The position numbers and the translations under genes are program-made. Shown here piece by piece: positions 1-64,000 of a stretch of 64,000 nt of DNA (within the stretch, counting starts at the first letter, position 1; each line of letters starts with the position of its first letter). The DNA is from Coprococcus comes ATCC 27758 (GTDB lineage: Bacteria > Bacillota > Clostridia > Lachnospirales > Lachnospiraceae). The stretch is from assembly GCF_025149785.1 (NCBI RefSeq), contig NZ_CP102277.1:124001-188000 (forward strand), given 5' to 3'. The notes below the pieces were generated by a model that searched no databases, was not told where the DNA came from, and saw only the letters and a list, made by a program, of their open reading frames with translations.

Positions 1-1
1 G

Positions 2-286
2 GTAGGCGAGATCATTTCCTGCGAAGCAGTCAAGAAATCCAAGAAACTGCTCTGCTCACAGGTTAAGATCGGAAGTCAGGTAAAACAGATCGTTTCCGGA
101 ATCAAAGCACACTATACACCGGAAGAAATGGTAGGTAAGAAGGTTATGGTTCTTGTGAACCTGAAACCTGCAAAACTCGCCGGAGTGCTTTCAGAAGGTA
201 TGTTGCTCTGCGCAGAAGATGCAGATGGTAATCTTGCGCTGATGACACCGGAGAAGAAGATGCCGGCAGGAGCAGAAATCTGTTAA
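2..286 (+). CDS. metG: Methionyl-tRNA synthetase, C-terminal tRNA-binding domain (partial)
   Basis: The 94 codons before the TAA form the OB-fold tRNA-binding domain that closes many bacterial MetRS proteins. Visible family features are a VKKSKKLL-type basic stretch, IVSGIK.HYTPEEMVGKKV and NLKPAKLAGVLSEGM. The domain raises affinity for tRNA(Met); the catalytic core lies left of the window. The gene order metG ... tatD ... rsmA further right is the usual Firmicutes order, which favours MetRS over a free-standing Trbp111-like protein. An intrinsic terminator follows the stop. Confidence 0.85.
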   Translation, partial: VGEIISCEAVKKSKKLLCSQVKIGSQVKQIVSGIKAHYTPEEMVGKKVMVLVNLKPAKLAGVLSEGMLLCAEDADGNLALMTPEKKMPAGAEIC

Positions 287-310
287 TTAAATGATTGGAT
301 AAATAAAAAC

Positions 311-352
311 GAGGAGAAGAATCCAGGATCTGGAAACTTCTCCTCAATTTTT
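311..352 (+). terminator. Intrinsic terminator after metG
   Basis: GAGGAGAAG at 311-319 pairs with CTTCTCCTC at 337-345 and is followed by a T-rich tract. It also overlaps the 3' end of the minus-strand gene at 351-587, so it may act in both directions. Confidence 0.75.
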
Positions 353-587
353 AATATTGAGAATTGTCTGATTTTTTTTCATCTGTGATACTTTCTTCGC
401 TGTTCAGCTTTGATTCTAAACCTGCATTCTTTTCTTTCAGTGTGGCAAGCTGGTGATTCAGCTCCAGATTTTGTGAGTACAGTTTTTTGTTCGACTGTTT
501 GAGTGTATGTATTCTGCACATAGAAAAAATAAGGAGAATAGCAAGTACAATAAGAGTAACATCTTTCCATATTATTTTATTTTTCAT
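351..587 (-). CDS. Small membrane-anchored coiled-coil protein (unknown function)
   Basis: The product has 78 residues. Residues 9-25 form one strongly hydrophobic membrane segment, followed by about 45 residues of leucine/glutamate/lysine-rich heptads (coiled coil) and an acidic tail. The layout resembles FtsL/DivIC-like or septum-associated small proteins, but no family signature is visible. A GGGAGGG ribosome site sits 6-12 bases before the ATG, which supports it as a real gene. Function unknown. Confidence 0.6.
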   Translation of the reverse strand: MKNKIIWKDVTLIVLAILLIFSMCRIHTLKQSNKKLYSQNLELNHQLATLKEKNAGLESKLNSEESITDEKKSDNSQY

Positions 588-702
588 AAACCTTTCCCTC
601 CCGTTGCATCCTTTTTGCTGTGTAATAATTATACATCAAACCCGAAAATTTACCACTGGCAAAGTGCTATATTTTATAGAACAAATAGAGCGAAAATTAG
701 TG

Positions 703-733
703 AAAAAGAAAAGAACCGGATAATTTCCGATTC
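703..733 (-). terminator. Intrinsic terminator after thiC
   Basis: On the minus strand GAATCGGA pairs with TCCGGTTC (plus-strand 713-733) and runs into TTTTCTTTTT. Confidence 0.75.
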
Positions 734-759
734 TCTTCTTTTGCAAGTAATCTTTAAGT

Positions 760-2070
760 TTACAGAATATCAATATATTCTCCGGCAAGTGCTTTGTTCA
801 TACTTCTTACAGCACAGAATTTTCCGCACATACTGCAGGTATCGCTGTGGTCATCTTCTGGTTTACGACTGTCACGGATTGCCTTTGCTGTTTCAGGATC
901 GAGAGCGCAGGCGTACTGTGCATCCCAGTCAAGAACACGGCGTGCATCTGCCATCTTGTCATCGATATCACGTGCATGCGGGATACCTTTTGCAATATCG
1001 GCAGCGTGAGCGGCAATTTTAGAAGCAATGATTCCCTGTTTGGTATCTTCTACGTTTGGAAGAGCAAGGTGTTCTGCCGGTGTAACGTAGCAAAGGAAAG
1101 CAGCTCCGCTCATAGCGGCAACAGCTCCACCGATGGCAGCTGTGATATGGTCATATCCAGGAGCGATATCAGTAACAAGAGGTCCAAGTACATAGAACGG
1201 TGCGCCCATGCAGATGCTCTGCTGCACTTTCATGTTGGCAGCAACCTGATCCAGCGGCACATGTCCAGGTCCTTCGACCATAACCTGTACATTATGATCC
1301 CATGCACGTTTGGTCAATTCTCCGAGACGTACAAGTTCTTCAATCTGGCATACATCTGTTGCGTCGGCAAGACATCCCGGACGGCAGGCATCACCAAGAG
1401 AAATAGTTACGTCGTATTCTTCGCAGATGTCGAGGATTTCATCGTAATGTTCATAGAATGGGTTTTCTTCTCCGGTCATGCACATCCATGCAAAGACAAG
1501 ACTTCCACCACGGCTTACGATGTTCATTTTACGTTTATGTTTTTTGATCTGTTCGATGGTTTTTCTTGTGATTCCACAGTGAAGTGTGACGAAGTCCACG
1601 CCATCCTCAGCATGAAGACGGACAACATCAATAAAATCCTGTGCAGTAAGAGTTGCCAGGTCTCTCTGATAATGAATAACACTGTCATAAACCGGTACGG
1701 TTCCGATCATAGCCGGGCACTCGTGAGTCAGCTTCTGGCGGAATGGCTGGGTATTACCGTGGCTGGAAAGATCCATGATTGCTTCTGCGCCGAGATTAAC
1801 GGCACTCATAACTTTCTGCATTTCGATATCGTAGTCTTTGCAGTCGCGGGAAACACCTAAGTTAACATTGATCTTGGTACGAAGCATGCTTCCGACACCT
1901 TCCGGATCAAGGCAGGTATGTTTTTTATTTGCACAGATGGCAACCTTACCTTCTGCGACAAGCTGCATCAGTTTTTCAACCGGCATATGTTCTTTTTTTG
2001 CTACAGTTTCGATTTCAGGAGTCAGAATTCCTTTTCTGGCAGCGTCCATCTGGGTTGTGTAATTTCTCAT
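760..2070 (-). CDS. thiC: Phosphomethylpyrimidine synthase ThiC
   Basis: ThiC converts aminoimidazole ribotide to HMP phosphate, the pyrimidine half of thiamine, by radical SAM chemistry. The 436-residue protein is the short form lacking the long N-terminal extension of the enterobacterial enzyme (about 630 aa). Recognizable blocks are [50 protein letters not shown] and the C-terminal [4Fe-4S] cysteines 412, 415 and 419. The cysteine spacing is CX2CX3C, one residue shorter than the textbook CX2CX4C. The ATG follows ACGGAGGC. It lies downstream of thiW on the same strand, but about 350 bases away and with its own structured leader. Confidence 0.95.
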
Positions 2071-2099
2071 GTTGTTTTGCCTCCGTTTCTTATTTGTCT

Positions 2100-2162
2100 G
2101 ATACCAGGGTCAAAAGCACGTAGCAATCTGGTATCAAAGGGGTCAAAATATCTTTTGCCCCA
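2100..2162 (-). promoter_or_regulatory. Structured leader of thiC with two hairpins
   Basis: GATACCAG (2100-2107) and CTGGTATC (2128-2135) are a perfect 8-bp inverted repeat. A 9-bp direct repeat GGGTCAAAA occurs at 2107-2115 and 2140-2148, and a second imperfect hairpin lies at about 2139-2162. None of the TPP aptamer landmarks (CTGAGA, ACCTGAT, GGATAATGCC) is present here. The role is unknown; it could be a regulatory leader or an interspersed repeat. The rest of the 350-base gap between thiW and thiC holds only short palindromes (for example 2389-2408) and no gene. Confidence 0.45.
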
Positions 2163-2419
2163 ACATCATTTGTATGTGAGTATCACAAAAATCTGGCGTC
2201 AGCAAAACACGGACAGCGTACACGAAAAAAACCAGACACAGCCTGATGGGTACACTTCCAGTTCGAAATGATAGAATTGCTAACGCCTTTGTCGGAAAAT
2301 TTCCGGCAATGAACAGGATTTTATTTGAAAATCTCTGCCTTTTATTACGCGATACAAGGTGGTGTCCCCGGTGTAACGCGGTTTCATTTACAGCAGAGTG
2401 CTGTAAGAATGAATGATGA

Positions 2420-2926
2420 TTATGCTTCTTTGATCTGTGACATAACGCCGCCTTTTTCCAGAACTGTGATCAGGATGAAAGCAAGGATGCTTCCTGCGAC
2501 AGTGGAAATAAGGAATGGAACGACATAAACGAAAAGTCCTGCCGGCGCAATTCCCATCAGATACAAAGCAACCGGATAAGCGGCAAGTGCGCCAAGGAAT
2601 CCGGTTCCGATCGCTTCGGCAAGGCAGGTAAGACTTAAGATGTGGCATTTTTTGTAGACAAGACCACAGCATAAAGCACCGACCATGCTTCCAGGGAAAG
2701 CCATAAGGCTTCCGAGGCCGAGCAGATTGCGGAGTAAACTTGCACAGAATGCAATGCCAACGCCCCATGCAGGACCAAGTGTTACGGCGGCAAGAATGTT
2801 GACCATATGCTGTACCGGAGCGCATTTGCTTCCGGCAACCGGTACACTGATAAAGCTTCCGACGATTGCAAGCGCGGTGAGAACACCGGCAAGTGCGAGT
2901 TTCTTTGTTGTATTATTTTGTTTCAT
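2420..2926 (-). CDS. thiW: ThiW, S component of a thiazole ECF transporter
   Basis: A 168-residue protein with five to six hydrophobic segments and the ThiW block around residues 28-45 (VPVAGSKCAPVQHMVNI). ThiW is the substrate-binding membrane subunit predicted to import hydroxyethylthiazole with a shared ECF energizing module, which is not in the window. It stands directly behind a TPP riboswitch and terminator, so it should be shut off when TPP is plentiful. The ATG follows GGAGAACTCTACT. With thiC it covers pyrimidine synthesis plus thiazole salvage. Confidence 0.9.
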   Translation of the reverse strand: MKQNNTTKKLALAGVLTALAIVGSFISVPVAGSKCAPVQHMVNILAAVTLGPAWGVGIAFCASLLRNLLGLGSLMAFPGSMVGALCCGLVYKKCHILSLTCLAEAIGTGFLGALAAYPVALYLMGIAPAGLFVYVVPFLISTVAGSILAFILITVLEKGGVMSQIKEA

Positions 2927-2973
2927 AGTAGAGTTCTCCTTTCAAAATGAACTTCCTGTCTCATTGTATACAC

Positions 2974-3005
2974 AAAAAAGGAACCCCACACCTGAGTGGA
3001 GTTCC
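2974..3005 (-). terminator. Riboswitch-controlled terminator upstream of thiW
   Basis: On the minus strand GGAACTCCAC pairs with GTGGGGTTCC and is followed by TTTTTT. It lies between the TPP aptamer and the thiW start, where the expression platform is expected. Confidence 0.85.
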
Positions 3006-3105
3006 TGCTGTCCGTAATCACTGAACACATCATCTTCGTGTTCCTGATATGTCATGTAAAAAATAAAAGATGCGGAGGCATCTCTATCAAATACATGGTA
3101 TACAT

Positions 3106-3185
3106 TCCCTCCGTTGGCATTATCCAAATCAGGTTACAGGTCGGGATAAATAAATCCCCTCTCAGCCGGCAATCTCCAGCTCCCT
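3106..3185 (-). ncRNA. TPP riboswitch aptamer (THI element)
   Basis: The minus strand contains the conserved TPP-aptamer blocks in order: GGGAGC at the 5' end, GGCTGAGAGG, GACCTGTAACCTGATTTGG, GGATAATGCCAACG and the closing GGAGGGA. The last strand pairs back to the first to form P1. The downstream terminator and thiW indicate transcriptional OFF control by thiamine pyrophosphate. Confidence 0.95.
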
Positions 3186-3212
3186 GGTACATATGAACTT
3201 GTACAAATAGAA

Positions 3213-3241
3213 TTATAGCGCGGTATGCCGGATTTGACAAG
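3213..3241 (-). promoter_or_regulatory. Sigma-A promoter of the thiW riboswitch transcript
   Basis: Minus-strand TTGTCA, a 17-base spacer and TATAAT; the start would fall just before the aptamer. Confidence 0.8.
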
Positions 3242-3300
3242 AGGAAATGAAAAAGTATCTCAGAAAAGACATTGTGCAGAATCAGAGTACATTTTTGTAC

Positions 3301-3332
3301 AATAAAAGACGGACAGAAAATTCTGCCCGTCC
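3301..3332 (-). terminator. Intrinsic terminator after the gene at 3371-3661
   Basis: Minus strand: GGACGGGCAG pairs with CTGTCCGTC, followed by TTTTATT. Confidence 0.75.
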
Positions 3333-3370
3333 GGAATTTCATTACCGTCTTATGTAGAATACAGCAGAGA

Positions 3371-3661
3371 TTAGCTGAGCTCTACCTTTAAAGCATCTTC
3401 CGGTTTGAATTCATTGTAAAGGTCATAGATGTTGTGACCAGTAGACTCGCTGAGGACACGACCTTCCAGAGAGTAGCAGCGGATGAAACGCTTTTTGTCG
3501 ATTGCTGACCAATGCTCTACATCCCAGCTCATGTATCCGTCTTCATCAGACTTTTTTTCTTTCAGGTATACATCAACCTGGCGTCCGTCTACCATAATGT
3601 CTACAAGTTTCTTTGTGTCGGCTTCCAGCTCGACATTGTTTACAGTGTCAAATACTTTCAT
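3371..3661 (-). CDS. Small acidic protein of unknown function
   Basis: A 96-residue soluble, acidic protein with no signal peptide or membrane segment. It is rich in beta-prone VDVYLKEKK and aromatic SWDVEHWSAI stretches. The ATG is preceded by ATAGGAGGATTTTAAA, a strong ribosome site, and the gene is closed by its own terminator, so it is probably a one-gene transcript. I recognize no family. Confidence 0.65.
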   Translation of the reverse strand: MKVFDTVNNVELEADTKKLVDIMVDGRQVDVYLKEKKSDEDGYMSWDVEHWSAIDKKRFIRCYSLEGRVLSESTGHNIYDLYNEFKPEDALKVELS

Positions 3662-3867
3662 TTTAAAATCCTCCTATAATATCTGATCAGAATCTTCAGA
3701 AATATATTCCCCATACATTTGCAGATGTGATCTATTTGCACTATCTATAGTATACATAGAAGAAACCGGATAAGCAAGTAAAAAAAGTGACTATTCAGCG
3801 GCTAAGAATGTGTGGTATACTTAGAACATCTTAGAGCAGTCAGTAAAAAGAAAGCGAGACGAAGGAA

Positions 3868-4629
3868 ATGATATTTGATACACATGCACATTATGATGAT
3901 GAACAGTTTGACGGGGACCGGGATGAGCTTTTAAAATCTATGCCGGATCTTGGAGTTGGAACAATCGTGGATGTAAGTGCGACTTATGAATCCTGTGAGA
4001 AGGTTTTGACACTTGCCGGAAAGTATCCACATGTTTATGCTGCAATCGGTGTGCATCCGGATGAGGTTGGAGAACTTAACGAAGATAAGATCCAGCACAT
4101 GAAAGAACTCTGCTGTAACAAAAAAGTGGTTGCAGTCGGAGAGATCGGTCTGGATTATTATTGGGATAATGAACCGCATGAGGTACAGCAGAAGTGGTTT
4201 ATCCGCCAGCTGGAGCTCGCGGGAGAAGTAAAGAAACCAGTAATTATCCACAGCAGGGAAGCTGCCGCAGATACCATGTATATCATGAAAAATTATGCAC
4301 AGGGACTTGACGGAGTTATTCACTGCTATTCCTATTCACGTGAAATGGCTGAAGAATATGTGAAGATGGGATTCTATATTGGAATCGGTGGAGTCGTCAC
4401 ATTTAAGAATGCAAAGAAATTAAAAGATGTCGCAGCTGCGATCCCGATCGAGAAGATCGTGCTGGAGACAGACTGCCCGTATATGGCACCGGAGCCGTAC
4501 CGTGGCAAACGGAATCAGTCTTCTTATATCCGGTATGTGGCTGAGAAAATTGCAGAGTTAAAAGAGATGAGTCAGGAAGAAGTGATCGCTGTGACAGAGA
4601 AAAATGCGAGAGATCTGTACGGCATCTAA
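3868..4629 (+). CDS. tatD: TatD family hydrolase (metal-dependent DNase)
   Basis: The product has 253 residues, the normal TatD length. The metal-binding motif DTHAHYDD is at residues 4-11. GEIGLDYYWD, VIIHSREA, GVIHCYS and ETDCPYMAPEP supply the remaining metal ligands of the TIM barrel. TatD proteins are Mg-dependent 3'-5' exonucleases implicated in DNA repair and processing of damaged ends. The next gene, rsmA, starts 33 bases downstream, as in many Firmicutes (the yabD-ksgA neighbourhood). Confidence 0.92.
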   Translation: MIFDTHAHYDDEQFDGDRDELLKSMPDLGVGTIVDVSATYESCEKVLTLAGKYPHVYAAIGVHPDEVGELNEDKIQHMKELCCNKKVVAVGEIGLDYYWDNEPHEVQQKWFIRQLELAGEVKKPVIIHSREAAADTMYIMKNYAQGLDGVIHCYSYSREMAEEYVKMGFYIGIGGVVTFKNAKKLKDVAAAIPIEKIVLETDCPYMAPEPYRGKRNQSSYIRYVAEKIAELKEMSQEEVIAVTEKNARDLYGI

Positions 4630-4662
4630 GACGCAGGCAATGAATAATCAGGAGAATAACAG

Positions 4663-5547
4663 ATGAAAACACCTACACTTGGAAATCCGCAGAATACCAT
4701 TGAGATTCTGCAAAAATATAATTTTAATTTTCAGAAAAAATTTGGACAGAACTTTCTGATCGATGAGCATGTGCTGGATAAGATCATTCGTGCAGCCGAG
4801 ATCACAAAGGATGATTACGTGTTGGAGATCGGCCCTGGAATCGGGACGATGACACAGTACCTTGCCTGTGCGGCAAGAGAAGTAACTGCAGTTGAGATAG
4901 ACCGTGCACTGATTCCAATTCTTGAAGACACGCTGAAAGAATATGACAACGTATCGATCATCAATGAAGATATCCTGAAGGTGGATATTGCAGCACTTGC
5001 AAAGGAGAAGAACGGAGGACGGCCGATCAAGGTGGTTGCGAATCTTCCATATTATATAACGACACCGATCATCATGGGCTTATTTGAAAGCCATGTGCCG
5101 CTTGAGAGTATTACGGTTATGGTACAGAAAGAAGTGGCTGACCGTATGCAGGTAGGACCGGGAACAAAGGATTATGGTGCACTTTCACTTGCTGTACAGT
5201 ATTATGCAGAGCCGTATATTGTTGCAAATGTACCCCCGAACTGTTTCATGCCGCGTCCGGCAGTCGGCTCAGCAGTAATCCGCCTGACAAGACATCAGAA
5301 GCCTCCGGTAGAGGTTATGGATGAAAAGCTGATGTTCCGCCTTATACGGGCATCCTTTAATCAGAGGAGGAAGACTTTGGCAAATGGCCTTAAGAATTCA
5401 GGAGAGCTGAATCTTTCGAAGGAAGTCATTACTGCTGCGATAGAGAAACTCGGAAAAGGAAGCAGTGTCCGGGGAGAAGCACTGGATCTGGAAGAATTTG
5501 CCAGACTGACTAATATTATAAAGGAGGAAATGGAGCATGAAGTATGA
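4663..5547 (+). CDS. rsmA: 16S rRNA (adenine1518-N6/adenine1519-N6)-dimethyltransferase
   Basis: RsmA/KsgA dimethylates two adjacent adenines in the 3' terminal helix of 16S rRNA late in 30S assembly. The 294-residue protein shows KFGQNFLID near residue 26, SAM-binding EIGPGIGTMT, the N6-adenine methyltransferase motif NLPYY and FNQRRKTL in the C-terminal domain. The ATG follows AGGAGAAT. Its last 11 bases overlap the next gene, suggesting translational coupling. Loss of this enzyme gives kasugamycin resistance in other bacteria. Confidence 0.95.
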   Translation: MKTPTLGNPQNTIEILQKYNFNFQKKFGQNFLIDEHVLDKIIRAAEITKDDYVLEIGPGIGTMTQYLACAAREVTAVEIDRALIPILEDTLKEYDNVSIINEDILKVDIAALAKEKNGGRPIKVVANLPYYITTPIIMGLFESHVPLESITVMVQKEVADRMQVGPGTKDYGALSLAVQYYAEPYIVANVPPNCFMPRPAVGSAVIRLTRHQKPPVEVMDEKLMFRLIRASFNQRRKTLANGLKNSGELNLSKEVITAAIEKLGKGSSVRGEALDLEEFARLTNIIKEEMEHEV

Positions 5548-6220
5548 AATCAAGGGTGATACCCTTCCGGTAGTGATCTGCCATCTGGAAGCTGGCGAGC
5601 GGATGATCACAGAGCGGGGATCCATGGCATGGATGTCTCCGAATATGAAGATGGAGACTTCGACAAATGGAGGATTTGGAAAAGCATTTGGAAGAATGTT
5701 CTCTGGAGAAGCGATGTTCCAGAATATCTATACCGCACAGGGAGGAAATGGACTGATCGCATTTGCATCCAGCTTTCCGGGTTCGATCAAGGCATTTGAA
5801 ATCGGACCGGGGCAAGAATATATTTTTCAGAAAAAAGCATTCCTTGCTGGCGAACCTGGAGTAAATATATCTGTTCATTTTCACAAGAAAGTGGCTTCAG
5901 GACTATTTGGAGGAGAAGGATTTATCTTGCAGAAGGTATCCGGAAATGGAATTGTATTTGCAGAATTCGATGGACATGTGGTAGAATACGAATTACAACC
6001 TGGTCAGCAGATCGTGATTGATTCCGGTTATCTGGCAGCGATGAGTGTAACATGCCAGATGGATATCCAGACTGTGCCGGGACTTAAGAATATTGTCTTT
6101 GGCGGAGAAGGATTATTTAATACGGTTATTACAGGACCGGGACATGTATGGCTTCAGACAATGCCGATCAGCAGTGTGGCAGATTCATTGAGACCATATT
6201 TTCCAACAAGTAGTAAGTAG
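5537..6220 (+). CDS. AIM24/TIGR00266 family protein
   Basis: The 227-residue protein is the bacterial AIM24-like family, a double-psi or trimeric beta fold of unknown biochemical role. Typical blocks are LEAGERMITERGSMAWMS near the N terminus, ALIAFASSFPGSI-like text in the middle and FGGEGLFNTVITGPGHVWLQT near the C terminus. It starts inside the rsmA stop region (11-base overlap) with AAGGAGGAAATG as its ribosome site, so it is co-translated with rsmA. Confidence 0.85.
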   Translation: MKYEIKGDTLPVVICHLEAGERMITERGSMAWMSPNMKMETSTNGGFGKAFGRMFSGEAMFQNIYTAQGGNGLIAFASSFPGSIKAFEIGPGQEYIFQKKAFLAGEPGVNISVHFHKKVASGLFGGEGFILQKVSGNGIVFAEFDGHVVEYELQPGQQIVIDSGYLAAMSVTCQMDIQTVPGLKNIVFGGEGLFNTVITGPGHVWLQTMPISSVADSLRPYFPTSSK

Positions 6221-6330
6221 TTTACAAATAAGAAGAAGGGACGGGGGACGATGCTAAAAGTGCGTGTTTCCGTCCTTCATTCATACTTTCTGCAGTATTT
6301 GCAGAGTCTTTAACAGAAAGGAGTAGGTGT

Positions 6331-7719
6331 ATGACAAATTCAGTGAACAGTGCGAAAGATCTGGATAGCATTCTGTTTGATATTTCGCCGAAAATCAAGG
6401 AACTTGCCGGATTATGTGAAGCGAATACCGGGATCGACAAAGAACTTTTTGTAAAGCATGATGTAAAAAGAGGTCTCCGTGATGTAAACGGAAAAGGAGT
6501 CCTTGCGGGACTTACCAACATTTCCGATGTATGTGCCAAAAAGATTGTAAATGGCGAAGAAGTTCCGTGTGCCGGTAATTTGTATTATCGAGGCTATAAC
6601 ATCAAGGATCTGGTTCGTGGATTCCTGGATGCGGATCATTTTGGATATGAAGAAATTGCATATCTGCTTCTTTTTGGTGAACTTCCGACGGTTGTACAGC
6701 TGGATGGGTTTCATGAGACACTGACGGAGAGAAGGACACTTCCGCCGAATTTTGTGCGCGATGTTATTATGAAGGCACCGAGCCATGATATGATGAACAA
6801 TATTTCAAGGGCGATTCTGAATCTGTATTCTTACGATGAAAAAGCTGATGATACTTCAATCCCGAATGTTCTCAGACAGTGTCTGAACCTGATCAGTGAA
6901 TTTCCGATGCTGATGGTCTACGGATATCATGCATACAATTATCGTCAGGGTCAGGATATGTACATCTATGCACCGGATCCGCAGAAGTCCACCGCGGAAA
7001 ATATTCTGATGATGCTTCGTGAAGACCGACAGTATACGGAGCTGGAAGCAAGGATCCTGGATATGGCACTTGTGCTGCATATGGATCACGGTGGTGGAAA
7101 CAACTCTACATTTACTACCCACGTTGTCACTTCGTCCGGAACAGACACCTATTCTACAATTTCTGCTGCAATGGCATCGTTAAAAGGTCCGAAGCACGGC
7201 GGTGCGAACATCAAAGTGACGCAGATGTTTGCTGATATGAAAGAAGAGGTCAAAGACTGGGAAGATGACGATGAGGTAAGAGCATATCTGGAAGGTCTGC
7301 TTGCAAGGGAGAGGTTTGATAAAAAAGGTCTGATCTATGGAATGGGTCATGCGATTTATTCAGTATCTGATCCACGTGCTGAGATTTTCAAGAAATTTGT
7401 GGCTCAGCTTGCACATGAAAAAGGATACGATAAAGAATACGCACTTTATGAGAAAGTGGAACATATGGCACCGGAAATCATTGCCGAAAAAAGAAAGATG
7501 TATAAAGGGGTAAATGCAAATGTCGATTTTTACAGCGGACTGGTTTACCATATGCTTGGAATTCCGGAGCAGCTTTATACGCCGATCTTTGCCGCAGCGC
7601 GAATCGTTGGATGGAGTGCACATCGTCTGGAAGAGCTGATCAATGTGGATAAGATTATTCGTCCGGCATATATGCCACTGGCAGAGTATCGAGAATATAA
7701 AAATTTAAATGACCGATAG
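6331..7719 (+). CDS. Citrate synthase (citrate/2-methylcitrate synthase family)
   Basis: Condenses acetyl-CoA with oxaloacetate (or propionyl-CoA for the methylcitrate branch). The 462-residue protein has the catalytic histidines in HMDHGGGNNSTFTT and GPKHGGAN, then the aspartate-bearing region GMGHAIYSVSDPRAEIF and the C-terminal GWSAHRLEEL. It is somewhat longer than the 370-430 residues of common type II enzymes because of an N-terminal extension of about 80 residues seen in anaerobic Clostridia. The start has AGAAAGGAG upstream. In these organisms it usually feeds glutamate synthesis through a partial TCA cycle. Confidence 0.9.
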   Translation: MTNSVNSAKDLDSILFDISPKIKELAGLCEANTGIDKELFVKHDVKRGLRDVNGKGVLAGLTNISDVCAKKIVNGEEVPCAGNLYYRGYNIKDLVRGFLDADHFGYEEIAYLLLFGELPTVVQLDGFHETLTERRTLPPNFVRDVIMKAPSHDMMNNISRAILNLYSYDEKADDTSIPNVLRQCLNLISEFPMLMVYGYHAYNYRQGQDMYIYAPDPQKSTAENILMMLREDRQYTELEARILDMALVLHMDHGGGNNSTFTTHVVTSSGTDTYSTISAAMASLKGPKHGGANIKVTQMFADMKEEVKDWEDDDEVRAYLEGLLARERFDKKGLIYGMGHAIYSVSDPRAEIFKKFVAQLAHEKGYDKEYALYEKVEHMAPEIIAEKRKMYKGVNANVDFYSGLVYHMLGIPEQLYTPIFAAARIVGWSAHRLEELINVDKIIRPAYMPLAEYREYKNLNDR

Positions 7720-7721
7720 TG

Positions 7722-7750
7722 TTGACAAACTGCTATGTAGTATGTAAAAT
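7722..7750 (+). promoter_or_regulatory. Sigma-A promoter for the HPr-like/LysR unit
   Basis: TTGACA, 17-base spacer and TAAAAT, starting three bases after the citrate synthase stop. The downstream leader is about 120 bases long. Confidence 0.8.
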
Positions 7751-7760
7751 AAAGAAACGA

Positions 7761-7785
7761 CTGATATGTTCAAATGACATATCAG
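7761..7785 (+). promoter_or_regulatory. Perfect hairpin in the 5' leader (possible operator)
   Basis: CTGATATGT and ACATATCAG form a 9-bp inverted repeat with a 7-base loop, about ten bases past the -10 box. No T-tract follows, so it is not a standard terminator. A regulator site or mRNA stabilizer is possible. Confidence 0.45.
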
Positions 7786-7871
7786 ACATTTCAAAGAGAT
7801 ATTTCTCAAATTGTACGATATTGTGTAAACTAGACATCAGGAAAAAAAGACTTGCGGAGGGTTAACCTATT

Positions 7872-8129
7872 ATGGTACAGAAGAATATACGTTTTATGAC
7901 TACAGGACAATTGATGACTTTTTGTAATGTTTGCCAGAAGATGAATGCAGATATTACGGTAAAGGATGTGACAGGACGTTTCGAGATCGATGCCAAATCG
8001 ATCGTGGGACTGATGACGATAAGAATGGGAGAGAAGATGCATCTTCTGATCGAAGGCGAAGAGGAACATCTGGCCGACAGTTATTTTGAAAAATTTGACT
8101 GTACACCGGTTACGATTCCGTTCAGTTAA
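7872..8129 (+). CDS. HPr-like domain protein lacking the active-site histidine
   Basis: An 85-residue protein that matches the HPr fold in length and in its C-terminal half (DAKSIVGLMTIRMGEKMHLLIEGEEE resembles the SIMGLMSL block of HPr). The GIHARPA active-site segment that carries the phosphorylated histidine is absent, as is an obvious regulatory-serine context. It is therefore unlikely to pass phosphate in the PTS and may be a regulatory or adaptor homologue. GGAGG precedes the ATG. It is probably co-transcribed with the LysR gene behind it. Confidence 0.65.
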   Translation: MVQKNIRFMTTGQLMTFCNVCQKMNADITVKDVTGRFEIDAKSIVGLMTIRMGEKMHLLIEGEEEHLADSYFEKFDCTPVTIPFS

Positions 8130-8176
8130 AGGCGGCACTGGATATGCCGGAGATATACGGAACAAGGAGCAGGAAG

Positions 8177-9076
8177 ATGGAAGTTACCTATGATTATTAC
8201 CGTATTTTTTATTATGCGGCAAAGTATAAAAGTTTCTCACAGGCGGCGACAATCCTGATGAGTAATCAGCCGAATGTAACGAGGGCAATCCACAATCTGG
8301 AAAGTCAGCTTGGATGCAGATTATTTATCCGGTCTAACCGGGGAGCAGAGCTTACACCGGAGGGAGAACGGCTTTATTCACATGTTGCAATTGCATACGA
8401 TCATCTGCATGCAGCAGAGCTAGAGCTTGAAAATGAAAAGAAGCTGGAACAGGGAACCGTAACGATCGGGGTAAGTGAGATTGCATTGCATTTGCTTCTG
8501 CTTCCGGTGCTGGGAGAGTTTAGAAGAAAGTATCCTAAAATCAGACTTCGCATTTCGAGTTATACAGCACCACAGGCGATACAGACGGTTCGAAACGGAC
8601 TTTCAGATTTTGCGGTAGCATCTACACCGGCAGAGGTGAAAAAGCCTTTAAAGGCAATTCCGCTTCTTTCATTTAAAGAAATTCTGGTTGCGAATGCGGC
8701 GTACAAAGATATGTTTAAAGAACCGGTAAGTTTGAAAAAGCTGGTGGAGTATCCATTTATCTGCCTTGGGAAAAACACGTCAACTTATGATTTTTATACC
8801 AGATTTTTTCTGGAGCATGGAATTGCAATGACGGCAGATACCGAAGCAGCAACCATCGATCAGATTCTGCCGATGGTAAGACAGAATCTGGGAATCGGGT
8901 TTATTCCGGAACCGCTTGCACAGGAAGTGATCGAGCAAGGCATTGTCATTCAGGTTCCACTATTGGAAGAACCACCGGTAAGAGAAATCTGTTTTGTGGA
9001 AGATAAGAGCAGCCCTCACAGCATGGCGGCAAACGTATTGAAAGAGATGCTGTTTCAGGCTGGAGAGAAAGAGTAA
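8177..9076 (+). CDS. LysR family transcriptional regulator
   Basis: I place the start at the ATG at 8177 (product MEVTYDYYRIF...), because AAGGAG lies eight bases upstream; an ATG 33 bases earlier has no ribosome site. The 299-residue protein has the N-terminal winged helix-turn-helix (KSFSQAATILMSNQPNVTRAIHNLE) and a periplasmic-binding-like effector domain from about residue 90. The effector ligand is unknown. Its neighbours, citrate synthase and the HPr-like protein, suggest a link to central carbon control, but that is inference. Confidence 0.9.
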   Translation: MEVTYDYYRIFYYAAKYKSFSQAATILMSNQPNVTRAIHNLESQLGCRLFIRSNRGAELTPEGERLYSHVAIAYDHLHAAELELENEKKLEQGTVTIGVSEIALHLLLLPVLGEFRRKYPKIRLRISSYTAPQAIQTVRNGLSDFAVASTPAEVKKPLKAIPLLSFKEILVANAAYKDMFKEPVSLKKLVEYPFICLGKNTSTYDFYTRFFLEHGIAMTADTEAATIDQILPMVRQNLGIGFIPEPLAQEVIEQGIVIQVPLLEEPPVREICFVEDKSSPHSMAANVLKEMLFQAGEKE

Positions 9077-9092
9077 ACTTTATAAGAAAGAA

Positions 9093-10181
9093 TTATTTTG
9101 ACCGGAACCAGGTGATCATCAGATCAACCATCCGGTCATAACTTTTTATCCCGTCACTTTGACCATTTGCTTTCAGATAGTGGTCATTGATCTGACCAGA
9201 TACTTCGGCGACCTTGCTGTCATATCGCTTCCAGAAGCTGCTGTTAGCCGAAAGATCTGCCTTTACATTGTCAGAAAGCCTGTTGTAGATTTCCTCAAAG
9301 GTGTCGTAGTCGGCTTCGTAAAGTTCATTGGTTGCGTAGATCCAGCCAAGAAGATAGCCGCTGTAGTTGAAAGCGGTATCGTCGGCATTTACACAGGCGA
9401 GAAAACCGATAAAATTTGCTTCTTCCTCCTGCATAAATCCACGCAGATGCGAAAGCTCGTGACAGATGGTAAATGGAAGATTGTAGGAAACCATTGCGGA
9501 GTTATAGTTTGCCTCAATGGTAAATGGTGAATAGATCCCGGAAAGATTCTGTACCGAGAGAAAAGCCGGAAATAAAAGACCTTTTGGCTGTGGATAGTAT
9601 CCGGAAAGTTCAGGGTAGGTAGCACCGAGGGAGAACATAGCAGCCCGTGCACGATCCTGCAGATCCTTACCCATATCAGCAAGACCGTTAGAATCCCGGC
9701 CTAAAGAGTCAGAAAGTGTATTTAACTGATCAGTCAGTTCGTTGCATAAAGAGGTCAGTTCAGCCTGAGTATACTGACCGGATTCCAGGTGATATTTTTC
9801 TGCAAATGAAGTATGTCCGTAGTTGATTCCGCAGAAAAAAGTATAAATGGTAAACAGACATCCGCAGAGAAGCAGGAGTGAGGAACCGTAGCCGAGCCAG
9901 GCAGGGTTCTTTTTTTTGGCATACATTTTGTAAATGGAGCTGATCAGCATCCGGACCAAGGAAAGAAACAGAAGAATGACAAAAATATACAATCCAATTT
10001 CAGAAACAGAAAATTGGAAGATTCCAAAAAAGCGTCCGATGGACGAAACGAAAAGCGGGTAAATGGTGGAAGAATACCAGTCCGCGAATGCAGAGCTTTT
10101 GTGGCTGGTGAAAAGAGCAAGGAAACTTATGGCAAATAAAAGAATTGAAAAAATAAGTTTATGTAAAGTAGGGCGTTTCAT
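9093..10181 (-). CDS. DUF3810 family membrane protein with HExxH motif
   Basis: The likely start is the ATG at 10181 (MKRPTLHKL), which has GGAAAGGA seven bases upstream. The 362-residue protein begins with three hydrophobic segments in the first 115 residues, followed by a large outer domain. That domain contains ICHELSHLRGF, a zincin-type HExxH, then EEEANFIGFLAC, which fits the third zinc ligand of a gluzincin-like peptidase. DUF3810 is described as a predicted membrane metalloprotease; substrate unknown. Confidence 0.85.
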   Translation of the reverse strand: MKRPTLHKLIFSILLFAISFLALFTSHKSSAFADWYSSTIYPLFVSSIGRFFGIFQFSVSEIGLYIFVILLFLSLVRMLISSIYKMYAKKKNPAWLGYGSSLLLLCGCLFTIYTFFCGINYGHTSFAEKYHLESGQYTQAELTSLCNELTDQLNTLSDSLGRDSNGLADMGKDLQDRARAAMFSLGATYPELSGYYPQPKGLLFPAFLSVQNLSGIYSPFTIEANYNSAMVSYNLPFTICHELSHLRGFMQEEEANFIGFLACVNADDTAFNYSGYLLGWIYATNELYEADYDTFEEIYNRLSDNVKADLSANSSFWKRYDSKVAEVSGQINDHYLKANGQSDGIKSYDRMVDLMITWFRSK

Positions 10182-10334
10182 AATAAATCCTTTCCGGTAA
10201 TTGAGGATAAAAAGTATGATGTACCAGAGAGACATTCGTGCAAGGTCGTAAAAGGTTTGAGTTCATTTGATGATGAATGGCCGTGACTAACGTTCTGTGC
10301 AGGTAGATATCCGGGCATACGGTACTGCATTTAC

Positions 10335-10465
10335 AAATAAAATATGGGACGGAGGATAACCTTCGTCCCAGAATAATATTCTGTAAAAATCAAAGTGCGG
10401 CAATCGGGCATGCCCGATTGCGCTCACTTTATGAGGGGGGAGATAGTTGGTTCCCAACTATCCAT
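10335..10465 (-). ncRNA. Candidate C-rich small RNA, copy 1
   Basis: On the minus strand the order is: promoter-like sequence (TTGACA at 10488-10493; TATAGTAAT near 10469-10476); hairpin 1 (GATAGTTGG/CCAACTATC, 10442-10461); single-stranded CUCCCCCCUCAU; hairpin 2 (AAAGTG...CACTTT, 10392-10430, with a GCAATCGGGC/GCCCGATTGC core); and a terminator (GGGACGAAGG/CCTCCGTCCC then TATTTTATTT, 10335-10369). A second copy with the same plan lies 230 bases away. A C-run flanked by hairpins is typical of Firmicutes sRNAs that pair with Shine-Dalgarno sequences; that role is inferred. Confidence 0.55.
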
Positions 10466-10561
10466 CTATTACTATACGATGAAAATGTGTCAAAAGTGTT
10501 AAGAAATTATAAAATCTGATTAAAAATATAAAAATGATAGGTTTATAGAATATTAAAAAAA

Positions 10562-10710
10562 TCCACAACGCAAGAACCTCTCCATAATGGAGAGGTTCTT
10601 GGTGTTTTTATTGTTATCTAAAAGGAATGAGAGTAAAGTGCAGCAATCAGAATTCTGACTGCTTCTACTTTATGAGGGGGGGATAGTTGCTTTATCAACT
10701 ATCTAATTAT
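10562..10710 (-). ncRNA. Candidate C-rich small RNA, copy 2
   Basis: Same layout as copy 1: TATACTAAT just upstream; hairpin 1 GATAGTTG/CAACTATC (10682-10703); a run of seven Cs followed by TCAT (plus-strand 10673-10682); hairpin 2 AAAGT...ACTTT with an internal 9-bp stem (10635-10671); and a 13-bp terminator stem (10571-10601) followed on the minus strand by GTTGTGGATTTTTTT. The hairpin stems and C-run are conserved between copies while loops and terminators differ, which suggests an old duplication under RNA-level selection. Confidence 0.55.
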
Positions 10711-10821
10711 TAGTATACAGATAATTTGTGACAGAAATATGTTCAAACTCTAAAAAAAATCAAAAAAATATGAAGAAGAAATAAACAAAACAGGAAAAAA
10801 TAAAAAAGGTGGGTAGTTAAA

Positions 10822-12192
10822 TTAATTGTCATTAGCGTCAGGTAGGTGTCTGCTGGTGTGGTGGAAGGTGAAGTAGAAAACAATTCCTTTGGTGATAGAG
10901 GTAATTGTAAGTGCCCACCATACACCATTCAGACCGAGGCTGGTTTGAGTGAGGATCATGGCAAGTGGGATTCTGGCACTGGTGAGGACAATGCTGATGA
11001 TACTGCAAAGCTTTGTCATACCAAGACCGGAAAGTGCGCCGATGGTCATAAGCTCAATGGTCATAAAGGTTTCGCTGAATCCGATGATGATCAGATAGTT
11101 GATCGCAATCGCCAGAACATCTTTTTCGTGGAAGAAAAGGGAAGCAATCGGTCCTGGCAGGAATACGAAAGCACCGGTTACAATGAGTCCCCAGACAGCG
11201 AGGATTTTAAATGAAATATTATATCCTTTCCGAATACGGTCTGGTTTCTTTGCACCGTAGTTCTGACCAACGAAAGCATTTAACGCAGCAGCAAAGCCGT
11301 CAGCAGTGTTCCATGAAACAGATTCAATCTGTCCGCCGACTCGCTGTGTGGCAATGGCACCTGCCCCGAATGCAGAAACCATTCGTGTGAGAATCATGGA
11401 AATCATGCAGTAAATACTGCTCTGTACTGCTGTCGGAAATCCAATTTTAAAAATACTGATGTAGTATTTTGCAGGGAAACGCGACAGTACATGCGTGTTT
11501 TGCAGAATATTTGGTTCCAGATCAGAGTGCATAATCCGAATCAGCATGACGATCAGAACCAGTATCTGCGAGGTCACGGTAGCAACTGCAGCGCCAACAA
11601 CCTCAAGCCTTGGAAATGGTCCAAATCCGAGGATCAGAATCGGATCCAGGATCATATTACCAACCAGACCAAGAAGATTTGCCATAAGCGGTGTCTTGGA
11701 ATCTCCCTGCGCAGTAGAAAGTCCGGTCAGAGTCAGATTTAAAAATGAAAACAGAATCAGTCCGCAGGTGATCAGTGTATATAATTTCGCAGCGGTATAA
11801 GTTTCTGCATCTCCGAGGTTAAAAAAGCCGAGCAGCGGATGAATAAACACGATACATACTGCGGCAAATAAAATTCCCAGTAAAAATGTAAGTCGTAGAG
11901 CGGAAGCGGCATATCCCCTTGCCTGTTCATAGTCTCCGCGTCCGCAAGCCTGTGCGACATTGACCTGTCCGCCCATTCGCGGAAGTGCCACGAGCCCTTG
12001 TGAGAGCCAGACGTACATTCCCCCAACGCCCACCCCGGCAACGGCTTTGGAACCCAGCATGCCGATCCATGCCATGTCCGTAATATTGTAGGCTGTCCCC
12101 AGCAGCGAGGAAGCCATGATCGGAAGTGCCAGCTCTGCCAGCGTCTTTAGAATCGGCCCGGAAGTCAGGTCGATTGTTTTTGTTTTACTCAT
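10822..12192 (-). CDS. MATE family efflux transporter
   Basis: A 456-residue polytopic protein with twelve hydrophobic segments in two homologous halves. It opens with the MATE start region GPILKTLAELALPIMASSLLGTAYNITDMAWIG and has Q-V-GQN.GA around residue 270-290. MATE proteins export cationic drugs or metabolites in exchange for Na+ or H+; the substrate cannot be predicted. A second, unrelated-looking MATE gene lies at 30725 on the other side of the split spoIIID. Confidence 0.9.
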   Translation of the reverse strand: MSKTKTIDLTSGPILKTLAELALPIMASSLLGTAYNITDMAWIGMLGSKAVAGVGVGGMYVWLSQGLVALPRMGGQVNVAQACGRGDYEQARGYAASALRLTFLLGILFAAVCIVFIHPLLGFFNLGDAETYTAAKLYTLITCGLILFSFLNLTLTGLSTAQGDSKTPLMANLLGLVGNMILDPILILGFGPFPRLEVVGAAVATVTSQILVLIVMLIRIMHSDLEPNILQNTHVLSRFPAKYYISIFKIGFPTAVQSSIYCMISMILTRMVSAFGAGAIATQRVGGQIESVSWNTADGFAAALNAFVGQNYGAKKPDRIRKGYNISFKILAVWGLIVTGAFVFLPGPIASLFFHEKDVLAIAINYLIIIGFSETFMTIELMTIGALSGLGMTKLCSIISIVLTSARIPLAMILTQTSLGLNGVWWALTITSITKGIVFYFTFHHTSRHLPDANDN

Positions 12193-12427
12193 TTTCTCAA
12201 ATCCTTACCTGTAAAAATAATAAAATTCACCAGTGCTGCAAATATGTCAGCATGGCGTACTATGATAAGGATAACTTATGAGGAGGGGAAAGTCAATCTG
12301 GAGAATTCGCGAAATAAACATGCCCTTTAAAGGAGTGATGGAGAAGATAACCAGAATTCCAAAATAAAAGCCTTTGACTGCACGCCGCGTGCAGCTATAT
12401 GCTAGAAAGGAAAAGCAGGGGAAGCTG

Positions 12428-12613
12428 ATGGAAAAAATAATAGTACAAAAACTTCATGAAATAGAAGAAAAAGAGCATGGTAAAATATTACTGGCAGGTC
12501 AGTGGATTCTGGAGGGTGAAATAGCAGGATTGAGAGAGAAAGCGGGAAAATTAGGGGAAGAAAAAAAGGTAAGTTGGGAGAAATTGAATGAGATATTTTT
12601 GAAGGAAGTTTAA
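12428..12613 (+). pseudogene. Short ORF, possible remnant of a nucleotidyltransferase-type protein
   Basis: A 61-codon ORF with GGGGAAG before the ATG. The first 20 residues (MEKIIVQKLHEIEEKEHGKI) resemble the start of predicted nucleotidyltransferases of the YcgL/pfam10127 type. The expected GSRAWGF...D.D catalytic block is missing, and the text passes directly to a lysine/glutamate-rich tail. An internally deleted remnant is the simplest reading; an unrelated small protein is possible. Confidence 0.3.
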
Positions 12614-12618
12614 TCAGA

Positions 12619-12626
12619 CATACATC
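12619..12626 (+). promoter_or_regulatory. Possible sigma-E -10 element upstream of spoIIID
   Basis: CATACATC resembles the sporulation sigma-E -10 consensus (CATACANT) and lies about 50 bases before the spoIIID start. I see no convincing -35 at the proper spacing. A hairpin TGCATAG/CTATGCA (12638-12667) lies between it and the start codon. Confidence 0.3.
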
Positions 12627-12676
12627 CCTTCGCCTTTGCATAGATTGTAAAAAAAACAAACTATGCAGGGGTTTTT

Positions 12677-12808
12677 ATGAAAGATTATATTGAGGAGAGA
12701 GCGGTTGAGATTGCTTATTATATTATTGAAAATAAGGCGACGGTGAGGCAGACGGCGGTGGCGTTTGGGGTAAGTAAGAGTACGATACATGCGGTTGTAA
12801 CAAAATAG
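12677..12808 (+). CDS. spoIIID: spoIIID, 5' half (interrupted sporulation regulator)
   Basis: Codons 1-38 encode the N-terminal helix-turn-helix part of SpoIIID, ending in FGVSKSTIH at 12790. Five foreign codons and a TAG follow. The missing C-terminal half, beginning KDVTERLLQINPSL, lies at 30484-30624. Joined at the shared ACAT they give an 84-residue protein with the canonical STIHKDVTERL junction. SpoIIID is the mother-cell DNA-binding protein that reshapes the sigma-E regulon and helps switch on sigK. In the present arrangement it cannot be made whole. Confidence 0.9.
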   Translation: MKDYIEERAVEIAYYIIENKATVRQTAVAFGVSKSTIHAVVTK

Positions 12809-12937
12809 AATGTTTTGTTTGGAGAATAATATGAGAAAGTAAAGGGGAAAAAAATTGTTTTTTGTCCCTTTACTTACGCAATATGGAGGAATAGAATTAA
12901 TTGTAGGAAAATTACATGAAGAAAGACCGAAGTAGAT

Positions 12938-13816
12938 ATGAATAATGCTGAAGAGAAAAATACAAGTCACATGATTTTTTATGGTGAAAAGGATATAGAT
13001 TATACAAAATCAAGTAACTATGCTTTTTTAAACTGGAATTTTGACAATTCACTTGGTGGGAAAGATAATGTTTCTCAACTTATACAAGATAACTTTGTAA
13101 TGGGAAATGCATATATGGGAAATGCAGTATTAAGTCTATATTCGATTTTGTGTAGTGGAAATTATTGTTCAACGGCAGATGTTCTTATTTTTCCAATTAT
13201 GTTTGATCTTTGGCATGGAGTAGAACTTTGGTTAAAAAGTAGTGTAGATGCGATATATTACATTCTAGGGATGGATAATGAAGTAAAGAAAAACCACAAG
13301 ATTTATGAGTATTTAGAAGTCTTAGAAAAAGAACTGAAAAAATTGGGTATGGAGCAGACAATAGATATTGCGCTACCGGAATTGATTAAACTGATAAAAG
13401 AATTGCAACGTGTAAATGCTAATTTTGATTTCACCAGATATTCTTTTCGTGGAAAAAGGAAGTATCAATTTTATAATGCTCCGCTAGGAGAAGATGAGCA
13501 GTGGCAAAAGAAAGAGAAAAGTGAAGATGAACGAATGCACGTTGATTGGATATCAGAAATGCCAATTGTACCGAATACTTGTGTGGATTTACAAGAATTA
13601 TTTGTTATTATTTTAGGCCTTGTTGATAACTTTAGAACTTTTGTGGAATACTTAACACTGGTAATAGCTGAAGGGGGACAATTGACAGATGATGCATACA
13701 AGAAATATTTGACAGAATGTGAAAAAGTTCAAAAAAATATGGAAGAATGGGATAACAACGAGGGAGACATGGACATGAAAGCAATGATGAAATTTGTATA
13801 TTCGCATATTTTATAA
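12938..13816 (+). CDS. Unknown helical protein next to McrBC (possibly HEPN-like)
   Basis: A 292-residue soluble, mostly helical protein. Residues 85-110 (PIMFDLWHGVELWLKSSVDAI) and the following NHKIYEYLEVLEKELKK resemble helices of HEPN-type proteins, but the catalytic RxxxxH motif is not visible, so the assignment is weak. The ribosome site is poor. It is convergent with mcrC across a shared bidirectional hairpin at 13825-13861. AT-rich codon use matches the defence genes of the element. Function unknown. Confidence 0.6.
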   Translation: MNNAEEKNTSHMIFYGEKDIDYTKSSNYAFLNWNFDNSLGGKDNVSQLIQDNFVMGNAYMGNAVLSLYSILCSGNYCSTADVLIFPIMFDLWHGVELWLKSSVDAIYYILGMDNEVKKNHKIYEYLEVLEKELKKLGMEQTIDIALPELIKLIKELQRVNANFDFTRYSFRGKRKYQFYNAPLGEDEQWQKKEKSEDERMHVDWISEMPIVPNTCVDLQELFVIILGLVDNFRTFVEYLTLVIAEGGQLTDDAYKKYLTECEKVQKNMEEWDNNEGDMDMKAMMKFVYSHIL

Positions 13817-13824
13817 TTCAGATT

Positions 13825-13861
13825 AATTTTTGAGGGGAAGTATTATTTCCCCTCAAAAATT
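13825..13861. terminator. Bidirectional terminator between the 12938 gene and mcrC
   Basis: AATTTTTGAGGGGAA pairs with TTCCCCTCAAAAATT. A and T tracts on both sides allow use in both directions. Confidence 0.8.
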
Positions 13862-14891
13862 AAGTGAAGTTATCTTTAACAATAGAGTTCAAGTTTTCAG
13901 AAATTTTTGAAAAATTCTGATTTAAATTCAATGCACGCACAGAAATCTGATTTCCGCTCATTTGGTATGTATTATTGGGAATAACATCTTCATCAGTCTG
14001 TGCATAAAGAAGCATTCCAGAGACAGTATGTTCACAGTCTTTTAATTCAAATTCTTTATTTTTCACATATGTAAAAATCTGATAGAGGTTATTGGAATGT
14101 AAAGTGTTTGTTCCGTATTGCTGCTGAGTCATATGTGAATAATATTTTGCATCGATAATAAGTATATTGTTTCCCTGAGACAACATAATATCAGTTTGCA
14201 TTTTGGGAAGCAATTGGTTCTCAGAATCATCAAGTTGCCATGCAATCTGTGAGGCATTGGCAGATAGTTCTGGATGTTCTTTACGATAGTATTCAAGCAA
14301 AAATTTTTCATATAAACGGCACATACGTTGTTCGTCAAAAAAATCCATTATTTTTGAGGTACCGTCGTTCTGTGTCTGTAGAAGTCCGTTATAAATCAGA
14401 TAACAGATTCCAATTAACATTTGATAACTTTGATTGGAACGATTATAATGTTGGTTCCAATTTACAAAACGTAAATCAATTTCATTAACATCAGAAAAAA
14501 ACAATAACAGATTTCGTAGACTCTTTTTTCGCGTATTTGTGATATTGGCTTTAAGAAGCAATAACATTGTAGATTTAATAATTTGGTTAAATTGTGTATT
14601 AGTTGAAAATTCATCGTATGTACAAATCATTTGTTTCTTCAGCAGAGTTTGAGTTTTAATGGATTCAGAAATATTAAGCTTTCCCTGTAGTGTAGAAAGA
14701 GATTCTGATTTTGGCACATAATCTCTTCCTAAGCCTCGTTTTAACTGTATGCTAATGCTCTTATCAAGAATGGCTGCACATAATTCAGCGGTATTATGAA
14801 AATTTTCTGTGGCCAGATCTTTGTAATTTTGTGCTTGTAATGCCTGAAAAGCGTAGGACAGCATATAATAAATATTTTGTACAGGAATCAT
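13860..14891 (-). CDS. mcrC: McrC, nuclease subunit of the McrBC restriction system
   Basis: A 343-residue McrC-family protein. The start MIPVQNIYYMLSYAFQ is characteristic. The PD-(D/E)XK-type active site lies near residues 240-260 (QTDIMLS...ILIIDAKYYS). McrC cuts DNA once McrB has translocated from a modified-cytosine recognition site. Its ATG overlaps the mcrB stop by four bases, so the two subunits are translationally coupled. Confidence 0.9.
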   Translation of the reverse strand: MIPVQNIYYMLSYAFQALQAQNYKDLATENFHNTAELCAAILDKSISIQLKRGLGRDYVPKSESLSTLQGKLNISESIKTQTLLKKQMICTYDEFSTNTQFNQIIKSTMLLLLKANITNTRKKSLRNLLLFFSDVNEIDLRFVNWNQHYNRSNQSYQMLIGICYLIYNGLLQTQNDGTSKIMDFFDEQRMCRLYEKFLLEYYRKEHPELSANASQIAWQLDDSENQLLPKMQTDIMLSQGNNILIIDAKYYSHMTQQQYGTNTLHSNNLYQIFTYVKNKEFELKDCEHTVSGMLLYAQTDEDVIPNNTYQMSGNQISVRALNLNQNFSKISENLNSIVKDNFT

Positions 14892-17005
14892 TTAACAGCA
14901 CTCCTTAGTCGATCAGACCAATCTACGATTTTTGCGGGCTCATCAAACCAATATTCTTTTAAAAGTGGAATCAATTCGTATTCTACAATGGATGACAAAG
15001 TTTGTGTGTTGGCTGTTTCTGGTGTTAAACCACAAAAATAACTGTGACCAATACAGAATCCTTCACCTAGTGATATATCTTCTGCTATCTTGGAATTGAG
15101 TTGTTTCACACAAGCAATTAATTTGTTAAAGGCATCATTTTTTAGAGAATCTTGGTAAGCTTGAAAACCAGGCGTATTAAACCCCGGTTTCATAGTAAAA
15201 AATGAAAAACGTCGTCTTAAAGCATAATCTAACATAGCAAGACTACGATCAGCAGTATTCATCATACCAATAATATATACATTTGCAGGTACAGAGAAAT
15301 TCTCATCAGAATATAACAATTGCAGTTCAATCCCCCGCTTATCTTTTTCAATCAGCATAAATAATTCACCGAATATTTTACTTAAATTACCACGATTGAT
15401 TTCATCAATAATAAAGAAATAATCATTTTCATCATCATCCTCGGCCATTTTGCAGAATTTGTAAAAAGAACCCTTTTTAATTGTGAATCCATTTTCCGTT
15501 GGTCGGTATCCTTCAATAAAATCCTCGTAGGAGTAACTCTGGTGGAATTGGATCATTTGAACACGGTCAGGATTTTTTGCGCCGATAATGGAATAAGCAA
15601 GTCGTTTGGCAGTAAAAGTTTTTCCAACTCCAGGTGCGCCTTGTAAAATAATATTTTTCTTCATTTTTAAAACATTTACCAGTGTTTTATAATCTTGTCC
15701 ATTCATATACACATCTGAGAGAAAATCTGCAGAAGAGTAAGCTGGATAGTCTATTTCTGGTTGTGTATCTACATCATCTAATTCATCTGGAGCAAAGATG
15801 GAAGTAAGCTTTTCAATATAATCAGTGTATGGAGTGATATCAGTTAAGCGTTTTGCTACTGCATTACCAGGATGTTCCCATTCGCCAACTTGAAGCCATT
15901 TTATAGCACGGACATTTTTATATTCCTGACGAAGATCGTCAAAGACATAATTTCCAGTGACAATACCTTTACCAAGAAGAGTGTTGCTACGTTTCGCAAA
16001 AATCACATCGTTAACTGATACGGTATTTGCAAAATTCCATGCCATCAAAGCCTGATTTTTTCGTGAAGTACTACTGTCGTACACATCTATCAGTTCTTGA
16101 CGGAGAGCTTCCTTGGAAGCAAATTGGGAATAATCACCAATATCGTCCATACCTAAAACCATGATTCCTTTTTGTTGGCATTCATTCCAACTTTTATCAT
16201 CAAAGACGGTATACATCCAGTAGTGCGTTTTATGTTTTTTATCGGAAAGCGTATTTGTGTCAGAATCATTAGTCTCATTAGTATATCCTACATTTTTCCC
16301 ATAAATATGAGCAAAGACAACTCCGGGAACATTGCATTTTCTTGCATATAATGAAATTTGTCCCATGCGAATGAAAGGAATATCACTTGGTTTTTGATTT
16401 AGAAAATGCAATACTCTCAGCTGAATATCCTGTCCATAAAATGGAGCGAATAATGTTGGAAAGAGCATTTGATAATATTTCATGCGCCATACCATATTGA
16501 TTCCCGGGATATGTTCCAGCTGTTTATAGAGTTGTTCGTAATCTTTTTCAGAATCTAAAGGACCAAAAGAAGATATTATTTCAGCACCTTCAACCAGATC
16601 ATTTCGCATTTCTTCTGCTTTTTGTATTGCTTCATCCTCAGTAAGATGTATAGGTTTTAATGGAGATCCACAGGTCCAACTTTGATTTTTCTTATGATAG
16701 AATAATCCAAATTTATATGCTGCTCCGCCGGAAATACTTCCAAATACTTCGCGGATATCTTTGTCCATTTCAAGTCTATAGCAGAGATTGGTTTTAGTTC
16801 CTTCGTCATTATAAAATAAAGAAGTTAACAAATCTTTTCCAAAAAGTGATTTTAAGCGTTCTATTCCAAAAAGATTTATAAAATTTTCTCGTAACTCATC
16901 AGCCTTGTGAGCAAATGAAATCCATTCTGGAGTCTGAGATTCGCTATAAAACCATTCAGGAGAATATTTTCCTGACCCATTTTCTGTTATCTGAATGTTC
17001 GACAT
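14888..17005 (-). CDS. mcrB: McrB-like GTPase of a modification-dependent restriction system
   Basis: A 705-residue protein. Residues about 260-405 look like an EVE/PUA-type modified-base reader (HYWMYTVFDDKSW...GIVTGNYVF). The C-terminal AAA+ motor has Walker A GAPGVGKT near residue 455, DEINRGNLSKIFGEL and the McrB signature MMNTADRSLAMLDYALRRR near 581. McrB uses GTP to move along DNA and activate McrC. GGAGGTATATT precedes the ATG. The nested mobilizable element begins about 90 bases upstream of this start, so the promoter region may have been altered by that insertion. Confidence 0.92.
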   Translation of the reverse strand: MSNIQITENGSGKYSPEWFYSESQTPEWISFAHKADELRENFINLFGIERLKSLFGKDLLTSLFYNDEGTKTNLCYRLEMDKDIREVFGSISGGAAYKFGLFYHKKNQSWTCGSPLKPIHLTEDEAIQKAEEMRNDLVEGAEIISSFGPLDSEKDYEQLYKQLEHIPGINMVWRMKYYQMLFPTLFAPFYGQDIQLRVLHFLNQKPSDIPFIRMGQISLYARKCNVPGVVFAHIYGKNVGYTNETNDSDTNTLSDKKHKTHYWMYTVFDDKSWNECQQKGIMVLGMDDIGDYSQFASKEALRQELIDVYDSSTSRKNQALMAWNFANTVSVNDVIFAKRSNTLLGKGIVTGNYVFDDLRQEYKNVRAIKWLQVGEWEHPGNAVAKRLTDITPYTDYIEKLTSIFAPDELDDVDTQPEIDYPAYSSADFLSDVYMNGQDYKTLVNVLKMKKNIILQGAPGVGKTFTAKRLAYSIIGAKNPDRVQMIQFHQSYSYEDFIEGYRPTENGFTIKKGSFYKFCKMAEDDDENDYFFIIDEINRGNLSKIFGELFMLIEKDKRGIELQLLYSDENFSVPANVYIIGMMNTADRSLAMLDYALRRRFSFFTMKPGFNTPGFQAYQDSLKNDAFNKLIACVKQLNSKIAEDISLGEGFCIGHSYFCGLTPETANTQTLSSIVEYELIPLLKEYWFDEPAKIVDWSDRLRSAVK

Positions 17006-17098
17006 AATATACCTCCGAATTTATAAATACGAATTTGAATAACACAATTTTATAGCCTCTTAGCAGAGGTTATAGTCTATCAATAAAATCCTCCAAAA

Positions 17099-17108
17099 GC
17101 CTTGAAAA
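17099..17108 (+). other. Candidate attL of the nested element
   Basis: GCCTTGAAAA, repeated at 23584-23593. It lies in the mcrB upstream region. Confidence 0.5.
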
Positions 17109-17292
17109 TAAAGGATTTATCGCAATGTGTTCGCCTTATCCCTTTATATGATTTCACACAAGTTTACTCTCTCCCTGACTGCTTATAAGGGCAAAATCAA
17201 GGGAAAGAAAATCCCATAACAAGATATAACAGAGTGTGGCAATCGGAGAACTGTGACATATGTGCGAATATATTATAGTGGAGGATTTTTTA

Positions 17293-17673
17293 ATGAACAA
17301 GTATATTTATGATGAAAGCAATGGTCTTTGGTATGAACTGCAAAGAGATTATTATATCCCTTGCCTGACCTTACCAGCCGAAAAAGAAAACAAACCTATC
17401 GGTTTATGGGGGCAGCGACACAAACGATATTTACAGGAACATAAGAGGGCGTTTTACGCCACGCTACTCACAAGTGGCAAGTTGAATGCTTATCTTGCGG
17501 ATGTCGATAAACAGGCGGAGGAACGCTTTGAAAGGATTGTAGAACAGATGAAGCAGGCACAGGGTATCACGGAACGCCTAAAGGCGAAAAATGCCTTAGA
17601 ATGGGTTGGACAGATGAATAACATTCGGGCTTGTGCTATGGAGATTGTGGAGAGGGAAATTATATTCGCATAA
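17293..17673 (+). CDS. tnpV: TnpV family transposon protein
   Basis: The start at 17293 is chosen because GTGGAGG lies upstream; an earlier ATG at 17260 would include that ribosome site. The 126-residue protein carries the TnpV signature G.WGQRHKRYLQEHKRAFYATLLTSGKLN and ends in a helical region. TnpV is common on clostridial transposons of the Tn4451 type and on Lachnospiraceae mobilizable elements; its function is not established. An inverted copy of its leader sequence precedes the integrase gene. Confidence 0.75.
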   Translation: MNKYIYDESNGLWYELQRDYYIPCLTLPAEKENKPIGLWGQRHKRYLQEHKRAFYATLLTSGKLNAYLADVDKQAEERFERIVEQMKQAQGITERLKAKNALEWVGQMNNIRACAMEIVEREIIFA

Positions 17674-17812
17674 GTAGACAAGGCGGCAGGGAGTAAATTC
17701 TCTGTCGCTTATTTTTACTGTATTTTCGTTACGAAACTTGACAAAAATCTCTCCCTTTATTATAATTTATGTTATATAACAATAATTATAAAATGGCGGA
17801 GAGGTGAAAAAT

Positions 17813-18376
17813 ATGCCACCAAAGGTGAAAATTACAAAAGAGATGATTATAGATGCAGCATTTGAGATAGCACGAAGTGAGGGAGCAGAAAATATCAATG
17901 CACGAACTGTATCAAAAAAATTAGGCTGTTCCACTCAACCTGTTATGTATCATTTTAAAACAATAGAGGAATTGAAAAAAACTGTATATGTTAAGGCAGA
18001 TGAGTATCATTCCGAATATATAACTAATATTCAGAGTGAAAATCCGATGAAAGATATTGGACTGAATTATATACGCTTTGCTGAAACAGAAAAAAATTTG
18101 TTTCGGTTTCTATTTCAAACAAATGAGTTTATAGGAAAAAATATTTCTGAGTTGATAAATTCTGAAGAATTACAGCCTATTATAGCTATACTGAGTAAAG
18201 AAGTAGAGGTCAATACAGAACAGGCGAAAACCATTTTCCGTTCATTATTCCTGATTGCACACGGATATGCAAGTATGTTTGCAAATAACGAAATGACCTA
18301 TGACGAACAGACGATTATATCTGATTTAGACTTGGTATTTGACGGAACAGTTTATTCATTGAAAGGAGGATTATAA
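17813..18376 (+). CDS. TetR family transcriptional regulator
   Basis: The ATG at 17813 follows GGAGAGG with proper spacing. The 187-residue protein has a TetR N-terminal HTH (TKEMIIDAAFEIARSEGAENINARTVSKKLGCSTQPVMYHFKTIEEL) and an all-helical ligand domain. Its stop overlaps the start of the CPBP protease gene, which it probably regulates together with itself. The signal it senses is unknown. Confidence 0.88.
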   Translation: MPPKVKITKEMIIDAAFEIARSEGAENINARTVSKKLGCSTQPVMYHFKTIEELKKTVYVKADEYHSEYITNIQSENPMKDIGLNYIRFAETEKNLFRFLFQTNEFIGKNISELINSEELQPIIAILSKEVEVNTEQAKTIFRSLFLIAHGYASMFANNEMTYDEQTIISDLDLVFDGTVYSLKGGL

Positions 18377-19119
18377 TGTATCGTTTATATAAGAAAAATG
18401 AATTAAATTTCTCATTGGTTTGGATTATTTCCTATGTTGTTTTGTTTAGTGTTGCTGACAGCTTTTCTGCTTCGCTTGGCACTGAAAAAATAATTGCTGC
18501 ACCCGTTGCTATAGTTTTTACATTGCTTCTTTTAGTTTTTGTGAGTAAACACAACTTAAAAGAAAAATACGGTCTGTGTTCTTTTAATGGAAGCCTTAGA
18601 AATTTCTTATATTTTACTCCGCTACTTCTAATTATGAGTATTAACCTATGGAATGGCGTTACGATGAAGCTGTCTGTTTTAGAAACTGTGTTATATATTT
18701 TAAGTATGCTCTGCGTTGGATTCATTGAAGAAATTATTTTTCGTGGATTTCTGTTCAAAGCATTATACAATGACAATGTAAAGTTGGCGATTGTTATCTC
18801 AAGTGTTACTTTTGGAATTGGACATATTGTAAACTTACTGAACGGAAAAGATTTAATACCTACACTCTTACAAGTTTGTTATGCAATCGCAATAGGTTTT
18901 CTTTTTACAATTATTTTTTACAAAGGAAAGAGCCTTTTACCGTGTATTATTGCACATAGTTTTGTAAATTCTTCGAGCGTTTTTGCTGTTGAAAATTCTT
19001 CAATGAAGTTTCATATTATTTCAAGTGCAGTATTATGTATTATTAGCTTAAGTTACGCACTGTGGATATTGAAAAAAACAAAACAATTTGATGAATATGA
19101 AAATAATGATAGGCGGTGA
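18376..19119 (+). CDS. CPBP family intramembrane metalloprotease
   Basis: A 247-residue polytopic protein with seven to eight hydrophobic segments. The CPBP/ABI motifs are present: EEIIFRGFLF (the EExxxR box), FGIGHIVN and HSFVN. In Firmicutes such proteins process prenylated substrates or give self-immunity to bacteriocins. It is translationally coupled to the TetR gene. As cargo of a mobilizable element, an immunity or resistance role is plausible but not shown. Confidence 0.85.
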   Translation: MYRLYKKNELNFSLVWIISYVVLFSVADSFSASLGTEKIIAAPVAIVFTLLLLVFVSKHNLKEKYGLCSFNGSLRNFLYFTPLLLIMSINLWNGVTMKLSVLETVLYILSMLCVGFIEEIIFRGFLFKALYNDNVKLAIVISSVTFGIGHIVNLLNGKDLIPTLLQVCYAIAIGFLFTIIFYKGKSLLPCIIAHSFVNSSSVFAVENSSMKFHIISSAVLCIISLSYALWILKKTKQFDEYENNDRR

Positions 19120-19128
19120 TGATATTAT

Positions 19129-19302
19129 ATGCCAACTATTATTTCAGAATGGATATATTGCCCTGTATGCGGCAATAAAACCCGTACTATGATACGGGAA
19201 GATACGGAATTAAAAAACTTTCCTCTCTACTGTCCGAAATGTAAGCAGGAAACAATCATCAATGTTCAGGATATGAAAATTACACTTGCAGACAGTAAAT
19301 AA
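19129..19302 (+). CDS. Cysteine-rich KTR-type zinc-ribbon protein
   Basis: A 57-residue ORF, MPTIISEWIYCPVCGNKTRT... with a second CPKC pair, matching the Cys_rich_KTR family of integrative elements (CPxCGxKTR then CPKCK). It probably binds one zinc. A terminator follows it. Function unknown; common in Tn916-like and mobilizable elements. Confidence 0.8.
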   Translation: MPTIISEWIYCPVCGNKTRTMIREDTELKNFPLYCPKCKQETIINVQDMKITLADSK

Positions 19303-19310
19303 TTATGTAT

Positions 19311-19347
19311 ACCGCCGCTATGGATAACACCATACACGGCGGTTTTT
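19311..19347. terminator. Terminator between the KTR gene and the relaxase
   Basis: ACCGCC (19311-19316) pairs with GGCGGT (19338-19343), followed by TTTTT on the plus strand. It separates two convergent units. Confidence 0.65.
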
Positions 19348-19353
19348 GAATGC

Positions 19354-20790
19354 CTATCGGCTATCTCTGTCAAAGGATTTCTTACGCTGTCTTTGGGGCG
19401 GTTTCTGTTTATTGCGTTCCTGTATCTCACGCAGATGTTTTAACACGCTTTGCTTTTCGGGCGGTCTGTACTGTGCCTTAGCGGTGGCTGTCGGTTTCCT
19501 GCTGACTTGACGTTCCCATTCGGCAAGGTCACGGTTATATTGTTCTACAACACTTTCCATTTCTCGGAAAGTACGCATAAACGCCTGCACATCGGGATAA
19601 CCGTCCTCTTTCAGAATATCGGGCAGCTTATCCAGCTTAACGGAGATTTTCTTTTCCGTCTGCTGTATCTGCTCGGTAATCGTTTTACGCTCTTTGCCCT
19701 TGAAAATCCCTTTTGTATCGGCAAGCTGCGCTCTCAGTTTTGGAAGAATATCGTCTTGTAAATGACGGATTTCCTTTGCCCCCTCATGCGCTTTTATCAT
19801 CAGGCTTCGCATATGGCGGAACTCTGCCATATCAATATCAAGTGTAGGCTTGGGCGGCATATCCTTTTCCCTGATAAGGCTTTGCAGAAAATCTTTTGCC
19901 TTTGCCACAATCCCACGGAACAGATTAGGTAACCAGCCTTTGCTCATGATTGACTGACTTGCTTTTTCGTGTATCTCGGTCTGCTTGACTTCTAAAATCT
20001 TTGCTTCGGAAATACCCGATAACAACGCCATATCCGCTGTCCTGTTCCATTCCTGCCTTGCGGTGTTATCCGCTTCAATCTCGGCGGCTTTGGGATTGTT
20101 CTTACCGATTTTCTTGGTGGGAAGATAAACGCTGTTCTTATCAAACACCTTTAACTGCTGTTCGGGATCGGAGATATGCCGATTGATAAGGTCGGTGTAA
20201 ATCTCTTTTACCTCCCGAAGAAAAGGCTCACTTTTGAATTTATCATCTTTCACGGTAAAGAGGTGGCTTTCGTAAACCTCGCCCTTTTTTATGACGGTAC
20301 AGCCTTTTCGTATCTGTCCGTCCTCCCCTGTGATTTCTTTCTTGGTGCGTACCCTTTTGCCTGTTTCATCATAGAACACGCTGCGTGTGGCTCTCTTGAT
20401 GTCAGGTTCAGGAAGCAGTTTTCTTTCGCTGAAGATAAGGTGGATATGATAGTTTGTCTTGCGTTTGTTGTGGTGGAGGGCTGACACGCACTCCACACCA
20501 TACCGCCTGTGGAACTCCTCCGTAAAATCTTCAAGGACTTCCTGCGGCTCGTATCTTGTATATACTTCAGGCAGGGCGATAATTAATTCCCTTGCTTCAA
20601 TACATTTGCCCTCTGTACCGCTTCGCTTAAATTCCTGCTGGCTTTCCCTTGCAAGGTTACTCCAAAATTCATTGTCAGCGGTGCGGTAGGTGGCATAGAG
20701 ATTTTCCTGTCTTGCGTGGCTTGTGATATAGGATATTCTTCCCTTGACATTGGGTAGCTTCGACATCTGTATAAATGAATGTCTTGCCAT
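19354..20790 (-). CDS. MobA/MobL family relaxase
   Basis: I choose the start at 20790 (MARHSFIQMSKLPN), which has AAAGGAG just upstream; the 13 upstream codons overlap the ribosome site. The 478-residue protein has the MobQ-type relaxase domain with the histidine cluster HHNKRKTNYHIHLIFSER near residues 105-122 and a long helical, lysine/glutamine-rich tail. It should nick oriT and pilot the strand into a recipient through a borrowed conjugation machine. It is downstream of the excisionase gene on the same strand. Confidence 0.88.
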   Translation of the reverse strand: MARHSFIQMSKLPNVKGRISYITSHARQENLYATYRTADNEFWSNLARESQQEFKRSGTEGKCIEARELIIALPEVYTRYEPQEVLEDFTEEFHRRYGVECVSALHHNKRKTNYHIHLIFSERKLLPEPDIKRATRSVFYDETGKRVRTKKEITGEDGQIRKGCTVIKKGEVYESHLFTVKDDKFKSEPFLREVKEIYTDLINRHISDPEQQLKVFDKNSVYLPTKKIGKNNPKAAEIEADNTARQEWNRTADMALLSGISEAKILEVKQTEIHEKASQSIMSKGWLPNLFRGIVAKAKDFLQSLIREKDMPPKPTLDIDMAEFRHMRSLMIKAHEGAKEIRHLQDDILPKLRAQLADTKGIFKGKERKTITEQIQQTEKKISVKLDKLPDILKEDGYPDVQAFMRTFREMESVVEQYNRDLAEWERQVSRKPTATAKAQYRPPEKQSVLKHLREIQERNKQKPPQRQRKKSFDRDSR

Positions 20791-20826
20791 ATACTCCTTT
20801 CTCCCGTGACGGGCATACTCTTTTTG

Positions 20827-21013
20827 CAACCGAGAAATCGGTTGCCGCTGTTTCGGCGGCGTAAGCAGACGGACAGCGAAGAAAACAGTGTGCTGTTTTC
20901 TTCTGTATCATAGCGGCGGTGCATTGTCCGAAGCTGTGATACAGTGCCCCCTGCAAGGGCGAAATACCCAGAGTACAAATCGAAGATTTGTGCGAGGGGT
21001 GTATTTCGCTCTC
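20827..21013. other. Candidate oriT region of the nested element
   Basis: A gene-free, hairpin-dense stretch directly upstream of the relaxase: CAACCGA/TCGGTTG (20827-20844), AGAAAACAG/CTGTTTTCT (near 20879-20902) and a nested structure GCGAAATAC (20959-20967)/GTATTTCGC (21001-21009) enclosing ACAAATC/GATTTGT. Relaxases of this type nick next to such repeats. The nick site itself cannot be fixed by eye. Confidence 0.5.
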
Positions 21014-21037
21014 AAACGCTGGGGGCTTGGAGAACAG

Positions 21038-21253
21038 TTATTCTACTTTGCGGACATCGTTTTCATTGAGCAGGTTTCTTCCCTGATTGACACTCATAAA
21101 TCGCTCTAAAGTATCCCTGCGGATAATCGCTTTTCTGCCGACCTTGAGGACGGGAAGTTTGCCCCAGTCTACCAACTTACGCATTGTATTTCTTCCGATA
21201 CCCGTACATTCTGCTGCTTCTTCTATGGTTAAACCCATTTTGATGTTGCTCAT
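21038..21253 (-). CDS. Excisionase-type helix-turn-helix protein
   Basis: A 71-residue protein with a MerR-like winged HTH: LTIEEAAECTGIGRNTMRKLVDWGKLPVLKVGRKAIIRRDTLERFM. This is the usual Xis-like partner of tyrosine integrases in Firmicutes elements; it bends att DNA and favours excision. AAAGGAGGTTGATAA precedes the ATG. It is divergent from the XRE regulator at 21434. Confidence 0.85.
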   Translation of the reverse strand: MSNIKMGLTIEEAAECTGIGRNTMRKLVDWGKLPVLKVGRKAIIRRDTLERFMSVNQGRNLLNENDVRKVE

Positions 21254-21433
21254 TTTATCAACCTCCTTTCAAAATACGCATTTTGCAACTGTGTATCTGT
21301 AATTATACTTATTTTGCTATCTCTTGTCAACTTGTTTTGCAACTTATTAAGAAATATTTTTGCCTATTATTAAATTTATGGTTGCAAAATAAGTTTTTCT
21401 ATGCTATACTATCAGCAATAGGAGGTGAAAACC

Positions 21434-22120
21434 TTGAAAAAAGAAATTACATTCACCGCAAAACAGGTCGGTGAACGAGTGAAAGAACGCCGAACAGAAT
21501 TAAACTTAACAATGCCCGAACTTGGTAAGCGTGTCGGGGTAAACAAATCTACTATTCAGAGATATGAAGCGGACGGAGTAGACCCGAAGCGTACAATGAT
21601 TATCAATGGACTGGCAGAGGCACTCCTGACCACTCCCGAATGGCTGACAGGACTTTCCGAAGATAAGGAATATGATAGCCGCACTTTATGTGCAAGGGAT
21701 ATGGAGGAACATATCAAAAAATATCTTGATACGGTTTCTTCTGTGGTAAAGGGAGAACCGCACCAACAGCTGCTCACGACATTCCTCGGAAAGATGATTG
21801 ACCTCTATACGGTTATGGCTTATCACTTTGCAGACGCAACGGCTGAAGTTGACCGTGTAGCGGAGGACGAAGGCTTAAAGCAGTCCTTACGCCGCTATGC
21901 GATTGAGTCAAGGGCAATTATGGAAAGAGTTTACCGTAAAGAAATGGAACTTCCTATCGAGGATATGAAGCAGTTTTTAGATGGGATTTTACATATCTAC
22001 GATGAGGGACGCACCGCTGTAAAGATGGGCGACCTGTTCGGGATAGTGACAGCAGCTGAAGAAAGGGTTGCTGAAAAAGAAAAATTCCGTGGCTCTTTGA
22101 CAAGTGAAAACGATGACTGA
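21434..22120 (+). CDS. XRE family regulator of the nested element
   Basis: A TTG at 21434 preceded by AGGAGG eight bases upstream is the likely start (MKKEITFTAKQVGERVKERR). The 228-residue protein has an N-terminal Cro/C1 HTH (LNLTMPELGKRVGVNKSTIQRYEADG) and a helical C-terminal domain. The intergenic spacer to the divergent xis gene is AT-rich and is the expected operator region. It probably controls xis and mob expression. Confidence 0.85.
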   Translation: MKKEITFTAKQVGERVKERRTELNLTMPELGKRVGVNKSTIQRYEADGVDPKRTMIINGLAEALLTTPEWLTGLSEDKEYDSRTLCARDMEEHIKKYLDTVSSVVKGEPHQQLLTTFLGKMIDLYTVMAYHFADATAEVDRVAEDEGLKQSLRRYAIESRAIMERVYRKEMELPIEDMKQFLDGILHIYDEGRTAVKMGDLFGIVTAAEERVAEKEKFRGSLTSENDD

Positions 22121-22207
22121 CACTCATCGGCATAAGTAACCTTATTACTTTACGCACACCATATGTCACAGTCCCGATTGCCACGGATAGAAAGGGGAAA
22201 TTTATCT

Positions 22208-23506
22208 ATGGCAAAAGGTTCTGTAAGAAAAAAAGGTAAAAAGTGGTACGCACGCTTCTACATCGAAGATGAAAGCGGCAGAAAAGTACAGAAAGAGTTT
22301 GTGGGAACAGAAAGCAAGTCTGAAACAGAAGCCCTGCTCAGAAAAGCAATCGCTGACTATGAGGAAAAGAAATTCGTTGCGAAGTCTGAAAACATCACGG
22401 TTGGTATGCTGCTCGATCTGTGGGTGGAGGAAGAAGTGAAACCCGGTAATCTCAGCAATGGTACGGTAATGTCCTATCAAGGAACGGTCAACCGTATCAA
22501 ACAGCACCCGATAGGAAACCGAAAGCTGAAAACCGTAACCGCCGACCATTTACAGGCGTATATAGACTTTCTCAGCTTTGGAGGCACAAATCCTGACGGT
22601 ACAACTGCAAAGGCACTCAGCAAAGGGTATCTCCGATTGTTTTCGGCTGTTTTACAAGGGGCGTTCCGTTTTGCAGTATTCCCGAAAAGGCTGATAACCT
22701 TTAACCCGATGCAGTATGTGGTATGGCGAGGAAAGAAAGAAGAATACGAGCTGTTCTCTTACGAGGATGGGGAAACAACTTCCACACCAACGCTCAGCTA
22801 TGACCAGTATCAGAGGTTAGAGGACTTCCTGAAAAAGAAAAACAATCCTGCACTTCTTCCTATACAGATAGCCTATTATACAGGCTTGCGTATTGGAGAG
22901 GTCTGTGGTCTGACTTGGCAGGACATCAACCTTGAAGAACAATATCTGACAGTACGCCGCAGTATGCGTTACAACGGGGCAAGGCACAAAACAGAAATAG
23001 GGGCAACAAAGCGTAAAAAAATCCGCACCGTTGACTTTTGCGATACGCTTGCCGCAATCCTGAAAACTGCGAAAGCAGAACAGCATAAAAACCGTTTCCG
23101 ATACGGGGAACTGTACAGTCTTAATTACTATTTGGAGGTCAAAGAAAAAGACCGCACCTATTATGAGGTTTACAGTCTGCCGAGGGCGGAGGAAGTCCCA
23201 GAGGGGTACAAGGAATTATCCTTTGTCTGCCTTAGACCTGACGGGGCATTTGAAGCACCGAGTACGGTGGGGATTATGTGCAGGACAGCGAGAAAAAAGT
23301 TGGAGGGATTGGAGGATTTCCACTTCCATATGCTCAGACACACCTATACAAGCAATCTGCTTTCAAACGGTGCAGCACCTAAAGATGTGCAGGAACTACT
23401 CGGACACACTGATGTTAGTACCACAATGAACATTTACGCTCACGCTACAAGGGAAGCGAAGCGTACTTCCGCAAGACTACTGGATAAGGTAATCGGCGGA
23501 GCATAA
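22208..23506 (+). CDS. Tyrosine integrase of the nested element
   Basis: The ATG at 22208 (MAKGSVRKKGKKWY) has AAAGGGG upstream. The 432-residue enzyme has an N-terminal arm-binding AP2-like domain, a core-binding SAM-like domain and the catalytic domain. Catalytic landmarks are GLRIGEVCGLTW (Arg), HMLRHTYTSNLL (His-x-x-Arg), ELLGHTDVSTTMNIYAHAT (His and the nucleophilic Tyr). It sits 78 bases inside the candidate attR, the normal position. Confidence 0.92.
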   Translation: MAKGSVRKKGKKWYARFYIEDESGRKVQKEFVGTESKSETEALLRKAIADYEEKKFVAKSENITVGMLLDLWVEEEVKPGNLSNGTVMSYQGTVNRIKQHPIGNRKLKTVTADHLQAYIDFLSFGGTNPDGTTAKALSKGYLRLFSAVLQGAFRFAVFPKRLITFNPMQYVVWRGKKEEYELFSYEDGETTSTPTLSYDQYQRLEDFLKKKNNPALLPIQIAYYTGLRIGEVCGLTWQDINLEEQYLTVRRSMRYNGARHKTEIGATKRKKIRTVDFCDTLAAILKTAKAEQHKNRFRYGELYSLNYYLEVKEKDRTYYEVYSLPRAEEVPEGYKELSFVCLRPDGAFEAPSTVGIMCRTARKKLEGLEDFHFHMLRHTYTSNLLSNGAAPKDVQELLGHTDVSTTMNIYAHATREAKRTSARLLDKVIGGA

Positions 23507-23583
23507 AAAATTTCCCTTGTTTCGGCTCATAAGGGCAAAAACAAGGGAAAATACATAAGGTTTGAATATTTAATAGGCGATAT

Positions 23584-23593
23584 GCCTTGAAAA
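23584..23593 (+). other. Candidate attR of the nested element
   Basis: GCCTTGAAAA, matching 17099-17108; it lies 78 bases after the integrase stop. Confidence 0.5.
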
Positions 23594-23700
23594 CACAGGG
23601 TTTACAGAGGATTGAATAGATAAACTAGAATTAGTATATCATTTAACTGCAGCACTGTCATAGATTATCGAAAAATAGAATTATATTGATATTGAAAGAG

Positions 23701-23996
23701 AAGAGCAAGATCCACCCGGGTAATACCGTATCGTAATAATTGAAAATAATATTTAGAAATTAGGAATATTATATTGGCTATATTGAAAATGTAAGCAGGT
23801 AAAAATTGAAATTTTTTTACAGAGCATCTGGCAGAAGCCAGGTGCTTTTTTTGAAAATTTTGAAAGAAAATATCATGTAAATAGTGCGGAAATCTTTGAT
23901 GGAAGCTAATTAAATGAAGATGAAATTGAATCAAGAGGATGAAAATAGAAGATTCATCAAAAATAAACTTGTTAAACACAGGTGGATCTTGCTCTT
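23701..23996. repeat. MITE-like sequence with 16-bp terminal inverted repeats
   Basis: AAGAGCAAGATCCACC at 23701-23716 is exactly inverted at 23981-23996, with further partial matching inside. The 296-bp interior has no convincing gene. It contains a hairpin with T-tract (AGCATCTGGC/GCCAGGTGCT, 23823-23852). I see no clear target duplication. It may be a miniature transposable element or an IS remnant. The rest of the gap 23507-24267 holds only the candidate attR and AT-rich spacer. Confidence 0.5.
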
Positions 23997-24267
23997 GTAT
24001 AAAAATTCAGATTAAAAAGAAGAAAGAAATAACAATGAGCGAGATTCACTAGGGATTACAGTACCTTAATTGGTTCTCTGCTTATCTTTAAGATTATGTG
24101 AAATTTTGGGATGCACAGTAATGAAATTATGAAAAAATTAAAAAAATTCTGATGAGGGGGCTGTATTTTATGCCCTCTCCTTTTGTATATATAGAGGGAT
24201 AAATTTTTGTGGATATAAAATTCAAAAATATATTTCCTCAAATATTGAGAAGGTGAGGAAGAAACAA

Positions 24268-24825
24268 ATGAAATATTTGTACATGAATGAGCAGGAGCGG
24301 CAGATACAGTATTATCAATTTCCAAAATTCTTGCTGGAATTACAGCTAAGTCAGAATGCAAGAATTATTTATATGCTGTTGTATGACCGGGCGAGAATAT
24401 CACGAAAGAATAATTGGACAGATGAGGATGGAAGAGTATATGCAATATTTCCAATTGAAGAACTATCACAGAAAACCGGGAAGTGCAAATCTTCTGTTAA
24501 AAAGGCTTTGAAAGAACTAGATGATGCAGGACTGCTAATTCGGAAATTTGGTGGATTTTCAAAACCAAGACATATGTATGTAATGATACCAGACAAAGTA
24601 GAGGTTTTTGGAAAGGTACAATTACAGACAGATATAAAGAAAGCCGATAGAGAGTTTAAAAATGAGCTTTCATATGGTCAGAATGATAACTCTACAAAGG
24701 ATATAAATACGGCATCTAATAAAGTAATAGAGAAAAATAACTCAAGTAATAAGTATGGAGTAAGTAGTTACAGTATAAAGAATCAAAAGATGAATTATGA
24801 GTGTGGGGAGGGAGAAAGCCTGTGA
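24268..24825 (+). CDS. Replication initiator RepA-like winged-helix protein
   Basis: The ATG at 24268 follows GAGGAAG. The 185-residue protein resembles the RepA_N-type initiator domain: FPKFLLELQLSQNARIIYMLLYDRARIS then IEELSQKTGKCKSSVKKALKELDDAGLL, a winged helix. Its stop overlaps the start of the DnaC-like gene, a pairing typical of plasmid and integrative-element replication modules. It suggests the element can replicate, at least after excision. Confidence 0.75.
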   Translation: MKYLYMNEQERQIQYYQFPKFLLELQLSQNARIIYMLLYDRARISRKNNWTDEDGRVYAIFPIEELSQKTGKCKSSVKKALKELDDAGLLIRKFGGFSKPRHMYVMIPDKVEVFGKVQLQTDIKKADREFKNELSYGQNDNSTKDINTASNKVIEKNNSSNKYGVSSYSIKNQKMNYECGEGESL

Positions 24826-25613
24826 TGTATGAGATACAAACATATTTAGGCGCAGATGGATTGATGCATTGTACTGTTTGTAAAGAACCCGTAGAAGCAT
24901 TTTATCCAAAAGGTTCTTTGCTTGAAATGAGAAAGCATCACAGGCAGTGTGCGTGTGAAAGGAAGGCATATGCAGAGGAGACACAATATTATAAAGAAAA
25001 AGAGCATCGGGAGCTAATCGCAAGAAATAAGAAAATCTGCTTTGAGGAAAAAGAAATGGAGGGATTTACATTTCAAAATGTAGAAAGAGATAGTGGCGTT
25101 ATAAGAATCGCAGAAGAATATGTAACAAACTGGCAAAAAATGAAGCAAAACCATATGGGATATTTGTTCTGGGGACCAGTTGGAACAGGAAAAAGTTATC
25201 TGGCTGCTTGTATTGCGAATGCATTGCTGGAAAAAGAAGTTACCGTGAAAATGACAAATTTCAACACCATATTAAATGATTTGTTTGCAGCTGAAGACAA
25301 GAAAGAATATATCAGATCATTGAATGGATATGAGCTTTTAATTATTGATGATCTTGGTGTAGAACGGAGCAGTGAGTATGTATTAGAAAATATTTTCAGT
25401 GTGATTGATTGGAGATATCGATCGGGGAAACCTTTGATTATCACAACAAATCTTCCTTTAGCACAATTAAAACAAGAGACAAAAATTGAGAAGAAAAGAA
25501 TTTATGACAGAATTCTGGAAAGATGTATTCCGGTAAAAATTGATGGAGTCAGCAGACGAGAAGCCATGGCAAATGACAATATGCAGACTATGAAAAACAT
25601 TCTGAAAATCTAG
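24825..25613 (+). CDS. DnaC/IstB-like helicase-loader ATPase
   Basis: The start at 24825 overlaps the preceding stop (TGATG) and has GGGAGGGAG upstream. The 262-residue protein has an N-terminal cysteine cluster (CTVCKEPV...CACE), then AAA+ motifs: Walker A WGPVGTGKSYLA, Walker B LLIIDDLGVERSSEY, sensor-1 IITTNL and RIYDRILERC. Together with the RepA-like protein it forms a replication-initiation module. Confidence 0.85.
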   Translation: MYEIQTYLGADGLMHCTVCKEPVEAFYPKGSLLEMRKHHRQCACERKAYAEETQYYKEKEHRELIARNKKICFEEKEMEGFTFQNVERDSGVIRIAEEYVTNWQKMKQNHMGYLFWGPVGTGKSYLAACIANALLEKEVTVKMTNFNTILNDLFAAEDKKEYIRSLNGYELLIIDDLGVERSSEYVLENIFSVIDWRYRSGKPLIITTNLPLAQLKQETKIEKKRIYDRILERCIPVKIDGVSRREAMANDNMQTMKNILKI

Positions 25614-25681
25614 GACTATTTCAGAAGGACATTTCATAGTAATGGACAAAGAGTGAGCAGGGAGGAGGTGGAAACTTCACC

Positions 25682-25867
25682 GTGGCGAAAAGAAAACTGA
25701 ACTATCGATTTCATAATCCAAATCCGGTGGAAGTGACCGCCGATTACATATTGAAAGTGATGATAGAAGTGAATACTGAGAAGGTGGAGAAAGCTATAAG
25801 AGTTAAAATGCAGACAATTACTGAGAAAAAATATAATGATATACAAAAGAAGGATGGCTTTGAATAA
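25682..25867 (+). CDS. Small basic protein of unknown function
   Basis: A 61-residue lysine-rich ORF with a GTG start and GGGAGGAGG about 15 bases upstream. It follows the DnaC-like gene and precedes the defence trio. Similar small ORFs often trail replication modules of Lachnospiraceae elements. It is one candidate for the directionality factor of the serine recombinase, but nothing in the sequence proves this. Confidence 0.5.
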   Translation: MAKRKLNYRFHNPNPVEVTADYILKVMIEVNTEKVEKAIRVKMQTITEKKYNDIQKKDGFE

Positions 25868-25874
25868 ACTAATT

Positions 25875-25883
25875 TGGTATAAT
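25875..25883 (+). promoter_or_regulatory. Extended -10 promoter of the sce7726/beta/RES trio
   Basis: TGGTATAAT (TGn plus TATAAT), about 35 bases before the first start codon; the -35 region is weak. Confidence 0.5.
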
Positions 25884-25917
25884 ATTTTAACAGATATGGA
25901 TAATGGAGGTGAAAGGT

Positions 25918-26778
25918 GTGGAAAAGAATAAATTGAATATTTTAAATAAATTTTTTTCTCGGAACACTTTTCGTCACTGTTATGAAGAGGGATATGATAA
26001 AATATATGGGCAAGTGATAAAAAAATATATCAATTATGATTCAACAAAAACTAATTCCGAATTGGTTAGCGAAATTTATAATATTTTAAAAACGGAATAC
26101 AGAAACGAGTATTATTATAAGAACACGCTTTTAAATAAATTGTTATTGGGGATTCATAGTGTAAATACAACGACTGCTTTAACAGAAATTCCTATTGCAA
26201 AATCAAAGGCAGATTTTGTTTTGATAAATGGAAAAGCTGTTGTTTACGAAATTAAAACTGAACTAGATAATTTGGAAAGATTGGAAAGTCAAATTAATGA
26301 TTATTTTAAAGCGTTTGATCATGTAGCAGTAGTTACATATAATGAAAATGTTACAGCAATACAAAAAAAGATAGATAGCATCGGAAAACCAGTTGGAATA
26401 TACGTATTGCAGAATCGTGGAACAATAAAAACAATACAAAAACCAGAAAAGTATAGAAATGCATTGGATAGTAAAATTATATATAAGATTTTGAGAAAGC
26501 CAGAGTATGAAGAAATAATTTTGAATAAATATGGATTTTTACCTAATGTATCAGCGTTTGAATATTATTCCGAATGCCGAAAATTGTTTGAGAAGATGCC
26601 TATAGAAGAATCATATGAATGGGTTTTGAAATTGTTAAAAAAGAGAACTAAAATTATAAAAAATGAATATAAAGAAATACCGTATGAATTGAAATTTTTA
26701 GCTTATTTTATGGATTTGAAATCAGAAGATTATGAGAAAATAAGATGTTTTCTTAATCAAGCATATGGAGGTGTATAG
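25918..26778 (+). CDS. sce7726 family protein (predicted PD-(D/E)XK nuclease)
   Basis: I place the start at the GTG at 25918, because the upstream in-frame ATG lies inside GGAGGTGAAAGG. The 286-residue protein has a restriction-endonuclease-like core near residues 91-117: EIPIAKSKADFVLI...AVVYEIKTELD, giving D...E-x-K. The sce7726 family is almost always next to the sce7725/beta family, as here. It is translationally coupled to the next gene (2-base gap). A role in phage defence is inferred from family context and location in a defence-rich element. Confidence 0.8.
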   Translation: MEKNKLNILNKFFSRNTFRHCYEEGYDKIYGQVIKKYINYDSTKTNSELVSEIYNILKTEYRNEYYYKNTLLNKLLLGIHSVNTTTALTEIPIAKSKADFVLINGKAVVYEIKTELDNLERLESQINDYFKAFDHVAVVTYNENVTAIQKKIDSIGKPVGIYVLQNRGTIKTIQKPEKYRNALDSKIIYKILRKPEYEEIILNKYGFLPNVSAFEYYSECRKLFEKMPIEESYEWVLKLLKKRTKIIKNEYKEIPYELKFLAYFMDLKSEDYEKIRCFLNQAYGGV

Positions 26779-26779
26779 A

Positions 26780-27712
26780 ATGTATTTTCCTTATTTACGA
26801 GGAAGACAATTTGAGTTGATTGCATTACGAGAATTGTTAGAAAGTGAACGAATTGGACAAGAGATTATTCCGATTATAGAACCAGTAAAGCCATCGGCAA
26901 CATTATTGAAAACTTTAGAATGCTTTGTTAATCATGATAGAGAAATTGCAGTAGTATTTAATCCAGCTGTAGGAGATTTCCCTAAAAAGATAAATGAAAT
27001 GAGAAGGGAGAATTCTAAAATCGCAAATGAGTTGTATGAGTTATTAACAAAACATAATAAAATTATTAAATCGTATATTATGAGTGCTAAAAGCGCAGTT
27101 AAATTAAAGACGGATGAATTAAAAACGGAAAGATTGATAATAAATCCGGATAGAGATTGTTTAGATGATTTTTTAGAGGTGTATGATAAATCTTTGCCAA
27201 GATATACATTGATTCCAGATGATAGAGCTTTTAGAAGAGTGATTTCAGAATCTAAAGTGTTATTTGAAGATAATTTCAATAAAAGATCAAGAAATATAGA
27301 TTATATAGAACATGAGGATGAGTTCTTTTCAGATAGTCATTTGTATTTTCAAAATGAAAATTATGTAGGATTTGCAGATTATTCTGTTGTAGGGGAAGAA
27401 TTTAATGAATCTGGTTTTGCTCCTGTTGCGGTTGCAATTCATATAGTTTATTTTAACGAAAAGAAAGAATTGAGAATACATCATTTTGTATCTGATTCTA
27501 ATGATGGAATAGAAGATCCTGGTGGAAAATTTGGAGAGGCTTTGGAAAAGTTAGTATATTGGTGCGAGGAAAATAATGTTCAGAATACATTAGGATTACA
27601 AGGATTTTATGATTGCTATAATTCAGGAAAATATCCAGGTTTAGGAACTGTAAAAAAGTACTCAATTATGCATCATTTGGAATTGGTCAGTAATTTCTTG
27701 GGAGGAAAGTAG
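26780..27712 (+). CDS. Beta family protein (sce7725-like)
   Basis: Start chosen at 26780 with GGAGGTGTATAGA upstream. The 310-residue protein opens with MYFPYLRGRQFELIALREL, the hallmark of the sce7725/'beta' family named after a phage T4 protein. It is predicted to adopt a TIM-barrel-like fold, with acidic motifs such as IPIIEPVKP and DYSVVGEEF. Biochemical function is not established. The tight spacing to its partners indicates one complex or pathway. Confidence 0.8.
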   Translation: MYFPYLRGRQFELIALRELLESERIGQEIIPIIEPVKPSATLLKTLECFVNHDREIAVVFNPAVGDFPKKINEMRRENSKIANELYELLTKHNKIIKSYIMSAKSAVKLKTDELKTERLIINPDRDCLDDFLEVYDKSLPRYTLIPDDRAFRRVISESKVLFEDNFNKRSRNIDYIEHEDEFFSDSHLYFQNENYVGFADYSVVGEEFNESGFAPVAVAIHIVYFNEKKELRIHHFVSDSNDGIEDPGGKFGEALEKLVYWCEENNVQNTLGLQGFYDCYNSGKYPGLGTVKKYSIMHHLELVSNFLGGK

Positions 27713-27714
27713 TA

Positions 27715-28797
27715 ATGCAAATTGGCTTAGAATGCTTTATGGATGAGCAGATTAGTTCAATGATTGCAAGTGAAAATCGACATGGAGAATGTGAAATTCA
27801 AGGTAAGAAGGAATGCATTGTTTATGATACAAATGAAGATCATTATTTAGAAGGATATTTAGAAGAAATTATGGATGCATTTACTGTTGCAAAACATTTA
27901 AGAGTGTCTGAGACAGATGCAAGAGTGGGATATTTGCATACATTTTTGGCTCGTTGGAAAGTATTTAAAGTAGATGAAAAGAGTATTCAAAAGATAATCA
28001 AAGCTATATGTAGCCAACGTTATCAAGATGAGCCGGAACTGTTTGATGAAAAAGTTACAATTAGAGAATTATTTTCAGCAGATGAAATGGAGCGTAAGTG
28101 CATTTTGAAAACATATAGTTGGGATGATTTTTGCTATAATATAAAACATGTTAATCGATTTCATTCGCAACAAGTTAATTTTAGAGAATTGAAAAATTTA
28201 TTAGATAATATGCTTGTTGATATTCCGGCGGGAAGTTTGACTTTATATCGATCTAGGATATGTGATGAAGAGAGTTATCTAAAAGGTTACTCAAACAAAA
28301 AGATGGGTGTACCGCCAGTTCCGTTAACTACTGCAGGACGAACGAATTCGGAGGGAATACAATGCTTATATTTGGCAAGTGATGAAGAAACAACTTTTCA
28401 TGAAGTCAGAGCTCGGGATAATGATCATGTATCGGTAGGTGAATTCTGTCAAATAAAGGATTTAAAAATAGTTGATTTAAGTTTATTTGATAAAATAGGT
28501 CCATTTTCAATTCCAGATTTTGATATGACATGGTTTGCAATCAATATTGATATTATCCGAAAAATTGGAAATGAAGTCGCGATGCCTATGAGAAGATTTG
28601 ATCGTGCATTAGACTATGTTCCTACGCAGTATATATGTGATTATGTAAAACATTTGGGTTATGATGGAATACGATATAAAAGTACCTTGGTTGAAGGCGG
28701 AATTAATTATGCTATTTTTGATGAAAAGAAATTCGATTGTGTAGGAGTAAAGGTAGTACATATTGGAAATATTCATTATGAATGGAAAGAGCTATAG
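27715..28797 (+). CDS. RES-domain protein (predicted NAD+-consuming toxin)
   Basis: A 360-residue protein; ATG follows GGAGGAAAG, three bases after the preceding stop. The C-terminal half is a RES domain: YRSRICDEES near 176, GRTNSEGIQCLYLASDEETTFHEVRA near 207-232, and YDGIRYKS...GGINYAIFD near 330. RES domains (MbcT type) degrade NAD+. The N-terminal 160 residues are an additional helical domain. No adjacent antitoxin of the usual Xre-MbcA type is present, so the two partner proteins may gate the activity. A strong terminator follows. Confidence 0.8.
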   Translation: MQIGLECFMDEQISSMIASENRHGECEIQGKKECIVYDTNEDHYLEGYLEEIMDAFTVAKHLRVSETDARVGYLHTFLARWKVFKVDEKSIQKIIKAICSQRYQDEPELFDEKVTIRELFSADEMERKCILKTYSWDDFCYNIKHVNRFHSQQVNFRELKNLLDNMLVDIPAGSLTLYRSRICDEESYLKGYSNKKMGVPPVPLTTAGRTNSEGIQCLYLASDEETTFHEVRARDNDHVSVGEFCQIKDLKIVDLSLFDKIGPFSIPDFDMTWFAINIDIIRKIGNEVAMPMRRFDRALDYVPTQYICDYVKHLGYDGIRYKSTLVEGGINYAIFDEKKFDCVGVKVVHIGNIHYEWKEL

Positions 28798-28800
28798 AAA

Positions 28801-28851
28801 AAATCGAGAAATTGTATTAGACATGAAACTAATACAAATTTCTCGATTTTT
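28801..28851 (+). terminator. Long-stem terminator after the RES gene
   Basis: A roughly 20-bp near-perfect stem, AAATCGAGAAATTGTATTAG against its complement, then a T run. It isolates the recombinase gene from the upstream operon. Confidence 0.85.
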
Positions 28852-28852
28852 A

Positions 28853-28880
28853 TTTACATATTTGCGTATTACGATATAAT
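28853..28880 (+). promoter_or_regulatory. Vegetative-type promoter of the serine recombinase
   Basis: TTTACA, 16-base spacer and TATAAT. The predicted start falls on an attB-like sequence (28882-28898). I see no good sigma-E or sigma-K match here. Confidence 0.6.
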
Positions 28881-28881
28881 A

Positions 28882-28898
28882 AAAGATGTAACAGAACG
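28882..28898 (+). repeat. 17-bp copy of the spoIIID junction at the recombinase promoter
   Basis: AAAGATGTAACAGAACG is identical to 30484-30500, the first codons of the spoIIID 3' half. TACGATA just upstream also matches the spoIIID 5' half at 12781-12787. It is thus a near-complete attB mimic with two extra bases in the middle. Confidence 0.8.
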
Positions 28899-28925
28899 AT
28901 ATAACTATAACAGAGAGGTAGCATT

Positions 28926-30485
28926 ATGAACATAGCAGCCTATTGCCGAGTCTCCACCGACAAAGCTGATCAGCTCAACAGTCTGGAAGCCCAAAAGGAA
29001 TTCTTTTCAGAATATACCAAGCGCACAGGGGACACTTTAGTAAGATTATATGCAGATGAGGGTATTTCTGGAACTAAAATTAAAAATCGTAAAGAATTTC
29101 TTCGCATGATGTCTGATGCAGAGCATGGATTATTTGATATGGTTGTTGTAAAAGACATCTCTCGTTTTGCAAGAAATACTGTAGATCTTTTACAGAATGT
29201 CCGTAAGCTGAAATCATTGGGAATTGAGACACAATTCTTAACAGCGAATATGACCAGTATGGGAAACAGCGAGTTTGTTCTCACCATTTTTGGAGCTCTG
29301 GCACAGGAAGAAAGTGCAAATACTTCCAAGCGTGTAAAGTTCGGCAAGAAGATGAACGCAGAAAAAGGACGAGTTCCTAATATTGTATATGGATACGATA
29401 AAACAATCGGAGATTATTTTAATCTTGCAATCAATAAAGAAGAATCTAAAGTTGTACAGCAGATTTACAAGTGGTATACAGAAGAAGGTTACGGTGCGGC
29501 CAAGATTGCAAATATGTTAAATGAAAAAGGTTATAAGACAAAACGAAATTGCAAATGGAGTCAGAATGCAACTTGCCGTATTTTGACAAATGAAATATAT
29601 ACCGGAAAAATTATCAATGGCAAGCAAGAAGTCAGTGATTTCCTGACTGGTCAGAGAAGAGACAAGGACGAGACTGAATGGATGGTTGTGGAGCGGCCGG
29701 AACTTCGAATCATAGAAGATGAGACATTTGAAAAAGCACAGGAGATTTTAAGAGGCAGACATGATGCATTTAATCTTAGTCACGAACGGCAGAGTAATAA
29801 ACATCTGTTTTCGACACTGATTAAATGCAAAGAATGTGGCTGGTCCTTCCGGAGAACGGTTCGTACTTATAAGAACACGTATGTACGCTGGGTATGCTCT
29901 GGGCGAAACGGCCGGGGAGTAGATAGTTGCCCAAATAAAACGGTTGTGGACGAGGAAGAACTCATTGAAGTTCTGCAGGAATATTTTACAAATGTATTGA
30001 AACAAAAGAAAAAAGTGATTGCTCATGTGGTAAATGAGTTTCAGCGTGTATATAAAGCTAAAGATGAAAATGTAGAGTACGAAAAAGAATTAAATGCAGA
30101 ACTTGCTAAATTGCAAAAGACCAGACAAAAATATATGGATATGTATACGGATGATTTGATTTCTCGTGAAGAGTTGAATGAGAAGATTGGTGGCTCTCGT
30201 CAGGAAATGGAACGAATAGAAAATGAACTCAAGATGGTATCTTATCATTTAACCAAAGGGGAACAGTTAGAGAATATTTTAAATAATACATTTAAAGAAA
30301 TTGAAGACATTACTGATGTACACCAGATGACCAATCAGCAGTTAAAGCGATTGATTCAGAAGATAGAAGTAGATAAGGATGGAAATGTAGATATTTACTT
30401 ACGTTTGCTTGGTGATCTCGGCTTAGATGAGTCTGTATTAATTGATGAAAATGAAACCGTTCAAAAATGTAACAACCAAACATAA
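28926..30485 (+). CDS. Large serine recombinase of the spoIIID element
   Basis: A 519-residue enzyme comparable in size to SpoIVCA of skin elements. Residues 1-150 are the resolvase domain (YCRVSTD with Arg8 and nucleophile Ser10; DEGISGT; KDISRFARN). Residues 160-270 are the recombinase domain. Near 295-345 is a zinc ribbon (CKECGWSF...CSGRNGRGVDSCPN), followed by a coiled-coil region. AGAGAGGTAGC precedes the ATG. The stop codon TAA is formed by spoIIID sequence at the right junction. It is expected to insert the element into, and excise it from, spoIIID. Confidence 0.93.
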   Translation: MNIAAYCRVSTDKADQLNSLEAQKEFFSEYTKRTGDTLVRLYADEGISGTKIKNRKEFLRMMSDAEHGLFDMVVVKDISRFARNTVDLLQNVRKLKSLGIETQFLTANMTSMGNSEFVLTIFGALAQEESANTSKRVKFGKKMNAEKGRVPNIVYGYDKTIGDYFNLAINKEESKVVQQIYKWYTEEGYGAAKIANMLNEKGYKTKRNCKWSQNATCRILTNEIYTGKIINGKQEVSDFLTGQRRDKDETEWMVVERPELRIIEDETFEKAQEILRGRHDAFNLSHERQSNKHLFSTLIKCKECGWSFRRTVRTYKNTYVRWVCSGRNGRGVDSCPNKTVVDEEELIEVLQEYFTNVLKQKKKVIAHVVNEFQRVYKAKDENVEYEKELNAELAKLQKTRQKYMDMYTDDLISREELNEKIGGSRQEMERIENELKMVSYHLTKGEQLENILNNTFKEIEDITDVHQMTNQQLKRLIQKIEVDKDGNVDIYLRLLGDLGLDESVLIDENETVQKCNNQT

Positions 30486-30624
30486 AGATGTAACAGAACG
30501 TCTTCTCCAGATCAACCCATCTCTTGCAGGTGAGGCGCGAAAGGTTCTGGATCTGAACAAATCGGAACGGCACATCCGGGGCGGACTTGCTACCAGAGAA
30601 AAGTACCTGCATCAGCACGCATAA
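30484..30624 (+). CDS. spoIIID: spoIIID, 3' half
   Basis: Codons 39-84: KDVTERLLQINPSL, then the conserved ARKVLDLNKSERHIRGGLATREKY tail of SpoIIID. The fragment has no start or ribosome site of its own at this point; an upstream ATG within the recombinase 3' end would give a meaningless fusion. It continues exactly from codon 38 at 12790 when the intervening element is removed. Confidence 0.9.
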   Translation, partial: KDVTERLLQINPSLAGEARKVLDLNKSERHIRGGLATREKYLHQHA

Positions 30625-30724
30625 AAAATCCTTTTCTTTGCAAAAAGATGGTGTATTACATTTTTACAGTATAAAATAGAGAAAACGGGGATATACAAAA
30701 GAGAAGGGACAGGAAAAGAGAAGA

Positions 30725-32089
30725 ATGGGGAAAACGAAACAAAAACAGGATCGAAGTCATTATCTGTTTTCCAATCAGGAACTGGCAAATCTGATCGGAC
30801 CTTTGGTAATCGAGCAGTTATTGGCAGTTTTTGTTGGGATGGCAGATTCTATTATGGTTGCAAATGTTGGAGAAGCAGCTGTGTCGGGCGTGTCGCTGGT
30901 TGACAATATTATGATTCTGATCATCAATATTTTTGCAGCACTGGCGACTGGTGGAGCAGTTGTTGCCGGACAGTATATTGGCAGGAAAGATGAAAAATCA
31001 GCATGTAAAGCGGCTACACAGCTGGTATGGTTTGTGAGTCTTAGTGCGGTTGCGATCATGATATTGGTTTACTTCGGAAAAGATATAATTCTGAATCAGG
31101 TATTTGGTCACATTACAGCGGAAGTAAAAGGACATGCAGATATTTATCTGCTAATTGTAACAGCTTCGATTCCATTTATCGCGTTATATAATGGTGGGGC
31201 AGCAATTTTCCGTGCGATGGGGAATTCGCAGGTATCCATGAGGGTATCACTTTTGATGAATGCGATCAATGTAACCGGAAATGCAATTCTTGTGTTCGGA
31301 TTACGGATCGGAACGGCGGGTGTTGCAATACCGACACTGATTTCCAGAATGGTTGCCGCGATAGTGATAACAGTGTTGCTCTGCAATCAGACACGTATCT
31401 TGCATATTGAGCGGACACTGAAAATCCGGTTTGATGGAAGAATGATACGGAAAATACTTGCAATTGGGGTTCCCAATGGTCTGGAAAACAGTATGTTTCA
31501 GCTGGGTAAAATTTTAGTGCTGAGTCTGGTTTCAACCTTCGGTACTTATGCAATTGCGGCAAATGCAGTTTCCAATGCGATTGCGCTGTTCCAGATTCTT
31601 CCTGGAATGGCGATCTCGCTGGCAATTACGACAGTTATTTCCCAGTGCGTCGGCGCAAATGACTATGAACAGGTACATTACTATCTGAAAAAACTGCTTG
31701 CGATCATTTATGTGGCAATGGTGGGAACGGTAGCACTTATTTTCCTTGCACTTCCATTGATTTTGAAAGCATACAATTTGTCAGATCAGACAGCTGCGGC
31801 AGCAACAAATATTATTCATTTCCATGGAATCAGTGCAATGATTATCTGGCCACTTTCATTTGCTCTTCCAGCAGCGTATCGTGCGGCAGGAGATGCAAAA
31901 GCCTGTATGTATACATCGATTGTGTCGATGTGGATTTTCCGGATCGGATTCAGTTATCTGGTAGGAAAATATATGGGACTGGGAGTATTTGGCGTGTGGG
32001 TTGCAATGGTGATCGACTGGGTAGTACGTGCAATCTGTTTTATTATCCGGTACTTTAATGGAAAGTGGAAACATGGGGCAATTGTGTAA
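30725..32089 (+). CDS. MATE family efflux transporter
   Basis: A 454-residue polytopic protein with the MATE opening SNQELANLIGPLVIEQLLAVFVGMADSIMVANVGEAAVSGVSLVD and two homologous six-helix halves. Na+/H+-driven drug or metabolite export is the family role; substrate unknown. It lies between spoIIID and guaA with its own ribosome site and shares little sequence with the two other MATE genes in the window. Confidence 0.9.
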   Translation: MGKTKQKQDRSHYLFSNQELANLIGPLVIEQLLAVFVGMADSIMVANVGEAAVSGVSLVDNIMILIINIFAALATGGAVVAGQYIGRKDEKSACKAATQLVWFVSLSAVAIMILVYFGKDIILNQVFGHITAEVKGHADIYLLIVTASIPFIALYNGGAAIFRAMGNSQVSMRVSLLMNAINVTGNAILVFGLRIGTAGVAIPTLISRMVAAIVITVLLCNQTRILHIERTLKIRFDGRMIRKILAIGVPNGLENSMFQLGKILVLSLVSTFGTYAIAANAVSNAIALFQILPGMAISLAITTVISQCVGANDYEQVHYYLKKLLAIIYVAMVGTVALIFLALPLILKAYNLSDQTAAAATNIIHFHGISAMIIWPLSFALPAAYRAAGDAKACMYTSIVSMWIFRIGFSYLVGKYMGLGVFGVWVAMVIDWVVRAICFIIRYFNGKWKHGAIV

Positions 32090-32190
32090 ATACAGAAGAA
32101 AGTTGTCATTTGTGTTAGAAAGATGATGCTTGAATATGAGTTTTAATTGCAGACCAGAGTTCAAACTTTGGTTCGGGCGATAGAAAATGC

Positions 32191-32219
32191 TTGTAAAACA
32201 TCCAGAGCTCTACTATAAT
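32191..32219 (+). promoter_or_regulatory. Sigma-A promoter of guaA
   Basis: TTGTAA, 17-base spacer and TATAAT, 65 bases before the start. I find no purine riboswitch in the leader. Confidence 0.75.
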
Positions 32220-32283
32220 AAAATACAAAAGCAATAAATAGAAAAAGCGGTCTGAAAGGATCGTATTTTACAGGAGGAAAACC

Positions 32284-33831
32284 TTGAAGAACGAATTAGT
32301 GATTGTACTTGACTTTGGTGGACAGTATAACCAGCTTGTCGCAAGACGTGTCAGGGAATGTAATGTATATTGCGAAATTTATTCTTATAAGATTGATATC
32401 GAAAAGATTAAAGCAATGAACCCGAAGGGAATTATCCTGACAGGAGGACCGAATAGCTGTTACGAACCGGATTCACCGACTTATTCTGAAGAACTCTTTA
32501 AGCTTGGCATTCCGGTACTTGGTCTTTGTTATGGTGCACAGCTTATGTCTCACGTACTTGGCGGAAAAGTTGAAAAAGCTGACGTCAGAGAATATGGTAA
32601 GACAGAAGTCATCATCGACAAGAAAGATTCCAAAGTATTTGAAAATGTATCTGCAACAACAACCTGCTGGATGAGCCATTTTGATTATATTTCGCAGGTG
32701 GCACCGGGATTTGAGATTACTGCACACACAGCAGACTGTCCGGTAGCAGCAGCAGAAAATGCAGCAGAAAAGCTTTATGCAATCCAGTTCCATCCTGAAG
32801 TGCTTCATACACCGGAAGGAACCAAGATGATCAACAACTTTGTAAAGAATGTCTGTGGATGTGTCGGCGAATGGAAGATGGATGCATTTGTTGAAAATAC
32901 CATCCAGGAAATCCGTGAAAAAGTTGGGGACGGAAGAGTACTTCTTGCGCTTTCAGGCGGAGTTGATTCCTCTGTGGCAGCAGGACTGCTTTCCAGAGCA
33001 ATCGGCAAACAGCTTACCTGCGTATTTGTAGATCACGGTCTTCTTCGTAAGAATGAAGGCGATGAAGTTGAGGCAGTATTTGGACCGAATGGTCAGTTTG
33101 ACCTGAACTTTATCCGTGTCAATGCACAGGAAAGATACTACAACAAGCTTGCTGGAGTTACAGAACCGGAAGCAAAGCGTAAAATTATCGGAGAAGAATT
33201 TATCCGTATTTTTGAAGAAGAAGCAAAGAAGATCGGTGCAGTGGAATTCCTTGCACAGGGAACGATTTACCCGGACGTTGTAGAAAGCGGACTTGGCGGA
33301 GAATCAGCAGTAATCAAGTCTCATCACAACGTAGGAGGACTTCCGGAGTATGTTGATTTCAAAGAAATCATTGAACCACTTCGTGATCTCTTCAAAGATG
33401 AAGTCCGCAAGGCAGGTCTTGAACTTGGACTTCCGGAGAAGCTTGTATTCCGTCAGCCATTCCCGGGACCGGGACTTGGAATCCGTATCATCGGAGAAGT
33501 AACGGCTGAAAAAGTACGGATCGTACAGGATGCAGATGCAATTTATAGAGAAGAGATTGCAAACGCGGGACTTGACCGCAGCATCGGACAATATTTTGCA
33601 GCCCTGACCAACATGAGAAGCGTTGGTGTTATGGGTGACGAGAGAACTTACGATTATGCAGTTGCACTTCGTGCAGTGAATACGGTAGATTTTATGACTG
33701 CTGAGGCAGCGAAGATTCCGTATGAAGTACTTGATAAAGTAATGAGCAGAATTATCAATGAAGTTCGTGGGGTTAACAGAGTATTCTATGATCTGACGAG
33801 TAAACCGCCGGGAACGATTGAGTTTGAGTGA
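32284..33831 (+). CDS. guaA: GMP synthase (glutamine-hydrolysing)
   Basis: Makes GMP from XMP using glutamine and ATP. The 515-residue protein has the class I amidotransferase triad region (GLCYGAQLM with the Cys; QFHPEVLH), the PP-loop [16 protein letters not shown] and the C-terminal dimerization domain ending in [12 protein letters not shown] start with AGGAGGAAAACC upstream. Its 3' end is an integration hotspot: the final codons GAG TTT GAG are shared with the right end of the next element. Confidence 0.97.
33820..33827 (+). other. attL of the guaA-integrated element
   Basis: GAGTTTGA inside the last guaA codons; repeated at 42166-42173 as GAG TTT GAA TAG, which reads as the same E-F-E-stop. 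Confidence 0.7.
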
Positions 33832-33953
33832 TGATATGAACTTGAAAAAGCCTTTATTTATGCGGGATGCAAGCAAATTTGTTTAAGCACTGGCAACGAT
33901 TTGGCAACATTTCGGGTATCACTCACTAAATAACAGAATACTTCAATAACAGA

Positions 33954-34005
33954 AAAACCTTGCTGATTTTCAGAAATGAAGCTGAAAGTCGGCAAGGTTT
34001 TTTTG
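33954..34005. terminator. Hairpin terminator at the left end of the guaA element
   Basis: AACCTTGC with an extended stem pairs with GCAAGGTT, followed by a T run on the plus strand. Confidence 0.7.
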
Positions 34006-34032
34006 TGTATTTCGAGACAAAAATAACACGCT

Positions 34033-34566
34033 CTATTGGGATTCAGTGTCCTTTTTCAAGGCTTCTGTGAGATAGTCGCTTAACTCCTTTGAGGGGACTA
34101 CTTTATGCCAGTGATTCGAGGTATCTAATTCAGGATATTTATACCGCCACTGGTCGTATTCCTCTTTGGTTATCTCTCCCTGTTCCAGACGGGCAGCTTG
34201 TTCCTGCCATGCGTGGAACATATCAAACATGGAGGAATAGGTGGAGCCGGTGGACTTGTCCAGTCGCAGACACACTTCTCCGTCAATCTCTCCGATTTTC
34301 AGCCCGTACATATCTTCCAGCGCAAAGAGCGTGTGCATAAGCCCGATATAGCTGTCAATCTCCGGGACTGTGATTGCTCGCGGGCTGACATCAAAGATAT
34401 GTGCCATTTCTTTTACAAGGTCTTGCTTCGGCGTTCTGGCTTCTGATTCATACTGCGCCATACGGACATCAGAGGTCTTTCCGAGAAAACCGAGGATTTC
34501 GCCTAATTGCTTCTGCGTCATGCCTTTCCGATTGCGGAAAAAGCGGATTCGTTTGCCGATTGCCAT
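34033..34566 (-). CDS. XRE family regulator of the guaA element
   Basis: Start at 34566 with GGAGG eight bases upstream. The 177-residue protein has a Cro/C1 HTH at the N terminus (IGKRIRFFRNRKGMTQKQLGEILGF) and a C-terminal region of unknown fold ending in SKELSDYLTEALKKD. It is divergent from the xis-int operon, and several CTTAAAC-type repeats lie in between, suggesting it represses both directions. Confidence 0.88.
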   Translation of the reverse strand: MAIGKRIRFFRNRKGMTQKQLGEILGFLGKTSDVRMAQYESEARTPKQDLVKEMAHIFDVSPRAITVPEIDSYIGLMHTLFALEDMYGLKIGEIDGEVCLRLDKSTGSTYSSMFDMFHAWQEQAARLEQGEITKEEYDQWRYKYPELDTSNHWHKVVPSKELSDYLTEALKKDTESQ

Positions 34567-34666
34567 AATAAAACCTCCGTTGTAGTTATAGTGATACAAC
34601 CATTCTTGACTTAAACATTTCTGTTGAAGTTAGTATAACATGGTGCAATAGGAATAGCAAGAGGAA

Positions 34667-34686
34667 CTTAAATAAAAAGAGTTAAG
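34667..34686. promoter_or_regulatory. Operator-like repeats in the divergent promoter region
   Basis: CTTAAATAAAAAGAGTTAAG here, CTTAAACAAAAATAGTTAA at 34741-34759 and a diverged copy at 34610-34628 share a CTTAA...TTAAG plan. A fourth copy is at 42128-42147, about 20 bases from attR. Confidence 0.5.
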
Positions 34687-34703
34687 ATTTTTCTGCAAAC
34701 CAC

Positions 34704-34732
34704 TTGACTTAACGGAATTTATTTAGTATTAT
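34704..34732 (+). promoter_or_regulatory. Promoter of the xis-int operon (guaA element)
   Basis: TTGACT, 17-base spacer and TATTAT, flanked by the operator-like repeats. Confidence 0.65.
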
Positions 34733-34783
34733 GGATATAACTTAAACAAAAATAGTTAAATTGAGAAAGGGGAGGATAACCGA

Positions 34784-34963
34784 ATGGTAGAAAAATCATT
34801 TATGACTGTGGAGGAAGTGGCAGCGGAATTGCGGGTGTCAAAGTCAAAAGCCTACCAGATTGTGCGGGAACTGAACGCAGAATTACAAAAACAGGGTTAT
34901 TTGACGGTGGCTGGTCGTGTGAACGCTACATTTTTTCATAAAAAGGTCTGTTACAGCGATTAA
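34784..34963 (+). CDS. Small helix-turn-helix (Xis-like) protein
   Basis: A 59-residue ORF: MVEKSFMTVEEVAAELRVSKSKAYQIVRELNAEL..., a compact HTH, ending in a short beta tail. GGGGAGG precedes the ATG. It lies 21 bases upstream of the integrase gene, the position of an excisionase or directionality factor. It is too short for standard ORF cut-offs but clearly coding. Confidence 0.75.
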   Translation: MVEKSFMTVEEVAAELRVSKSKAYQIVRELNAELQKQGYLTVAGRVNATFFHKKVCYSD

Positions 34964-34983
34964 GAGGAAAGGAGATGATTTGA

Positions 34984-36084
34984 ATGGCTGTATACAAAGA
35001 CAATGCTACGGGAACGTGGCGGGTAATCTATCGTTTCACAAACTGGAAAGGGGAGCGGAAGCAGACCCAGAAACGGGGATTTGCTACGAAGCGGGAAGCA
35101 CAGGCGTGGGAGCATGAAGCCATGCTGAAACAGGGTGCAAAGCTGGATATGACGTTTGCCAGTTTCTTTGAGGTTTACGAAGCCGACAAGAAACAGCGTG
35201 TCAAGGAAAGCACATGGGAATCCAAAAGCCATATAATCCGCACAAAGATTTTACCGTATTTCGGGAATCGGAAGATAGCGGAGATTGAAGCAAAAGACAT
35301 TATCGCATGGCAGAATGAACTCATGGCGTACCGGGACGAGAAAGGGAAGTCCTATTCGGCGGATTATCTGAAAACCATACACGCCCAGCTTACAGCGATT
35401 TTCAACCATGCTGTGAACTTCTATAACCTGCCCTACAATCCGGCAAGGCGGGCTGGCACAATGGGAAATGAGGTTCCGAAAGAAATGGACTTCTGGACGA
35501 AAGAGGAATATCTGAAATTCTCCGAAGCCATGATGGATAAGCCCCGTTCCTATTATGCCTTTGAAATGCTTTACTGGTGTGGAATCCGCTCCGGCGAACT
35601 GCTGGCGCTTACTCCGGCTGATTTTGACTTCCAGAAGCAGACAGTCACAATCAGCAAGACATTTCACCGATCTAAAGGGAGTGATATTATCACAAGCCCG
35701 AAAACGAAAAAGAGTAACCGTACAATCAAAATGCCGCCATTTCTCTGTGAGGAAATGCAGGAATATATCAAAATGCTTTACGACATTCAGCCGAACGAGC
35801 GGCTGTTTACGGTCACAAAATCCTATCTCAATCACGAAATGGAGCGAGGGGCAAAGCAGGCGGGCGTAAAAAAGATTCGCGTTCACGACATCCGGCATAG
35901 TGCGGTTTCCCTGTTAATAGACATGGGATTTTCAGTGCTGGCGATTGGGGATCGTATGGGGCATGAAGCGGAGAAAATCACTTACCGCTACGCCCACTTG
36001 TTTCCTACGGTGCAGACGGAAATGGCAGAAAAACTGGAAATGGAGCGAATGACAAAGGAGGACGCAAATGGAAAGAACACTTGA
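34984..36084 (+). CDS. Tyrosine integrase of the guaA element
   Basis: A 366-residue Tn916/phage-type integrase: AP2-like N terminus (YKDNATGTWRVIYRFTNWKGERKQTQKRGFATKREA), core-binding domain, and catalytic domain with YWCGIRSGELLAL (Arg), HDIRHSAVSLL, DRMGHEAEKITYRYAHL (nucleophile Tyr). GGAGATGATTTGA precedes the ATG. Specificity for the guaA 3' end is inferred from the att repeats. It overlaps the next ORF by 17 bases. Confidence 0.92.
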   Translation: MAVYKDNATGTWRVIYRFTNWKGERKQTQKRGFATKREAQAWEHEAMLKQGAKLDMTFASFFEVYEADKKQRVKESTWESKSHIIRTKILPYFGNRKIAEIEAKDIIAWQNELMAYRDEKGKSYSADYLKTIHAQLTAIFNHAVNFYNLPYNPARRAGTMGNEVPKEMDFWTKEEYLKFSEAMMDKPRSYYAFEMLYWCGIRSGELLALTPADFDFQKQTVTISKTFHRSKGSDIITSPKTKKSNRTIKMPPFLCEEMQEYIKMLYDIQPNERLFTVTKSYLNHEMERGAKQAGVKKIRVHDIRHSAVSLLIDMGFSVLAIGDRMGHEAEKITYRYAHLFPTVQTEMAEKLEMERMTKEDANGKNT

Positions 36085-36391
36085 TTATAAAGGGCGGTGG
36101 CGCAATCATACAGTAGCGTTCCGGGTATCGGACGAAGAAGCGAAGCTGCTTAACGATTTGGTGGCATTGTCGGGTTTGACAAAGCAGGACTATATCACAA
36201 GGCGGCTGCTGTGCCGGGACGTAGTAGTACAGGGCAATCCGAGGGTGTATAAGGCTCTGAAAAATCAAATGGCGGCTATCTACGAGAAATTGAAGCGATT
36301 GGAAGCATTAAGCCCGGACAATGACGAACTGCTCTACACGTTGCAGGTAATCGCAATTACATTAGACGGTCTGAAAGGAGAAGATGAATGA
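36068..36391 (+). CDS. MobC-like ribbon-helix-helix relaxosome protein
   Basis: A 107-residue protein with the MobC-type opening NHTVAFRVSDEEAKLLNDLVALSGLTKQDYITRRLL, a ribbon-helix-helix motif, and a helical tail. Such accessory proteins help the relaxase open oriT. It overlaps the integrase gene upstream and the RepA-like gene downstream, so the operon is tightly coupled. Confidence 0.7.
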   Translation: MERTLDYKGRWRNHTVAFRVSDEEAKLLNDLVALSGLTKQDYITRRLLCRDVVVQGNPRVYKALKNQMAAIYEKLKRLEALSPDNDELLYTLQVIAITLDGLKGEDE

Positions 36392-37518
36392 CAGAAAAAA
36401 TGAAAACGACTGCTCCCGTATCATCTGTTGGCGCAGATGGGGCGCAGCCGCAATTAAAAAATTACAATGAAATTATAGCAAATGAAACAGCACAAATCAA
36501 TCTGCAAGCCGCACAAAACCCGGAGAAATCCGGGAGCGGCGGGCTTCAAACCGTTTCCATGACGGAACTGTATGATACACTCTACCCGCCGAGAACGCCG
36601 GTTGTGGACGGGTTTCTCTATGGCGGCACTTATCTTTTTGTAGGTGCGCCGAAAGTTGGGAAATCGTTCTTTATGGGACAGCTTGCCTATCATGTGGCAA
36701 TGGGGCTTCCGCTGTGGGATTATCCTGTCCGAAAGGGTACGGTGCTGTATCTTGCACTGGAAGATGATTATGCAAGGCTTCAGCGGCGGCTCTCCGGTAT
36801 GTTCGGTGTGGAATGTGCGGATAACCTGTACTTTGCGACACAGGCAAAGACCTTGAATGAGGGCTTAGACAAACAATTAGAGGAATTTCTGAAAGAGCAT
36901 ACGGACGCAAGGCTGATTATCATTGACACGCTCCAGAAAGTGCGTGAGGTCGGTGGGGACAGGTACAGCTATTCCAGCGACTACGAGATTGTGACAAAGT
37001 TAAAGTCGTTCAGCGATAAATACGGTATCTGCCTGCTGGTGGTTCATCACACACGCAAGTTGGAATCCGAGGACAGCTTTGATATGATTTCCGGCACGAA
37101 CGGGCTGCTTGGAGCGGCAGACGGGGCGTTTATCATGCACAAGAAAAAGCGCACTGACAATGAGGCGGTCATGGATATAGTGGGGCGTGACCAGCCGGAT
37201 CAGGAACTGACTATAGAGTTTGACCGGGAGCGCTGCGTCTGGAAATTCAAAAAGGCAGAAACGGAACTGTGGAAACAGCCGCCGAATCCCCTGCTGGAAG
37301 CAATCAACAATTTTCTGACAGAAGATAAGCCGGAATGGGAGGGGACAGCAACAGAACTTGTGAGCCAGTTGCCGGATATGCAGATACAGGCAAACGTGCT
37401 TTCCAGAAAGCTGAATGTAGTCAATAGCCAGTTGCTTAATGATTATGGAATTTTCTATGACAATAAGCGGGGGCATGAAAGGAAGATTATTCTGAAACGG
37501 CTTGAGCCGAGAGAGTAA
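36388..37518 (+). CDS. RepA-like AAA_25 ATPase
   Basis: A 376-residue RecA-fold ATPase similar to the RSF1010 RepA hexameric helicase: Walker A VGAPKVGKSFF near residue 85, LYLALEDDYARLQRR, Walker B LIIIDTLQKVR, VVHHTRK and a winged-helix-like C terminus. A replication or unwinding role for the excised element is likely. Starts four bases inside the previous gene. Confidence 0.82.
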   Translation: MTEKMKTTAPVSSVGADGAQPQLKNYNEIIANETAQINLQAAQNPEKSGSGGLQTVSMTELYDTLYPPRTPVVDGFLYGGTYLFVGAPKVGKSFFMGQLAYHVAMGLPLWDYPVRKGTVLYLALEDDYARLQRRLSGMFGVECADNLYFATQAKTLNEGLDKQLEEFLKEHTDARLIIIDTLQKVREVGGDRYSYSSDYEIVTKLKSFSDKYGICLLVVHHTRKLESEDSFDMISGTNGLLGAADGAFIMHKKKRTDNEAVMDIVGRDQPDQELTIEFDRERCVWKFKKAETELWKQPPNPLLEAINNFLTEDKPEWEGTATELVSQLPDMQIQANVLSRKLNVVNSQLLNDYGIFYDNKRGHERKIILKRLEPRE

Positions 37519-37618
37519 AAGCGACGATATGCGTCGGTTGCGACGGTATTTTTTACAGCGGGCTGGTATAGAAAATATCGACGCTATCGACGCAAACCGA
37601 CGCAGAAAGGATTAAGTG

Positions 37619-37852
37619 ATGAAAAACGTGCAAATTCCTTATGAATTGTTTGTATCTCTGCTCCGCTATCATCTAATGGAAGATGATGATTGTCTGAATG
37701 AAATCCGGCAGGGATTGGAGCAGAAATTGGATTCGCTGGTGCGCCATGAATTATATGCGAAATATAAGACTGCGCCCACACAGGAAGAACGGGAAAAAGC
37801 CAGACAGGAATACCTGGAAAAACGTGGAGTGTCGGACAACTTCCGCTGGTAG
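37619..37852 (+). CDS. Small helical protein, conserved in mobilizable elements
   Basis: A 77-residue, charged helical protein (MKNVQIPYELFVSLLRYHL...QEYLEKRGVSDNFRW), ATG with AAAGGATTAAGTG upstream. Similar ORFs are routinely found beside RepA-like and MobV genes in gut Firmicutes elements. The role is unknown. The 100-base gap in front carries a GCGTCG-rich repeat. Confidence 0.65.
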   Translation: MKNVQIPYELFVSLLRYHLMEDDDCLNEIRQGLEQKLDSLVRHELYAKYKTAPTQEEREKARQEYLEKRGVSDNFRW

Positions 37853-37923
37853 TTTTCCTTTGATAATAGACAGGAGCGTGTTACGCTCCTGTGGATAGAA
37901 GACAACGAGAAAGGTGTGATTCA

Positions 37924-38163
37924 ATGATAATTCAGCCAGAATGGGGAACTCGGAACGTGAACAAATATTTATACGAAAGTGAAGCCCGGAGGATTGCTGC
38001 ACTCAACGAAATCTTTGGAGATGTGGAACTGACTGTGGCAGAAATGCGGACGCTGGTATGGCTTGCCGGATGGGAGGAATGTACGGTGGAAAACGTACTT
38101 TCGGCTATCCGAAAAGCTATGGCGGCGGAAGCAAAGCGGCGGGAACAGCCGCTCCGTCCGTAG
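37924..38163 (+). CDS. Small protein of unknown function upstream of mobV
   Basis: A 79-residue ORF (MIIQPEWGTRNVNKYLYESEARRIAAL...) starting at 37924 with GAGAAAGGTG upstream. It is helical after residue 18, with a conserved-looking LVWLAGWEECTVENVLSAIRKA block. No family recognized. It sits just before the likely oriT, so a relaxosome role is possible. Confidence 0.6.
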   Translation: MIIQPEWGTRNVNKYLYESEARRIAALNEIFGDVELTVAEMRTLVWLAGWEECTVENVLSAIRKAMAAEAKRREQPLRP

Positions 38164-38234
38164 GACGGAAAAGCCCTCGGCAGAGCGCAAAGGCAGCTTT
38201 TGATGGACGGAACGGCTGTCAAAAGTGCTTTTGC

Positions 38235-38255
38235 GTTACTTTCGGCGAAAGTAAC
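38235..38255. other. Candidate oriT hairpin of the MobV element
   Basis: GTTACTTTC/GAAAGTAAC with a 3-base loop, 57 bases before the MobV start, in the position typical for MobV origins. The nick site cannot be assigned by eye. Confidence 0.5.
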
Positions 38256-38311
38256 AAAGCCTATACGCCGTATCCGGCGCTGATTACCCGGACAGGGAGA
38301 AAGGATATTGA

Positions 38312-39625
38312 TTGAAGCGAACGATCAGCTTTATGACAGGAAAAGGCTCTGTCAACCATAACAGCAGAAAATTCCATGCAAAGAATACTGACCCGGAGCG
38401 AAGTTGTCTGAACGTGGAATACTGCAACGAAAATGTTAAAGACGTATATCACGAATTGTTTGATGAAGCACTTGCCCGGTACAATGAGAAACAGACCAGA
38501 AGTGACCGCCGGATTGATGATTATTACAATAAAATACTGCGTGGAAAGCAGGAAAAACCATTCCATGAAATCATTGTGCAGATAGGCGATAAGGACAATA
38601 TGGGGGCAAAAACAGAGGACGGACAGCTTGCGGCAAAGGTACTTGATGAATATATGCAAGGTTTCCGGCAGCGCAATCTCACTTTGAGAGTATTTGCTGC
38701 CTATCTTCACATGGACGAAGCAACGCCCCACTTGCACATAGATTTTGTACCGTATACGACAGGAAGCAAGCGGGGGCTTGATACAAGAGTATCACTGAAA
38801 CAGGCGTTATCTGCTCTCGGCTTTAAAGGCGGTACAAGACGTGAAACAGAATTAAATCAGTGGGTGACTTATGAGAAAGAACAGCTTGCCGCTGTCATGC
38901 TGGAACATGGGATTGAATGGGAGAAGAAAGGCACACATGAAAAGCATTTATCCGTCTTGGATTTTGAGAAAAAGGAGAGGGCAAAGGAAGTTGCAGAGTT
39001 GGAAGCGAAGAAAGCGAAATTGCAGGAAGAAAATGCCGCTTTTCAAGAAATCAACGAAGATTTGCATGAACAGTTGTTACAGGTTGATGATGAGATTCGC
39101 TCCTTGCAGGAAGATTTACAGGAGTCCCGGCAGGAAGCAGAGAAAGCGCAGAAGCAGGCGGATAAATACCAGAAACGCATGAATGAACTTGCCCCTATGG
39201 TTAAGAACATGGAGAAGCTGGCGGCAGATTTTTCCGCAGATCCGGAGCAGACGCTTCCAGAAGCGGCGGTTGTAGAATCTGCAAAATCATACCGGGAGAA
39301 AAAGGCGAAACCTCTTGTAGTGAAAATGGTTCAAGTTATGCGCTCTATCTATTCGGCGTATCTGGATATTTCAAACAAATTTACGAAGCTGCAAGCGGCT
39401 TATAACAGGGAACGGAGCGGAAACGAGCGGTTGACAAACAGGCTGGAAGAAGTTTTAGACGAAAACAGGGAACTGCGGATAGTGGCGGCAGATTTTGGAC
39501 GTATAAAGGCGGTGGTCGGCTCTGAAAAGGTAAACGCTGTTATTAACCGGGCGAAGCAACAGGAACAGATAGAAGCCGAGCAGAAACGGGCTATAAGGAG
39601 AAAATACAATCGGGAAGCCCGCTGA
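38312..39625 (+). CDS. MobV family relaxase
   Basis: A 437-residue pMV158-type relaxase with a TTG start and AGGGAGAAAGG upstream. MobV landmarks are FHAKNTDPERSCLN near residue 20-35 and the metal-binding HMDEATPHLHIDFVPY near residue 135. A long coiled coil (about 210-400) follows, rich in Glu/Lys/Gln. It nicks oriT for mobilization by a helper conjugation system. Confidence 0.92.
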   Translation: MKRTISFMTGKGSVNHNSRKFHAKNTDPERSCLNVEYCNENVKDVYHELFDEALARYNEKQTRSDRRIDDYYNKILRGKQEKPFHEIIVQIGDKDNMGAKTEDGQLAAKVLDEYMQGFRQRNLTLRVFAAYLHMDEATPHLHIDFVPYTTGSKRGLDTRVSLKQALSALGFKGGTRRETELNQWVTYEKEQLAAVMLEHGIEWEKKGTHEKHLSVLDFEKKERAKEVAELEAKKAKLQEENAAFQEINEDLHEQLLQVDDEIRSLQEDLQESRQEAEKAQKQADKYQKRMNELAPMVKNMEKLAADFSADPEQTLPEAAVVESAKSYREKKAKPLVVKMVQVMRSIYSAYLDISNKFTKLQAAYNRERSGNERLTNRLEEVLDENRELRIVAADFGRIKAVVGSEKVNAVINRAKQQEQIEAEQKRAIRRKYNREAR

Positions 39626-39914
39626 CAGGCAGAGGGCTGCTTAAAGCCCTCTTAGCTGCCATGAAGCGAATCTCCGCCAGTTAGTCAAGAGCGGCGTAGT
39701 CGTTCAGTTTACTCTTGACTGGCTGGTGGGGATTTGCTATTTGTTTTTAAAATTACATGGATAATTGAGCAGGTATCTGGTAAAATGACCTTGCAGTATG
39801 AGAAAATTTAATTAGACAATCGTGTCTAATGGCGAAAATAGGGCATTTCTCGCTTTGTGTCGTGTTTTGCTGTAGACATTTATGGTAATGTGCAAGTGAA
39901 AGGAGGGGAAAGGA

Positions 39915-40874
39915 ATGGATACGAAAAAGATAGGAGAATTTTTAAAGGTGCTTCGTAAAGAACGAGGATTAACACAAGAACAGCTTGCAGAAATTCTTCT
40001 TGTATCGGGAAGAACGATCTCTCGGTGGGAAACAGGAACCAATATGCCAGATTTAAGTATCCTTATCAAAATGGCAGAGTTCTATAATGTAGAAGTGAAA
40101 GAAATTTTGGACGGAGAAAGGAAAAGCGAGAGTATGGATAAAGAATTGAAAGAAACATTATCTAAAGTGGCAGACTATAACAAACTGGAAAAAGAGAGGG
40201 TAACAAAAGCCGGAAATATTGCATTTGGTCTAACCTTTGCTATTTGTGCGGCTGTGATAATTATTCAGCTTCTCATGGTGGGAGAATTGGCGATTGTGGC
40301 AGGAGAAACTGCTGTTTTACTTGTTGGTGGAGCGGCTTATATTGGAGTGATGACCTATAATGGAGTTTGGGAGACTGGTTCCAGATTCAAAAGTACGCCA
40401 TTTACAGATGCGTTGATAGCTGTGATATGTGCCGGAGTATTTGCGGTGGCATTGGTTATTTGCTATATCAGATTAGGCGCAACAACGTCTCAAGCGGTTC
40501 ATAGCGCACTTATATTTTTTGTGGGAATTGCCATAGTTGGTTTTGGGGTATTGAGAATACTGGCTTGTTTCAATCATAAAAGAAGAGAAAAAAGTATGCC
40601 GGACAATGAGACTGTACTGGTTAAAGAGCAACAGCCTGTAAATGTATTTATAGCGGACGGAAATATGCAGGCGGAAATGATAATAAGTACATTGAAAGAT
40701 AACGGTATTATGGCATACGGACAGGATTTAGGAGATGCCGGATTTGCGTCTGTACGTTATGGCATGGGCAGAGGTATTGATGATAGGATTGCAATTATTG
40801 TACCCAGTGATAAAGCGGATAATGCAAAGCAAGTGATAAAGGAAATGGGGCTGGAGCAGAATGTTACGCATTAG
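39915..40874 (+). CDS. XRE-type membrane regulator with C-terminal signal-transducing-like domain
   Basis: A 319-residue protein with three parts: a Cro/C1 HTH (residues 5-60), four hydrophobic segments (about 95-225), and a C-terminal domain (VFIADGNMQAEMIISTLKDNGIMAYGQDLG...) like DUF2007 putative signal-transducing proteins. The combination suggests a DNA-binding regulator tethered to the membrane. AAAGGAGGGGAAAGG precedes the ATG. The preceding 290 bases carry no gene. Confidence 0.75.
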   Translation: MDTKKIGEFLKVLRKERGLTQEQLAEILLVSGRTISRWETGTNMPDLSILIKMAEFYNVEVKEILDGERKSESMDKELKETLSKVADYNKLEKERVTKAGNIAFGLTFAICAAVIIIQLLMVGELAIVAGETAVLLVGGAAYIGVMTYNGVWETGSRFKSTPFTDALIAVICAGVFAVALVICYIRLGATTSQAVHSALIFFVGIAIVGFGVLRILACFNHKRREKSMPDNETVLVKEQQPVNVFIADGNMQAEMIISTLKDNGIMAYGQDLGDAGFASVRYGMGRGIDDRIAIIVPSDKADNAKQVIKEMGLEQNVTH

Positions 40875-41075
40875 GCGCTCCGAAAGACTTATTTTTCAAG
40901 GGATTTCAGAGATGATAAAAGGTGCTGCGATACTTTAATCTAAATCTCCGAAAATGAGCTTCTATTGCGTAACATTTCAAAAATAGGTTGTTAATCTGCG
41001 AGGATTTGCTATAATAAGGATGTAGAAATGGTTGCGATAGACTAAGCTGATTTTATTTTGAATGGAGAAAAATAT

Positions 41076-41879
41076 ATGCGTCTTAAGGATTGGAGTTTTT
41101 TGGGCAATTATGAATTTTTTACAAATAGATTACAAATGTTGGCAACGAATGATTTACCGGCTGAAAAATGGAGTTATGCAGGAAAAGAAGATTTTGGTAT
41201 CTTGAGAAATTATCTGTATTTTACTTTTGAAAAATTGTGGAAAGAACGAGAAGAAGCTCCTGACAGTGATAAGCAAAAGTATATTTATATGGATGATAAA
41301 GTGGGTTGTTTTAATACAGGATTATATGATAAGACATGGCAGCCAATTTACTTTTATTGCATTAAAAATCCGATAGCTGGATTTCAAGAGTGGAGATTTA
41401 CTGCGTTTTACAATAGTTACACGATAAAATTTGCAGATATTTCTAATTCTGCTGCATTAGATTTGCAGAGAGCAAGTTATTTTGATGATCCGAGTGCGTT
41501 AATATATGATATTAAGTTAGACATCATTCCACAGTGGGATCATATATTGTATGACGAGGAAAATTTTTTGAGAATACCTGAACAGTTACGTGCTAATGGT
41601 AAAGAGTTTTGTCAGAATTTAATTGATGGGGCTATCAGGTCAGTTAAGAAGCGCATAGAAGCTAATTATAAAACGGTTGTTCCGCAATTTTATAATGACA
41701 AAATTCAATTGTTAGCTCCTTTATACTTAACGAATCCAGATAAACCAGATTTAGCTTTGGTTTTATCTCTGAGTGATGATGGAACCGTTTATTATGGACA
41801 TACATGTCTTACAACGGAAATGGCATATAATAATGCAAGACTAATTGCCCGTCCAGACAGTTATTGGCTTCAGCCTTAA
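41076..41879 (+). CDS. DUF3825 domain-containing protein
   Basis: ATG at 41076 with GGAGAAA upstream. The 267-residue protein is DUF3825 over its whole length: LRNYLYFTFEKLW, CFNTGLYD, YFDDPSALIYD, WDHILYDE, IPQFYN-like VVPQFYNDKIQLLAPLYLTNPDKPDLALVL and MAYNNARLIARPDSYWL. Function is unknown; the domain is found on mobile elements. It is AT-richer than the mob genes, pointing to separate acquisition as cargo. Confidence 0.82.
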   Translation: MRLKDWSFLGNYEFFTNRLQMLATNDLPAEKWSYAGKEDFGILRNYLYFTFEKLWKEREEAPDSDKQKYIYMDDKVGCFNTGLYDKTWQPIYFYCIKNPIAGFQEWRFTAFYNSYTIKFADISNSAALDLQRASYFDDPSALIYDIKLDIIPQWDHILYDEENFLRIPEQLRANGKEFCQNLIDGAIRSVKKRIEANYKTVVPQFYNDKIQLLAPLYLTNPDKPDLALVLSLSDDGTVYYGHTCLTTEMAYNNARLIARPDSYWLQP

Positions 41880-41996
41880 ATATTAGTTGACTTTTTGATG
41901 AAAACTGGATATACTATATTTGTTAGGTAAGTTAGCTATATGGTTATGCATTACTAGATAAGATTGTATTTTGATAATTGTTGTGTAATGTTATGT

Positions 41997-42034
41997 TTGG
42001 GGCAATAATCTTTTGGGATTATTGCCCCAAAGTT
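41997..42034. terminator. Terminator after the DUF3825 gene
   Basis: TTGGGGCAATAATC pairs with GATTATTGCCCCAA, followed by AGTTTT. Confidence 0.8.
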
Positions 42035-42044
42035 TTAGACAGAG

Positions 42045-42062
42045 TGGCAACATTTTGGCAAC
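42045..42062 (+). repeat. Right-end arm-type repeats of the guaA element
   Basis: Two TGGCAAC units 11 bp apart, mirrored by the same pair at 33891-33908 near the left end. Confidence 0.5.
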
Positions 42063-42165
42063 AGAAAATCAGCAAGCCAGAATAAATGATGTAATTGAAG
42101 TAAAAAACGGTGTGTATTTGCATAAAGCTTAAACAAATATAGTTAAGAGCAACAAAGGACACGCC

Positions 42166-42173
42166 GAGTTTGA
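42166..42173 (+). other. attR of the guaA element / attL of the next element
   Basis: GAGTTTGA within GAG TTT GAA TAG, a copy of the guaA terminus (see 33820). The sequence 42174-42254 beyond it holds a CAAAGCCC/GGGCTTTG hairpin and then the end of the next integrase gene. Confidence 0.65.
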
Positions 42174-42254
42174 ATAGTTCACGCTGGGCTACAAAGCCCG
42201 TAACCACGGGGCTTTGCGGCTTTGGGTGTTTGAAATTGCATTATCATTGCATTT

Positions 42255-43436
42255 TTATATTTCTTTGTGATACATTGCAGTATGCTGATTACTGGTATAA
42301 TTAGCAATACTTTGAGAAGCTGACTGGTAGCTGAGAACCCCGGTCAGCTTCTTTGCAATCTCAATATTGGTGTTTGGATACAGATGACCATAAGTTCCTA
42401 GTGTCGTCTGTATTTTTTCATGTCCAAGACGCTCTTTAATCAGCAGTGGATTTTCGCCCATGCTGATAAGCAGGGAAGCATGCGAATGTCTCAGGGCATG
42501 AATTTTGATTCTGTGGACACCAGCTAAATTTGCCAATTTCTCTAATGCTCTTGGAAGCGTTGTTTTGCTGGTGGGTGTACTGTTATAACTCAGTACGAAT
42601 CCACAATTTGGTAAAACCTTTGCCTGGACAGCCTTCCATTCTTGTAATTCCTTGATGGTATCAGCATCAATATAAATGGTACGGTTGCTTGCCTGCGTCT
42701 TAGGTTCAACGAATTTGTAGTCATTCATTGTTTTATAGTACAGTGTTTTACTAATAATCAGCATACCTGTTTCAAAATCAATATCATCCCACTGTAAGGC
42801 GGCAGCCTCTCCAATACGCATTCCAGTCATAAATAAAAGCCAGAACGAGATGAAGAGATAGTGCTCGTAGTAGTCACCTTTGTACAGCAGGGATATTACC
42901 TTCTGAAATTCCTCCAAAGTCCAGAAGTCGATCTTTACTTTTTTAGATTTGATATTGCCGATCATGCGGGCAGGATTCTTCTTTGCAAGTCCGAGGATAA
43001 TCGCCCGGTCAAAAGCTAAACATAACATTCCCTGAACAATGCGTACATAGTTTGGACTGAATTGTTTTGCCAACTTGAGCTGCCAGGTCTGTACATTTAT
43101 CGCTTCTATTTCGGACACTTTCTTCTTGTAGAAATAGGCAAAGTGTTTTTGAATGGTCGAGTAACGATTCTTGTAGGTACTTTCTTTCACCTGAGTTTTG
43201 TACCACGGAAGATAGATTTCTTCAATAAACTTTTTGAAGGTAATGTCTTCCTTCTTATCAGCTAATTCTTCCGTTGATGCAAGAATCAATTTGGAATACT
43301 CGGCACGGGCTTCTTTTTTTGTTGAGAATCCGCTGCGGTATTTTTGAATCTGTTTTCCGGTTACAGGATGATATCCGAGGTTGGCTCGAAAATAATAAGT
43401 GCCGTTTTCTGCTTTTTTAATTGGATCTTTTGCCAT
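42255..43436 (-). CDS. Tyrosine integrase of the second element
   Basis: A 393-residue integrase: AP2-like start (KAENGTYYFRANLGYHPVTGKQIQKYRSGFSTKKEARAEY), core-binding domain and catalytic residues in MTGMRIGEAAALQW (Arg), HALRHSHASLLI, ERLGHEKIQTTLGTYGHLYP (nucleophile Tyr). AAGGAGTGAAATC precedes the ATG. It lies next to the att repeat at 42166 and downstream of DUF3173, the usual pairing in ICEs. Confidence 0.92.
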   Translation of the reverse strand: MAKDPIKKAENGTYYFRANLGYHPVTGKQIQKYRSGFSTKKEARAEYSKLILASTEELADKKEDITFKKFIEEIYLPWYKTQVKESTYKNRYSTIQKHFAYFYKKKVSEIEAINVQTWQLKLAKQFSPNYVRIVQGMLCLAFDRAIILGLAKKNPARMIGNIKSKKVKIDFWTLEEFQKVISLLYKGDYYEHYLFISFWLLFMTGMRIGEAAALQWDDIDFETGMLIISKTLYYKTMNDYKFVEPKTQASNRTIYIDADTIKELQEWKAVQAKVLPNCGFVLSYNSTPTSKTTLPRALEKLANLAGVHRIKIHALRHSHASLLISMGENPLLIKERLGHEKIQTTLGTYGHLYPNTNIEIAKKLTGVLSYQSASQSIANYTSNQHTAMYHKEI

Positions 43437-43470
43437 GATTTCACTCCTTACTAAAATGCAAAAAGCACGA

Positions 43471-43665
43471 TCATTCTTGCTTATCGGGCAAAGTAATCCC
43501 TAATAATTCTTCAACGGCTTCTTTTGGAACCCTGTCTAATTTTCTGGATTGATAATAGGTATGCCCCTTTTCTACCATAAGTTCCTTTGCTTTTTTAATA
43601 ATATCAGCAGCAAAGGAAGGACCGTAGCCTAATTCAATCAAATCCCTTTTTGTTACAGTTATCAT
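43471..43665 (-). CDS. DUF3173 family protein
   Basis: Start at 43665 (MITVTKRDLIELGYG), preceded by AAAGGAG. The 64-residue protein is DUF3173, which is almost always found directly upstream of ICE integrases and looks like a small DNA-binding (HTH-like) factor: SFAADIIKKAKELMVEKGHTYYQSRKLDRVP. A directionality or recombination role is suspected. The 380 bases to its right (43666-44046) hold only short inverted repeats, for example CTGCAG...CTGCAG around 43853-43887, and no gene. Confidence 0.82.
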   Translation of the reverse strand: MITVTKRDLIELGYGPSFAADIIKKAKELMVEKGHTYYQSRKLDRVPKEAVEELLGITLPDKQE

Positions 43666-44046
43666 GAATCTCCTTTCCACAGACAGGGAATCAACTTGAT
43701 ACCTGTCTATTATTATATCAAATTTTGAGTAAAAGTTCTCTAATAAAAGCGCTATAAGCTAAAATCCCAAAAGTCTATGTTATTCTTTCAGAAGCCAGTT
43801 CCTATGCCCGCTCCGGCCACGTAAAACGGTGTTACTTTGTAACTATTAAGCTGCAGGCGTGCGAAGATGCAAACTATCTGCAGTCACCTATATCAATCTC
43901 CCGAAAGATTTCTTTTGTTTTCAAGGTACGGCGAATGGATATATTACCCATTCAATTGAGTAATAGGGGCTTTTCCTTTAAGATTGAAAAATTTTAAGAA
44001 AAAATGATAAAAATAAAAGCTGCCTTGATTTGGCAGCCACGGAAAT

Positions 44047-44364
44047 CTATTTGCGTTTTAGAGCCAGACGATTCAGCATGGAAATGAGCGCAAGCATATC
44101 CTCGTCATCGAGTTGTTTCATCAGATCAGTTGCTTTGTCAATCAGAGGAAGATTGTGCAGCTCTGAATCGAAGAACTGTTGAGGAGTGACTTCCAGATAG
44201 TCACAGATATCCAGAAAGCTCTGCATGGTAGGCAGAGAACGTCCGGAAGTGAGGGACTGGATGTAGCTTTTATTTTTGCCAAGATCCAGACTCATCTGAT
44301 ATTCAGATACATTTTTCTTTAAACGCAGTTCGCTGATGCGTTCTCCAATAAAGTTTTTATCCAT
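44047..44364 (-). CDS. XRE family regulator
   Basis: A 105-residue protein starting at 44364 (MDKNFIGERISELR) with GAGAGGTG upstream. It has a Cro/C1 HTH (KNVSEYQMSLDLGKNKSYIQSLTSGRSLPTMQSFLDICDYLEVTPQQFF) and a short helical tail. Probable element-maintenance regulator; it is divergent from the operon starting at 44551. Confidence 0.85.
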   Translation of the reverse strand: MDKNFIGERISELRLKKNVSEYQMSLDLGKNKSYIQSLTSGRSLPTMQSFLDICDYLEVTPQQFFDSELHNLPLIDKATDLMKQLDDEDMLALISMLNRLALKRK

Positions 44365-44550
44365 ACATTTACACCTCTCTTCCACATTTTAAACTATTTA
44401 CTTACAGCAAATTACGGAATAAAATAGAGATATATTTGAAATATAGTGATTATTCCGTAATATAACCGTAATTTACTAAAATGATACAAAAAAAGAAATT
44501 ATGGATGATAGAAAATGGATTTTGGGGTATGATGATAGCAAAGGAAGTGG

Positions 44551-44745
44551 ATGTCTGTGCGGATTATAGGAAATGAGCAGGAAATTGAATGGGCGAAGGA
44601 AGCACTGCGGAATCAATGTAACGATTGTCCCTACTTGGACTGCTGTAATGAAAAGGCGAAAGAGGAGTCAAAGCAGTGTGGAACGGTTCGGTTTGGCTGC
44701 CGGGAGTATCTGAAAGAGAAGATTGAATTCGTAGTAGAAAAATAG
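44551..44745 (+). CDS. Small cysteine-rich protein
   Basis: A 64-residue ORF with AAAGGAAGTGG before the ATG. Six cysteines (CNDCPYLDCC...C...C) suggest metal binding. No family recognized; similar short Cys-rich ORFs occur at the head of ICE operons. Confidence 0.55.
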   Translation: MSVRIIGNEQEIEWAKEALRNQCNDCPYLDCCNEKAKEESKQCGTVRFGCREYLKEKIEFVVEK

Positions 44746-44794
44746 ATGTAGTATTTTGAACAAATATAAACACCATATATAGTATAAGCCTGAA

Positions 44795-44823
44795 TTGACA
44801 TGAGGAATATCTTGTGCTAGTAT
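44795..44823 (+). promoter_or_regulatory. Promoter of the ICE leader and recombination operon
   Basis: TTGACA, 17-base spacer and TAGTAT, about 320 bases upstream of the first long gene. Confidence 0.7.
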
Positions 44824-44944
44824 ACTGATATAGTTTATTTTATGCACACCCTTTTTGGGGAGTTTCGGGATTCATAAGAATCTCCAAACTTACAGGAAAC
44901 AGCAGGAGCTGATTCCTGGCATAAGTAGTTTATGTTTGTAGTGA

Positions 44945-45050
44945 GTGTCACGGTATGCCTTTTTTGGCTGCGTGGCACTTTTGTTTTTTCAGGAAGAAAC
45001 CAGACTTTTAAGAATGAACAGAGAAAAGACTCTCTTTTCATTCTTTTTTT
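44945..45050 (+). terminator. Two tandem terminators in the operon leader (attenuator candidate)
   Basis: T1: GTGTCACG (44945-44952)/CGTGGCAC (44971-44978) then TTTTGTTTTTT. T2: GAATGA...AGAGA/TCTCT...TTCATTC (45012-45043) then TTTTTTT. Both lie between the promoter and the first gene, so read-through must be regulated or partial. Upstream leader hairpins such as CAGGA/TCCTG near 44905 could pair alternatively. Confidence 0.6.
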
Positions 45051-45143
45051 GTGCTTACATTTAGGTTTCGGCATAGTTGCATGCCACAACCAGCTTCGGC
45101 TGTTGATGGATAAATATTATTTTAAGAAAGGTGGAATAAGAAC

Positions 45144-46283
45144 ATGAATGAAGCAAGAGTGTATGCAGATGGATTTGAGAGATCCTTTGCAGAAGTAAAA
45201 GATCTGCTGGAGTTTCTGGCAGAGAGAGGAAGAAATGCCAAATGGATCAGAAAGCCAACGAATACGTTACGGCTGGCACCACTGGAAAAGGAGGCTCAAA
45301 ATCTGGATGCGGCAGATGCATCCATGGAAGAAATTTTGGAGGATACAGAGAAGAATACGCAGCTTGTACTGAAAATGAGAGGAGAATCCTATCCGGTACG
45401 TGACTGTGCCATCCGCACCATTTTAAGCCGCGCAGGTGTCAATGGAGACGGGCTTCGCAAGCTGGATAAGGCAACATATGCGAAGGTAGTCAATTACTGC
45501 CTGCGGGTTGCAAAAGGGGATGCCCTGATTAAGATTGCGGACGGAAAGGTTTCCGCAGTACATGGCGGGGATAAACATGATTATTGCATCCTTGATATGA
45601 AAGCCATGTTTGAGACAACCTGCGAATATCTGAATCTGAATTTCAAAGGCAGTGTTTACATGGAGGGCTCTGGTATCTATGACCATTCCATTGTATCTGC
45701 CATGTGGAAGCTCGGAGGAAGTCAGGAACTTCTGGATACTTACCGAAAAGCACTGGATGCACACGGAATGGATGAGAAGATCCTGTCACCGGCACTTCGT
45801 TTTACCACATCTGACGTGGCAGCGAGCGGTGCAAATCTGTATCCGATGCTTTTGACAGACGGACCAAACGGCGTTATCAGTCTGGGAAGTCCAATCAAGC
45901 TGGCTCACGATAAAGGGGCAACGATTCTGGACTTCCGGAAAAATCTGGAGCAGGTATGCGCCCGCTATGTGGATGCGATGAAGAATCTTACTCAGCTTAT
46001 GGACATTGAGATCCGTAATCCGGTGAACTGCCTGAAGCTGCTGATGAAGGAACTTGGCATTAAACAGAAGATCCGGAATGAGGTGGTGGAGCTATTTGTA
46101 TCCCAGAACGGGGAAGGTGCCTGTACGGCACATGATCTTTATTATGCCATGAATGAAGCCTCCTTTTTTGCAGCCTGTGAAGGAATGTCCGGACAGGGCA
46201 TCCTGAAGCTGGAGGAGGATATTACGAAGGCGCTTATAAAAGACTGGAAAAAATATGACGTTTATGGAGCAGTCAAATGTTAG
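45144..46283 (+). CDS. Conserved ICE protein of unknown function
   Basis: A 379-residue soluble protein with AAAGGTGG before the ATG. It has mixed alpha/beta content and no membrane segment. The middle region (VYMEGSGIYDHSIVSAMW, FTTSDVAASGANLYPMLL) recalls the DUF932-type phage/plasmid proteins, but not strongly. It heads the operon with YqaJ and RecD2, so a DNA-processing role is likely. Its last bases overlap the next ORF region. Confidence 0.65.
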   Translation: MNEARVYADGFERSFAEVKDLLEFLAERGRNAKWIRKPTNTLRLAPLEKEAQNLDAADASMEEILEDTEKNTQLVLKMRGESYPVRDCAIRTILSRAGVNGDGLRKLDKATYAKVVNYCLRVAKGDALIKIADGKVSAVHGGDKHDYCILDMKAMFETTCEYLNLNFKGSVYMEGSGIYDHSIVSAMWKLGGSQELLDTYRKALDAHGMDEKILSPALRFTTSDVAASGANLYPMLLTDGPNGVISLGSPIKLAHDKGATILDFRKNLEQVCARYVDAMKNLTQLMDIEIRNPVNCLKLLMKELGIKQKIRNEVVELFVSQNGEGACTAHDLYYAMNEASFFAACEGMSGQGILKLEEDITKALIKDWKKYDVYGAVKC

Positions 46284-46294
46284 GAGGAATTGGA

Positions 46295-47335
46295 ATGAAT
46301 AACAAAGCAGAGTATACACCGGAAAAGGTTGTGGATATCAGTAACCTGTCAAGAGAAGACTGGTTGGAATACCGCAAAAAAGGAATCGGCGGCAGTGATG
46401 TAGCGGCAATCATGGGGATCTCTCCATTTGCCACTATCCGGGATCTGTTTTACAACAAAACAGGTGTGCAGCCGGTCATTCAGGAGGAAGAGGAAAGCAA
46501 CTGGGTTGCCAAGGAAGTCGGACACCGGCTGGAAGATCTGGTGGCAGAAATCTTTTCCAAAAAGACCGGACTGGAAGTATTTCCGGTACGTGTCATGTTC
46601 CGGCATCCATTATATCCGTTCATGCTTGCAGATGTGGATTTTTTTGTTCGTATGCCGGATGGGACATTTGCGATTCTGGAATGTAAAACCTGCAATTATA
46701 ATGCGAAAGATAAGTGGGCTGATGAGGGTATTCCAGCTCATTATGTGCTGCAGGTAAGGCATTATCTGTCTGTGATGAATATGCAGAAAGCCTTTATCGC
46801 ATGCCTGTATGGAAATAACGAGAATGAGTTTGTGTATCGCACCATTGAGCGTGATCTGATTGAGGAAGAAGACATCATTGATCAGGAAACGTATTTCTGG
46901 CAGGAACATGTATTGAAAAATGTAGTACCGCCGCATAACGGGAATTCCGATCTGGTTCTGGCAAATATCCGTAATTATGGTGGTTTTGCAGACAAATCTA
47001 TTCCGGAAATTGTGCTTTCCGGTCTGGAATCAAAAAATCTTGAGAAGTATCTTACCCTTTCGGAGGAAAAGTCACAGTTGGAAAAACGGAAAAAGGAAAT
47101 CGAAGCAGAACAGCGGGCAATCAGTGTTCCTTTTGTGGAACAGCTGGGGCAGGGCTGCAAGGCAGTGCTGGAGGACGGTACGAACCGTTACCGTATTACC
47201 TATAATCCGACCAGACGTACTTCGGTTGGGAAAGACCAGATGGAGAAGCTGAAAAACCAGCATCCGGATATCTATGAGGAATATACAAAAACAACGGAGA
47301 GCCGTACTTTCCGAATTAAGAAGGAGGCGGCGTAA
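46295..47335 (+). CDS. YqaJ-family viral-type recombinase (lambda exonuclease fold)
   Basis: Start at 46295 with TTAGGAGGAATTGGA upstream. The 346-residue protein has the YqaJ signature WLEYRKKGIGGSDVAAIMGISPFATIRDLFYNKTG, then the nuclease residues around FMLADVDFFV...AILECKTCNYNAKDKW (D...E-x-K). YqaJ enzymes resect DNA ends for single-strand annealing and normally work with an annealing protein; the ORF at 49708 is a candidate partner. Confidence 0.88.
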   Translation: MNNKAEYTPEKVVDISNLSREDWLEYRKKGIGGSDVAAIMGISPFATIRDLFYNKTGVQPVIQEEEESNWVAKEVGHRLEDLVAEIFSKKTGLEVFPVRVMFRHPLYPFMLADVDFFVRMPDGTFAILECKTCNYNAKDKWADEGIPAHYVLQVRHYLSVMNMQKAFIACLYGNNENEFVYRTIERDLIEEEDIIDQETYFWQEHVLKNVVPPHNGNSDLVLANIRNYGGFADKSIPEIVLSGLESKNLEKYLTLSEEKSQLEKRKKEIEAEQRAISVPFVEQLGQGCKAVLEDGTNRYRITYNPTRRTSVGKDQMEKLKNQHPDIYEEYTKTTESRTFRIKKEAA

Positions 47336-47403
47336 TGAGAAAACCAAATGAACGGATGCGGATAAAAAGCTGGAGGGATATAAACAATGAGGTGCAGATT
47401 TAA
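47335..47403 (+). CDS. Possible 22-codon leader peptide before recD2
   Basis: ATG at 47335 follows AAGGAGGCGGCGTA with ideal spacing, overlaps the preceding stop (TAATG) and ends 16 bases inside recD2. Its passage would carry ribosomes to the recD2 start. It could be a coupling peptide, or chance. Confidence 0.3.
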   Translation: MRKPNERMRIKSWRDINNEVQI

Positions 47404-49624
47404 ACATAAGATTTTCCAGAATGAGGAGAATGGGTATACGATTGCCATATTCACCACACAGGATACGTCTGTCCCCCTGTCAGCCAGAGACAAATATCTG
47501 GCATCCCGGAATATCATCGGCTTCTCAGCGATTGGATTCGGTCTTCCGCTTACAGACGAGATTGAGCTTGAGATGGAAGGCAGATGGGAGAGCGGAGAGC
47601 ATGGAACTCAGTATCAGGTGGAAAATTTCATGGAGGTTGTACCACGGACAAAGGAGGGTATCTTAGGATACCTTTCTTCCGGTGCAATCAAAGGTATCGG
47701 TCCCAAGATGGCAGATACTATTTTCCGGAAGTTTGGGCTTCAGACACTGGAAATCATGGAAAAAAACCCGCAGGAACTCTTGAAGATCCGTGGAATTTCC
47801 GAGAAGAAGCTGGCTGCTATTGTGGAGTCCTATGGAAAAAACCAGGTGTTCCGGGAACTGATGACGTTTCTGGCGCCTTTTAAGGTAACACCCAAAAAAG
47901 TGAATATGATTCTGAAGAAATTCGGAAATGAATCGGTGGATATTATCCGGCACCGCCCTTACATGCTGAGTGCAGTCAAAGGCTTCGGGTTTCTGACTGT
48001 GGATGCGATCGGAAGACAGTGCTGCTGTGCACTCAATGATCCCATGCGGATATCCGGGTGCATCGGACATATCATGAATCAGGCAATGAAAGAAGGACAT
48101 CTGTTTAAGCAGCGTCAGGAGGTTATCAGGGAAGCACTGGAAATGCTGAACCGGGATCTGCAGGTCATGGCAGTATCGGAGCAGGATGTCAGTCAGGTGC
48201 TTTACCGGCTGGTGCTGCAAAAAAGCATTGTTGTGGAGGAAGAACGGATCTATTCTATCCGGCAGTATGAAGAAGAAACACAGACCGCTTCCATGATAGC
48301 CAGACGGCTTTTGGAGAAGCCGGTTTTGCTGTCCATTGAACCGGAGCTGGAAAAGGCACAGAAGACACTGGGGATCACGCTGTCAGAAACACAGAAACAG
48401 GCAGTGCGGATGGTGTTTGCACATCCCATCAGTATTATTACCGGAGGTCCCGGAACCGGAAAGACAACGGTTCTCAAGGTGATTCTCTATATCCATCAGG
48501 CGTTATGCAGGTCAGAGGTACAGCTTATGGCTCCGACCGGACGTGCGGCAAGACGTATGGTGGAGAGTACCGGCTGTGAAAATGCATCCACGATGCATCT
48601 GGCCCTGGGGCTTTTGGGAGATGATACGGATTTTGAACCGGATTTTGAGTACCTGTCTGCCGGATTTCTAAATGTAGATGAGGTGTCCATGGTGGACATG
48701 CATCTTGCCTATGAATTTTTCCGGCGGGTTAGCAGACATGCCAGAGTCCTTTTAGTCGGGGATAAGAACCAGCTTCCATCCGTAGGAGCCGGGGATGTGT
48801 TCCGGCAACTGATTGCCTGCGGGCTGATTCCGGTCACGGTACTGGATCTGGTTTACCGGCAGGGCGCTTTGAGCAGCATACCTTATAATGCAAAACTGAT
48901 GCAGGAGAATAAGACTAATCTGAGCTTTGGGGAGGATTTTCAGTTCATTGCCTGTAAAGGAGCAGATGAAGCGGCAGAGATTGTCCGGAGGATTTATCTG
49001 GACGAGATTGCAAAAAACGGCATGGATCAGGTACAGATCCTGACTCCGTATCGGAAACGCAGTGCTGCCGGAGTGGATGAATTGAACAAATCTCTGGAGG
49101 ATTTTGTAAATCCGCCAATCGCAGGGAAGAAGGAACTGCATATCGGCAGTCAGGTGTTCCGGGTTGGCGATAAGATTTTACAGAATAAAAATACCGAGAT
49201 GGCGAGTAACGGCGATCTGGGCAGGATACTGGACTGTATCACGGATGAGGATGGAAATGCCAGGGCAGTGATCGGATTCCCGGATGGGCGGCAGGTGCAA
49301 TATGAAGCTGACCAGATGGAAATGATCGAACATGCTAACGCAACAACCATCCATAAGGCACAGGGTTCCGAATGTCCGGTTGTCATCATCCCTTGGGTAA
49401 AAGCCTTTTATATGATGCTGAAGCGCAATATTCTCTATACCGGAGTGACCAGAGCGAAAAGCAAGGTTTATCTGGTAGGGGAATGGGCTGCAGTCTGTCA
49501 GGCAATCCATACGGATGACAGCGGGACAAGGAACACCATTCTGAGTGAGCGGATCGTACAGTATTACGATCAGTATCAGAGTGAACAGAAACCGGAAATG
49601 GAGCAGTTAAAACTTGTTGTTTAA
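47387..49624 (+). CDS. recD2: RecD2-type SF1B DNA helicase
   Basis: A 745-residue helicase. The N-terminal third has helix-hairpin-helix units (GAIKGIGPKMADTIFRKFG, LLKIRGISEKKLAAI). The motor motifs are GGPGTGKTTV (Walker A), NVDEVSMVD (II), LLVGDKNQLPSVGAGDVF (III), RQGALSSI (IV) and TTIHKAQGSE (V). RecD2 is a 5'-3' helicase of RecBC-independent pathways. Within an ICE operon with YqaJ it probably serves element recombination or replication. Confidence 0.92.
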   Translation: MRCRFKHKIFQNEENGYTIAIFTTQDTSVPLSARDKYLASRNIIGFSAIGFGLPLTDEIELEMEGRWESGEHGTQYQVENFMEVVPRTKEGILGYLSSGAIKGIGPKMADTIFRKFGLQTLEIMEKNPQELLKIRGISEKKLAAIVESYGKNQVFRELMTFLAPFKVTPKKVNMILKKFGNESVDIIRHRPYMLSAVKGFGFLTVDAIGRQCCCALNDPMRISGCIGHIMNQAMKEGHLFKQRQEVIREALEMLNRDLQVMAVSEQDVSQVLYRLVLQKSIVVEEERIYSIRQYEEETQTASMIARRLLEKPVLLSIEPELEKAQKTLGITLSETQKQAVRMVFAHPISIITGGPGTGKTTVLKVILYIHQALCRSEVQLMAPTGRAARRMVESTGCENASTMHLALGLLGDDTDFEPDFEYLSAGFLNVDEVSMVDMHLAYEFFRRVSRHARVLLVGDKNQLPSVGAGDVFRQLIACGLIPVTVLDLVYRQGALSSIPYNAKLMQENKTNLSFGEDFQFIACKGADEAAEIVRRIYLDEIAKNGMDQVQILTPYRKRSAAGVDELNKSLEDFVNPPIAGKKELHIGSQVFRVGDKILQNKNTEMASNGDLGRILDCITDEDGNARAVIGFPDGRQVQYEADQMEMIEHANATTIHKAQGSECPVVIIPWVKAFYMMLKRNILYTGVTRAKSKVYLVGEWAAVCQAIHTDDSGTRNTILSERIVQYYDQYQSEQKPEMEQLKLVV

Positions 49625-49707
49625 AAATATTTTTCAATTTTTGAAATAAGCGGACTATTACTCTTATATAGGGGAACGTCTGCTTTTCTAAATGAAAGGA
49701 GCAGAGA

Positions 49708-50655
49708 ATGAAAGAATTATTGTATAAGAAATCAGAGGCAGTTGCCGCTTTGAACCGTGTGGATGGCTTCCATCCGATGGAACTGGCAAGAAAGATTGGA
49801 GAAGAAGGGCAGGAGGAGCAGCTTTATCTGGATGTGAAATACCGGAAGCTATGGTTTCGTCTGGTCAATCCGGCAGGAAAGATCATCAGCCGGATTATCA
49901 CTTTCACAGAGAACATGGCAGTTGTGGAAGCACGTATCTATCTGGATAAATGTGATCAGGAAGACAATTATGTAGCCAATTCCTTTTCGCAGAAATTCCG
50001 GAGCGATGACCCGAAGTTTGGAGACAAATTTCTGGAAATGGCAGAAACAGCAGCCGTAGGAAGGGCATTATCGGATGCCGGATATGGTGTGCAGTTTGCG
50101 GATGTGGGAGAGGAAAATGATCCTGCACAGGTAGATGCCGGAATTCCATATCAGAATCCACAGATGCCGGATTCAGGTGCCATGGAAAATGCAGCCATGC
50201 CGGATTCGGGTGTCATGCCAAATGCCCCTATGCCAACTTATGGAGAGATGCCAGGTCAGCCGGAATATGCAGGCCAGCAGATGATGAATCAGTTCTATCA
50301 GCAGGCACAGGCGGCGGGAAGCACCATTTACCATGGCAGTGGACAAATGCCTGGCTACGGTTCCGCTCCGGCTGCCTCTACGCCGCCAAAGACCGGACAG
50401 ATGCTGCAGGGAGCATTACAGAATCTGGATACGTCCCTTCCGGTAGAAGAACTGATGAAACACATGAACTATGAAATGGCAGTCGGGACTGTGATTCCGG
50501 GAAAGGGAAAATACGGCGGAAAGACCATGGGACAGGTGGCAGTTGAAAGCCCGTCAACGATCCAGTGGTTTGCCGAGCAATATTCCGGACCGAACAATCT
50601 GGTTCCGGCGGCAGCAAAGGTAATTTTACAAAAAGCAATGCCGATGGCTGGTTAA
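49708..50655 (+). CDS. Putative single-strand annealing protein (Rad52/ERF-like)
   Basis: A 315-residue protein with AAAGGAGCAGAGA before the ATG. Residues about 110-130 (FLEMAETAAVGRALSDAGYGVQF) resemble the AExxAxGRALxxxGxG motif of phage annealing and recombination mediators. Residues 150-225 are a low-complexity Met/Pro/Gly/Gln-rich linker, followed by a folded C-terminal segment with KYGGKTMGQVAVESPSTIQWFAEQY. Pairing with the YqaJ exonuclease supports the call, but the family match is only by motif. Confidence 0.55.
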   Translation: MKELLYKKSEAVAALNRVDGFHPMELARKIGEEGQEEQLYLDVKYRKLWFRLVNPAGKIISRIITFTENMAVVEARIYLDKCDQEDNYVANSFSQKFRSDDPKFGDKFLEMAETAAVGRALSDAGYGVQFADVGEENDPAQVDAGIPYQNPQMPDSGAMENAAMPDSGVMPNAPMPTYGEMPGQPEYAGQQMMNQFYQQAQAAGSTIYHGSGQMPGYGSAPAASTPPKTGQMLQGALQNLDTSLPVEELMKHMNYEMAVGTVIPGKGKYGGKTMGQVAVESPSTIQWFAEQYSGPNNLVPAAAKVILQKAMPMAG

Positions 50656-50709
50656 GGAAGAACCCCGCAGAGAGCTTTTTTCTGCGGGGGAAAGGAGGAA
50701 GAGACCGGG

Positions 50710-51930
50710 ATGTATTATGATATGTCTGGGTTTGATTATGGAATACTGGATGTGGTGCAGGTGCTGCATCTCAGAAAGCGGCGGGGAAACTATTATGACT
50801 GCCCGTTTTGTGGAGAGACGCATGGAAAACTGAATATCAATGTGGAAAAGAATGTATTCCGGTGCAACCGCTGTGATGCGTCCGGGGGGATGCTGAAGCT
50901 TTATGCGGATTTGCACAATGTTACACTCTCCGAAGCAAATCAGCAGATCCGGGAAGCATTAGGAAAAGGAGAATACCGGACGGATTATATCAAAGCAACG
51001 CCGGTACAGGAAGAAAAGGCAACGGCAGAGCTTGCACCCATAGAGGAAATCCACCGGACGTATCAGAGAATGCTGTCCATGCTCACGCTTAACAGGAAGC
51101 ATCAGGAGGATCTGCAAAGACGAGGATTAAAACCGGAACAGATCGAAGCACAGCGTTACCGGAGTGTCCCGCTGTTTGGAATGAAGAAGCTGGTCAAAAG
51201 GCTGGCAGAAGAAGGATATATGGTGAAAGGCGTGCCGGGATTCTACCGGGATACAGACGGAAACTGGACGATTAACTTCAAAGCAGAAAACTCAGGAATC
51301 CTGATTCCCATAGTTTCTTTGGACGGGTTCATCCAGGGTTTTCAGATCCGGGTAGATCATGTGACTGACACGAAAAAATATATCTGGCTGTCCAGTGTCA
51401 ATTATGACCAGGGAGTTTCCTCCGGAAGTCCGGTACATGTGATCGGTGATCTTGCCGCAGAACGTGTCTATCTGACCGAAGGAGCCTTAAAAGGGACCAT
51501 AGCCCATTATCTGTCCGGCGCTACCTTTGTGTGCGTTGCCGGAGTGAACCAGTACCGGAATCTGAAACCGGTGCTGGAGCGGATGAAAGGATATGGGATG
51601 AAACAGCTTTTGGAGGCGTATGACATGGATAAGAAGATGAAAGTAGCCTGCAATAAGCATGACAGTAAGTGTGCGGTCTGTTTTGAGCGTTCCCCTGTTA
51701 TCTGCCAGCATAAGGCGGAGAAACGGAGGATTATCCAGAACGGCTGCAATAAGGTCTATGAAATCTGCCGGGAGCTTTCCCTGCCGATGAACCGGATGGT
51801 CTGGGATATGGACGAGAGCGGGGAGTGGAACGGGAAACACAAGGGGATTGATGACTATTTAGCCGCCATCAAACAGAAGGAAGGAACCGGGGCACAGACT
51901 TCGGCTCTTCCGAAAGGAGAACAATCATGA
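50710..51930 (+). CDS. CHC2 zinc-finger / toprim-like (DUF3854) primase-type protein
   Basis: A 406-residue protein. The N-terminal zinc finger has CPFCGETHGKLNINVEKNVFRCNRC, the DnaG CHC2-like pattern. The C-terminal half has a toprim/DUF3854-like domain (VYLTEGALKGTIAHYLSG..., AYDMD, VWDMDESGEWNGKHKGIDDYLA). Such proteins are predicted to prime or bind element DNA. AAAGGAGGAAGAGACC precedes the ATG, and the stop overlaps the sortase start (ATGA). Confidence 0.8.
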   Translation: MYYDMSGFDYGILDVVQVLHLRKRRGNYYDCPFCGETHGKLNINVEKNVFRCNRCDASGGMLKLYADLHNVTLSEANQQIREALGKGEYRTDYIKATPVQEEKATAELAPIEEIHRTYQRMLSMLTLNRKHQEDLQRRGLKPEQIEAQRYRSVPLFGMKKLVKRLAEEGYMVKGVPGFYRDTDGNWTINFKAENSGILIPIVSLDGFIQGFQIRVDHVTDTKKYIWLSSVNYDQGVSSGSPVHVIGDLAAERVYLTEGALKGTIAHYLSGATFVCVAGVNQYRNLKPVLERMKGYGMKQLLEAYDMDKKMKVACNKHDSKCAVCFERSPVICQHKAEKRRIIQNGCNKVYEICRELSLPMNRMVWDMDESGEWNGKHKGIDDYLAAIKQKEGTGAQTSALPKGEQS

Positions 51931-52709
51931 GAAAAAAAGGAAATACGGTTCTTGCAGGACTCATTATCTGCCTGTTGCTTGTTTTTCTCGCAGCGGCAGG
52001 AAAACTCTTTGGTGCTTATCTGAAGTATCAGAAAGGGGACGTAAGTTACGAGAAACTGCAGGAATATGTTCAGGAACCAGAGGAAGAAGAATCACCGGAG
52101 TCTGAGAAAGAAAAGGAGGAACCTAAGAATAGGTATCTAGAAATTGATTTTGCAGGTTTAAAAGCGGTTAATCCGGATGTCATAGCGTGGATTCAGATTC
52201 CGGCACTGGATATTAGTTATCCGGTGGTACAGGGGAAAGATAATGCATATTATCTTCATCACCTTTTTTCGGGAGAATCCAATATCAACGGGAGCATCTT
52301 TGTGGACTGCCATAATCAGCCGGACTTTACGGATCAGAATACGATCGTGTACGGGCATAATATGAAAAACGGGAGCATGTTCGGAACTCTGGATAAGTAC
52401 CAAGACAAAGAGCTATTTGAACAACATCCGGAGTTTTATCTCTATTTGCCGGACAAGATCCTCAAGTATCGTATCTTTTCCTGCTATGCGGGAAGAACCG
52501 GAAGTGAGGGATATAGGTATCATTTCCCGGAAGCGGAAGATTTTCAGACGTTTCTGGATACGGTGTCTTCTTATAGGGATTATGATACCGGCACCGAGCT
52601 GTCGGCAACGGATCGGATAGTTACGCTGTCTACCTGTGTCAATTCCAGACGGAATTATCGCTATCTGGTACATGGAAAATTAAGCAGTGAGATCATCACA
52701 GAGGAATAA
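51927..52709 (+). CDS. Class B sortase
   Basis: A 260-residue membrane-anchored transpeptidase: N-terminal hydrophobic anchor (residues 9-27), an acidic linker, and the sortase B domain with IVYGHNMKNGSMF (catalytic His), VTLSTCVNSRRNYRYLVHG (catalytic Cys and Arg). Class B sortases are regular members of Gram-positive ICEs and are thought to attach a surface or conjugation protein to peptidoglycan. It overlaps the previous gene by four bases. Confidence 0.92.
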   Translation: MRKKGNTVLAGLIICLLLVFLAAAGKLFGAYLKYQKGDVSYEKLQEYVQEPEEEESPESEKEKEEPKNRYLEIDFAGLKAVNPDVIAWIQIPALDISYPVVQGKDNAYYLHHLFSGESNINGSIFVDCHNQPDFTDQNTIVYGHNMKNGSMFGTLDKYQDKELFEQHPEFYLYLPDKILKYRIFSCYAGRTGSEGYRYHFPEAEDFQTFLDTVSSYRDYDTGTELSATDRIVTLSTCVNSRRNYRYLVHGKLSSEIITEE

Positions 52710-52771
52710 AAGAATCGTGCTGGTGTGAGAAGAAATTTCTTATGCCAGCTTTTATTATGGGAGGAAATGTA

Positions 52772-53188
52772 ATGGGAACAGCATTGGTTATGGAACATGC
52801 AAACGCACTGGCACAGATGATAGTCAGTGAAAAGGACAAGTTATTTGATGAAAGAGTGGAGGCTCTTGTAAAACTTTATAGAAGGGCGGAATTTTATCTG
52901 AAGCAGGGATTTCTGGAGAGCATCGTCTGCGAGTTCCATCGGAAGAAAGTGGAAATGATTATGCAGGCGGAAACAAAAGGAGAGATTACGGAAATACTGA
53001 AGTTATCAAAACCGCATTTTGACGGGAAAAAATTTGTCTATACCTCTCCGTATGCTGTGGAAGAGGAAGAGCTTCTCCTTTGGTCTCTGACATCACTGCA
53101 AGGTCCACTCCGGGATGAAGGGTATCGAAGATATCGGGAATTATTTGAGAAGTGCCTGCCGGAATTGGTGGAAAAGCTTTCAGCATAG
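52772..53188 (+). CDS. Helical protein of unknown function
   Basis: Start at 52772 with GGGAGGAAATGTA upstream. The 138-residue helical protein (MGTALVMEHANALAQMIVSEKDKLF...) has no signal peptide or recognized domain. It is the last gene of the operon before a terminator. Confidence 0.6.
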   Translation: MGTALVMEHANALAQMIVSEKDKLFDERVEALVKLYRRAEFYLKQGFLESIVCEFHRKKVEMIMQAETKGEITEILKLSKPHFDGKKFVYTSPYAVEEEELLLWSLTSLQGPLRDEGYRRYRELFEKCLPELVEKLSA

Positions 53189-53207
53189 GACAATGACAGA
53201 ACAAAAG

Positions 53208-53253
53208 AAAAAAGATACTAAGCATTTTTGAGAATGGTTGGTATCTTTTTTTC
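53208..53253 (+). terminator. Terminator closing the ICE operon
   Basis: AAAAGATAC pairs with GTATCTTTT, followed by TTTTTCTT. Confidence 0.75.
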
Positions 53254-53290
53254 TTAGACAAACTGTTATTTGTTACTTAGGAACCGACCG

Positions 53291-53719
53291 TTAATATCCC
53301 CAAGTCATTAATTTCCACGTTCCGCCTTCGCTACGCGCCAACCACCATGACCATGTGTATTCTTCATTAGCGTTCCACGCTCCACCTCCATTTTTAGGTG
53401 ACCTGAAACTACTATCAAACGAAATACATTGTGTGAAACTCTCTTTATTGTCATTTGCTTCCTCCAATTCATTCATCCAGGCAATATTATCCTCATTATT
53501 GCACGCATCATCAGATGTATAAGATAGGCTGTGCAATTCACACCCCTCAAAAGAACTAAATTGTTTCTTTATAACATCAATAGCTTCATCCATGTCATCT
53601 TTTGTGTATATAGATGATGTCCCATAATCAATAACTAAATTTTTTGTATTTCCTTTTCCACAACCAGCTAAAGATATAACAAATAAAAGACAAAGAACCA
53701 TTGCTATCAATCTTTTCAT
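53291..53719 (-). CDS. Predicted lipoprotein
   Basis: Start at 53719 (MKRLIAMVLCLLFVISLAGCGKG). LAGC at residues 17-20 is a lipobox, so the mature protein should be lipid-anchored on the cell surface. The 142-residue product ends with an aromatic WSWWLARSEGGTWKLMTWGY, a motif seen in small clostridial lipoproteins of unknown function. It is on the strand opposite to the ICE operon, as is the next gene, so the two look like inserted cargo. Confidence 0.75.
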   Translation of the reverse strand: MKRLIAMVLCLLFVISLAGCGKGNTKNLVIDYGTSSIYTKDDMDEAIDVIKKQFSSFEGCELHSLSYTSDDACNNEDNIAWMNELEEANDNKESFTQCISFDSSFRSPKNGGGAWNANEEYTWSWWLARSEGGTWKLMTWGY

Positions 53720-53782
53720 AATCACTACCTCTTCAAATTCATATTTTTTTGCTCTGTCATTCATCCTGAACAACTGGAACTG

Positions 53783-54127
53783 TTAGTCGTTATCTTTCGT
53801 TCTGCGTTCCATTACAAACTGCTCTAAATTTATTCTGTGATTATACTTTATGGATGCATCCTTATCCTTAGAGAGTATAATATCATTCATATCAATTCCA
53901 TTTAATGCAGCAATCGCAATAGTGTAGTGTACCACATCGGCTAATTCGTTACCTAATTGGGTTTGTAAATCCTCTTGACCAACAGATTTTCTACCTGCCT
54001 TTTTATTTAGTACTTCTGCCACTTCACCTATTTCTTCTACGAGTTTCATAAACAGGCTTTGGTCAATCCCACCATTTTTATAATGGTCGAATAAGTATTC
54101 TTGCAGTTCCTCTATTGTAATTTTCAC
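53783..54127 (-). CDS. MazG-like nucleotide pyrophosphohydrolase family protein
   Basis: A 114-residue protein with a GTG start and GCGGAGGAAAAG upstream. The MazG/dUTPase-like metal motif is visible: KLVEEIGEVAEVLN (ExxE) and GNELADVVHYTIAIA (ExxD). Family members hydrolyse non-canonical or excess NTPs. It is next to the lipoprotein gene on the minus strand. Confidence 0.78.
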   Translation of the reverse strand: MKITIEELQEYLFDHYKNGGIDQSLFMKLVEEIGEVAEVLNKKAGRKSVGQEDLQTQLGNELADVVHYTIAIAALNGIDMNDIILSKDKDASIKYNHRINLEQFVMERRTKDND

Positions 54128-54308
54128 AGTATCTTTTCCTCCGCAAATTCATATTTGATAATATGTTCATTATACTGTGTTTTACCAATGATATCAACGA
54201 TATGGAAGTATACAGGAAGAAAAATTATGGAAATAGTTTTTAAAAAGTTGCACTTTAAGTATCTCCTACGTACAGAATAAGTATCAAGTACAAAGGAGTG
54301 AATGTAGC

Positions 54309-55247
54309 ATGATAAAAAAATTAAGAGTAGCCGTGGATCACGGGAACCGGAACATGAAAACCTGTAATTTTGTATTTACCACTGGACTGACAGAACAGGA
54401 CAAAAAGCCTGCCAGGGGAGAGAAGTATCTGAAATATCAGGGAAAGTATTATACCCTTAGTGAGAAGCGGATTCCGTACCAGAGAGACAAGACGCAGGAC
54501 AGCCGGAACCGATTCTGGATTCTGACCTTATTTGCCATTGCAATGGAGCTGGAGCAGAAAAGCCAGATCCAGCCGGAGGATGTCATTCAGGTGGAACTTC
54601 CGATTGGGCTTCCGCCGAAGCATTTTGCAGAGCTTTGTGAGAGATATGAACGCTATTTCAAAGGGGACGGGAAGGTGCAGGAACTGTGCTTCAACGATAA
54701 AGTCTATCACCTCTGTATACAGAATGTAATGGCGTTTCCGCAGGATTATGCAGCCATGATGACGAGGATGATGGAAATCCGTGAGATTCCGAAAGTCGTA
54801 GGGATTGATATTGGCGGATTTACTTCTGATTATCTTCTGATGAGAAGTGGCAGACCGGATATGGATTATTGTGATTCTCTGGAAAAAGGTGTGATTACCA
54901 TGTATAACGATATCATTTCCAGTATTAACAGTGAATATGACATGCTTCTGGAGGAGGCAGATATCGACAGTATCATCAAGGGAAAAACGCAGTATTATGA
55001 GGAAGCTGTTGTACAGGCAGTAGAAACCATGGTTCAGAATTTTGTTACCGATCTTCTGAACAGCATCCGAGAGCGGGGTATTGATACAAAATCTACTTAT
55101 ACGGTGTTTATCGGCGGCGGAGCAGTGCTTCTGGAACGATTTCTGGAGCAGGCAGACCGGTTGGGAAAACATACCTTTATCCGGGATATGAAAGCAAATG
55201 CCGATGGATATGATCTTTTGTATCGCATGACACAGGCTGGAGTGTGA
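54309..55247 (+). CDS. ParM/Alp-type actin-like partition protein
   Basis: A 312-residue actin-fold ATPase: phosphate-1 loop VAVDHGNRNMKT near residue 8, phosphate-2 KVVGIDIGGFTSDYLLM near 164 and adenosine motif FIGGGAVLLERF near 265. ParM-like filaments push apart plasmid copies. With the following small gene it forms a segregation pair, hinting that the excised element is maintained as a replicating circle. Confidence 0.82.
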   Translation: MIKKLRVAVDHGNRNMKTCNFVFTTGLTEQDKKPARGEKYLKYQGKYYTLSEKRIPYQRDKTQDSRNRFWILTLFAIAMELEQKSQIQPEDVIQVELPIGLPPKHFAELCERYERYFKGDGKVQELCFNDKVYHLCIQNVMAFPQDYAAMMTRMMEIREIPKVVGIDIGGFTSDYLLMRSGRPDMDYCDSLEKGVITMYNDIISSINSEYDMLLEEADIDSIIKGKTQYYEEAVVQAVETMVQNFVTDLLNSIRERGIDTKSTYTVFIGGGAVLLERFLEQADRLGKHTFIRDMKANADGYDLLYRMTQAGV

Positions 55248-55251
55248 TTTT

Positions 55252-55623
55252 ATGGGAAAGAAAAATCCGTTTGTATTCACTATTGGTTTTGATAAGTCGG
55301 ATCCAGATCACGTGTATGTGACAGAACTTCTGAATACGACAGAGAAAAAAGCAAAACTGATCGTTGCGGCAATTCTGGCATATACGGGAAGAACGGATGA
55401 GACAGGTAATGGCAGTATAAGCATGGAACCGGATATGCTCCGGCCAATGATGCAGCAAATCATCCGGGAAGAAGTAAGAAAGGTATTGGAAGGGCAGGAC
55501 GTTTCTAAGATAAATAGAGAAATGCCCACAGAAGTTGATTTGATGGAAGAAGAACCGCTGCGGATGGATCAGACTATGAGACAGAATGTAGTGGATGCTA
55601 TCAGTGCATTTCGCAGGGCATAA
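55252..55623 (+). CDS. ParR-like small protein
   Basis: A 123-residue protein starting four bases after the ParM-like stop with GGAGTGTG upstream. Residues 20-45 (VYVTELLNTTEKKAKLIVAAILAYTG) look like a ribbon-helix-helix ParR-type DNA-binding module, with an acidic C-terminal tail that could contact the filament. The call rests mainly on position and this segment. Confidence 0.6.
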   Translation: MGKKNPFVFTIGFDKSDPDHVYVTELLNTTEKKAKLIVAAILAYTGRTDETGNGSISMEPDMLRPMMQQIIREEVRKVLEGQDVSKINREMPTEVDLMEEEPLRMDQTMRQNVVDAISAFRRA

Positions 55624-55627
55624 AAAA

Positions 55628-55673
55628 GCAGGAGAGATACACATGCTTATGGCAGTGTACTCTCCTGTTCTTT
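55628..55673 (+). terminator. Terminator after the ParR-like gene
   Basis: CAGGAGAG...ACAC pairs with GTGT...CTCTCCTG, followed by TTCTTT. Confidence 0.7.
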
Positions 55674-55773
55674 GTATCAGAATGGGAATAGACAGAAAAC
55701 TCACAGACTATTCACAGATTACTCACAGATTGTCTTTGTATAATGTGTAGATGATGAAGGATACGGGAGAGCC

Positions 55774-56103
55774 TTAACTTAGGTTCTTGAATCCATCCAG
55801 AAGTCCACGCAGTGTAGAAAGGGCAAGCTGTTTCTGCTCCTCCGGGCAGGAATTTAGTTCTGCCATGATTTGCTGCATGGTAGAATCCGGGTTCGTTTTC
55901 TGGTTAGAAAATATAGCATCTATGGAAATATGTAAGTAAGTTGCCAAGGCATAAAGTGTTTCCAACTGTGGATTGCCAATATAGTTTTCAATATCAGAGA
56001 CAGTCCGTAAAGAAATCTTTGCCTGTTCCGCAAGGCTGTTTTGCGAAAGATTGCGGCGGAGACGTTCTTCCCTGACTGCATCTCCCAATAATTTTTTCAC
56101 CAT
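55774..56103 (-). CDS. XRE family regulator
   Basis: A 109-residue Cro/C1-type protein (REERLRRNLSQNSLAEQAKISLRTVSDIENYIGNPQLETLYALATYL) with AGGTGAT before the ATG and a helical tail. It is of the type that regulates ICE transfer modules. The 410 bases to its right hold its promoter region and a terminator but no gene. Confidence 0.88.
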   Translation of the reverse strand: MVKKLLGDAVREERLRRNLSQNSLAEQAKISLRTVSDIENYIGNPQLETLYALATYLHISIDAIFSNQKTNPDSTMQQIMAELNSCPEEQKQLALSTLRGLLDGFKNLS

Positions 56104-56382
56104 CTATATCACCTCACTTAATGCATATATTTTATCGTAGATTAACACTATACGAAATGCGTTAAAGTGCGTTATGATAAGCAGGATAACACATGCACAA
56201 ATAGAGAAACATGGAAGTAAGTACGACAGACATGAATGGACAGCATAAGATAAAAGCCAAAGAGGAACTGAATCTGTTAAAAAAATCTTATCCATACAAT
56301 GTGTCGGAGAGAAGTTAGAATATGCAGTATATGAGATACTATCATCGCATATCCTACACAATTACATAGAAAGAGAAGTATC

Positions 56383-56422
56383 GGCTGGACTACGAATAGA
56401 GTGGTCCAGCCTTTCTTTTTTT
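56383..56422 (+). terminator. Terminator upstream of the sigma-like gene
   Basis: An 11-bp stem GGCTGGACTAC/GTGGTCCAGCC followed by TTTCTTTTTTT, about 95 bases before the 56517 start codon; it may attenuate entry into that gene. Confidence 0.75.
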
Positions 56423-56516
56423 CGAAAAAATGAAGGCAGTGTCACGTTTTGTTGCCGCTCACCGCCATCCTCGGAATTTTTTGGAACGTGATAAAAAATT
56501 TCGGAGGATAAAACAA

Positions 56517-56957
56517 ATGAACAAAAAAACATATACAGGATCAAAGATACAAAATCACTTTACAGCATATCTGATACAGTTTGTCCGTGGAAAACGACAT
56601 GATTATCTGGAGAAGAAAATCCAGATGGCTGATGCAGAAGAACTGTTGGAGGATATTGGACAGATGGAGGCAAGAATTGTAATCGAAGAATTGCTGGAGA
56701 ACCAAACGAGGGAGCAGCTTTTATTGCAGGAGGCACAGGGGAAATATCCAGAATGGAATAAGATGTCAGATGAAAGACTGATGAAAGCGCTTCATACGCT
56801 GCGGGATGAAGAACGGAAGCTGATTTACCAGCATGTGTTTGAAGAACGTACTTTTGAGGAAATGAGCAGGCTAAACGGGTTATCAGAGGAGCGATGCAAG
56901 GGTATTTATTATTATGCAATCCGGAAGATCCGCAAGGTGATGGGAGGTGAAAACTAA
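56517..56957 (+). CDS. Sigma-70-like factor of the ICE
   Basis: Start at 56517 with TCGGAGGATAAAACAA upstream. The 146-residue protein resembles the short sigma factors of Tn916-like elements: an N-terminal helical part and a sigma region-4 HTH near the C terminus (LRDEERKLIYQHVFEERTFEEMSRLNGLSEERCKGIYYYAIRKIRKV). It ends overlapping the next gene by one base. Confidence 0.75.
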   Translation: MNKKTYTGSKIQNHFTAYLIQFVRGKRHDYLEKKIQMADAEELLEDIGQMEARIVIEELLENQTREQLLLQEAQGKYPEWNKMSDERLMKALHTLRDEERKLIYQHVFEERTFEEMSRLNGLSEERCKGIYYYAIRKIRKVMGGEN

Positions 56958-57145
56958 TGAATTTTGAACGATTACTTTTAAAGGCAAAAGAAGGAAATGC
57001 AGATGCGGTACTGAAGATTTTAGAGATATATAAGCCGCTTTTAATTAAGAATGCGATTGTGAATGGCAGATTTGATGAAGATCTGTATCAGGAACTGGTA
57101 AGTACATTGCTTCAGTGTATCCAGAGATTCCAGATAATTGAGTAA
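56957..57145 (+). CDS. HTH_16-type conjugative element protein
   Basis: A 62-residue protein (MNFERLLLKAKEGNADAVLKILEIYKPLLIKNA...EDLYQELVSTLLQCIQRF), the small helix-turn-helix family paired with ICE sigma factors. It is translationally coupled to the sigma-like gene. The first copy of a 30-bp repeat follows. Confidence 0.78.
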   Translation: MNFERLLLKAKEGNADAVLKILEIYKPLLIKNAIVNGRFDEDLYQELVSTLLQCIQRFQIIE

Positions 57146-57170
57146 GTTATCTTAAACAAAGGCTGCAATC

Positions 57171-57200
57171 ACTCTCAGGGGAGTAACATCCTCTGGGAGT
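57171..57200 (+). repeat. 30-bp direct repeat / terminator hairpin, copy 1
   Basis: The 30 bases starting ACTCTCAGGGGAGTAACATC fold as a 13-bp stem with flanking bases and are followed here by GATTGTTTTTT. They are identical to 60411-60440. Confidence 0.85.
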
Positions 57201-57275
57201 GATTGTTTTTTGAAGGGTGATATTGCCTCAGTTCGAAGCGGCAGACGGTGTTGATCTATTATGTTGCCTGATGCT

Positions 57276-58631
57276 TTAATGCTCTTTTGTTGTTGCCAGT
57301 TCTTTATGAAGATGTAGAGCCATAAACACAGTAACAATAGCAGAAATTACATCGGCAATCGGTTGTGCATATAGTATTCCATTTATGCCCCAGAATGATG
57401 GGAGCAACAGAATGATCGGAACAAAGCAAATACCTTGTCGGCAAGCCCCAAGAACGAATCCGGCGGTGCCTTTTCCAAGTGCAAGAAACAGAGAAGAATA
57501 CACTGTGTAAAATCCAAATACGAAGAAGGAAAATCCATTTGCCATTAGCGATTTTTGACCTACAGAAATCATCTCTGTATTGCCTTCTGTAAATTGCGAA
57601 ATAATCTGTGTGGAAAATAGGGCTATTGTCAATCCCACAACTACACAAAATATTGTTGACCATAAGATAGAAGTTTTAATTGCTTCCCTGAGCCGATCAA
57701 ACTTTTTGGCACCATAGCTAAAGCCGGCAATTGGTTGGAAACCTTTTAAGAAGCCGAACACAACCAGAGTTCCCATTGAAGTGATTCTTGTAACAGCGCC
57801 CATTCCGGCGATAACAGCATCTCCATAGATATTAGCTTCCCGGTTTATGAATGCGATAGAAAGGCTTGTAAGAAGCTGGAAAGTCAATGTGGGTATACCG
57901 ATTTTCAGAATTTCAGTTATGATCTGCTTAGAAGGACAAAATTCCTTAATGGAAAATGTAAAAGCGCTTTTTTTCTGTAATGCATAAATTAAATATACAA
58001 GAGTAGAAGCCATTTGAGAAATTGCTGTAGCGATTGCCGCACCAGCAACCCCCATGTCGAGAGTATAGATGAAAATAGGATCTAAACCAATATTCAATAC
58101 AGCTCCTAATAATAATGCACACATAGTTGTTTTTGCGGCGCCTTCACTTGCAACGATATTGTTCATCGTTACATTAAATACATTGAAAATACATGAAATA
58201 ACATAGATTCTTCCATAAGAAAGGGCGTATGGCATAATCGTGTCTGTTGCACCTAACATGGTTAAAATAGGTTTCAAAAAAATTGCAGTTCCGATAATAA
58301 TAACTGCGCCAATACAAACACTGCTGTATAATGCAGTACTGGCGACTTTACTTGCAGCTTCCCTATCTCCTCGCCCTAAAAGTCTTGATAAGTAGGAGGC
58401 GGCACCATTGCCAAACATCAGACCTAAACCAACAACTACTTGTCCTAAAGGAAACGCAATGGAAATTGCACCCATTTGACTCTCGCCAAGTCCTCCTATG
58501 AAATAAGCATCCACCAAATTGTAGAGAGCGTTAATAAGCATACCAATCATTATCGGTATACCAAGAGCCATTAGTGCTTGGGGAACAGGTGCATTTCCTA
58601 ATAAATCCATTTTGTTGTTATTCTTGTTCAT
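57276..58631 (-). CDS. MATE family efflux transporter (PadR-controlled)
   Basis: Start at 58631 with AAAGGAGTATTTGAA upstream. The 451-residue polytopic protein opens with the MATE text GNAPVPQALMALGIPIMIGMLINALYNLVDAYFIGGLGESQMGA. It is divergent from a PadR gene across shared palindromes, the layout of an inducible drug-efflux cassette. The inducing and exported compounds are unknown. It lies within the cassette flanked by 30-bp repeats. Confidence 0.9.
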   Translation of the reverse strand: MNKNNNKMDLLGNAPVPQALMALGIPIMIGMLINALYNLVDAYFIGGLGESQMGAISIAFPLGQVVVGLGLMFGNGAASYLSRLLGRGDREAASKVASTALYSSVCIGAVIIIGTAIFLKPILTMLGATDTIMPYALSYGRIYVISCIFNVFNVTMNNIVASEGAAKTTMCALLLGAVLNIGLDPIFIYTLDMGVAGAAIATAISQMASTLVYLIYALQKKSAFTFSIKEFCPSKQIITEILKIGIPTLTFQLLTSLSIAFINREANIYGDAVIAGMGAVTRITSMGTLVVFGFLKGFQPIAGFSYGAKKFDRLREAIKTSILWSTIFCVVVGLTIALFSTQIISQFTEGNTEMISVGQKSLMANGFSFFVFGFYTVYSSLFLALGKGTAGFVLGACRQGICFVPIILLLPSFWGINGILYAQPIADVISAIVTVFMALHLHKELATTKEH

Positions 58632-58654
58632 TTCAAATACTCCTTTCAATTAAG

Positions 58655-58791
58655 AATATAAATTATAGTAGTATAAATTATAGTATACTACGTGAGAGAA
58701 TACTACTATAATTTATAGTAGTTGTCAAGCGTGTATCCTGCAATTTCCTTGACAAGAGGTATAAAATCAAATACTATAAATTACAGTATAT
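58655..58791. promoter_or_regulatory. Divergent promoters with repeated PadR-type palindromes
   Basis: Four near-identical palindromes of the form ACTATAAWTTATAGT occur at about 58656-58671, 58671-58688, 58703-58720 and 58772-58788. The PadR promoter is TTGACA (58749-58754), 17 bases, TACTAT (58772-58777). The MATE promoter on the minus strand is TTGACA (58723-58728), 17 bases, TAGTAT (58700-58705). Both -10 boxes lie inside palindromes, so bound repressor would block both. Confidence 0.75.
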
Positions 58792-58841
58792 ATAACCGTA
58801 AGTATTTTATAGCTTTCGTGGATATAGAAAGTGGGTGAACT

Positions 58842-59366
58842 ATGGCTACAATAGATTTAATTGTGTTAGGAATATTGAAAAAGGAACCGATGGGAGCCTA
58901 TGATATTCAAAAATTAGTGGAATATCGTAATATATCAAAATGGGTAAAAATCAGTACACCATCCATTTACAAAAAAGCAATTCAGTTGGAGGAAAAAGGC
59001 TTCATTAAAGGAGAAATTGTGAAAGAAGGTAAGATGCCTGAAAAAGCAGTTTATTCATTAACAGATGAAGGCGAAAAAGAATTTGTAAAGCTTATGATGG
59101 AAACAGCCTCTAAACCCATTCACTTTTTTTTAGATTTTAATGCAGTAATTGTAAATTTGGATAAGTTACCGCCTGAAAGTCAACAATCATGTATTGCCAG
59201 TATTGAGGAAAATATTGAAATATTAAAAACTTATCTGGAGGAAAATCTTCGAGAGAAAGAGAATGATCCGGAAATCCCTAAGACTGGTATGGCAGTATTG
59301 CAACAGCAGATAGTTTTGGCGGATGCTATTGAAAAATGGATTATTTCTCTAAAAAAAGACTTTTGA
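58842..59366 (+). CDS. PadR family transcriptional regulator
   Basis: A 174-residue protein with the PadR winged-helix start (IDLIVLGILKKEPMGAYDIQKLVEYRNISKWVKISTPSIYKKAIQLEEKGFIKGEIV) and a C-terminal helical dimerization domain (Vir_act_alpha_C type). PadR proteins repress a neighbouring transporter and release DNA on binding its substrates. Divergent MATE gene and shared operators fit that model, including autorepression. Confidence 0.9.
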   Translation: MATIDLIVLGILKKEPMGAYDIQKLVEYRNISKWVKISTPSIYKKAIQLEEKGFIKGEIVKEGKMPEKAVYSLTDEGEKEFVKLMMETASKPIHFFLDFNAVIVNLDKLPPESQQSCIASIEENIEILKTYLEENLREKENDPEIPKTGMAVLQQQIVLADAIEKWIISLKKDF

Positions 59367-59519
59367 TGAAGAAGTCACTAGCTGATTTCTTATTAGGTCT
59401 GCAGGATTGGGAAGAAACAGGGATGGATGCCGACCTATGTTCCGGCTTTGTAGCCAGAACATAGAAATTTTCTTAGTGGGGAATCTCCCTCAAACCCGGT
59501 GCTCCTTATATCCTGCAGA

Positions 59520-59790
59520 TTAAACTTCAAATTTATACCCATATCCAACTACTGTTTTTATGTAATTCTTGTCGCTGGAATACTTTTTTATCTTCTTGCG
59601 TATTTGAAAAATAGTGTTTTCCACGGCGTGGAAATAACCATTTGCTTTTTCATGCCAAACTGCTTCATAAATCTGTTGTTTAGTAAAAGCCATCCCTGGA
59701 TTAGAATATAGCATATAAAGTACATCAAATTCTTTTACAGAAAAGTTAATGTCTTTTCGTACTATTAAGCCGTAGGTCGTAAAGGTCTGC
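59520..59790 (-). pseudogene. Truncated OmpR-type winged-helix domain
   Basis: Minus-strand codons from about 59790 to 59520 read INFSVKEFDVLYMLYSNPG...YIKTVVGYGYKFEV, the C-terminal DNA-binding domain of an OmpR/PhoB response regulator. There is no receiver domain and no convincing start; the frame upstream is unrelated sequence. It is best read as a decayed fragment. Immediately left (59367-59519) I see no gene. Confidence 0.55.
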
Positions 59791-60080
59791 GACTTTAACT
59801 TTACCCGGAAAGGAGCTGCCACATATATAGGCAGTGCTGTAATTTTAACAGTAACGGTCACCAATCTATGGGGATGGCTTGTATATCCGGCTGAAATGCT
59901 AAAAAATCAGTGGTTCTTATTTATCACTTCACTCTGCCCCGGTAATTATGTGTTTGCCGTTTCTGGCTCTTGCAGCTATTGCGATTCTACTGGTCTATTA
60001 CCAGACTATTTGCAGGTAAAGCATTGCTCTGGTTTTGAATTTGAGTTTTGGCAGTCTAATAATAGCATTTTAGATTAGCT
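59790..60080 (+). pseudogene. Degenerate membrane-protein remnant
   Basis: Plus-strand text AATYIGSAVILTVTVTNLWGW...FLFITSL in one frame continues in another frame as PVIMCLPFLALAAIAILLVYYQ. The pattern fits a frameshifted hydrophobic protein, perhaps a permease or sensor kinase, missing both ends. It adjoins the wHTH fragments on each side, suggesting the wreck of a two-component/transporter cassette. Confidence 0.35.
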
Positions 60081-60114
60081 GTGATAAGGTGAAACAGATT
60101 AGGAGGAAAGTAAA

Positions 60115-60426
60115 TTGCATTACAAAGACAAAAACCTACAGATAGATATTCGCTGTCATACTGTTTTTATGAATGATCAAAAGATTGAATTGAGTCTGAA
60201 AGAATTTACGGTACTAAAATATCTAACAGAACATCCTGGCTGGGTATTCTCTCACGAGGAGATTTATCGTAATGTCTGGAAGGAAGAACCGATTGACTGT
60301 GCTAATGCGGTTATGTGCTGCATTAGCCAGCTTCGTAAAAAGTTAAAAGTAGATTCACGGAACTGGAATTACATCCGCACCGTCCGAGGTGTGGGCTATA
60401 AGTTTCAACCACTCTCAGGGGAGTAA
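60115..60426 (+). CDS. Stand-alone winged-helix (OmpR/PhoB C-terminal) protein
   Basis: A 103-residue ORF with TTG start and AGGAGGAAAGTAAA upstream. It is just a PhoB-type DNA-binding domain (IELSLKEFTVLKYLTEHPGWVFSHEEIYRNVWKEE...YIRTVRGVGYKFQ) without a receiver domain. It may be a functional mini-regulator or a truncated response regulator. Its last codons and stop lie inside the second copy of the 30-bp repeat. Confidence 0.7.
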   Translation: MHYKDKNLQIDIRCHTVFMNDQKIELSLKEFTVLKYLTEHPGWVFSHEEIYRNVWKEEPIDCANAVMCCISQLRKKLKVDSRNWNYIRTVRGVGYKFQPLSGE

Positions 60427-60440
60427 CATCCTCTGGGAGT
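60411..60440 (+). repeat. 30-bp direct repeat / terminator hairpin, copy 2
   Basis: Identical to 57171-57200; followed by TTTTTTG, so it serves as terminator for the winged-helix gene. Confidence 0.85.
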
Positions 60441-60631
60441 TTTTTGTCATATTTGTTGCACTTTTCGGCTCTGGTACGTACAGAAATAGAAAAGAAACAT
60501 ATCCCAAAATGTATACATTTTAGAAGTACGTTCCGGAAAGGGGGATTATATCTTAAAAAGGTTACACACACAGTTTTGAGATATGCCAACAAAAGTGTGG
60601 ATATTTTGGGACAGGGAAAGGAGAAATGTGG

Positions 60632-61285
60632 ATGCAGATATATGGATATCACCGCACCAGTACAAAGGAGCAGCATCTTGATCGTGGCATACAGGAAATT
60701 GAGCGGTACTGTAACGAGCATGAGATGGCACTTACGAATATTTTTACGGATCAGGAGACAGGGAAGAATTTTAATCGTCCGAGATATACCGTTTTAGTGG
60801 AGGATGTCCTGCGGCTGGGAGATATTTTGATTGTTACAGAATTGGACAGACTGGGGAGAAACAAGCATGACACCATGCAGCAGATCCAGCGGATCAAGGA
60901 CATGGGAGTGCGGCTTATGGTTTTGGAACTGCCGACTACGCTTATGGACTTATCTGTGATGGATAATGCGATGGCAAGGATGATGCTGGAAACAATCAAT
61001 AACATGATGCTGGAGCTTTATGCTTCTATGGCGCAGGCAGAGCTGGAGAAAAAGGAGAAGCGACAGCGGGAAGGTATAGAAGCGAAGAAATTGCGGGGTG
61101 AATGGGATGATTATGGAAGACCAAGCGTGATGAAGCAGGAAACCTTTGACGAGAACTTCCAGAGCGTTATTTCCGGAAAAATGACACCGACGCAGCTTCG
61201 GAAGAGTCTGGGAATGACACACTCGACTTTTTACCGGTATCGTAAAACTTTTTATGAAAAATATCCGGAACTTTCCAATACCTAG
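60632..61285 (+). CDS. Serine resolvase/invertase-type recombinase
   Basis: A 217-residue small serine recombinase (start at 60632, or the ATG two codons earlier; AAAGGAG upstream). The catalytic start is YGYHRTSTKEQ with the nucleophilic serine in the RTST box. LDRLGRNKHDTM and the E-helix follow, then a C-terminal HTH (MTPTQLRKSLGMTHSTFYRYRKTF). The RTS replaces the more common RVS. It may resolve element dimers or act on a local inversion. Confidence 0.88.
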   Translation: MQIYGYHRTSTKEQHLDRGIQEIERYCNEHEMALTNIFTDQETGKNFNRPRYTVLVEDVLRLGDILIVTELDRLGRNKHDTMQQIQRIKDMGVRLMVLELPTTLMDLSVMDNAMARMMLETINNMMLELYASMAQAELEKKEKRQREGIEAKKLRGEWDDYGRPSVMKQETFDENFQSVISGKMTPTQLRKSLGMTHSTFYRYRKTFYEKYPELSNT

Positions 61286-61337
61286 AATGAAAGCCCTATT
61301 ACTTATATAGAACAAAGAATTTCAGGAGGAAAGCAAT

Positions 61338-61559
61338 ATGAGTGAAAAAAGAATAGGTACTTTGATTTATGATCCATCTATGGGAAGATATGATATCCGG
61401 TTTGGTATTGAATCCTATTATGGGGGACTGCATTGTGGAGACTGCTTTGATGTGAAGGTAAGGGATGTATGGATTCCGGTTCGGATTGAAATGGACGAGA
61501 ACTGGTATCTTGTGGGACTTTCGAAGACACGCCTCGGCGGGCTGACTGTTCGGATGTAG
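61338..61559 (+). CDS. DUF5348 domain-containing protein
   Basis: A 73-residue protein with TCAGGAGGAAAGCAA before the ATG. Text such as GTLIYDPSMGRYDIRFGIESYYGGLHCGDCFDV...WIPVRIEMDENWYLVGL matches the small beta-rich DUF5348 family common in ICEs. Function unknown. Confidence 0.78.
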   Translation: MSEKRIGTLIYDPSMGRYDIRFGIESYYGGLHCGDCFDVKVRDVWIPVRIEMDENWYLVGLSKTRLGGLTVRM

Positions 61560-61568
61560 AGGAGATAG

Positions 61569-61871
61569 ATGATGGAAGCCAAAATGAAATATGTAAAGCC
61601 CGCCTTCCGATTTGTGACAGATCTGGGGAGTATTCTGGAATGTCTGTATGAAGTATATGGAACGGATGGGGAGCTGCTGCTTAAAGGGGAAAAGCTGTCA
61701 GATACAGTAATCTGCCCGTTTGTCCGCATGGTTCAAAAGAAATGCAGTGTGGTGGATGCGGAAATCCTGCATTTGATGCTCTGGAAGATATATATGGTAA
61801 GTGCGAGGAAAGAAGCATTTGTAGCGGATGCTAAGAAAGAGCTACATCCCTTATTTGACCAAGAAAGATGA
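61569..61871 (+). CDS. Hypothetical ICE protein
   Basis: A 100-residue protein with GAGGAGAT before tandem ATGs (61569 and 61572). Mixed alpha/beta, no signal peptide, no recognized domain. It lies between DUF5348 and hicA with spacing that suggests one transcript. Confidence 0.6.
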   Translation: MMEAKMKYVKPAFRFVTDLGSILECLYEVYGTDGELLLKGEKLSDTVICPFVRMVQKKCSVVDAEILHLMLWKIYMVSARKEAFVADAKKELHPLFDQER

Positions 61872-61928
61872 AAAACAGATTGACACCACATATGACACCA
61901 CATATACTATAGATAGGAGGCATTAAAG

Positions 61929-62186
61929 ATGTCGAAATGGGATAAACTATTGACAAGAATTTGCTCATTATCGAAAGACCTTCGTTTTGATGAATTAAGA
62001 AAAGTATTAGAAAGTTATGGATATGAGATAAATGCTCCGAGAAGTGGGAGCAGCCATTATACATTCCGTAAAGCGGGATGCCAGCCGATAACAATACCGA
62101 AACACGAACCAATCAAGAAAATTTATGTTGAAATGGTAAAGCAGATTGTAGAAAGTGAGGCGAAAAACGATGAAGACACTGAATGA
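61929..62186 (+). CDS. hicA: HicA-type toxin (mRNA interferase)
   Basis: An 85-residue protein: FDELRKVLESYGYEINAPRSGSSHYTFRKAG...TIPKHEPIKKIYVEMVKQIV, the double-stranded-RNA-binding-like HicA fold with the catalytic histidine in SSHYTF. ATAGGAGGCATTAAAG precedes the ATG. The antitoxin gene starts 17 bases before its stop, giving the usual coupled operon. Confidence 0.88.
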   Translation: MSKWDKLLTRICSLSKDLRFDELRKVLESYGYEINAPRSGSSHYTFRKAGCQPITIPKHEPIKKIYVEMVKQIVESEAKNDEDTE

Positions 62187-62532
62187 TTATTTGGCAATGT
62201 CCTATCGCATGGAAATTGTGGAAGATAAGGATGAAGGTGGATTTGTGGTTTCTTATCCGGAACTGCCGGGATGCATCACCTGTGGAGAGACGATAGAAAG
62301 GGCAGTTGAAAATGCAGCGGATGCAAAAAAAGCATGGTTAGAAGCTGCACTGGAAGAAGGGATTGAGATTCACGAACCGGGAAGCCTGGAAGAGTATTCG
62401 GGACAGTTTAAAATAAGGATGCCACGCAGCTTACACCGGGATCTGGCGGAACACTCAAAAAAAGAAGGCATCAGTATGAATCAATACTGTATATATCTTC
62501 TTTCAAAGAATGATGCGCTGTTAGTAAAATAA
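62170..62532 (+). CDS. hicB: HicB-type antitoxin
   Basis: Start at 62170 (MKTLNDYLAMSYRMEIVEDKDEGGFVVSYPELPGC). The 120-residue protein has the degenerate RNase H-like HicB core and a C-terminal ribbon-helix-helix (KIRMPRSLHRDLAEHSKKEGISMNQYCIYLLSK) for DNA binding and autoregulation. It neutralizes HicA and probably stabilizes the element. Confidence 0.9.
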   Translation: MKTLNDYLAMSYRMEIVEDKDEGGFVVSYPELPGCITCGETIERAVENAADAKKAWLEAALEEGIEIHEPGSLEEYSGQFKIRMPRSLHRDLAEHSKKEGISMNQYCIYLLSKNDALLVK

Positions 62533-62551
62533 ATATACAAGAATATAGATG

Positions 62552-62577
62552 AAAAGAGCCGTCCTTATGGGCGGCTC
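62552..62577 (-). terminator. Terminator between hicB and the AAA ATPase
   Basis: A 9-bp stem, GAGCCGCCC/GGACGGCTC, followed by TTTTC on the minus strand; it serves mainly the minus-strand gene. Confidence 0.65.
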
Positions 62578-62595
62578 GAAGTATTCTTTCTTTGA

Positions 62596-63960
62596 TTAAA
62601 AATGATATTGTTCTAGCAGATAGATAGGAAGTGTTTGTACATTCCCAGCGGTTCCGCCTTTGGTATCACCTTTCAGATATAGTAGTTTATTGGCCTTCCC
62701 CTGTTCCAATGCCTTCAAGGCAGTAGATGCAGTTCCCTTACCGGCTTTAACTTCAATCAGATAGCGGATGTGAGTTTTCAATGTCTGAGCTACAAAATCA
62801 ATTTCACCACCTTTATAAGTAGCAAAAGCCGGTGTCTCAAAGATAATTTCTTCCGGGAATTCCTGGCGTTTGGACAAGTTAATGTAAACATAGTTTTCGT
62901 TCAATGAGCCATCCATAGTTGATACAGTAGCACCAGTTCTGGAGAGATAATAATATGCAACTCCAAGATCCATGAAGAAGCAGCGGCTTCCCGGTTTGAA
63001 ATTCAGGATGTCCAGTTCTGTGATTTTGCCACAGAAACCGATGATTCCAGAATGATAAAGCCAGTTGATAGCACGATAGCAGGTTGCTTTAGAAAGATTA
63101 CTGGAGTAATTCTTTGTAACGAGCTTTTGCAGTTCTTCACTTATACTGTCCTCATCTAATCCTTTCTTTTCACGAAGCAGAATACGGCAGATGCTTAAAA
63201 AGATGTTGGTAAAAACACTAATATCTGTGATGTCATCAAAGTACCGCATAGATTCGTTTAAGAAAATGCGGATGATTCTAACAAGCTCTTTTTGAGCTGC
63301 TTCCACGTCTTTTGTGTTAAGGTATGTTTCCACAACCTTTGGATAGCCGCCAATCTGTCTATAGATGTCGTAAACATTCTTTAATTCGTCATATAGTTCC
63401 GGTACGGTGTCATCTGCATGATCCAGTGGAAGTGATAGATATTTCTGAAAAAGCTGGTCATCCAATGCTTCCAAAAACTCTTTAAAGGAAAGGGTATAAA
63501 TACGGATACTGGTAATATCTCCACTGGAGAATTTGAATTCCGGTTCCAGTACACGTCCCAGATAACTTCCAGTTACAATGAAATGCGCTTGAAAATAGCG
63601 GGTAAATTCTCGGATACGGTTGAATATCTCTGAGGATTCCTGAATTTCATCAATAATGATGACTGTATCGTTGGTATCTTCAAAATCCGGATCGAAGAGT
63701 TTAAAAGCATCGTGAAGCGGCTGCTCCGGTCGTTTTGTACCGGGAGTCCAGTCTGTGGCTTTTTTGTAACATTCCATAAATTGTTTGCCGGACAAATCAA
63801 ACAGGTTAATGTAGATCTTGTGCCTGAAGTTCTCATCCGCAAATTTATTGATAATATATGTTTTTCCGACCTGTCTGGCACCATTCACTTCCAAGGTGCT
63901 GTGGACGGTATCGTTTTTCCAATCCAGAAGCTGATCGTAAACTTTTCTTTTCAGATACAT
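62596..63960 (-). CDS. AAA_14/DUF4143 family ATPase
   Basis: A 454-residue protein. N-terminal P-loop EVNGARQVGKTYIINKFADENF near residue 24-45, Walker B-like TVIIIDEIQESSEIFNRIREF near 98, then the DUF4143 domain with its nuclease-like ending FATYKGGEIDFVAQTLKTHIRYLIEVKAGKG. The family is abundant in gut Clostridia; a toxin, defence or regulatory role has been proposed but not settled. AAAGGAGCATTTCCC precedes the ATG. Confidence 0.85.
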   Translation of the reverse strand: MYLKRKVYDQLLDWKNDTVHSTLEVNGARQVGKTYIINKFADENFRHKIYINLFDLSGKQFMECYKKATDWTPGTKRPEQPLHDAFKLFDPDFEDTNDTVIIIDEIQESSEIFNRIREFTRYFQAHFIVTGSYLGRVLEPEFKFSSGDITSIRIYTLSFKEFLEALDDQLFQKYLSLPLDHADDTVPELYDELKNVYDIYRQIGGYPKVVETYLNTKDVEAAQKELVRIIRIFLNESMRYFDDITDISVFTNIFLSICRILLREKKGLDEDSISEELQKLVTKNYSSNLSKATCYRAINWLYHSGIIGFCGKITELDILNFKPGSRCFFMDLGVAYYYLSRTGATVSTMDGSLNENYVYINLSKRQEFPEEIIFETPAFATYKGGEIDFVAQTLKTHIRYLIEVKAGKGTASTALKALEQGKANKLLYLKGDTKGGTAGNVQTLPIYLLEQYHF

Positions 63961-64000
63961 GGGAAATGCTCCTTTCTTTCAACTGTTCCTATTATATCAA

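Follow-up and report, generated by a model that had tools for sequence, protein, structure and literature searches.

Sporulation genes that are split by an intervening element have been reported in the case of sigK, spsM, kamA, spoVFB, gerE and yabG (PMC6957869, PMC5595907, PMC10747680, in the parts of these reports drawn on here). For the skin element of C. difficile the corresponding part of PMC5025042 describes a constitutive recombinase, together with a recombination directionality factor (RDF) that depends on both sigma-E and SpoIIID. We analysed a stretch of 64,000 nucleotides of Coprococcus comes ATCC 27758 (hereafter the window; contig NZ_CP102277.1, positions 124,001 to 188,000), in which it is spoIIID that is split; an intervening element of spoIIID was not found described in the literature searched. 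SpoIIID acts before sigma-K in the known models, which implies that excision from spoIIID would need a trigger by sigma-E without SpoIIID. We propose, with a probability of roughly 0.8, that the intervening DNA is a mobile element that integrates into spoIIID as its attachment site and that is tolerated there through leaving on cue.

The split spoIIID gene and the element inside it

The first-pass annotation of the window had described spoIIID as two separated halves, and the coordinates hold: codons 1-38 are located at 12677..12790 and codons 39-84 with the stop codon (30622-30624) at 30484..30624, both on the forward strand, with 17,693 bp of intervening DNA between codons 38 and 39. The N-terminal half (MKDYIEER...SKSTIH) continues in frame with five element codons (AVVTK) up to a stop, i.e. 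43 residues in total, and the C-terminal half (KDVTERL...LHQHA) starts at 30484; each matches TIGR02844 separately (E 1.5e-16 and 1.5e-17, respectively), under the cut-off set for the whole protein. The ACAT claimed for both junctions was found in both end sequences as an identical 4-bp core, with the left copy (attL) at 12787..12790 and the right copy (attR) at 30480..30483. Joining the flanks across the element restores an intact reading frame of 84 codons, as had been anticipated, and residues 1-80 of the joined protein align with the solved B. subtilis SpoIIID (2l0k, E 1.1e-26). The gene is preceded by a promoter region (12615..12676, forward strand) with a sigma-E-like layout, ACATACA-N14-CATAGATT, of which the -35 matches at only 4 of 7 positions.

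The annotation had further suggested a search for a second intact spoIIID, for an uninterrupted gene in relatives and for other insertions. In the one-contig genome (3,373,066 bp) no second spoIIID was detected, TIGR02844 matching nothing but the two halves at E <= 0.001. The gene is uninterrupted in a genome of the same genus (G001), to which the N half is 82% and the C half 98% identical; the N half looks foreign in this strain, which favours a recent or mosaic event and counts against the reading proposed above. No split was seen in the putative sigK, the best match in the genome being one open frame of 217 residues that scores under the family cut-off, as do the best matches of all 14 control genomes.

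Between attL and attR, which form its two ends, the element encodes a site-specific recombinase of its own. The recombinase (519 residues, 28926..30485, forward strand) has Resolvase, Recombinase and zinc-ribbon domains (PF00239, PF07508 and PF13408, each above its own cut-off), which identify it as a large serine recombinase, and it matches a PHROG integrase family. It abuts the right junction, as annotated, to the extent that its stop codon is completed by spoIIID codon 39, whose first two bases follow the T of the core. Upstream, the promoter scan yielded a sigma-A-like promoter (TTTACA-16-TATAAT, 28853..28880, forward strand), followed on the same strand at 28882..28898 by AAAGATGTAACAGAACG, a 17-nt exact repeat of spoIIID 30484-30500 that is possibly an operator for the recombinase. 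At its left end (12791..12832, forward strand) the element holds an attP arm and a tail of 14 codons, which becomes part of the recombinase frame only in the deduced circle. As the frame there continues through attP, the C-terminus of the recombinase would depend on the state of integration. The deduced attP is palindromic.

Judged by its remaining contents, the element seems to be mobile but not a prophage. Scans of its proteins with Pfam and NCBIfam recognised no phage structural gene among those covered (the PHROGs scan being confined to protein P0002 and the small RDF-like protein), and no conjugation genes were found, with a MobA/L relaxase (PF03389, 19354..20829, reverse strand) being present. 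From left to right, the forward strand encodes a cargo protein of 292 residues without a Pfam, NCBIfam or PADLOC match (12938..13816), a TnpV-family protein (PF14198, 17260..17673), a weak TetR-family match with a CPBP-type membrane protease as cargo (17804..19119), an HTH regulator and a tyrosine integrase (21425..23506) that perhaps belong to a nested element, a RepA_N replication protein with a DnaC/IstB-like ATPase (24253..25613), and sce7726 and sce7725 family proteins with a RES-domain protein as further cargo (25903..28797); the reverse strand holds McrC and McrB-like restriction proteins (cargo, 13860..17005).

Related insertions in other genomes

The search for other insertions was answered abundantly. 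Among the 80 best relatives of the recombinase on genome contigs, 75 adjoin the 3' part of a spoIIID gene, beginning with codon 39, all behind a core of ACAT (65), ACAC (8) or GCAT (2), by which a chance junction is ruled out. In a sample of 299 Lachnospiraceae genomes, almost one per genus, spoIIID is split in 22: in 19 by this recombinase system and in three by a separate one (type 2), which has three serine recombinases in a row. The C. comes element is a member of a large family that extends across many gut genera, and it is not private to this strain; Blautia sp. An81 and Blautia schinkii MSK.6.26 are cultured examples of carriers. A phage origin was considered and is not favoured: at E <= 1e-60, relatives of the recombinase occur in a single record out of 50,697 from phages (58.8%; the record, of 6.4 kb, is unannotated and unverified) and in one of 72,556 plasmids (32.1%). 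Four viral contigs with the recombinase were found as well. These four contain a joined attP, although two degenerate att patterns gave no matches in viral contigs, the joined attP present there being spelled differently.

The sporulation gene spoIVA is retained in 22 of the 22 genomes with a split spoIIID, versus 194 of the 299 overall; such retention is also compatible with recent insertions. For the named carriers no sporulation records were found in the literature searched. Gene halves as short as these easily escape annotation or end up labelled as pseudogenes, and carriers may in consequence be mis-scored as non-sporulating.

A candidate directionality factor and its predicted promoter

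A protein of 61 residues (the LNYRFHNPN family; 25682..25867, forward strand) travels with the recombinase and, on the basis of this co-occurrence and its position, may be the RDF. By profile, its gene is present in 10 of 12 delimited elements, on the same strand as and upstream of the recombinase, and in eight of 200 genomes, all eight of which have a split spoIIID; it also occurs in precisely the four viral contigs that bear the recombinase. Within the fetched DNA it was not found in 35 of the 80 loci, and one split genome (G010) was negative at E 1e-6.

The control point is more likely this small gene than the recombinase. The promoter scan placed a sigma-E-like promoter, GACTATT-N14-CATAGTAA, ahead of it (25614..25642, forward strand), and the same layout, with a fixed spacing of 14 nt, recurs among the upstream regions of the small gene, in 45 of the 55 unique ones (shuffle mean 1.5) and in 27 of the 36 non-redundant ones (shuffle mean 0.8). 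The shuffle controls ignore kinship, and common descent of the elements may account for part of this conservation. Only 4 of 89 recombinase upstream regions have it. At the expected start site, the motif scan identified ATGGACAAAG (25642..25651, forward strand), which resembles a SpoIIID box; CATA-N3-6-GGACAA is found upstream of the small gene in 25 of the 55 unique and 12 of the 36 non-redundant regions (shuffle mean 0.02). In scans run without a shuffle control, the layout (at least 5 of 7) was present at 24 of 34 host spoIIID upstream regions, that of C. comes not among them, with a spacing of exactly 14 nt in 21 of those 24, and only 11 of 20 spoIVA promoters reached the threshold.

An alternative, unlikely in our estimation, is that the LNYRFHNPN protein performs some other sporulation-timed function of the element and that excision relies on another factor. 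The RDF name is indeed backed by no family, fold or solved-structure match (best Pfam E 0.024, PHROG E 0.081 and solved structure E 0.18, with no match in phages), the structure model is one long lone helix, and two delimited elements lack the protein by profile. Nevertheless, both of these show, by eye, a comparable short frame immediately ahead of the recombinase, and in three minimal elements of 4 kb the small gene is, again by eye, the only one besides the recombinase that all three share.

Proposed timed excision and the comparison with known elements

The developmental excision that the first-pass annotation had put forward is well supported, the evidence that favours it being indirect and sequence-derived: there is no second spoIIID, the halves stay open in relatives, spoIVA is kept in the split genomes and a sigma-E-like promoter precedes the candidate RDF gene. 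In growing cells the recombinase would be made from its sigma-A-like promoter and, alone, would only integrate. In the mother cell, sigma-E would bring about synthesis of the RDF, attL and attR would recombine, the element would leave as a circle, and the rejoined spoIIID would drive the subsequent stage of gene expression in the mother cell. In the forespore the chromosome would retain the element, so that the spores would inherit it. More speculatively, SpoIIID could then repress the RDF promoter via the box at its start site. That all of this forms a widespread circuit in gut Clostridia, in which sigma-E activates the RDF, excision yields the SpoIIID that switches the RDF promoter off, and the state-dependent C-termini of the recombinase favour different reactions, is a tentative extension that we would not presume to be correct.

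Alternatively, an ordinary mobile element with spoIIID as attB could simply have inactivated sporulation in hosts that do not need spores. The transfer and defence-type genes would fit this, as would the mobility of the element, which follows from 20 of 38 locus pairs in which the similarity of the recombinases exceeds that of the host flanks by more than 8 points; moreover, spoIIID gave no match whatsoever in 111 of the 299 genomes, indicating that spore loss is common in Lachnospiraceae. It is nevertheless quite improbable, since it leaves the sigma-E-like promoter of the companion gene without a purpose, every split genome retains spoIVA, and the split 3' halves are open frames in 75 of 75 cases. 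In the 13 of 38 pairs in which recombinase and flank are within 5 points, the 3' half differs by 291 nucleotides versus 42 amino acids (pairs non-independent); the silent/replacement ratios of split and intact 3' halves were uninformative when compared pairwise (54 versus 2 pairs, with a loosely drawn split class), and the counts used here come from a stricter recount. Excision that is real yet random or stress-induced, at low frequency, with the element-free cells making the spores, is highly unlikely: C. botulinum yin is reported as excised at every time point (PMC10747680, in the part drawn on) and joined attP exists in viral contigs of relatives, yet loss before sporulation would strip the spores of an element that 19 of 299 genomes carry, and neither the sigma-E-like promoter nor the way in which the small gene accompanies the recombinase would be explained.

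Timed excision from spoIIID would place the element alongside the described ones, which we compare as far as the cited parts of the reports describe them. Like yin in C. botulinum yabG, it occupies a sporulation gene and has a putative small RDF with a sporulation-type promoter, in its case a predicted one, whereas yin is prophage-like, has a sigma-K-type promoter and is reported as unique to one strain (PMC10747680). The B. cereus element gin is non-phage, as the spoIIID element appears to be, and also splits the gene of a very small mother-cell transcription factor, but in gerE and with three recombinase genes (PMC5595907), in which respect the type-2 spoIIID insertions look more gin-like. 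In B. subtilis, SP-beta (in spsM) and skin (in sigK) have the site-specific attL/recombinase/RDF/attR unit, rejoining a sporulation gene, that is proposed for the spoIIID element, although the former is a prophage and the latter a defective one, the genes they split are different, and most spoIIID carriers found are not phage (PMC6957869, PMC4191935); the four viral contigs of the spoIIID recombinase family resemble SP-beta more. The combination of att sites, recombinase and candidate RDF might also serve as a serine-integrase tool in gut Clostridia. In C. difficile skin (CD1231 recombinase, CD1234 RDF; PMC5025042) a large serine recombinase likewise resides in a split mother-cell regulator gene, with a sigma-A-type promoter for the recombinase and a sigma-E-type promoter for a small RDF, both predicted here, and with precise rejoining, here deduced from sequence. 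The small protein of the spoIIID element falls, within the searches made, into a different sequence family, and the target is spoIIID, upstream of sigma-K, so that, unlike in C. difficile, the RDF cannot need SpoIIID for its activation (PMC5025042). By analogy, the predicted logic of the spoIIID element is that of C. difficile skin, shifted one step upstream.

The interrupted spoIIID gene of C. comes

In the one-contig genome under study (3,373,066 bp, rated 100% complete; the window corresponds to 124001-188000), the break in spoIIID separates codon 38 from codon 39, within STIH/KDVTERL, which presumably is the recognition helix of the SpoIIID DNA-binding domain. The two parts (12677-12790 and 30484-30624) lie 17,693 bp apart with ACAT at both junctions, and each matches the profile TIGR02844 separately. 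The first-pass annotation had claimed this split, with its shared ACAT, and an intact gene after joining: the former was read directly at both junctions and the latter agrees with the alignment of the joined protein to the solved SpoIIID across residues 1-80. The searches it had proposed also bore it out, in that the genome holds no further TIGR02844 match at E <= 0.001 (i.e. no second intact spoIIID), the gene is whole in a same-genus genome (G001), and other spoIIID insertions do occur (see below).

The spoIIID 3' half and downstream flank of G001 are 97.9% identical to the window across 1,630 bp. Against G001 (comparison at window positions 12322-12790), the N half is 82% identical, the C half 98% and the flanks 97-98%; judged from these identities, the region appears to be a mosaic with its break at the att core. 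The two G001 contigs both end near the att site, and gene order is therefore probably conserved.

The element carries McrBC (13860-17005), an HTH regulator with a tyrosine integrase (21425-23506), perhaps a nested mobile element, and a sce7726/sce7725 pair beside a RES-domain protein (25903-28797), which follow the RDF-like gene and precede the recombinase. By name, the McrBC, sce7726/sce7725 and RES-domain genes would be defence or toxin-type cargo.

Insertions in spoIIID across the family

The 519-aa serine recombinase at the right end of the element (28926-30485, + strand) was used alone as a query, and the best 80 of 189 relatives were fetched from a species-level genome collection. The spoIIID 3' half stands directly behind the core in 75 of these 80 (ACAT 65, ACAC 8, GCAT 2); two contigs (L041, L080) break off at the core or shortly after it, and three loci (L020, L037, L042) have no spoIIID behind the recombinase. 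These insertions form a family and are not an accident. Twelve elements could be fully delimited (3.5, 3.8, 4.1, 4.2, 5.5, 6.3, 7.3, 11.9, 12.5, 14.2, 16.6 and 17.7 kb), and that of genome G113 measures about 75 kb. The latter contains a second, frameshifted spoIIID N half (L172:2710-2815), some 2.7 kb away from the true one; it may be a remnant of an earlier insertion. A recombinase relative with 58.8% identity is encoded in L185 (MT838016.1), a faecal 'Bacteriophage sp.' record of 6.4 kb that is unverified and has no RDF-like match by profile.

Identity of the recombinase exceeds that of the host flank by more than 8 points in 20 of 38 locus pairs, which implies that horizontal movement is common. 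The two are similarly diverged (within 5 points) in 13 pairs, where separate insertions are possible; the 3' halves of these pairs, which are not independent, show 291 nucleotide versus 42 amino-acid differences in total. As for continued use of the split gene, all 75 3' halves found behind a recombinase keep an open frame through 42 codons and end 44-63 codons past codon 38.

A separate insertion, at codon 40 with core GAT, four bases further on, was found in three genomes (G083, G139, G178; loci L179, L180, L209-L212), with three consecutive serine recombinase genes, as judged by eye. This system is unrelated to that of the window, and spoIIID has hence been targeted at least twice.

A census of the host family drew on 299 genomes from 298 genera; SpoIIID was matched in 188 at E <= 0.001 (157 above cut-off). 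Partial matches were taken and their junctions read, which gave 19 genomes with the window-type insertion and 3 with a different one. The left junction alone was seen in G010, G207 and G262, and the right alone in G178 and G190; G212 was left out of the split count, and G122 was dropped because its gene merely ends at a contig edge. In G261 the recombinase is cut by the contig end and spoIIID is intact. No intact paralog accompanies the split gene in 17 of the 19 carriers, and two (G031, G190) have a divergent intact one, located in G031 just upstream of the split copy (L163:17531-17773) and in G190 at L135. The sporulation gene spoIVA is present in 22/22 split genomes versus 194/299 overall; since intact hosts as a rule carry it too, the carriers look like spore formers, which is not proof that they are.

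Attachment sites and the small companion gene

Joined end to end, the element termini give a deduced attP that is imperfectly palindromic about ACAT. A joined attP lies beside the recombinase in four viral contigs, which are excised or free forms of relatives. The same four contigs, three of them identical around the recombinase, were returned from 2.9 million viral contigs by the recombinase and the small-protein query alike. At 60 of 75 loci the recombinase stop is completed by spoIIID, whose codon 39 adds its first two bases to the core T; in the deduced circle the frame runs on through attP. Tails of at least 9 codons come from 19 of 21 distinct left ends of the window-type insertion (14 codons in eight, 17 in three, 18 in four, 20 in one, 9 in L163, 10 in L073, no stop within 25 in L165), 13 ending in W-x-[IV]-x-stop; in L162 and L166 the tail stops at once. 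The two distinct viral attP sequences give a 14-codon tail. As length varies by whole codons while the ending is kept, the tail is likely translated, in which case the recombinase C-terminus should differ between the integrated and the circular state.

By eye, the minimal elements (L056, L068, L073) have only the recombinase and a short upstream frame in common. The encoded small protein (motif LNYRFHNPN..TADYLLKI..EAN..KVE), our RDF candidate, matches by profile in 10 of the 12 delimited elements, including the window (25682-25867, + strand), always upstream of the recombinase on its strand. The match in L163 is weak (E 4e-7), and the profile-negative L162 and L165, with recombinases 45-48% identical, have a similar short frame by eye. 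Within the DNA fetched for the 80 loci, which mostly reached 3 kb upstream, the gene was present in 45. Among 200 genomes the protein occurs in eight, once each: seven with the window-type insertion, plus G083, whose match is weak and partial and whose insertion belongs to the second system. No profile match came from G010, a split genome in this sample.

Promoters and the proposed timing of excision

Upstream regions were scanned for a sigma-E-like promoter, i.e. at least 5 of 7 matches to KMATATT, which we take to be the -35 consensus, exactly 14 nt before CATA. It precedes the small gene in 45 of 55 unique regions and 27 of 36 after removal of similar ones (shuffle means 1.5 and 0.8), other spacings from 8 to 20 yielding at most 7/55; the window has GACTATT-N14-CATAGTAA (25614-25642). 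Only 4 of 89 recombinase regions have such a promoter. Without shuffle control, the threshold is reached upstream of spoIIID in 24/34 regions at 13-15 nt (21 at exactly 14; the window's own has 4 of 7 at -35, below threshold) and upstream of spoIVA in 11/20. The window recombinase has a sigma-A-like TTTACA-16-TATAAT followed by GATGTAACAGAACG, and 55 of 89 regions contain GTAACAGA no more than 70 bp ahead of the recombinase. In the window this stretch is an exact 17-nt repeat of spoIIID 30484-30500, and may be a recombinase operator that imitates the enzyme's target. At the expected start site of the window small gene stands ATGGACAAAG, resembling what we take to be the B. subtilis SpoIIID box; CATA-N3-6-GGACAA occurs there in 25/55 regions (12/36 non-redundant; shuffle mean 0.02).

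We propose that the recombinase would already be present before sporulation, that sigma-E would drive the RDF candidate, and that the element would be excised in the mother cell, rejoining spoIIID; SpoIIID might then, speculatively, repress the RDF promoter via ATGGACAAAG and close the loop. A split spoIIID was not found in the literature searched, including passages of PMC6957869, PMC5595907, PMC10747680 and PMC3533761, with subscription journals and bioRxiv scarcely covered. In the C. difficile skin element (PMC5025042), expression of CD1231 is constitutive and that of CD1234 depends on both sigma-E and SpoIIID. The proposed scheme for the spoIIID element mirrors this arrangement, but, unlike that of skin, its excision must not need SpoIIID.
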